A stretch of 21,686 nt of DNA. It comes from a virus. Positions 1 through 21,686 of this stretch are shown in pieces; within the stretch, counting starts at the first letter, position 1; every line of letters starts with the position of its first letter. Made by a program: the position numbers and the translations under genes. The stretch is from positions 1 through 21,686 of the IMG/VR virus record IMGVR_UViG_3300046010_013809, one strand, 5' to 3'. Below the pieces are notes generated by a model. It searched no databases. It was not told where the DNA came from and worked only from the letters and a program-made list of their open reading frames with translations.

Positions 1-191
1 GAATAAAACCCACTAAAATTAGACCAGAGTCATTAGTTGAATATATTCCGGGAATCAGAACAAGTAATGATGGTTTAACTGGAACATCGGTCAATACAAC
101 AGTTATAGGACAAAATTTAGATGCAGGTGCAGCTGGAGCTGGAAATTATTATGTTCCTGTGAATTTTAAACATCCAAGGAGATATGGATAA
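1..191 (+). CDS. C-terminal end of a probable virion protein (5' end outside window)
   Basis: An open frame enters from the left edge and ends at TAA 189-191. The visible 62 residues run from IKPTKIRPESLVEYIPGI through a Gly/Ala-rich stretch (LDAGAAGAGNYY) to a basic end (KHPRRYG). No catalytic motif is visible. The low-complexity, Gly/Asn/Thr-rich character resembles the ends of phage tail or baseplate proteins, but I do not recognise a family. An AAGGAG site for the next gene (176-181) lies inside its last codons, so the two genes are probably translated together. The virion assignment is inference from composition and phage context only. Confidence 0.6.
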   Translation, partial: IKPTKIRPESLVEYIPGIRTSNDGLTGTSVNTTVIGQNLDAGAAGAGNYYVPVNFKHPRRYG

Positions 192-664
192 TGGCTGAAT
201 ATGCACAAATTTCAGGTAATATCATTTCTAGATTTTTATCAATAAGTGATCAAACTTATCAGATGTGGGTTTCTACAAACAATCCAAAGGCATCTGTGTA
301 TAGACCTGTAGAAAATGATGTTTATCCAGAAATAAATGAAAATCAAGCAATAGATATAGATTACCTCATTCAACCGGATAAAGTTATAAGACTTTATATT
401 ATCAGAAACAAAACCGCAGATGAACTCCGTAAAGTGTGGACTGCGTATGAATTTTTATTGAGATTTACACAGGAAGAAAGAGCAATATTAAGAGCCGCTT
501 CTGCAAATGATGTATTGGTTGCAGATTTCAGTCAACTTCTTGGTGCTGCACAGGAGGTAATCTCCGATGATCCTGTTACAATACAGGCTATGGACTACTT
601 GGTTTACGCCGAATATATAACTAATGAGAGACGATCGGAAATAATGGATCTTCCAACAACTTAA
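191..664 (+). CDS. Hypothetical phage protein, possibly tail/baseplate-associated
   Basis: This is a 157-residue protein whose ATG shares its first base with the stop of the preceding gene. The start is supported by AAGGAG at 176-181, nine bases upstream. There is no signal peptide or membrane segment. The N-terminal half is Tyr/Asn-rich (LSISDQTYQMWVST). The C-terminal part is helical, with FTQEERAILRAAS near residues 92-104 and a terminal segment ending YITNERRSEIMDLPT. That kind of helical end occurs in many uncharacterised phage tail-region proteins, but I cannot assign a family. It is AT-rich, unlike the polymerase and UvsX genes that follow. A structural role is inferred only from its coupling to the upstream gene. 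Confidence 0.7.
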   Translation: MAEYAQISGNIISRFLSISDQTYQMWVSTNNPKASVYRPVENDVYPEINENQAIDIDYLIQPDKVIRLYIIRNKTADELRKVWTAYEFLLRFTQEERAILRAASANDVLVADFSQLLGAAQEVISDDPVTIQAMDYLVYAEYITNERRSEIMDLPTT

Positions 665-673
665 TTATTTTTT

Positions 674-681
674 GAGGTGAG
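674..681 (+). promoter_or_regulatory. Strong Shine-Dalgarno site for dUTPase
   Basis: GAGGTGAG lies two bases before the ATG at 684, with its AGGTG core about four bases away. It fills most of the short gap after the preceding gene. It fixes the dUTPase start and suggests high translation. Confidence 0.7.
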
Positions 682-683
682 AT

Positions 684-1178
684 ATGAATTATTTGAAATT
701 GTTTGATGATGTAGTGGACCCCACATACGGGACAAAAGGATCAGCTTGCTTTGATATAAGAGCATATCTGAAACGAGACAGATCAGCATCTGTCTTTTCT
801 TCCATGGGAGAAGAGGAAAGACAGGTTTATGGTGAAGAAATTACTCTTGATCCGTGGGACCGTTGTCTGATTCCAACGGGTCTTGTATTCGAGATCCCGA
901 AAAATTACTCCATGAGAGTTTATTCTAGATCAGGAAATGCGATCAAGAAAGGCTTGTGTTTAGCGAATTCGGTTGGTATAATAGATTCCGATTACAATCT
1001 TGAATTGATGATCGGGGTAATAAACGCAACCAACAGTTGGATCACCATAAAGAACGGTGATCGAATTGCTCAATGCGAATTGGTTCCGGCTCCTCAAGTT
1101 CAACTTGTAAAGACCAGAGAATTGGTGAATCAGCATGTGACAGACCGCAAAGGCGGTTTTGGCTCTACAGGAGTATAA
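684..1178 (+). CDS. dut: Deoxyuridine 5'-triphosphate nucleotidohydrolase (dUTPase)
   Basis: The enzyme hydrolyses dUTP to dUMP and pyrophosphate, keeping uracil out of phage DNA and supplying dTMP precursor. All five motifs of the trimeric dUTPase family are visible in 164 residues: motif 1 GSACFDIRAY (19-28), motif 2 SRSG (81-84), motif 3 GIIDSDY (98-104) with the catalytic-type Asp101, motif 4 GDRIAQ (125-130) and motif 5 RKGGFGSTG (155-163). It is slightly longer than the roughly 150-residue bacterial enzyme because of a charged insertion between motifs 1 and 2 (about residues 30-52). The stop lies just before the next ATG (1180), so the two nucleotide-metabolism genes are coupled. Confidence 0.96.
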   Translation: MNYLKLFDDVVDPTYGTKGSACFDIRAYLKRDRSASVFSSMGEEERQVYGEEITLDPWDRCLIPTGLVFEIPKNYSMRVYSRSGNAIKKGLCLANSVGIIDSDYNLELMIGVINATNSWITIKNGDRIAQCELVPAPQVQLVKTRELVNQHVTDRKGGFGSTGV

Positions 1179-1179
1179 T

Positions 1180-1521
1180 ATGAATAGAGATGAACTTTTG
1201 AGGCATCACACCGAACTGTGTGAGAAGGCTAAAGCTATCATGGTAAACAAGAACCATGACTATACCGGAAATCAAGGGAACAGTCCTTTTGCAAACTTTG
1301 AAAGATGCGAGGCTATGGGACTATGCTCAACTGAGGTCGGACTTTTGGTTCGTGTAACCGATAAGGTATCTCGTCTCAGCACCTTTGCAAATTGTGGGAA
1401 ACTAAAGGTGGAGAACGAAAGCTATGAAGATGCAATTCTTGACATCATCAATTATTGCATTCTGCTTTCCGGAATAGTGAAGACAAAAGAAAAGCGTAAG
1501 AGCCAGTTGAATCAGTCCTGA
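1180..1521 (+). CDS. DUF1599 / Nmad1-like nucleotide-metabolism protein
   Basis: This 113-residue soluble protein resembles the DUF1599 family (nucleotide modification associated domain 1), which recurs in phages near nucleotide-metabolism and DNA-modification genes. Visible family traits are KNHDY (24-28), PFANFE (36-41), a DK..RL core (61-66) and an acidic helix EDAILDIINY (83-92) that resembles the metal-binding helices of MazG-type all-alpha NTP pyrophosphohydrolases. I chose ATG 1180 because AGGAG (1169-1173) sits six bases ahead; an in-frame TTG at 1159 lies inside dUTPase and lacks such a site. The chemistry is not established. A role in the nucleotide pool fits its place between dUTPase and polymerase. 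Confidence 0.75.
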   Translation: MNRDELLRHHTELCEKAKAIMVNKNHDYTGNQGNSPFANFERCEAMGLCSTEVGLLVRVTDKVSRLSTFANCGKLKVENESYEDAILDIINYCILLSGIVKTKEKRKSQLNQS

Positions 1522-1534
1522 GTTGTGATATAAT
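1507..1534 (+). promoter_or_regulatory. Sigma70-type extended -10 promoter for DNA polymerase, predicted leaderless start
   Basis: TTGAAT (1507-1512) is followed by a 16-base spacer and TATAAT (1529-1534), with TG at 1526-1527 making a perfect extended -10 (TGaTATAAT). The usual start 7 bases downstream of the -10 falls on base 1541, the A of the polymerase ATG. No good Shine-Dalgarno site precedes that ATG; only GGA at 1535-1537, three bases away. The element overlaps the end of the preceding gene. The same arrangement precedes the helicase gene at 19440. Confidence 0.7.
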
Positions 1535-1540
1535 GGATGC

Positions 1541-4057
1541 ATGAATTTCTATACGCATGTAGCAACCCGCGGATCAAAGATCCTCTTTCGTGGCATTGAG
1601 AACGGCAGGAGAGTGAGCAGGATGGAACCTTTCCTTCCTGCTCTTTTCCTTCCATCAGACAAACCTACGGACTATCGCACCATCCATGGTGCATATGTCA
1701 AAGAGATCCACCCCGGGAACTTACAGGAAACCAGAGAGTTCATTCAGAGCTACGAAGGAGTCTCAAATTTCGAGATCTTCGGGGATATCGACCCGACATA
1801 TCAATACATCGCCAAGAATTACAAGGGCGAAATTGATTTTGATCCAACGCTTATTCGTGTTGGATTCATTGATATTGAAACCAAATGTGAACATGGGTTC
1901 CCAAATGTCGAACTTGCGAATGAGGAAATCATTGCGATCACCGTAAGAATCGGTGATGAGACTTATGTTTTCGGGGTCGGGAATTTCCACATCTTCCAAG
2001 AAAATCATGAATCTGTTAAATTCCAGAATGAAAAGGACATGCTTGAGCATTTCCTTCAGTTCTGGAAAGAAATTGATCTTGATGTCATCACTGGATGGAA
2101 TGTCAACTTTTTCGACATCCCTTATCTGGTGAACAGGTACACCGTCGTGTTCGGTGAGGAAACCGCTCGCGAACTTTCCCCATGGAAGAGCATCCGTGAC
2201 CGTAAAGTCGAAGTCATGGGCAAGATGAACACAGTGTATGACCTTGTTGGTCGTGTGATTCTTGATTATTTCGATCTGTATCGCAAATTCACTTTCGTTA
2301 CTCGCGAATCTTACAAGTTGGATCACATCGCTGAAGTCGAGCTTGGAGAAAAGAAAGTCTCATACGCAGAGTATGATACCATTCAAGATTTCTACACCAA
2401 GAACTTCCAGAAGTTCATGGAATATAACGCAAAGGATGTTCATCTAGTCGTGAGGCTCGAAGAAAAGCTCAAGCTGATCGAGCTTGCCATGACGATGGCG
2501 TATCTTGCCAAGACGAACATGAACGATGTATTCTCACAGGTAAGGCTGTGGGATGTCTTGACTTATAATGCTCTTCTAGAAAAGAACATAGTGATCCCCC
2601 AGAAGAAAGAGGGGGAGAAGAGTGCTCAGTTCACCGGGGCGTATGTGAAAGAGCCCCAAGTAGGCAAGCACAAATGGGTGGTGTCGTTCGACATCAATTC
2701 CCTATATCCAAGCAATATCATTCTCCTTAATCTTGGACCGGATACAATTACTGATGAGGGTGTCCGTGGTTCAATCAATCCAGATTTGCTGTTGGCAGGG
2801 ACGGATATCAAGGATCTCAAGGAACGAAAGTCTAGATTGGTCTGCACTGCTGCAAACGGTACGACTTATCGTAAAGACATAGAGGGATTTCTTCCTCAGT
2901 TGATGAAAAAGTTGTACAACGAGAGAAAAATCTACAAGCAGAGAATGCTTGAAGCCTCTGCAAAACTCAAGACCTGTACCGATGAGCAGGAGAAGAAGAG
3001 GCTTCGCACAGAGGTCTCTATCGCCAAGACGAAGCAACAGGCATTCAAGGTGACTTTGAATTCCTGCTTCGGTGCTCTTGGAAATGAGTATTTCAGACAC
3101 TATGACCTGCGTCTGGCAGAGGCTATCACGCTCACCGGACAGTTTGTCATTCGGTGGATCGAGAAGGCACTGAATGAATTCCTCAATAAAACCCTCAAGA
3201 CAGAGGGCATGGACTATGTACTCGCAAGCGATACAGACTCTGTGTACATTTGCCTTGATGAATTGGTGAAGAGGTCATTCCAGAAAGAACCCTCGAATAA
3301 AGAAGTTCTTGTGTTCTTGGATAAGGCGTGCAATAAGATCATTCAGCCATTCATTGACAAGAAGTTTGAGGAATTGACCGATACTCTAGGTGGGGTAGAA
3401 GATGTCCTTCAGATGAAGAGGGAATGCATCGCAGATACGGGTATCTGGACCGCCAAGAAGCGTTACATGCTGAATGTGGTCATGGGTGAGGATGGGGTCG
3501 TCCTAGAGACTCCAGAACAAAAGATCATGGGTATCGAGACTACCCGGTCTTCCACACCGAAGGTCGTCCGTGAGGCTCTTAAAGAGGCTATACGCATCAT
3601 CATGAACGGAGATGAGAAGACCCTTCAGAGATTTGTTTCTGACTTCCGGGAGAAGTTCAATAAACTTCCGGTCGAGGATATTTCATTCCCTCGCAGTTGC
3701 AACGGAATGCAAAAATATACAGATGTCGCCAAGATTTATGCCAAGGGAACACCGATCGCGGTCAAGGGATCTTTGCTCTATAATGAACAGATCAAGAAAG
3801 ACAAGAAGCTCGGCAGAAAATACCCGTTGATTCGTGAGGGAGAAAAAATCAAGTTTGTCTATCTCAAGACACCGAATCCTATCGGCAATCATGTGTTCTC
3901 ATTCCCTGTTAGCCTGCCCCCGGAACTTGATTTACACAGATTTGTAGATCGTAAGGCACAATTTGAAAAAAGCTTTTTGGAGCCCCTAAATACTATTGTG
4001 AATTGTATCGGCTGGTCTGCTGAGAAGAAGGCTAGCCTTGAAAGTTTCTTTGCATAA
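1541..4057 (+). CDS. 43: Family B DNA polymerase, T4 gp43-like
   Basis: This is the replicative phage polymerase with 3'-5' proofreading, 838 residues against 898 in T4 gp43. Exonuclease motifs: FIDIE (109-113; Asp111, Glu113), GWNVNFFD (185-192) and YNAKD (295-299). Polymerase motifs: A SFDINSLYPS (382-391; Asp384), B KVTLNSCFGALGN (503-515) and C SDTDSVY (563-569; Asp564, Asp566), followed by a KKRY motif (639-642). The last residues (KASLESFFA) resemble the clamp-binding tail of T4-type polymerases. The N-terminus aligns by eye with T4 gp43 from its first residues, supporting ATG 1541. UvsX starts 10 bases after the stop. An extended -10 promoter lies immediately upstream. Confidence 0.98.
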   Translation: MNFYTHVATRGSKILFRGIENGRRVSRMEPFLPALFLPSDKPTDYRTIHGAYVKEIHPGNLQETREFIQSYEGVSNFEIFGDIDPTYQYIAKNYKGEIDFDPTLIRVGFIDIETKCEHGFPNVELANEEIIAITVRIGDETYVFGVGNFHIFQENHESVKFQNEKDMLEHFLQFWKEIDLDVITGWNVNFFDIPYLVNRYTVVFGEETARELSPWKSIRDRKVEVMGKMNTVYDLVGRVILDYFDLYRKFTFVTRESYKLDHIAEVELGEKKVSYAEYDTIQDFYTKNFQKFMEYNAKDVHLVVRLEEKLKLIELAMTMAYLAKTNMNDVFSQVRLWDVLTYNALLEKNIVIPQKKEGEKSAQFTGAYVKEPQVGKHKWVVSFDINSLYPSNIILLNLGPDTITDEGVRGSINPDLLLAGTDIKDLKERKSRLVCTAANGTTYRKDIEGFLPQLMKKLYNERKIYKQRMLEASAKLKTCTDEQEKKRLRTEVSIAKTKQQAFKVTLNSCFGALGNEYFRHYDLRLAEAITLTGQFVIRWIEKALNEFLNKTLKTEGMDYVLASDTDSVYICLDELVKRSFQKEPSNKEVLVFLDKACNKIIQPFIDKKFEELTDTLGGVEDVLQMKRECIADTGIWTAKKRYMLNVVMGEDGVVLETPEQKIMGIETTRSSTPKVVREALKEAIRIIMNGDEKTLQRFVSDFREKFNKLPVEDISFPRSCNGMQKYTDVAKIYAKGTPIAVKGSLLYNEQIKKDKKLGRKYPLIREGEKIKFVYLKTPNPIGNHVFSFPVSLPPELDLHRFVDRKAQFEKSFLEPLNTIVNCIGWSAEKKASLESFFA

Positions 4058-4067
4058 TGGAGTCATC

Positions 4068-5087
4068 ATGGATTTTCTCAAACAAATTATTAAAAATTCG
4101 GGCAATGAAGATGCGGCTATCGTTGAAGCAGGTCTTGACGCAGATGTCGCCGGGTTTCTGAATACCGGTTCATTTGCATTCAATGCACTTGTTTCCGGTT
4201 CTCTTTACGGGGGCATTCCCGGCAACAAAATCACTGCATTAGCGGGGGAATCGAGTACAGGAAAGACTTGGTTCGCTCTCAGTCTGGTTGAGCAGTTTTT
4301 AAAAGACAATCCAAAGGGTGCTGTGATCTATTTCGACACAGAGCAAGCAGTCACTACCGAAATGTTCGAAAGTCGCAAGATCGACGGTAATCGAGTTGCC
4401 GTGTTCCCGGTTTCAACCATCGAAAAGTTCAAGCATCAATCCCTGAAGATTGTGGAACAGGTACTTGAACAAAAGGAAGAGGACCGCATTCCGATGATGT
4501 TTGTTCTCGATTCTCTAGGAATGTTGTCAACGGAGAAGGAGGTGACGGATGCAGGAGAGGGTAAGAATGTCAGGGACATGACCAGAGCCCAAGGCATTCG
4601 TTCGACATTTCGTGTCCTTTCCGTCAAGTTGGGAAAGGCAGGCATACCGCTTGTGGTTACGAACCACACCTACAGTGTCGTGGGTGCATATGTGCCCACC
4701 CGCGACATGTCCGGAGGAGAAGGGCTCAAATACTCCGCTTCCACTATTATTTACCTTTCCAAGAAAAAAGACAAGGACACAACGGGGGAAGTAGTCGGAA
4801 ACATCATTCACTGCAAAACCTACAAGAGCCGTTTCACCAAGGAAAATCGAGAAGTTGATGTTCAATTGAACTTTGAGACTGGACTGAATCCTTTCTATGG
4901 TCTTGTGGATATCGCACTAAAGCATGGTGTGTTCAAGAAGGTATCGACTCGTATAGAACTCCCTGATGGCACCACCGCGTTCGAGAAGAACATTAACGAG
5001 AATCCAGAAAAGTATTTTACCGCTGCTGTGATGGAAAAACTAGAAGAAGCTGTGGGTAAGGAGTTCAAATATGGCACAGAAAATTGA
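4068..5087 (+). CDS. uvsX: UvsX, RecA-like strand-exchange recombinase
   Basis: UvsX coats single-stranded DNA and drives recombination-dependent replication and repair in T4-like phages. The 339-residue protein has a RecA-type Walker A GESSTGKT (60-67) and Walker B MMFVLD (143-148), followed by the loop region GGEGLKYSAS typical of RecA/UvsX. It is shorter than T4 UvsX (about 390). ATG 4068 is preferred because GGAG (4059-4062) lies five bases ahead; an in-frame TTG at 4038 overlaps the polymerase and has no such site. The gene keeps the higher GC of the replication module until its last codons, where the AT-rich glycan block begins inside its 3' end. Confidence 0.95.
   Translation: MDFLKQIIKNSGNEDAAIVEAGLDADVAGFLNTGSFAFNALVSGSLYGGIPGNKITALAGESSTGKTWFALSLVEQFLKDNPKGAVIYFDTEQAVTTEMFESRKIDGNRVAVFPVSTIEKFKHQSLKIVEQVLEQKEEDRIPMMFVLDSLGMLSTEKEVTDAGEGKNVRDMTRAQGIRSTFRVLSVKLGKAGIPLVVTNHTYSVVGAYVPTRDMSGGEGLKYSASTIIYLSKKKDKDTTGEVVGNIIHCKTYKSRFTKENREVDVQLNFETGLNPFYGLVDIALKHGVFKKVSTRIELPDGTTAFEKNINENPEKYFTAAVMEKLEEAVGKEFKYGTEN
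5057..5063 (+). promoter_or_regulatory. Shine-Dalgarno site inside the end of uvsX
   Basis: TAAGGAG lies seven bases before ATG 5071, within the last ten codons of uvsX. It shows that the first glycan-block gene is read from the replication transcript by translational coupling, and supports ATG 5071 over the in-frame ATG at 5119. Confidence 0.6.
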
Positions 5088-5712
5088 TATCAGAAAAATT
5101 CAAACATTGTGGATAAGCATGGAAAAAAATAGCATAAATTCAAAATCCACAGAATCTCTTTTATCAGAAAATAAGTTTGAAAATATAAACTGGACAACAG
5201 GAATACGAATCACATCGGATGATGAAAAATGGTTAAATGAGATCAGATGGGGAGGTAAAAGATCACATTATTTTGGATGTGCTTTGGCCCATAAAAAAGC
5301 ATTGGTTGATAATTTAAATCCAAATCCATTAATTGTTTTGGAAGATGATGTGGACATGGAACAAAATTGTAATTTTATTCTAGAAATTCCTGATAACGCA
5401 GATGCAGTTTGGTTGGGAATTTCTCACGCCGGAAGACCTGTTTACGAAAAATTAAATGATGAAATAAGTCAGCTTCATCACATGTTATCCACACATGCAA
5501 TTTTATATCTCACTGAAAAATATAAAAAACATGTAATAGAACAAATTGATGATTGTCTTATGACAAAAGATATGCCGTTTGACATGGGGCTATATACTAA
5601 CCAAACAAATTTTAATGTTTATGTGATGAATAAACCGATTTTTTATCAATCCGACAAGAAAAATAGTGCAAACAAATGGGAAAATTTAACAAGGGTTCCT
5701 TTATATGGATGA
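5071..5712 (+). CDS. GT25-family glycosyltransferase (LPS-type), copy 1
   Basis: This 213-residue soluble protein resembles family GT25 (LPS beta-galactosyltransferase/LgtB type). It opens with a beta-strand IQTLWISMEKN (10-20), as GT25 proteins open with a strand containing a conserved N/S-L-x-R/K element. A central segment ALAHKKALVD (71-80) is followed by LIVLEDDV (87-94), the family's acidic nucleotide-sugar/metal site. The donor and acceptor cannot be read from sequence. It overlaps uvsX by 17 bases and the next gene by 8. It is the first gene of the AT-rich block. The second GT25 gene at 8728 is only distantly similar, so the pair is not a recent duplication. Confidence 0.8.
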   Translation: MAQKIDIRKIQTLWISMEKNSINSKSTESLLSENKFENINWTTGIRITSDDEKWLNEIRWGGKRSHYFGCALAHKKALVDNLNPNPLIVLEDDVDMEQNCNFILEIPDNADAVWLGISHAGRPVYEKLNDEISQLHHMLSTHAILYLTEKYKKHVIEQIDDCLMTKDMPFDMGLYTNQTNFNVYVMNKPIFYQSDKKNSANKWENLTRVPLYG

Positions 5713-6553
5713 ATTAACAATAATAGGTGCTCCTTTTTCGTTAAATCATGGCTCTTCTTGTTCAACGAGAAAACCTAAAAATTTTAGATGGTCAGGAAAT
5801 CCAGATTCTCCAATTTATATTTTGGCAGACAGGGCAATTCCTATGTCTTTGCATTCTTCTGTAGAAGACAAAATTTTGTATGGTTGGATCGTAGAATCAT
5901 TTCAAGTTGTGCCTGATGTTATACTGTTTATAAAAAATAACAAGGAAAAATTATTTGAAAAAATAAAAGGAATTTTTACCTGTAGTGACGAATTGACTCA
6001 AGAAGATTCTAGATTCATTAAAATAGCTCCAGGAAGCAATTTGCCTTGGGGTGATAGAGATGAATGCCAAATTTATAAGAAATCAAAAAATGTATCGATG
6101 TTATCGTCTTCTAAAAATTTTACAAAAGGCCACAGAATAAGATGGGGCATTGCTTCAAATTTAAAAGATAAAATTGATTTATATGGAGGCGTGGCAAATA
6201 GTAAAGTGATAGGAGTTGACAGGGGAACTCATCATAGACCAAAATTAGAAGCTTTACAAGAATACAGGTTTTCTATTACAATAGAAAACGATAATCATCC
6301 AGGATATTACACGGAAAAAATAACAGATTGTTTTGTTACAGGAACAATTCCCTTATATTGGGGAGATCCGAATATATCAAAAATATTTGATCCTAATGGG
6401 ATAATAACAATAAATGATCCCACCAAAATTGATTGGATACTTGATCTTGAAGAAAAGGATTATATGGATAGAACGGATGCAATCAAGAAAAACTTTGAAA
6501 TTGCCATGAACTTGAAAATGGCAGATGAAATGATTTACGAGTACATCAAATGA
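5705..6553 (+). CDS. GT10-like (fucosyltransferase-fold) glycosyltransferase, copy 1
   Basis: The 282-residue protein carries the C-terminal signature of GT10 (alpha-1,3/4-fucosyltransferases): YRFSITIEND (187-196), HPGYYTEKI (198-206) and GTIPLYWGDP (213-222), which form the GDP-sugar site. The N-terminal half (residues 1-180) is not obviously like classical fucosyltransferases. The transferred sugar may be fucose or another GDP-sugar; no fucose pathway genes are visible in the window. It starts inside the end of the preceding gene (ATG 5705) and shares an ATGA with the next. A second GT10 gene lies at 9981 with the same YYTEK core. Confidence 0.82.
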   Translation: MDELTIIGAPFSLNHGSSCSTRKPKNFRWSGNPDSPIYILADRAIPMSLHSSVEDKILYGWIVESFQVVPDVILFIKNNKEKLFEKIKGIFTCSDELTQEDSRFIKIAPGSNLPWGDRDECQIYKKSKNVSMLSSSKNFTKGHRIRWGIASNLKDKIDLYGGVANSKVIGVDRGTHHRPKLEALQEYRFSITIENDNHPGYYTEKITDCFVTGTIPLYWGDPNISKIFDPNGIITINDPTKIDWILDLEEKDYMDRTDAIKKNFEIAMNLKMADEMIYEYIK

Positions 6554-7212
6554 AATTTCTGACTCAATTAAATAGTGGTTGCATAGACATATGCAAGAAC
6601 ATGCTCAAGTCGGCAGAAAAAGTCGGACTAAATTTGGACGATTTTATCATTGCATGTCTGGACAAAAATGCGTATGAGAACATGAAATCATATAAAGGAG
6701 CATTTTTGCATGATGACATGGAATTGACAGAGTATCAAAATTGGACTTTTGATGCTCAAAGCAATTTCAGAAAAATTGTCAAAAATAAATGGAAATTGAT
6801 ATCTGAAATCTATTCACAACACAAGTCGCTCTGCTGGGTGGATACGGATATAGTATTTAAAGAAAATCCGATGCCGTACATCATCGATGATCATTGGATA
6901 TTGTTCCAATGTGACCTTCCTGGATCTATGATTTGCTCGGGATTCATGGTGTTCAATTCTCATGAAAAATGCAAAGAATTGATAAATGAATGTTCACAAA
7001 ATGTGGAAGAAGATGACCAGATATTGATAAACAATCTTTCTGCAAAATACAGAGAAAATATTTCCTTGTTGAATCAGGTGCGTTTTCCAAATGGACATGT
7101 TTACTACAAGGCGGGATACAAAGATAAAGCAGTGATTGTCCACAACAATCACATGGTGGGAATCGAAGAGAAGACAAACAGGTTTAAGCAAGAAGGGCTC
7201 TGGTTTGTATGA
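6550..7212 (+). CDS. GT77-like nucleotide-diphospho-sugar transferase
   Basis: This 220-residue GT-A-fold protein resembles the nucleotide-diphospho-sugar transferase domain (GT77 type). The N-terminus NSGCIDICKNMLKSAEK (8-24) is the typical first strand and helix. LCWVDTDIVF (94-103) holds the DxD motif (Asp98, Asp100) that binds metal and sugar nucleotide, followed by NPMPY as in the family's D-P element. A later EEDDQILIN segment is the usual downstream acidic motif. There is no transmembrane segment, unlike many eukaryotic members. It overlaps both neighbours by 4 bases (ATGA). The gene is less AT-rich than those before it. Confidence 0.78.
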   Translation: MKFLTQLNSGCIDICKNMLKSAEKVGLNLDDFIIACLDKNAYENMKSYKGAFLHDDMELTEYQNWTFDAQSNFRKIVKNKWKLISEIYSQHKSLCWVDTDIVFKENPMPYIIDDHWILFQCDLPGSMICSGFMVFNSHEKCKELINECSQNVEEDDQILINNLSAKYRENISLLNQVRFPNGHVYYKAGYKDKAVIVHNNHMVGIEEKTNRFKQEGLWFV

Positions 7213-8045
7213 TTCACACAAGAGATGATCTTAGACCCAATCCAATGTATCCGGTTTATCCCCCCTACCACAAGGGGGATTATCTAGAAGATTATTTCTA
7301 TAATAAGTTTGCGAAAGAGACCCCCGCAGTTTCAAGAGAGTATATTGCTATAAGTTGGACAACCCTATATTGCCACAACGATAGGTCAAGAATCCAAAAA
7401 TTTCTGGATGATCTTCCCAGAGACAAAAAATATTTTACCGTATCCCAGCACGACGATGCACCTTACGAGAGATTGCCACCAGATACCATATGCTTTTCTG
7501 CTGGGGGAAATGTAAAAGGAAACAATATCATCCCAATTCCTCTTGTATGCTCACCGATCGAAAGGGAATATCAGGAAGAAGAAAGACCCATTCTGGCTTC
7601 GTTTGTAGGCTCAATGACGCATCCGATTCGTGCCAAGATGTTCGAGGCATGCAGGAACGAGGAGGGCATCCTGATGCGAATAAAGGGCTGGACACCCAAA
7701 GTGGATGATGATGAATTTTCTTTTTTCTTTGATGTCACCACCCATAGCAAATTCTGTCTTTGTCCCAGAGGATATGGTCTAAACAGTTTTAGATTGTATG
7801 AAAGCATGCAACTTGGGGCTATTCCCGTGATCATCACAGATGATTTATATTTGCCATGGTCCGACGAACTGAATTGGTCTGACTTTTCCGTCCTGATTTC
7901 GGAAAATGATATTAAAAATATCGTTTCAATATTGAAAGAGCGAGAATCGGAAATGCCAATAATCAAAGACAAAATTCAACAAATTTACAAAAAGTATTTT
8001 ACAATGAATGGGTTTTATGATAGAATAGTTGAAAGATTAAAATGA
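7209..8045 (+). CDS. Exostosin-family (GT47-like) glycosyltransferase
   Basis: The 278-residue protein matches the exostosin (GT47) domain in its C-terminal half: HSKFCLCPRGYG (179-190), FRLYESMQLGAIPVIITDD (194-212), then a Trp-rich segment and SDFSVLISENDI. This is the family's nucleotide-sugar binding region. The eukaryotic members build heparan sulfate or plant wall xyloglucan; phage and bacterial homologues are of unknown specificity. The N-terminal half has no identifiable signal or membrane segment. Its core is the most GC-rich part of the glycan block (line 7621 counts 33 of 60 bases G/C), which suggests separate acquisition. It is coupled by ATGA overlaps on both sides. Confidence 0.82.
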   Translation: MIHTRDDLRPNPMYPVYPPYHKGDYLEDYFYNKFAKETPAVSREYIAISWTTLYCHNDRSRIQKFLDDLPRDKKYFTVSQHDDAPYERLPPDTICFSAGGNVKGNNIIPIPLVCSPIEREYQEEERPILASFVGSMTHPIRAKMFEACRNEEGILMRIKGWTPKVDDDEFSFFFDVTTHSKFCLCPRGYGLNSFRLYESMQLGAIPVIITDDLYLPWSDELNWSDFSVLISENDIKNIVSILKERESEMPIIKDKIQQIYKKYFTMNGFYDRIVERLK

Positions 8046-8731
8046 TTCAATTACCCAAAACAATATATCAAACTTGGATGACTAAACATCTTCCGGTCTC
8101 CATAAAGAGCACGATTGATGATATGTTGAAAATCAACAAAAATTATGAATATCAATTATTTGATGATAAAGACATGTTGAAATACATGGAAGAGAATTGT
8201 GAAACAGATGTGTTTGATTGTTTCAACAAACTCACCATAGGAGCAGCCAAAGCTGATTTGTGGAGATATTCGATTCTTTATGAGCGAGGCGGAATCTACA
8301 TCGATGTGGATTCTCTAATATTTGCAAATCTAGATAGTTTAATATTGAATGACGGTTGCTCTATAATAAGCAGAGAAAAAAATCAAGGAAAATTTGTTCA
8401 ATGGTGCTTGATGTTTACCCCCAAGCATCCGATATTGAAAATTTGCTTGGATTATTGTGTTGAAAATATCAAACAAGATAAAATAAAATCAATTCTAGAA
8501 TTGACCGGACCCGTTGTTTATACAAGAGCAATAAATGCGTTTTTTGGAACCGATATTTATTATGCGACAGACCAAAAGATAAATTCCATAAAAGAACAGA
8601 CAAAAGTCAGATGTCATGGATATGATTATCAAGGTTACGCGCAGTTTCAACATCCAAATAAAAATGAATTGTATATGGATAAACCCCATTGGACAGTAGA
8701 AGAAAATAAACAATTTGGAGATAGAATATGA
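8042..8731 (+). CDS. GT32-like glycosyltransferase (OCH1/TcdA-type DXD sugar-binding region)
   Basis: This 229-residue protein has the hallmark layout of GT32 sugar transferases: LPKTIYQTW (4-12) near the start, then GAAKADLWRYSILYERGGIY (68-87) and the DVD metal site (88-90). These correspond to the conserved sDl.RY..L...GGiY.D.D element of the family. Known members transfer mannose, galactose or glucose to glycans or proteins; specificity cannot be read here. No membrane anchor is present. It overlaps both neighbours by ATGA, placing it firmly in the same message. Confidence 0.9.
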   Translation: MIQLPKTIYQTWMTKHLPVSIKSTIDDMLKINKNYEYQLFDDKDMLKYMEENCETDVFDCFNKLTIGAAKADLWRYSILYERGGIYIDVDSLIFANLDSLILNDGCSIISREKNQGKFVQWCLMFTPKHPILKICLDYCVENIKQDKIKSILELTGPVVYTRAINAFFGTDIYYATDQKINSIKEQTKVRCHGYDYQGYAQFQHPNKNELYMDKPHWTVEENKQFGDRI

Positions 8732-9393
8732 GTATAGCTGTAGATAAGATTTACATCTGTCATTATAAAAAATTGACGGAAAGAAAAGCTGCAGTATCTG
8801 AGCAATTGAACAGATTCAAAATGTCAAATTATTTTTTTGTTGAACATTTCGACAAAGACACATGGGATGTAAATGAAATCAATCAGAAATACCCAAAAAT
8901 AAATCATCCAGAAACAAAAATGACCGAAGGGGAAAAATCTTTGGCACTGAAACATTCCTGGATTGTTCAGGACATGCATGAGAAAAAATATGCTTCTGCT
9001 CTTGTGCTTGAAGATGATGCTGTTTTATGTGATAACTTCCCACAATATTTTGATGCATATATGAACCAACTTCCAAACGATTGGGATATAGGTTGGGTAG
9101 GAAGCTGCTTCAACTTAAAAGAGCCGCAAATACCCGGGGTAAATGTTTATAGAACGAATAGAGGGTCTAGGTGTACTCATGCATTTTGCATAAGTCAACA
9201 ATTTGCTGAAAAAACGGTAAAAGAAATGTCTAATGTAAATTTACCATCAGATCACTTTTATAACTACATTGTCAGGAAGTTTGATATCAACAATTATTGG
9301 TTTCAACCGCCTCTCGCGTTCCAGAGTTTGGAATTTTCTTCGTCACTAAATCAGGACCCAAATCATAAATGGGATCCAAAGGAAATGGGTTAA
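8728..9393 (+). CDS. GT25-family glycosyltransferase, copy 2
   Basis: The 221-residue protein belongs to the GT25 (LPS glycosyltransferase) type. Visible features are the opening strand IYICHYKKLTERK (8-20), the helix EGEKSLALKHSWIV (67-80) corresponding to the family's G..S...SH segment, and ALVLEDDAVL (91-100). The downstream CTHAFCIS segment matches the GT25 ..g..aY.is element. The ATG overlaps the preceding stop (ATGA). A 17-base gap with an AAGGAA site separates it from the methyltransferase-like gene. It is only distantly similar to the GT25 at 5071, so different acceptors are likely. Confidence 0.85.
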   Translation: MSIAVDKIYICHYKKLTERKAAVSEQLNRFKMSNYFFVEHFDKDTWDVNEINQKYPKINHPETKMTEGEKSLALKHSWIVQDMHEKKYASALVLEDDAVLCDNFPQYFDAYMNQLPNDWDIGWVGSCFNLKEPQIPGVNVYRTNRGSRCTHAFCISQQFAEKTVKEMSNVNLPSDHFYNYIVRKFDINNYWFQPPLAFQSLEFSSSLNQDPNHKWDPKEMG

Positions 9394-9410
9394 AATAAAG
9401 GAAAAAAATT

Positions 9411-9980
9411 ATGTCTGAAACAAAAACTACATTATTTGAATCTGTGTACAAAAAATACAAAAGCGATTTATTTTTAGAAACAGGTTCATGGATGGGCGAT
9501 GGAATACAAATGGCCCTTGATTGCAAAACAAAAAAAGTAATAAGCATAGAAATAATGCAACCATATTATACAAATTGTTCAGAACGATTTGAAGCTGAAA
9601 TAAAAAATGGAAATGTCGAGCTACATTTAGGACACAGTGCCGATGTGTTACAAAAAATTCTACCATCTATAACCGACAAAATAACATTTTGGTTGGATGC
9701 CCATTTGGATTTGAGTCATATTCATCCCGATATCAACACGCATTCGCCTTTAATGCACGAACTTGATATTATTCAAAATTTTTCAACCCGTAATGACAAT
9801 ACGATTATGATCGATGATATTAGAATTTTTAAGGCTCGTACTGACTGGGCTATTAGAAATTTTTATGATGTAAAAGGAATAGAAAACAAACTGATGGAGA
9901 TTAATCCCAACTACAAAATAGTGTATGAAGAAGGTTTTAGTGGAAAAACTGATGTATTGGTTGCATTTGTGGAGAATTGA
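9411..9980 (+). CDS. Class I SAM-dependent methyltransferase-like protein
   Basis: This 189-residue Rossmann-like protein has a methyltransferase-type motif I, LFLETGSWMGDG (20-31), an acidic residue ending strand 2 (VISIEIM, Glu47), HLGHSADVL (72-80), and a strand-4 segment FWLDAH (93-98). It most resembles small phage or bacterial methyltransferase-like proteins found in glycan clusters. Strand 1 has ETGSW where ordinary enzymes have D.G.G, so SAM binding is likely but not certain. Methylation of a sugar hydroxyl would fit the neighbours. Start ATG 9411 follows AAGGAA (9398-9403). The next gene begins immediately after its stop. Confidence 0.65.
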   Translation: MSETKTTLFESVYKKYKSDLFLETGSWMGDGIQMALDCKTKKVISIEIMQPYYTNCSERFEAEIKNGNVELHLGHSADVLQKILPSITDKITFWLDAHLDLSHIHPDINTHSPLMHELDIIQNFSTRNDNTIMIDDIRIFKARTDWAIRNFYDVKGIENKLMEINPNYKIVYEEGFSGKTDVLVAFVEN

Positions 9981-10832
9981 ATGAAAGTTTCATTTTGTGA
10001 TTTTTGGGGTGATGTTGACCCTTATAATAACTTTTTTTCTGATTTATTAAAAAGCATGTATCCTGCTTGTGAGATTGTACCTTTCTCAAATGACAATACC
10101 GACATTTTAATCTATTCTTGTTTTGGGTCTGAGCACCACGCTGCCGACAGGAAAAAGGTCAAAAAAATATTCTATACTGGGGAAAACAAACGCCCAAATT
10201 ACGAAGAATGTGATTATAGCCTAACCTTTGATTTTTCCGATTATGAAGGAAGAAACATCCGACTTCCATTGTGGATGCTTCAGATAGATTGGTTCGATAA
10301 AATTGGTTACGGGAATCCAAAATTTGTCATACCACAGGGTGAACTCAGAAATAGTAGATTTTCAGTTCGTCCTAAAACCAAGTTTTGTTCAATAGTATTC
10401 AGCAATCCAATCAGAAATAGAATAGAAATACTTCAAAAACTTTCAAAATATAAACCAATTGAATGTTTCGGAGCACCTTTCGGCAATCATTCAAATGGCG
10501 AAGATATAAAATATGATATCATATCAAATTATAAATTCAACATTTGTTTTGAAAATGGAACTCATCCTGGATATTACACAGAAAAATTGCTTCACGCAAA
10601 GGTTGCCGGTTGCCTTCCCCTATATTGGGCAGACGAGCACTGCAATCACGATTTCAACACCAAATCGTTTATAAACTTAAACGATTTCCCCAGCATGGAT
10701 GCTTTTGTTGAAAAAATAATAGAACTGGACAATAATGATGAGGATTATGAGAAAATACGATCTGAATATTTGTTCGAAGGAAAAGAACCTTCTCTTGAAC
10801 TTCTGAAAGAGCAATTGAGGAAAATATTATGA
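9981..10832 (+). CDS. GT10 fucosyltransferase-like glycosyltransferase, copy 2
   Basis: The 283-residue protein shows both halves of GT10. The N-terminal acceptor domain has KKIFYTGENKRPNYEECDYS (61-80) and RLPLW (94-98). The C-terminal donor domain has NYKFNICFENGTHPGYYTEK (183-202) and AGCLPLYWADE (209-219). It is closer to the classical bacterial alpha-1,3-fucosyltransferases (for example of Helicobacter) than the copy at 5705, because the N-terminal domain is recognisable. The donor is probably a GDP-sugar such as GDP-fucose, presumably from the host or from phage genes outside the window. Its ATG directly follows the previous stop, and it overlaps the next gene by ATGA. Confidence 0.88.
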   Translation: MKVSFCDFWGDVDPYNNFFSDLLKSMYPACEIVPFSNDNTDILIYSCFGSEHHAADRKKVKKIFYTGENKRPNYEECDYSLTFDFSDYEGRNIRLPLWMLQIDWFDKIGYGNPKFVIPQGELRNSRFSVRPKTKFCSIVFSNPIRNRIEILQKLSKYKPIECFGAPFGNHSNGEDIKYDIISNYKFNICFENGTHPGYYTEKLLHAKVAGCLPLYWADEHCNHDFNTKSFINLNDFPSMDAFVEKIIELDNNDEDYEKIRSEYLFEGKEPSLELLKEQLRKIL

Positions 10833-11542
10833 AAAACGCCATAGTTTGTTTGACAAGAGGATATTCCCATGTAAATAACTATTATATGCTTATTCAGAGG
10901 AATAACTTGATTTATCATCATCTGAATGAAAAAATGAATAAACATTACCAATCCATTATTTTTCATGAGGGTAATATCAGCAAAGAGCATCAAGATTTCA
11001 TACTAGAACATAGCCAAGACAAGACGATTCAATTCGTTGATGTTAGCTCTATATGGACGGGTGGTTACGCAGGAATGTGTAAATTCAACATGTATGACAT
11101 CTGGAATTATACGAAAGAATATGATTTTATATTAAGAGTTGATGAAGATTGCTTTATATCAAAGATTGAAATCGATCCATTTTCTTGTATAGATGACAAG
11201 GTGTTTTTGATTAGCGCGCCTTGCCGTGAAAGTCATGAGGCAACAAACGCCACTCTACCCCAGTTTATAGAATCAATAACAAATGTTCCGGCAAGCCTCT
11301 TTTATGATCACAAATTTCCATACACCAATGTCTGCATAAGTAGTGTTCAATTTTGGCGTGAACCACCTGTAAGTTCCATCCTGAAGCAAATAGCTTTCAG
11401 TGAATTGCAACATAAAAATAGGTGGGGAGATCTTCCCGTGCTGGGCTCTTTGTTGAACATATACGCAAAAGATAGAGTTGGAAATTTGAAACAGTTTGAA
11501 TATTACCATGAATCTCACAAAGAAACAATAAACTGCAAATAA
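10829..11542 (+). CDS. GT15-like (KRE2/MNT1-type) glycosyltransferase
   Basis: This 237-residue protein resembles the GT15 alpha-1,2-mannosyltransferase family of fungi. GYAGMCKFNMYDIWNYTKEY (79-98) parallels the family's Y.hMcRF element; YDFILRVDEDCFI (98-110) parallels the Y..YWRVEP...C segment at the metal/donor site; a late WGDLPVLGSLLNIYAKD segment parallels WGDaP.hsi...lf; and a YYHESH end parallels the FYH tail. Length is well below the eukaryotic enzymes because the membrane stem is absent. Assignment is by motif order only. A 37-base gap follows, the largest inside the block apart from the one before the helicase. Confidence 0.68.
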   Translation: MKNAIVCLTRGYSHVNNYYMLIQRNNLIYHHLNEKMNKHYQSIIFHEGNISKEHQDFILEHSQDKTIQFVDVSSIWTGGYAGMCKFNMYDIWNYTKEYDFILRVDEDCFISKIEIDPFSCIDDKVFLISAPCRESHEATNATLPQFIESITNVPASLFYDHKFPYTNVCISSVQFWREPPVSSILKQIAFSELQHKNRWGDLPVLGSLLNIYAKDRVGNLKQFEYYHESHKETINCK

Positions 11543-11567
11543 AAGCAAAATATATACAAATAAGATT

Positions 11568-11571
11568 GGAG
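11568..11571 (+). promoter_or_regulatory. Shine-Dalgarno site for ribB
   Basis: GGAG lies eight bases ahead of ATG 11580, in the 37-base gap that separates the first glycosyltransferase run from the precursor cassette. The gap is AT-rich (TATATACAAATA at 11551-11562), but I could not support a promoter there. Confidence 0.5.
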
Positions 11572-11579
11572 CAAACAAA

Positions 11580-12200
11580 ATGAATACAAGTGAATGCAAT
11601 ATTAAAAATGTTTTGGGTGATATAAAATCAGGCAAGCCTATAATTATAGTTGATAGTTATGACAGAGAAAACGAAGGTGATTTGATGCTTGCGGCTGAAA
11701 TGGCCTCTGCGGAAACATTAGCTTTTATGGCAAAATGGGGACGCGGAATAATGTGCTTGCCTTGCATGGCTGACAGATTGGAACGATTATCTATTCCAAT
11801 GATGCAAAGCAACAAATTAGATAAGTTTGTAACACCATTTGCAAATAGCATAGATGCTTCAGAAGGAATTTCCACTGGAGTAAGTGTGAACGATCGAATG
11901 GTGACTATTAAAAAATTTATAAGTGAACAGAGTGTTCCTGGCGATTTTGCACAGCCCGGACACCTTTTTCCTCTTCGTGCTAGACCAGGGCTTCTGAAGG
12001 AGCGTCAGGGTCATACAGAATCTAGTGTTGAATTATGTTTGATGGCTCAAGTCAAGCCGGTAGCAATCATAATAGAAGTAATGAACGATGACGGTTCTAT
12101 GGCAAGATTGCCGCAACTAGAGGAATTGGCTAGGCGTTTTCAATTAAATATGATTTCCATCGATGAAATTATTGAGCATAAGTATGGAAAAAACATTTAA
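11580..12200 (+). CDS. ribB: 3,4-dihydroxy-2-butanone 4-phosphate synthase (RibB)
   Basis: RibB converts ribulose 5-phosphate to L-3,4-dihydroxy-2-butanone 4-phosphate plus formate, normally for riboflavin synthesis. The 206-residue protein aligns by eye over its length with E. coli RibB (217 residues). Metal and substrate motifs are present: DRENEGD (28-34), GISTGVS (96-102), DRMVTI (105-110), PGHLFPLRA (126-134), GHTESSVEL (144-152) and IIEVMNDDGSMAR (164-176). All expected acidic and His residues appear intact, so it should be active. No GTP cyclohydrolase II domain is fused, and no other riboflavin gene is present. Its neighbours are a kinase, a nucleotidyltransferase, a phosphatase and an aldolase, suggesting that the C4 product feeds an unusual sugar rather than flavin. 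Confidence 0.95.
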   Translation: MNTSECNIKNVLGDIKSGKPIIIVDSYDRENEGDLMLAAEMASAETLAFMAKWGRGIMCLPCMADRLERLSIPMMQSNKLDKFVTPFANSIDASEGISTGVSVNDRMVTIKKFISEQSVPGDFAQPGHLFPLRARPGLLKERQGHTESSVELCLMAQVKPVAIIIEVMNDDGSMARLPQLEELARRFQLNMISIDEIIEHKYGKNI

Positions 12201-13128
12201 TACGAGAGCATACAACACAATACAAATTTTACCTTTTGGTCTAGTCGAAAAAAGCAGTGCTTCCGATAGGCTATTAGATGAAATCGCGTATTACGACTCG
12301 ATTCCTTCCAATGTAAAACATCTTTTTCCAAGAAAAAAAGATTCTTATGTTGCAAATCAAAAATATCATCTTGTAATTGAATATTATCCGTATAAAAATC
12401 TCGGAGAATATATGCTTTCAGATGAAAAATTTGATTGGATTTCTGTTTTTTCTAACATTAAAGAAGCCATTGGATTGATGTCCAATTATGTTCAAGAAAA
12501 TAAAGATGCAGAAAGCCACGCAATTTCCATGTACATAACTAAAACAAAAAATGAATACGAAAACTTAAAAAAATCCTATTACGACCATGAGTTATTTTCT
12601 GGTGATAAATTAATAATCAATGATAAAGAATATGTTAATTTTGAAAAACTTTGGGATAAAATACAGGCACTTATAGAAAAAAATCTTCTGTTGTATAAAA
12701 GAACAATGATTCATGGAGACATGTGTTTTAGTAATATATTGTATCATCCAAAAATAGGTTCTAGATTTATAGACATGCGTGGTTCCTTTGGAACAAAAGG
12801 AATATATGGTGACAGCATGTATGATTGCGCAAAATTATTACATTCAGTTGAAGGTGGATATGAATTATTCATAAATGACAGTTTTGTAGTTGAAAAAAAG
12901 TCAACAGGAGTGTATAATATTGAATTGTTGGAAAATGAAAACAAACAAGATGCTTTTAATGCATACAAAAAAATATTTAGTGATAAAAACATTGATTTGA
13001 TTCGTCTTGTTGAAGGATTGATATTCGTTGGAATGTGTGCTAGACATTATGATTGTAAAAAGCGTCAAATGATAATGTATTTGACTGGAATAAAAAATTT
13101 AAATGAGGCTATGAAAAATTTATGCTAA
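12184..13128 (+). CDS. Aminoglycoside-phosphotransferase/choline-kinase-fold kinase
   Basis: The 314-residue protein has the C-lobe signature of the APH/choline-kinase superfamily: MIHGDMCFSNIL (175-186), the catalytic loop with Asp179 and Asn184; FIDMRGSFGTKGIYGD (195-210), the metal-binding Asp197; then YDCAKLLHS (213-221). The D-x-R-G...GD...YD.AKL.HS pattern is typical of phosphotransferases in capsule and LPS clusters. It probably phosphorylates a sugar or polyol. I chose ATG 12184, which overlaps ribB by 17 bases; an in-frame TTG at 12163 has no better support. The nucleotidyltransferase starts within its last codons. Confidence 0.82.
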   Translation: MEKTFNTRAYNTIQILPFGLVEKSSASDRLLDEIAYYDSIPSNVKHLFPRKKDSYVANQKYHLVIEYYPYKNLGEYMLSDEKFDWISVFSNIKEAIGLMSNYVQENKDAESHAISMYITKTKNEYENLKKSYYDHELFSGDKLIINDKEYVNFEKLWDKIQALIEKNLLLYKRTMIHGDMCFSNILYHPKIGSRFIDMRGSFGTKGIYGDSMYDCAKLLHSVEGGYELFINDSFVVEKKSTGVYNIELLENENKQDAFNAYKKIFSDKNIDLIRLVEGLIFVGMCARHYDCKKRQMIMYLTGIKNLNEAMKNLC

Positions 13129-13901
13129 ACATAATGATATTGATGGCTGGGAAAGGAAATCGTTTTACCGAAAAGGGATATTGTGTACCAAAACCCATGG
13201 TAATGGTAAACGGTAAAACAATATTGCAATGGACAACAGAATCATGCCCGTTTATAAAACATAATGTGAAAGAGCAAGACAAAACCATTAATTTATGCTT
13301 TGCTGTGTTAAAAGAACATCTAGAAGATGGTGTTGGAGAATTTTTAAAATCCATATACGGAGAAAATATAACAATAATACCATTTGATCAGGTGACAAGG
13401 GGAAATTTGGAAACTGCAAGAATAGCATGTGACAAAATAAAGTTTTCGAATAGCCCAATTTTATTTTTAGATTCTGACAATAAATACGATCATTCAGGAA
13501 TGGATACTTTTTTTAGTTCGCTTCCATCCGACTTGAGCACCATGGCAATTTGTTGTTTTGACGACGAGAACAAAAAACTCCCAAATAAATGGTGTAATGC
13601 CAGAATAAAAAATAATCTAGCAATAGAATTGAGGGAAAAGGACGATAATTGGATAAATTATCCTGCTCTCATTGGAACATTCTATTTTTCAAGAGTGGAT
13701 CAATTTAAAAATTATGCAGATTTTATAATGGATAATCTAGCACCAATAGGACCAGAAAATAAAGAAGAATATTACATGAGTATGTTACCTAAACATCATG
13801 CAAAAATAGGTCAGCCTGTGCATGTTCATATGGTTAATTCTGTAGTTCCTCTTGGAACCCCCGAAGATGTTAATATTTTTATGATGAAAGGGAAAGAATG
13901 A
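13122..13901 (+). CDS. Sugar-phosphate nucleotidyltransferase
   Basis: This 259-residue Rossmann-like enzyme should join a sugar phosphate to an NTP. ILMAGKGNRF (6-15) is the nucleotide-binding signature, VPKPMV (22-27) supplies the conserved Lys, and FLDSDN (115-120) provides the metal-binding acids. The C-terminal VVPLGTPEDV is the usual L-GTPEDV end of this family. It is close in pattern to capsule-cluster nucleotidyltransferases (HddC/GlmU N-domain type); base and sugar cannot be chosen from sequence. It overlaps the kinase by 7 bases and the HAD gene by ATGA, so kinase, nucleotidyltransferase and phosphatase form a tightly coupled trio. Confidence 0.88.
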   Translation: MLNIMILMAGKGNRFTEKGYCVPKPMVMVNGKTILQWTTESCPFIKHNVKEQDKTINLCFAVLKEHLEDGVGEFLKSIYGENITIIPFDQVTRGNLETARIACDKIKFSNSPILFLDSDNKYDHSGMDTFFSSLPSDLSTMAICCFDDENKKLPNKWCNARIKNNLAIELREKDDNWINYPALIGTFYFSRVDQFKNYADFIMDNLAPIGPENKEEYYMSMLPKHHAKIGQPVHVHMVNSVVPLGTPEDVNIFMMKGKE

Positions 13902-14278
13902 TTTTTGCCTTTGATCTTGATAATACAGTATGTGAAAGAAAATTAGGAAACATGACATATTTCGATGTCAATCCTTTTCCAGAAGCAGTAGAAACTATTC
14001 GTTGGTTAAAATCTGAAGGACACACAATCATTCTTCATACAGGAAGACACATGAGAACTTGTGGGGGAAATCAAGGAAAAGTTCTTGCTAAACAAGGAAA
14101 AATACTTTTTGATTGGTTAGAAAAACATCAAATTCCATATGATGAAATTTGGTGGAGTAAACCACACGCAGATCTTTTTATCGATGATGCAGTTCATCGT
14201 CATACCGATTGGAAAACATCAATACAAGCAATTAAAGACCGTCTCATAAAAGGAGACAGAACGGCGGAGAATCCTTAA
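13898..14278 (+). CDS. HAD-superfamily phosphatase, capsule-biosynthesis type
   Basis: The 126-residue protein is a minimal HAD hydrolase. Motif I FDLDNT (5-10) has the nucleophile Asp6 and acid Asp8; motif II is HTGR (47-50); motif III Lys88 and motif IV FIDDAVHR (94-101) complete the active site. There is no cap domain insertion beyond a short loop (KLGNMT...). Small HADs of this pattern sit beside nucleotidyltransferases in capsule clusters and remove a phosphate from a sugar bisphosphate or sugar phosphate. It shares ATGA with the nucleotidyltransferase; the transaldolase follows after two bases. Confidence 0.88.
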   Translation: MIFAFDLDNTVCERKLGNMTYFDVNPFPEAVETIRWLKSEGHTIILHTGRHMRTCGGNQGKVLAKQGKILFDWLEKHQIPYDEIWWSKPHADLFIDDAVHRHTDWKTSIQAIKDRLIKGDRTAENP

Positions 14279-14280
14279 AC

Positions 14281-15150
14281 ATGAATACAACAGAAACTAC
14301 ACTTCCAGCCTTTTTCTTTGACACAGCAGATACCGAAGCAATCAGACGCATATGGGACAAGTTAGGCAAGAAAATATCGTCTAAATCTTGTTTGGGCATA
14401 ACAACAAATCCAAACGCCCTAGCCAAAGTTAACTGTCATACAGTGGCAGAGCTTGAGAAGTTGGTAAAGACCATGAGCGATACCATGGATGAAATCTGTG
14501 GTGGAAATTCGTTAATCTATGTTCAAGTTCCAAATTCTTTTATGAGTCCTTCTGATATAATTAAATGGGCAAATCTTATTTCAAAATTCGATACCGGTAA
14601 AAGTAAAATAGCATTGAAAATACCGCATTTCAGTTATATCTTAAGAGAAACAGATAGACCTATTTTTTGGAATAAAGGTCCATTTGGAGAATTTAAGAAT
14701 TTGTATTTGAATGTTACTGGAATTTCAGACAGCGGAACAATTATAAAAGCATTAAATTATGATAATGTATGTTATGCAAGCATCATTCCCGGTAGAATGG
14801 AAGAAGCAGGAATTGATGCAAATTCACATCTTAAATACCTTTCTGACCAAAAATTCAAAAAACATCAAGCCATAATTACCGGCAGCATGAGAACTATTAA
14901 GGGTCTAAAGGATTCGGTTTATTACAAAACTGTTCCAACGATTGGAACTCGGGTGTGGGATTTGATTGGGCAAGGTGATCTTTGGGAAGAGTTCCCAACA
15001 TATTGGAATAATTTGTATGTTTCGACAGAAACCCCAAATCAGGACTATTGTCCAGAAACCACAGAAAAAAATATTACACTCAGTAAGCAATTTTTTGCTC
15101 AAATGGATTCGTTAGGAAATCAATTGTATGATAATTTTTCTAGTATGTGA
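14281..15150 (+). CDS. Transaldolase / fructose-6-phosphate aldolase family protein
   Basis: This 289-residue protein resembles the small transaldolase (TalC/FSA) family, class I Schiff-base aldolases. FFDTADTEAIRRI (12-24) matches the opening FvDTad.e.Ir; GITTNPNALAK (39-49) is the diagnostic TTNP loop; KIALKIP (109-115) supplies a Lys113 at the position of the catalytic Lys of FSA (VVKVP); YASIIPGRMEEAGID (165-179) matches the Y.aP...R.dd.G element; and TGSMRTIKG (200-208) matches the ..SfRt..q segment. It is about 70 residues longer than TalC, with a divergent C-terminus. Cyanophage TalC acts in the pentose phosphate pathway, but here the neighbours suggest use in building a sugar precursor. 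Confidence 0.85.
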   Translation: MNTTETTLPAFFFDTADTEAIRRIWDKLGKKISSKSCLGITTNPNALAKVNCHTVAELEKLVKTMSDTMDEICGGNSLIYVQVPNSFMSPSDIIKWANLISKFDTGKSKIALKIPHFSYILRETDRPIFWNKGPFGEFKNLYLNVTGISDSGTIIKALNYDNVCYASIIPGRMEEAGIDANSHLKYLSDQKFKKHQAIITGSMRTIKGLKDSVYYKTVPTIGTRVWDLIGQGDLWEEFPTYWNNLYVSTETPNQDYCPETTEKNITLSKQFFAQMDSLGNQLYDNFSSM

Positions 15151-15161
15151 AGGAATTTAAA

Positions 15162-16268
15162 ATGATAAGAAGGACAAATTGTGCATTATGCAAAGAAAAT
15201 TTAGAATTTTTTCATATAATAAAAGATTTTCCTGTCTATATGGGAATCAGAGATAAAGATGAAATTCAATTATATGAAAACATGGAATTTTCCTCATGTT
15301 CAAATTGTGGATGTGTTCAATTAAGTAATCTTATTGATCCAAAAGTTCTTTATAAAAAACCACACAACCCAGCAATAGGAAAAACATGGGAATTGCATAA
15401 TCAAGAGTTGTCAAATTATATCGTTTTTAATAATCCAAAAAATGCTATAGACATTGGCGGAGCAAATATGAAGATAGCAAATGCAGTTTGCGAAAATTCT
15501 TCAATTATATCATATACTGTTTGTGATTTGTCTGCTGGGTTGTATGATGGTAAAACAAATTCAAAAATAAAAATAATTAAGGATTATGTTGAAAATGTTA
15601 AAACAGACAAAAAATATGATGTAGCAATACTTTCCCATACTTTAGAACATTTTTATAATCCAGTTGATATACTGTTAAAAATAAAAAACATGTTAACAGA
15701 TGACGGTGCTATAATTATTTCTGTACCCAATATTGAACAGCAATTAAAGGATGGTTTTTTAAATGCATTAAATTTTGAGCACACATATTATATCAGTCAC
15801 GCTTACATGAACCTTATGTCAAAAATAGCCGGACTGGAAATTGTAGATATCCATGAGTTTTCTCGGCACAATTGTTTTTACAAACTTAAAAAAATAAATG
15901 AACCCAAAGAATTAGTTTATGATAAATTAATAGCTAAAAATGTATACGAAACATTCGTAAAAAATTTAGTGGAAGATGTAATTAACATAAATTCTCAGAT
16001 AAAGGGAAAAAAAGTCTATTGCTTCGGTGGTCATATATTTACTCAAATGCTGATTGCATATGGATTAAATGTAGAAAATTTATTAGGAGTATTAGATAAC
16101 GATAAAAATAAAATAGGAAAATTTCTTTATGGGAGTAATTTGATGATATATAATCCATCTTGTATAAAACAAGAAAAAGCTCCTATTGTTATAGTAAGAA
16201 CTGCCCAATATAAAGATGAAATTATAGAATCAATAAAAATTCATAATGAAAATGTGAGTATAATTTGA
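15162..16268 (+). CDS. Sugar C-methyltransferase-like protein (Zn-binding N-terminus, SAM core, C-terminal domain)
   Basis: The 368-residue protein has three parts. A zinc-binding N-terminus has CALC (7-10) and CSNCGC (46-51). A SAM methyltransferase core has AIDIGGAN (95-102) and LSHTLEHFYNPVDILLKI. A C-terminal Rossmann-like part has KGKKVYCFGGHIFTQML and GVLDNDKNKIGK. This order matches sugar C-methyltransferases such as the TylC3/TcaB9/NovU group, which methylate a ketosugar carbon. Homologues also occur in LPS and capsule clusters, so a branched or C-methylated sugar is possible. I prefer ATG 15162 over GTG 15147 because AAGGA (15150-15154) sits seven bases ahead. It shares TTGA with the next gene. 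Confidence 0.82.
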   Translation: MIRRTNCALCKENLEFFHIIKDFPVYMGIRDKDEIQLYENMEFSSCSNCGCVQLSNLIDPKVLYKKPHNPAIGKTWELHNQELSNYIVFNNPKNAIDIGGANMKIANAVCENSSIISYTVCDLSAGLYDGKTNSKIKIIKDYVENVKTDKKYDVAILSHTLEHFYNPVDILLKIKNMLTDDGAIIISVPNIEQQLKDGFLNALNFEHTYYISHAYMNLMSKIAGLEIVDIHEFSRHNCFYKLKKINEPKELVYDKLIAKNVYETFVKNLVEDVININSQIKGKKVYCFGGHIFTQMLIAYGLNVENLLGVLDNDKNKIGKFLYGSNLMIYNPSCIKQEKAPIVIVRTAQYKDEIIESIKIHNENVSII

Positions 16269-17020
16269 GTAAAAAAAGAATTGCATTATGTTTACATGGC
16301 CAAGCTAGAGGTCTTTGTCTTTTTTCAGAATACTCTCCTTTATCAATAGAATATCAAAATAAAAATCTTATTCATAGAAATGACATCGATGTTGATGTGT
16401 TTTTTCATACATGGGATTATTCTTCCTCTCTGAGTGACTTCAAACAAAAAATTATTGATTTATATCACCCAAAAGCATTTAGTTTTGAAGAAACTTTAAA
16501 TAAAAATTTAGTGGAAAAGTTCAAAGATGGATCAACTCCAGATCAATATGTTTATTCAAATTATTCTCATTATCATAGTTTATATTTTTCGGATTTAAAA
16601 AGAAAAGAATATGAATTCGAAAATAAAATAGAATATGATTGGGTTATATCTACACGATTTGATGTGGCACTTAATGTCAAAATAGATTTTTCTGTATTGG
16701 ATAATACAAAAATATATCAATCAGATTTTAATAAAAGCACATACATGTCAAATGGATTCAGAGTTCAAAATCCTGTTTTTACTATAGGCTCAGGGTCTAA
16801 TATCGAAAAACATTCTTCTATTATTTTGAACATAAGTAAACTAATCAATATTTGTGGTAATATAGATGGACATTCTGTTTTTGGAGCAAATATAAAAAAT
16901 TTAGACTTAATTGATCATATGATGTATTTTGACATGAATCATCCGTTTGCTCCAGATAAATATGGAGCATCGCACCATTCATTTGTAAGAAATGATATAG
17001 AAATTTTTAGGAATTTATAA
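16265..17020 (+). CDS. Putative glycosyltransferase-like protein, unassigned family, TTG start
   Basis: This 251-residue soluble protein is not assignable to a numbered family. It begins with a strand KRIALCLHGQARG (4-16), has DVFFHTWD (44-51), and a later strand YDWVISTRFDVAL (124-136) whose R-F-D resembles the acidic donor site of GT-A enzymes. The gene at 17020 has the same order of motifs. TTG 16265 is taken as the start because it begins just before the conserved first strand, overlaps the previous stop as TTGA, and no in-frame ATG precedes the conserved region. Function as a glycosyltransferase is inferred from the motif layout and neighbours. Confidence 0.65.
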   Translation: MSKKRIALCLHGQARGLCLFSEYSPLSIEYQNKNLIHRNDIDVDVFFHTWDYSSSLSDFKQKIIDLYHPKAFSFEETLNKNLVEKFKDGSTPDQYVYSNYSHYHSLYFSDLKRKEYEFENKIEYDWVISTRFDVALNVKIDFSVLDNTKIYQSDFNKSTYMSNGFRVQNPVFTIGSGSNIEKHSSIILNISKLINICGNIDGHSVFGANIKNLDLIDHMMYFDMNHPFAPDKYGASHHSFVRNDIEIFRNL

Positions 17021-17820
17021 TGGGAAAAATAGCACTTTTATTTTCTGGACATCTGCGTTCTTTGGATATGGCAATAAAAGACTGGAAACGAAAACATCCA
17101 GAATTTTACGATTCAAATATTACTGATGTGTTTTGTCATACATGGAATGGAGAAAATAAAACAGCGTGGGAAAATATAAATAAAGTTAAAATACTCACAT
17201 CTGATGTTTATAAAATAGAAAAATTAATTGAAAACATGAATGTGGTTTCTTATGATGTTCAGGATTATGATTCTAGTCCAGTTGGAGAAATAACAAAGCA
17301 AAATAATTATATCGGAGCAAATTTTTCCATAGCTCATGGAACAAAAAGAGTGTATGAACTTTTTAGAGAATACGCAGACAAAACCGAAATAAATTATGAT
17401 ATAGTGATTAAAACTAGAGTAGATACTTTTTTGGGAAAATTTCCAGAAAATCCTTACGGGAATTGGTATCAAGACCACGAAACTCCAGATCCTCTTCCCA
17501 TAGAATATCTCAAATCCAAGGTAAAAGAATCTGATGAGAAAGTGATGATTCCTTGGTTTGAAAATTGTGACCATGGGGGTCTCACAGATCAAATTTTAAT
17601 CGGTAACAAGAATTCTATTAAAGATATATGCTGCCAATATTATGAATGGTTAAAAGAAAACTACATGAGAATAGGACATTGGCACATAGAAACAAATCAC
17701 AAAAAATTTGCAGATGATTATAAACTTAACATAGAAAGATTTAATTATCATTTTGGAATTATAAGAACTGGTCTTGGTTTTACAAAAAACAACACAAACT
17801 GGCTTGGATTTGCCATATAA
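17020..17820 (+). CDS. Putative glycosyltransferase-like protein, related to its upstream neighbour
   Basis: This 266-residue protein has the same architecture as the gene before it: first strand KIALLFSGHLRS (3-14), VFCHTWNG (37-44) and YDIVIKTRVDTFLG (126-139), with RVD in place of RFD. A following Trp/Asp-rich segment (WYQDHETPD) and a C-terminal DQILIG resemble acceptor and donor elements of GT-A enzymes. Overall identity to the neighbour looks low, so any duplication is old or the two were acquired separately. The ATG shares its first base with the previous stop and follows AGGA (17009-17012). Eleven bases separate it from the next gene. Confidence 0.65.
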   Translation: MGKIALLFSGHLRSLDMAIKDWKRKHPEFYDSNITDVFCHTWNGENKTAWENINKVKILTSDVYKIEKLIENMNVVSYDVQDYDSSPVGEITKQNNYIGANFSIAHGTKRVYELFREYADKTEINYDIVIKTRVDTFLGKFPENPYGNWYQDHETPDPLPIEYLKSKVKESDEKVMIPWFENCDHGGLTDQILIGNKNSIKDICCQYYEWLKENYMRIGHWHIETNHKKFADDYKLNIERFNYHFGIIRTGLGFTKNNTNWLGFAI

Positions 17821-17831
17821 TAGGGAGAAAA

Positions 17832-18488
17832 ATGAAAAATACAATAAAACTATATCAACAAATAGCAAAACACAATGTAAAAACAGTCTTAGATATTGGT
17901 GCAAATATTGGACAATTTTCAACAGAAATAAAGTCTATTTTTCCTGAAATGTTTGTCCTTTGCATTGAACCAAACACCGATTGTGAACCATATTTAAGAC
18001 AGCTCGGATTAAATTATATTATTTCTTGTCCATCAGATTCCAAAAGTATTAAAAAATTTTATAGAATGAAGAATGACTCTACGGGCACAGGACATTCTTT
18101 ATATAAAGAAAATACACACTGCTATGAGGGAGATAATTTGCTTGTTCAAGAAATACAAACCGATACACTAGATTCTATTTTAGAAAAATCTTCTTTTGCA
18201 AATTTTTTGTTTGATTTTATAAAATTAGACACACAAGGAAGTGAATTGGACATTTTAAAAAGTTGTCCAAAAACCTTATCTAATGCAAAACTAGTGTTGG
18301 CAGAAACAGATATTTCAAATTACAATGAAGGATGTCCTTCACAAAGAGATGTAGTCGAATTTATGGACAAAAATGGATTTGTTGTAGATTGCGTAATAGA
18401 AAATCAAATCACTCCCAATAATACACTAATTCAGCAAGATTTATTGTTCATAAAATTGGAAAAATATAATGAAAATTGCATTTCATGA
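17832..18488 (+). CDS. FkbM-family methyltransferase
   Basis: The 218-residue SAM methyltransferase shows motif I VLDIGANIGQFS (19-30), the strand-2 acid CIEPN (44-48) and the FkbM signature TDTLDSIL (110-117) with FDFIKLDTQGSELDIL (127-142). FkbM enzymes O-methylate sugars or polyketides. In phage and bacterial glycan clusters they commonly cap a hexose or deoxyhexose hydroxyl. The start follows a GGGAGA site in the 11-base gap. It overlaps the GT4 gene by 20 bases. Confidence 0.92.
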   Translation: MKNTIKLYQQIAKHNVKTVLDIGANIGQFSTEIKSIFPEMFVLCIEPNTDCEPYLRQLGLNYIISCPSDSKSIKKFYRMKNDSTGTGHSLYKENTHCYEGDNLLVQEIQTDTLDSILEKSSFANFLFDFIKLDTQGSELDILKSCPKTLSNAKLVLAETDISNYNEGCPSQRDVVEFMDKNGFVVDCVIENQITPNNTLIQQDLLFIKLEKYNENCIS

Positions 18489-19428
18489 TAATGCTTTGTC
18501 TTTATTCGGTACTACAGTAGCCATTTATAATTGGGCATATTGGGCAAGAGAATTATTGCAAATTGAGCCAATAATATTATACAATTCCAGACATAGTGCA
18601 AACAATGAAACAGTGATCGAAAAGTTTAAAAACACTTTCAATGGAAATGTGTTTCATTATGATCATGTCTCTCAAATAGACAATATCCTTCTAGACAATG
18701 CTTGTGATTATTTTTTCATGGAAAAGGGTGGAAGACCGGATGGTGTAATATCAACGGTTTGCAAAAATCTTGTAAACGCTATTGCGATCTGTTCCATGAA
18801 TGATGTCCATGGAGATGTATTTGCTACAGGTTCTCGTTGGCTCTCTTCTTTGGTTGATCACAAAATACCTTATGTTCCTTACATAGTTCACCTTCCAGCA
18901 GGGGAAGAAAATCTAAGAAAAGAATTGAATATACCTGTTGATGCTTTTGTGTTCGGTAGGAATGGGGGTTTTGAGACATTCGATATTCCTTTCGTAAAAG
19001 AAGCGATCAAGGAAATCATAGACAAAAGATCGGACATTTGGTTTGTGTTTCAATACACAGAAAGATTCATAGATCATGATAGAGTGATATTCCTTCCCGG
19101 CTCCACAGATGCCAATTACAAGGTAAAGTTCATAAACACATGCGATGCAATGCTGCACGCAAGGACTGTAGGAGAATCTTTTGGGATGGCTTGTGGTGAG
19201 TTTTCAATAAGAAATAAACCAGTTATAACTTGGTTCGGTTCCAGAGAAAGAAGCCATATCGACATACTCCAAGAAAAAGGCATTTATTACAATACCAAAG
19301 AAGATATTTCAAATATACTTTCCAATATATCTCACGCCGACATAAATGGAAAAGATTGGAATGCATACAGAGACTACGAGCCAAGTAAAGTGATGGAAAA
19401 ATTCAAAGAAGTGTACCTAAAAAACTAA
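18469..19428 (+). CDS. GT4-like (GT-B fold) glycosyltransferase
   Basis: This 319-residue protein resembles GT4 retaining glycosyltransferases. The donor half contains FVFGRNGGFET (160-170), the strand after the domain linker, and CDAMLHARTVGESFGMACGE (225-244), which holds the E-x7-E type element. It then continues RNKPVITW (248-255). The N-terminal acceptor half (LSLFGTTVAIYNWAYWA, 10-26) resembles the G.....l...L opening of the family. Composition is less AT-rich than the preceding genes (line 19081 counts 25 of 60 G/C). It is the last gene of the block, ending 45 bases before the helicase. Confidence 0.85.
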   Translation: MKIAFHDNALSLFGTTVAIYNWAYWARELLQIEPIILYNSRHSANNETVIEKFKNTFNGNVFHYDHVSQIDNILLDNACDYFFMEKGGRPDGVISTVCKNLVNAIAICSMNDVHGDVFATGSRWLSSLVDHKIPYVPYIVHLPAGEENLRKELNIPVDAFVFGRNGGFETFDIPFVKEAIKEIIDKRSDIWFVFQYTERFIDHDRVIFLPGSTDANYKVKFINTCDAMLHARTVGESFGMACGEFSIRNKPVITWFGSRERSHIDILQEKGIYYNTKEDISNILSNISHADINGKDWNAYRDYEPSKVMEKFKEVYLKN

Positions 19429-19439
19429 AAACGATTGTG

Positions 19440-19467
19440 TTGACTTTTTGATGCTTCTTGGTACAAT
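19440..19467 (+). promoter_or_regulatory. Sigma70-type extended -10 promoter for helicase gp41, predicted leaderless start
   Basis: TTGACT (19440-19445), a 16-base spacer and TACAAT (19462-19467) with TG at 19459-19460 (TGgTACAAT) form a near-consensus extended -10 promoter. The expected transcription start falls at 19474, the A of the helicase ATG. Only GAAAGA separates the -10 from the ATG, and no convincing Shine-Dalgarno site is present. The geometry repeats that of the polymerase promoter base for base. Confidence 0.72.
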
Positions 19468-19473
19468 GAAAGA

Positions 19474-20874
19474 ATGATTGAACATACAATCCTACAACAG
19501 CTCTCTCACAATGAGAAGTATGTGCGAAAAGTCCTCCCCTTCCTAAAGGAGGACTATTTCACAGACAAGGAGAACAAGATTCTGTTCTCTATCTTTTCAG
19601 ATTACACCAACAAGTATAATTCTCTTCCCACCAAGGCAGCAGTCCAAATCATTCTTGGTGACAAGACTGATCTTGATGATGGGGTCTTGGAGAATTGCCT
19701 GAGTTTGACTGAAACAGTCTTTGGTACGCATGAAAGCTTGGATGACAAATGGCTTGTAGACGAGACAGAGAAGTTCTGCAAGGATCGTGCATTGTACAAT
19801 GCCGTACTGGAATCTATTCACATCATCGATGGTAAGTCAAAGACACAGACCAAGGGGGCTATCCCTACGATTCTGTCTAACGCCCTTGCTGTCTCCTTTG
19901 ATACCCACATCGGTCACGATTATATCGATGATGCAGAGACTCGATTTGAATTCTACCATACCAAGGAAAAGCGTATTCCTTTTGATCTCGAAATGATGAA
20001 TACGATCACCGCAGGTGGGACACCAACCAAGACTCTGAATGTCGTGATTGCCCCTACCGGCGTGGGCAAGTCGATGTTCCTGTGCCACCATGCAGCAAAC
20101 TGCTTGACCCAGAATCTGAATGTCCTTTATATCACCTGCGAGATGGCAGAGGAGCGTATTGCAGAACGCATTGACGCTAACTTGATGAACATCTCTCTTG
20201 ATAATCTCAAGCAGATTCCCAAGCAACTTTACGACAAGAAGATGGAATCCATCCGAGAGAATGTCAAGGGTAAACTCATCATCAAGGAATATCCGACAGC
20301 CACGGCAACGGTGAATCATTTCCGTGCCCTGCTTGAGGAGTTGCGTCTGAAGAAGAAGTTTGTTCCAGATGTGCTTTTCGTGGACTACCTGAATATCTGC
20401 GCCAGTTCTCGTTTCAAGATGGGTGGTGGGGTCAACACATACATGTATGTCAAGTCGATCGCGGAAGAACTCCGTGGTTTGGCTGTGGAATACGGTCTCC
20501 CCCTGTGGACTGCCACACAGACCAACCGAGAAGGCTTCGGGAATCAGGACATCGACATGTCAGAGACTTCAGACAGTTTTGGTCTGCCTATGACTGCGGA
20601 TTTCATGTTCGCCCTCATCAGCACCGAAGAATTGGAAGAAGTAAAGCAGATCCTTGTGAAGCAACTTAAGAACCGCTACAATGACGGTATGTCGAACCGC
20701 AAGTTCATCCTATCGTTGGATCGGTCTATGATGAAGTTCAAGGATGCCCCAAAATCAGCCCATTCTGGGATATTAAATGCAAATATTAGCGAAAAAACAA
20801 TCCCAGGTAAAGGATTTGATGTTCAAATTGAAACAAAATATCAAAAAAATAATGTAAATGATTGGAAAATTTAG
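19474..20874 (+). CDS. 41: Replicative DnaB-like helicase, T4 gp41-type
   Basis: This is the hexameric 5'-3' helicase of the phage replisome, 466 residues against 475 in T4 gp41. The N-terminus (ILQQLSHNEKYVRKVLPFL, 6-24) aligns by eye with the T4 start and supports ATG 19474. Walker A is APTGVGKS (193-200); Walker B is LFVDYLNIC (301-309); the arginine-rich RGLAVEYGLPLWTATQTNRE region and RSMMKFKDAP follow. The core has the high GC of the replication module. The last roughly 38 residues, from about base 20757, become AT-rich and Lys/Asn-rich. The epimerase starts four bases after the stop. Confidence 0.97.
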   Translation: MIEHTILQQLSHNEKYVRKVLPFLKEDYFTDKENKILFSIFSDYTNKYNSLPTKAAVQIILGDKTDLDDGVLENCLSLTETVFGTHESLDDKWLVDETEKFCKDRALYNAVLESIHIIDGKSKTQTKGAIPTILSNALAVSFDTHIGHDYIDDAETRFEFYHTKEKRIPFDLEMMNTITAGGTPTKTLNVVIAPTGVGKSMFLCHHAANCLTQNLNVLYITCEMAEERIAERIDANLMNISLDNLKQIPKQLYDKKMESIRENVKGKLIIKEYPTATATVNHFRALLEELRLKKKFVPDVLFVDYLNICASSRFKMGGGVNTYMYVKSIAEELRGLAVEYGLPLWTATQTNREGFGNQDIDMSETSDSFGLPMTADFMFALISTEELEEVKQILVKQLKNRYNDGMSNRKFILSLDRSMMKFKDAPKSAHSGILNANISEKTIPGKGFDVQIETKYQKNNVNDWKI

Positions 20875-20878
20875 TATT

Positions 20879-21686
20879 ATGAAATTTCTAGTAACAGGTG
20901 GATGCGGATTTATTGGATCTAATTTAGTTGACAAATTAATATCACACAATCATGAAGTGATTGTTATAGACAATTTAAGTTCAGATGCTCATGAAAATTT
21001 TTACTTTAACATCAAAGCAAAATATTATCATTGTGATATAAATGATATTATTTGTTCAACTATATTTGAAACCGATTATTTAGATGGTGTTTTTCATTTA
21101 GCGGCAGAAGCTCGTATTCAAAATTGTATCGAAGATCCTTCATTGTGCATAAAAACAAATGTCATGGGAACTCAAAATATTTTGGAACTATCGAGTAAAA
21201 ATAAAATTAACAGAATGGTTTTTATGAGCACTTCCGCAATTTATGGATTGCAATCCAAAGAAATCCAAACAGAAACAGATGTTCCAGATTGTTTAAATGC
21301 TTATTCATATTCTAAATTATTCGGGGAACAACTGTGTAAATTATATTCTTCATTGTATGGATTAGATACCGTTTGTTTTAGAGGTTTTAATATTTATGGT
21401 CCTCGACAGCCAACAAAAGGACAGTATGCTCCAATCATGGGAATATTCCTTAGACAGAAAAAAAATAAACAAGATTTAACTATAGTTGGAGATGGAACAC
21501 AAAAAAGAGATTTTATTCATGTAGATGATATATGTTCTGCTCTAATTCGCGGAATGATGATACATGAAAGACAAAATGGGGAAGTTTATAATTTAGGCAC
21601 TGGAAATTCATATTCAATAAATGAAATAGCAGATATGATCGGGGGGAATAAAATTTATATTCCACCAAGAAAAGGCGAAGCAACCT
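20879..21686 (+). CDS. NAD-dependent sugar-nucleotide epimerase/dehydratase (truncated by window end)
   Basis: An open frame starts at ATG 20879 and runs off the right edge; 269 codons are visible. It is an extended short-chain dehydrogenase. GGCGFIGS (7-14) binds NAD, HLAAEA (73-78) and STSAIYG (117-123) surround the catalytic Ser/Thr, and YSYSK (142-146) provides the Tyr and Lys. FNIYGPRQ (170-177) and RDFIHVDD (210-217) are the usual substrate-domain segments. The pattern fits UDP-hexose 4-epimerases of the GalE/WbpP group best, with dehydratases of the same family possible. Low GC ties it to the glycan block, although the helicase lies between them. Confidence 0.9.
   Translation, partial: MKFLVTGGCGFIGSNLVDKLISHNHEVIVIDNLSSDAHENFYFNIKAKYYHCDINDIICSTIFETDYLDGVFHLAAEARIQNCIEDPSLCIKTNVMGTQNILELSSKNKINRMVFMSTSAIYGLQSKEIQTETDVPDCLNAYSYSKLFGEQLCKLYSSLYGLDTVCFRGFNIYGPRQPTKGQYAPIMGIFLRQKKNKQDLTIVGDGTQKRDFIHVDDICSALIRGMMIHERQNGEVYNLGTGNSYSINEIADMIGGNKIYIPPRKGEAT

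Follow-up and report, generated by a model that had tools for sequence, protein, structure and literature searches.

Bacterial O-antigen and capsule loci hold a glycan cassette between conserved genes and exchange it whole. In phages, several described systems come close to the locus reported here: earlier reports describe LPS/glycosyltransferase clusters near hli03 or phoH in the T4-like cyanophages P-SSM2, S-SSM7 and S-SM2 (PMC3037559), a host recognition cluster of pelagimyophages, flanked by VrlC and gp14 and containing tail fibres, whose divergence is called gradual (PMC7029224), and near-identical regions of marine phages adjoining regions of essentially wholly different genes (PMC3909814). 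Our locus shares with the first a big sugar-gene cluster in a T4-like phage of aquatic bacteria, with the second a hypervariable island with glycosyltransferases, there in the group of HTVC008M, and with the third near-identity beside complete gene difference. Such a block, called unusual in the sequence-only reading, is thus not without precedent, but the published clusters and islands lie at other sites (PMC3037559, PMC7029224). The present one is located between uvsX and gp41 and is replaced completely, not gradually, between 91%-identical backbones; the under-recruiting marine islands reach up to 4.6 kb, and words beginning with 'glycosyl' are absent from the text (PMC3909814). Conserved flanks and whole-cassette exchange are likewise shared with the O-antigen and capsule loci, from which it differs in being viral and in that no flippase, polymerase or exporter was seen.

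The window analysed here is a 21,686-nucleotide stretch of viral DNA (IMG/VR record IMGVR_UViG_3300046010_013809) in which T4-type DNA polymerase, uvsX and gp41 are all present (Table 1). Its uvsX is 56-59% identical to those of the 30 isolate records listed, with HTVC008M, Melnitz and cyanophages at the top; the phage is T4-like, akin to the Kyanoviridae, and belongs to an uncultured group infecting aquatic bacteria. As read from the sequence alone, 19 ORFs occupy 5071-19428 on one strand, and both flanking genes had been correctly named. From uvsX to the epimerase, 16 of 21 junctions overlap or abut, and 99% of 5088-19473 is coding. GC by gene is 0.456 in uvsX and 0.448 in gp41 versus 0.327 in the block. 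The base-composition boundaries proposed earlier (60% against 25%) are real values, but from two picked 60-base lines, the first of which ties with the highest line of all; the sharp edges are shown instead by alignments to three relatives, in which similarity is lost at 5068-5078 and regained at 19454-19474. The block is not an assembly chimera, because a separate 76-kb contig (46007_012472, hereafter G001, possibly from a related sample) is 100.000% identical to the window across 21,683 bases.

Table 1. Features of the window, with the matches that support each assignment
Feature	Position	Strand	Evidence
DNA polymerase (gp43), left core flank	1541..4057	+	phrog_262 E 0
uvsX recombinase, left border	4038..5087	+	phrog_97 E 1e-85; relatives' similarity stops 5068-5078 (blastn)
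g1, GT25-like glycosyltransferase, weak	5071..5712	+	PF01755 E 0.008, below cut-off; phrog_24091 1.6e-31, phrog_2835 8.6e-4
g2, GT10 (fucosyltransferase family)	5705..6553	+	PF00852 2.5e-9
g3, nucleotide-diphospho-sugar transferase	6550..7212	+	PF03407 1.4e-16; 56% to S-SKS1
g4, exostosin-like GT47	7209..8045	+	PF03016 4.3e-29
g5, DXD glycosyltransferase, presumably GT32-like	8042..8731	+	PF04488 8.8e-15
g6, GT25	8728..9393	+	PF01755 1.8e-15
g7, possible methyltransferase, weak	9411..9980	+	PF02390 0.0075, PF11649 0.0014, both below cut-off
g8, GT10 with FucT N-domain	9981..10832	+	PF18025 4e-21, PF00852 1e-19
g9, without family match	10829..11542	+	no Pfam or PHROG at E 0.01
g10, RibB (DHBP synthase), opens five-gene unit	11580..12200	+	PF00926 2.8e-69; PDB 3h07 2e-48
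g11, APH/choline-kinase-like kinase	12163..13128	+	phrog_21938 7e-45
g12, sugar-phosphate nucleotidyltransferase	13122..13901	+	phrog_3980 9e-29; NTP_transferase 0.007, below cut-off
g13, HAD phosphatase	13898..14278	+	TIGR01689 2e-18, below cut-off; phrog_1238
g14, transaldolase-family protein, closes five-gene unit	14281..15150	+	phrog_440 4e-13; profile vs PDB transaldolase 3r8r 3e-7
g15, sugar C-methyltransferase-like	15147..16268	+	PF13489 5e-10, PF08484 1e-6
g16, GT-A fold, glycosyltransferase-like	16265..17020	+	predicted model and Foldseek
g17, g16 homologue	17020..17820	+	phrog_13607 common to both; alignment
g18, FkbM methyltransferase	17832..18488	+	PF05050 1e-11; TIGR01444 above cut-off
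g19, GT-B fold, glycosyltransferase-like	18469..19428	+	model and Foldseek; 64% to S-SKS1
gp41 replicative helicase, right border	19474..20874	+	phrog_19 E 1.5e-121; similarity restarts 19454-19474
NAD-dependent sugar epimerase/dehydratase, cargo beyond gp41	20858..21686	+	PF01370 9e-58; open at window end

The uvsX-gp41 interval is almost certainly an exchange locus. In blastn comparisons, the window and contig G002 share 91% DNA identity on the left as far as 5068 and on the right from 19469 onward; between these points no DNA similarity was detectable, and the G002 interval holds 17 different ORFs, glycan genes for the most part. Conserved flanks thus enclose wholly different glycan genes, as is characteristic of an exchangeable glycan locus. 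In a further 14 complete intervals, 5.5-13.7 kb long, no more than 3 of the 19 window genes have a relative in any one interval, and no window cassette gene is matched at 70% identity or above; these other cassettes contain glycosyltransferases, methyltransferases, epimerases and nucleotidyltransferases. Across 52 ORFs of the flanks, a single match, Anp1, fell in a glycan-type family (among the families listed, 25 of 32). The suspected cargo hotspot with variable glycosyltransferase content is therefore supported, contents differing wholesale among relatives. Relatives in which uvsX and gp41 adjoin while the gene set lies elsewhere had been named as counter-evidence, and these are distant ones only: the gap is below 1.6 kb in 106 of 112 loci, mainly from more distant relatives, and the distant phage G009 carries the window's cassette genes in the same order at a different genome site. 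G009 is close to the window in the cassette (RibB 88%, HAD 92%, transaldolase 86%) versus the core (uvsX 62%, gp41 53%, polymerase 49%), and the presence of the set at another site means that the cassette moves. Whole replacement and movement are both observed; recombination in the flanking core genes would be the simplest mechanism of exchange.

A diverged form of the cassette is found in cyanophage S-SKS1 (HQ633071), whose cluster at ~34-49 kb includes homologues of g3, g4, g6, g8, g10-g17 (hence all five genes of the unit described below), g19 and the epimerase; it differs from the window in a nucleotidyltransferase-RibB fusion, GDP-fucose genes, its genome site and the lack of collagen-like genes. 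Cargo does not end at 19428, as first supposed, but continues past gp41 with the epimerase, which had been overlooked as cargo. In G001 this enzyme is complete (305 aa); it is 48% identical to the epimerase ending the S-SKS1 cassette, 54% to that ending the G009 cassette and 49% to one within the G002 cassette, and no epimerase adjoining gp41 was found in 18 other contigs extending past gp41.

It is highly likely that the block encodes glycan synthesis, as predicted from family and fold matches, and its contents are best explained by a multi-step glycan that the phage itself encodes. From the eleven glycosyltransferases or similar proteins originally counted, ten are retained: six with Pfam matches above cut-off (g2, g3, g4, g5, g6 and g8, the g5 family being one that we take to be GT32-like), g1 with weak matches, and three others, g16 and g19 on the strength of their folds and g17 through its homology to g16. 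The model of g16 (pLDDT 79.5) matched GT6-type enzymes in Foldseek (E 8e-7, TM ~0.45) and that of g19 (pLDDT 82.1) matched MshA, PimA and BshA, but also GT-B-fold epimerases (E 1e-8). The eleventh, g9, has no glycosyltransferase support in Pfam or PHROG at E 0.01. Two of three suggested methyltransferases are clear (g15, g18), with g7 weak, its matches lying below cut-off. Five precursor enzymes (g10-g14) were recognised by Pfam, PHROG, TIGRFAM and profile matches, in agreement with the initial count.

What that initial reading overlooked is that these five genes form a conserved sugar-precursor unit, and that GPT-type collagen genes are nearby in the longer contig. In g10, the RibB family match is accompanied by the catalytic motifs, which are invariant in 14 sequences and whose residues presumably play their usual roles. 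The HGD..N..D motif of g11 is invariant in 13 sequences, as are Lys113 and TTNP of g14; the latter protein, itself without a Pfam match, combines a transaldolase fold-family match with Lys113, which we take to be the Schiff-base lysine. With three different baits, all five genes were found together in 18/18, 33/44 and 35/43 viral loci (the 43 being close relatives out of 80). S-SKS1 and a planctomycete MAG also have the complete unit, and its conservation reaches down to ~38% identity with catalytic residues invariant. On the basis of this linkage, the five genes quite probably form one pathway, and the unit, carried mainly by phages, looks like an undescribed route to an activated sugar. Starting from ribulose 5-phosphate and passing through 3,4-dihydroxy-2-butanone 4-phosphate, that sugar would be the joint product of RibB, kinase, nucleotidyltransferase, HAD phosphatase and transaldolase.

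The best explanation overall, which we hold with middling confidence, is that the interval is a 'glycotype' locus of uncultured T4-like phages directing a methylated glycan on the virion. A glycan cassette held between conserved replication genes would be exchanged as one unit, like bacterial O-antigen loci; some ten glycosyltransferases, taken to be soluble from the hydrophobicity scan described below, would build an oligosaccharide stepwise in the host cytoplasm, methylated by two or three methyltransferases, and a change of cassette would alter the sugar coat of the particle. That the acceptor is a virion surface protein is suggested by gene content and may or may not hold, with even weight on either side. 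The foremost candidates are collagen-like Gly-Pro-Thr fibres, whose Thr would be glycosylated as in BclA. G001 contains three collagen-like genes upstream, outside the window; Gly-Pro-Thr repeats of the BclA type are present, with Thr at the Y position in 89/104 and 39/47 triplets of two of the three, and a GT2-TPR gene is located between them. This resembles the spore glycoproteins BclA/BclA3, with their GPT repeats, O-glycosylated on Thr in BclA3, and a glycosyltransferase gene nearby (PMC7157674), but here on a phage contig and with putative glycosylation. In G009 a 62% relative of the GT2-TPR gene lies two genes past the cassette-ending epimerase; such relatives are found away from cassettes too. 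Thr-type collagen occurs in 4/5 cassette contigs vs 1/6 without a cassette at uvsX-gp41, a small contrast among partial contigs that is confounded by kinship and uses a threshold chosen after the values were seen. GPT collagen specifically is a tentative suggestion by analogy, and our confidence in it was lowered since loci that lack a cassette also often have collagen-like genes, whatever their type, close to gp41 (downstream of it in 13/35 short-gap loci). No collagen-like protein was found in the complete genome of S-SKS1 and that of G009 is not Thr-rich, so collagen is not the acceptor everywhere.

Alternatively, the cassette may remodel host LPS or capsule during infection and block superinfection, the acceptor being a lipid-linked or LPS-core glycan exported by host proteins. 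The block has GT10, GT25 and GT47 matches, families with roles in bacterial surface glycans too, and LPS-acting enzymes can be soluble, so that extension on the inner face is possible with soluble glycosyltransferases. Host-surface alteration is moreover the role that a published study (PMC7029224) sees for the glycosyltransferases of pelagimyophages, a group containing HTVC008M, the top-ranked isolate by uvsX. Surface remodelling would, however, have little time in a fast lytic cycle, and a crude hydrophobicity scan did not point to any membrane flippase, polymerase or exporter, 0/127 cassette ORFs having at least two hydrophobic segments. That scan does not distinguish cassettes from flanks, where it gave 0/77, and it detected 3 segments in the D1 control, a protein which presumably has more. 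We consider this alternative unlikely.

It is less likely still that the sugars are placed on the phage's own DNA against restriction, like the arabinosyl- or glucosyl-hydroxymethylcytosine of RB69 and T4. The RB69 module (ORF055c, ORF053_052c, ORF051c), for which a role in activating the arabinose destined for DNA has been proposed (PMC6024577), adjoins gp43; ORF052c matches the PHROG of the g11 kinase (phrog_21938) and ORF051c that of the g13 HAD (phrog_1238), with a weak link of ORF053c to that of the nucleotidyltransferase (phrog_3980, 1e-6). DNA methylases also occur in kin: PF01555 in 3/52 flank ORFs, an annotated HhaI-type methylase close to the polymerase in isolate Melnitz-3, and PF00145 in G029 and G030, although in 0 searched contigs (partial) of the window's own group. 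Against this, no thymidylate-synthase-fold dCMP hydroxymethylase was found in 12 records, namely G001 (76 kb, partial, so that its genome may yet encode one) and 11 others including complete HTVC008M and S-SKS1, the RB69 control giving 2. RibB occupies the place of the arabinose-5-phosphate isomerase (SIS), which has no match among the 19 window proteins, a transaldolase is added, and ten transferases far exceed the need of one base.

RibB is normally a riboflavin enzyme, and RibB and transaldolase could work in flavin or pentose-phosphate metabolism with the glycan genes as mere neighbours: 9/44 viral RibB loci lack the other four unit genes, and other phage transaldolases exist (phrog_440). 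The five-gene linkage from three baits and the fusion of RibB to the nucleotidyltransferase in S-SKS1, and with the kinase part too in the planctomycete MAG, make this very improbable. Host-derived ballast or auxiliary genes retained for genome size without a coherent product, as in the 'stuffer DNA' idea raised for cyanophage LPS clusters (PMC3037559) and in keeping with a low GC resembling foreign cargo, are scarcely credible given intact, almost gap-free ORFs, a five-gene unit conserved to such distance and other sampled cassettes that are again glycan sets.

Returning to the virion glycan, a joint reading, which we consider rather unlikely, would combine an undescribed NDP-sugar route with collagen-like phage fibres that bear a switchable O-glycan, so that one swappable locus would set the 'serotype' of the particle. 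The transaldolase-like aldolase would add another small sugar to the four-carbon methyl ketone that RibB produces, yielding a chain-extended or C-methyl-branched aldose phosphate, which would undergo C1 phosphorylation, dephosphorylation and nucleotide coupling, much as in the ADP-heptose pathway. The unit thereby poses testable chemistry, namely an activated sugar from the riboflavin precursor DHBP and the role of the near-constant neighbouring transaldolase, and it widens the arabinose module of RB69, whose chemistry PMC6024577 did not settle, to a larger family with a different first step. If the glycotype reading is true, these phages would possess a counterpart of bacterial serotype loci, with a single site at which the particle's entire sugar coat is exchanged while the surrounding replication machinery stays nearly identical; this would bear on phage escape from particle-recognising decoys or defences, and on the travel of sugar genes.

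The interval between uvsX and gp41 emerges here as a site at which whole glycan-synthesis cassettes are exchanged between T4-like phages. In 106 of the 112 loci carrying both genes, a set that includes near-duplicates and four isolate phages and under-counts intervals longer than the 10-kb flank, the gap measures 11 bases to 1.5 kb, and it is below 70 bases in 46. The window's own group has a long interval, 5.5-13.7 kb in fourteen complete intervals from other contigs (as duplicates, G001 repeats the window and G006 apparently repeats G005). The contig G002 matches the window at 91.0% DNA identity on the left as far as position 5068 and on the right from 19469 onward; between these points no similarity is detectable. 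The same pattern of break is seen in G004, whose flanks are 75% and 77% identical, and in G003, with flanks at 82% and 81% and a single 60-base match inside, in g2; in these three contigs all similarity borders lie within 20 bases of gene ends. At most three of the window's nineteen genes have relatives in any other interval, none of them at 70% identity or above, and in a fragment whose uvsX is 98% identical, g1 and g2 are at only 73% and 72%.

The other cassettes are likewise glycan-synthesis sets. The 17 ORFs of the G002 cassette include GT2, GT11, GT25, GT47 and group-1 glycosyltransferases, together with epimerases, an aminotransferase, a GHMP kinase, a SIS protein, a cytidylyltransferase-like protein and a transaldolase. 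For 118 cassette ORFs of nine further contigs (G017, G018, G019 and G021 excluded; ORFs below 80 aa dropped throughout), the 25 listed of 56 families include FkbM methyltransferases (11), epimerases (8), nucleotidyltransferases (7 and 4), GT7 (6), GT2 (6) and GT10 (4). By comparison, 52 flank ORFs, hand-picked from 107 to reduce repeated core genes, gave one glycan-type match, Anp1, among the 25 of 32 families listed.

The window is an entire IMG/VR record of 21,686 bases and a fragment of a genome; it carries, on a single strand, dUTPase, a small conserved ORF, DNA polymerase, uvsX, g1-g19, gp41 and an open epimerase. The coding density of the interval is 99%, and 16 of 21 junctions abut or overlap. 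Ten of the eleven glycosyltransferases proposed by the sequence-only reading gained support, the exception being g9, for which no family assignment was reached; of its three methyltransferases, g15 and g18 were borne out and g7 matched weakly. Searches of PDB sequences returned nothing for g19 and a best E of only 0.27 for g16/g17, and folds were therefore predicted instead. The reported contrast in base composition holds at the gene level (GC 0.456 for uvsX and 0.448 for gp41 against 0.327 for the block), the quoted 60% and 25% being those of two selected 60-base lines. In G005, unlike the window, cassette GC (0.48-0.56) is close to core GC (0.54-0.56), so that low GC is no constant mark of these cassettes. 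The final cassette gene of this contig (locus L181) is a relative of g7 (46%).

Features with their coordinates or supporting evidence
Feature	Coordinates	Strand	Remarks
g2, g3, g4, g5, g6, g8			glycosyltransferases; Pfam above cut-off
g1			glycosyltransferase; weak support
g16 and homologue g17			glycosyltransferase-like, GT-A; predicted fold of g16, homology for g17
g19			glycosyltransferase-like, GT-B; predicted fold
g7	window 9411-9980		methyltransferase-like; weak match also to C-terminal part of T4 neck-protein model PF11649 (E 0.0014)
Three collagen-like proteins (635, 893, 857 aa)	L166:583-2490, 2881-5562, 12397-14970	-	G001, upstream of polymerase
Five-gene unit	L215:6239-10810		planctomycete MAG
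RB69 ORF051c	L195:4567-4953		label phosphoheptose isomerase looks doubtful, as HAD phosphatase models match g13, which belongs to phrog_1238 too
C5-cytosine DNA methyltransferase genes	G029:2559-3473; G030:51429-52346		distant relatives with adjacent uvsX and gp41

An assembly chimera is ruled out by G001 (IMGVR 3300046007_012472, 76,436 bases), which is identical to the window across 21,683 bases, and by relatives with equally sharp borders; the two assemblies may have a common source, and the same joins are seen independently in the relatives. Insertion of a mobile element was also rejected, since no such family occurs among the 19 window proteins and border matches are only 7 bases long.

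The cassette also moves between genome sites. In the contig G009, whose core genes are diverged from those of the window (uvsX 62%, gp41 53%, pol 49%), uvsX and gp41 are adjacent, and g5, g6, g8, g10-g17, g19 and an epimerase are found in conserved order, ending about 8 kb upstream of the polymerase gene, with identities of 88% for RibB, 92% for HAD and 86% for transaldolase. In G010, g3-g6, g8 and g10-g19 follow the same order, with identities of 42-86%, and the isolated cyanophage S-SKS1, whose host is Synechococcus WH7803, carries diverged g3, g4, g6, g8, g10-g17, g19 and epimerase. Because an epimerase accompanies the cassette genes in G009 and S-SKS1, the copy downstream of gp41 in the window is best read as a cassette member; none is found next to gp41 in 18 other contigs extending beyond this gene.

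Within the cassette, g10-g14 (RibB, APH-like kinase, nucleotidyltransferase, HAD phosphatase and transaldolase-family protein) constitute a recurrent unit. In three overlapping bait sets that include near-identical contigs, the complete unit was present in 18 of 18 viral loci recovered with the transaldolase, in 33 of 44 recovered with RibB (two more have four of the genes including the transaldolase, and nine RibB alone) and in 35 of 43 close relatives of the kinase; RibB and transaldolase occur together in 40 of these 43. Within the best 80 of 111 loci, weaker kinase relatives were counted apart; these 37 are without RibB, nucleotidyltransferase and transaldolase, and 12 have the HAD. Residues that we take to be catalytic are invariant in RibB (14 sequences), the kinase (HGD..N..D, 13) and the transaldolase (lysine and TTNP, 13). 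Fusions occur: S-SKS1 has a nucleotidyltransferase-RibB protein, and the planctomycete MAG a RibB-nucleotidyltransferase protein of 817 residues that matches the kinase in its C-terminal part; split transketolase genes lie upstream. We rejected the idea that g14 is a common bacterial gene, as a pattern-limited scan of 84,980 species genomes (31 candidate stretches) gave one relative, in the planctomycete MAG, and a search of 392 genomes of its phylum led back to that one genome.

The PHROG families of g11 and g13 are matched strongly by RB69 ORF052c and ORF051c, respectively, and that of g12 weakly by ORF053c. In RB69, ORF053_052c and an arabinose-5-phosphate isomerase have been proposed to activate arabinose for the phage DNA, ORF051c being unnamed in the main text of that study (PMC6024577). 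The window's unit has RibB in place of the isomerase, plus the transaldolase. RibB acts on the same substrate as arabinose-5-phosphate isomerase. The unit might thus make a sugar phosphate, which would be phosphorylated at C1, lose its other phosphate and receive a nucleotide, resembling ADP-heptose synthesis, where the steps follow the same order. One conjecture is that the transaldolase carries out an aldol addition in which DHBP takes part.

The predicted proteins fit cytoplasmic assembly on a soluble acceptor. At least two strongly hydrophobic segments were found in none of 127 cassette ORFs (window and eight contigs) and none of 77 flank ORFs, the D1 control having three; nothing therefore points to a flippase, polymerase or exporter. 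DNA is a poorer candidate for this acceptor. Hydroxymethylase (PF00303) was not found in 12 records, two complete genomes among them, although the RB69 control was positive, nor was C5 methyltransferase (PF00145) in the searched contigs of the window's group. Against this, the contigs are partial, and DNA methylases of a different kind or from other kin are present. A search for PF12851, in which no control was matched, has no bearing on DNA modification.

Collagen-like proteins are further candidate acceptors. Two of the three in G001 are rich in Gly-Pro-Thr (52 and 20 triplets), with Thr at 89 of 104 and 39 of 47 Y positions, and one of the three genes ends about 610 bases ahead of the window start. 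In Clostridioides difficile BclA3, Thr in the GPT repeats carries O-glycans, attached by a transferase whose gene is adjacent (PMC7157674). With an author-set threshold of 0.6, and in partial contigs of related phages, Thr-type collagen occurs in four of five contigs that have a cassette at this site, neither of two that have one elsewhere and one of six that have none. This whole-contig comparison followed a locus-level one, in which 13 of 35 short-gap loci have collagen, of whatever type, downstream of gp41 and one of 32 has it upstream of uvsX; long-gap loci were too few there for a contrast, one in one half and two in the other, all of them free of collagen. No collagen-like protein was found in S-SKS1, so that the acceptor differs there or everywhere. 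A 553-aa RCC1-repeat protein and a laminin-G-like protein are encoded near the G001 collagen-like genes. A GT2-TPR gene lies between the latter and has a 62% relative in G009, two genes past the cassette-ending epimerase; at first sight specific, it was rejected as a cassette marker, as relatives occur near dut/pol in other contigs.

Glycan clusters have been published in T4-like aquatic phages (PMC3037559, PMC7029224), and near-identical marine phages with islands of entirely different genes have been described (PMC3909814); the kind of system is thus already known. No pertinent report of a RibB-linked phage sugar pathway was found in the literature searched, most subscription journals lying outside it, and prior publication is possible. 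As far as this search extends, what is new is the uvsX-gp41 site, the five-gene unit, and the finding that phages with near-identical backbones have had their glycan cassettes replaced whole.
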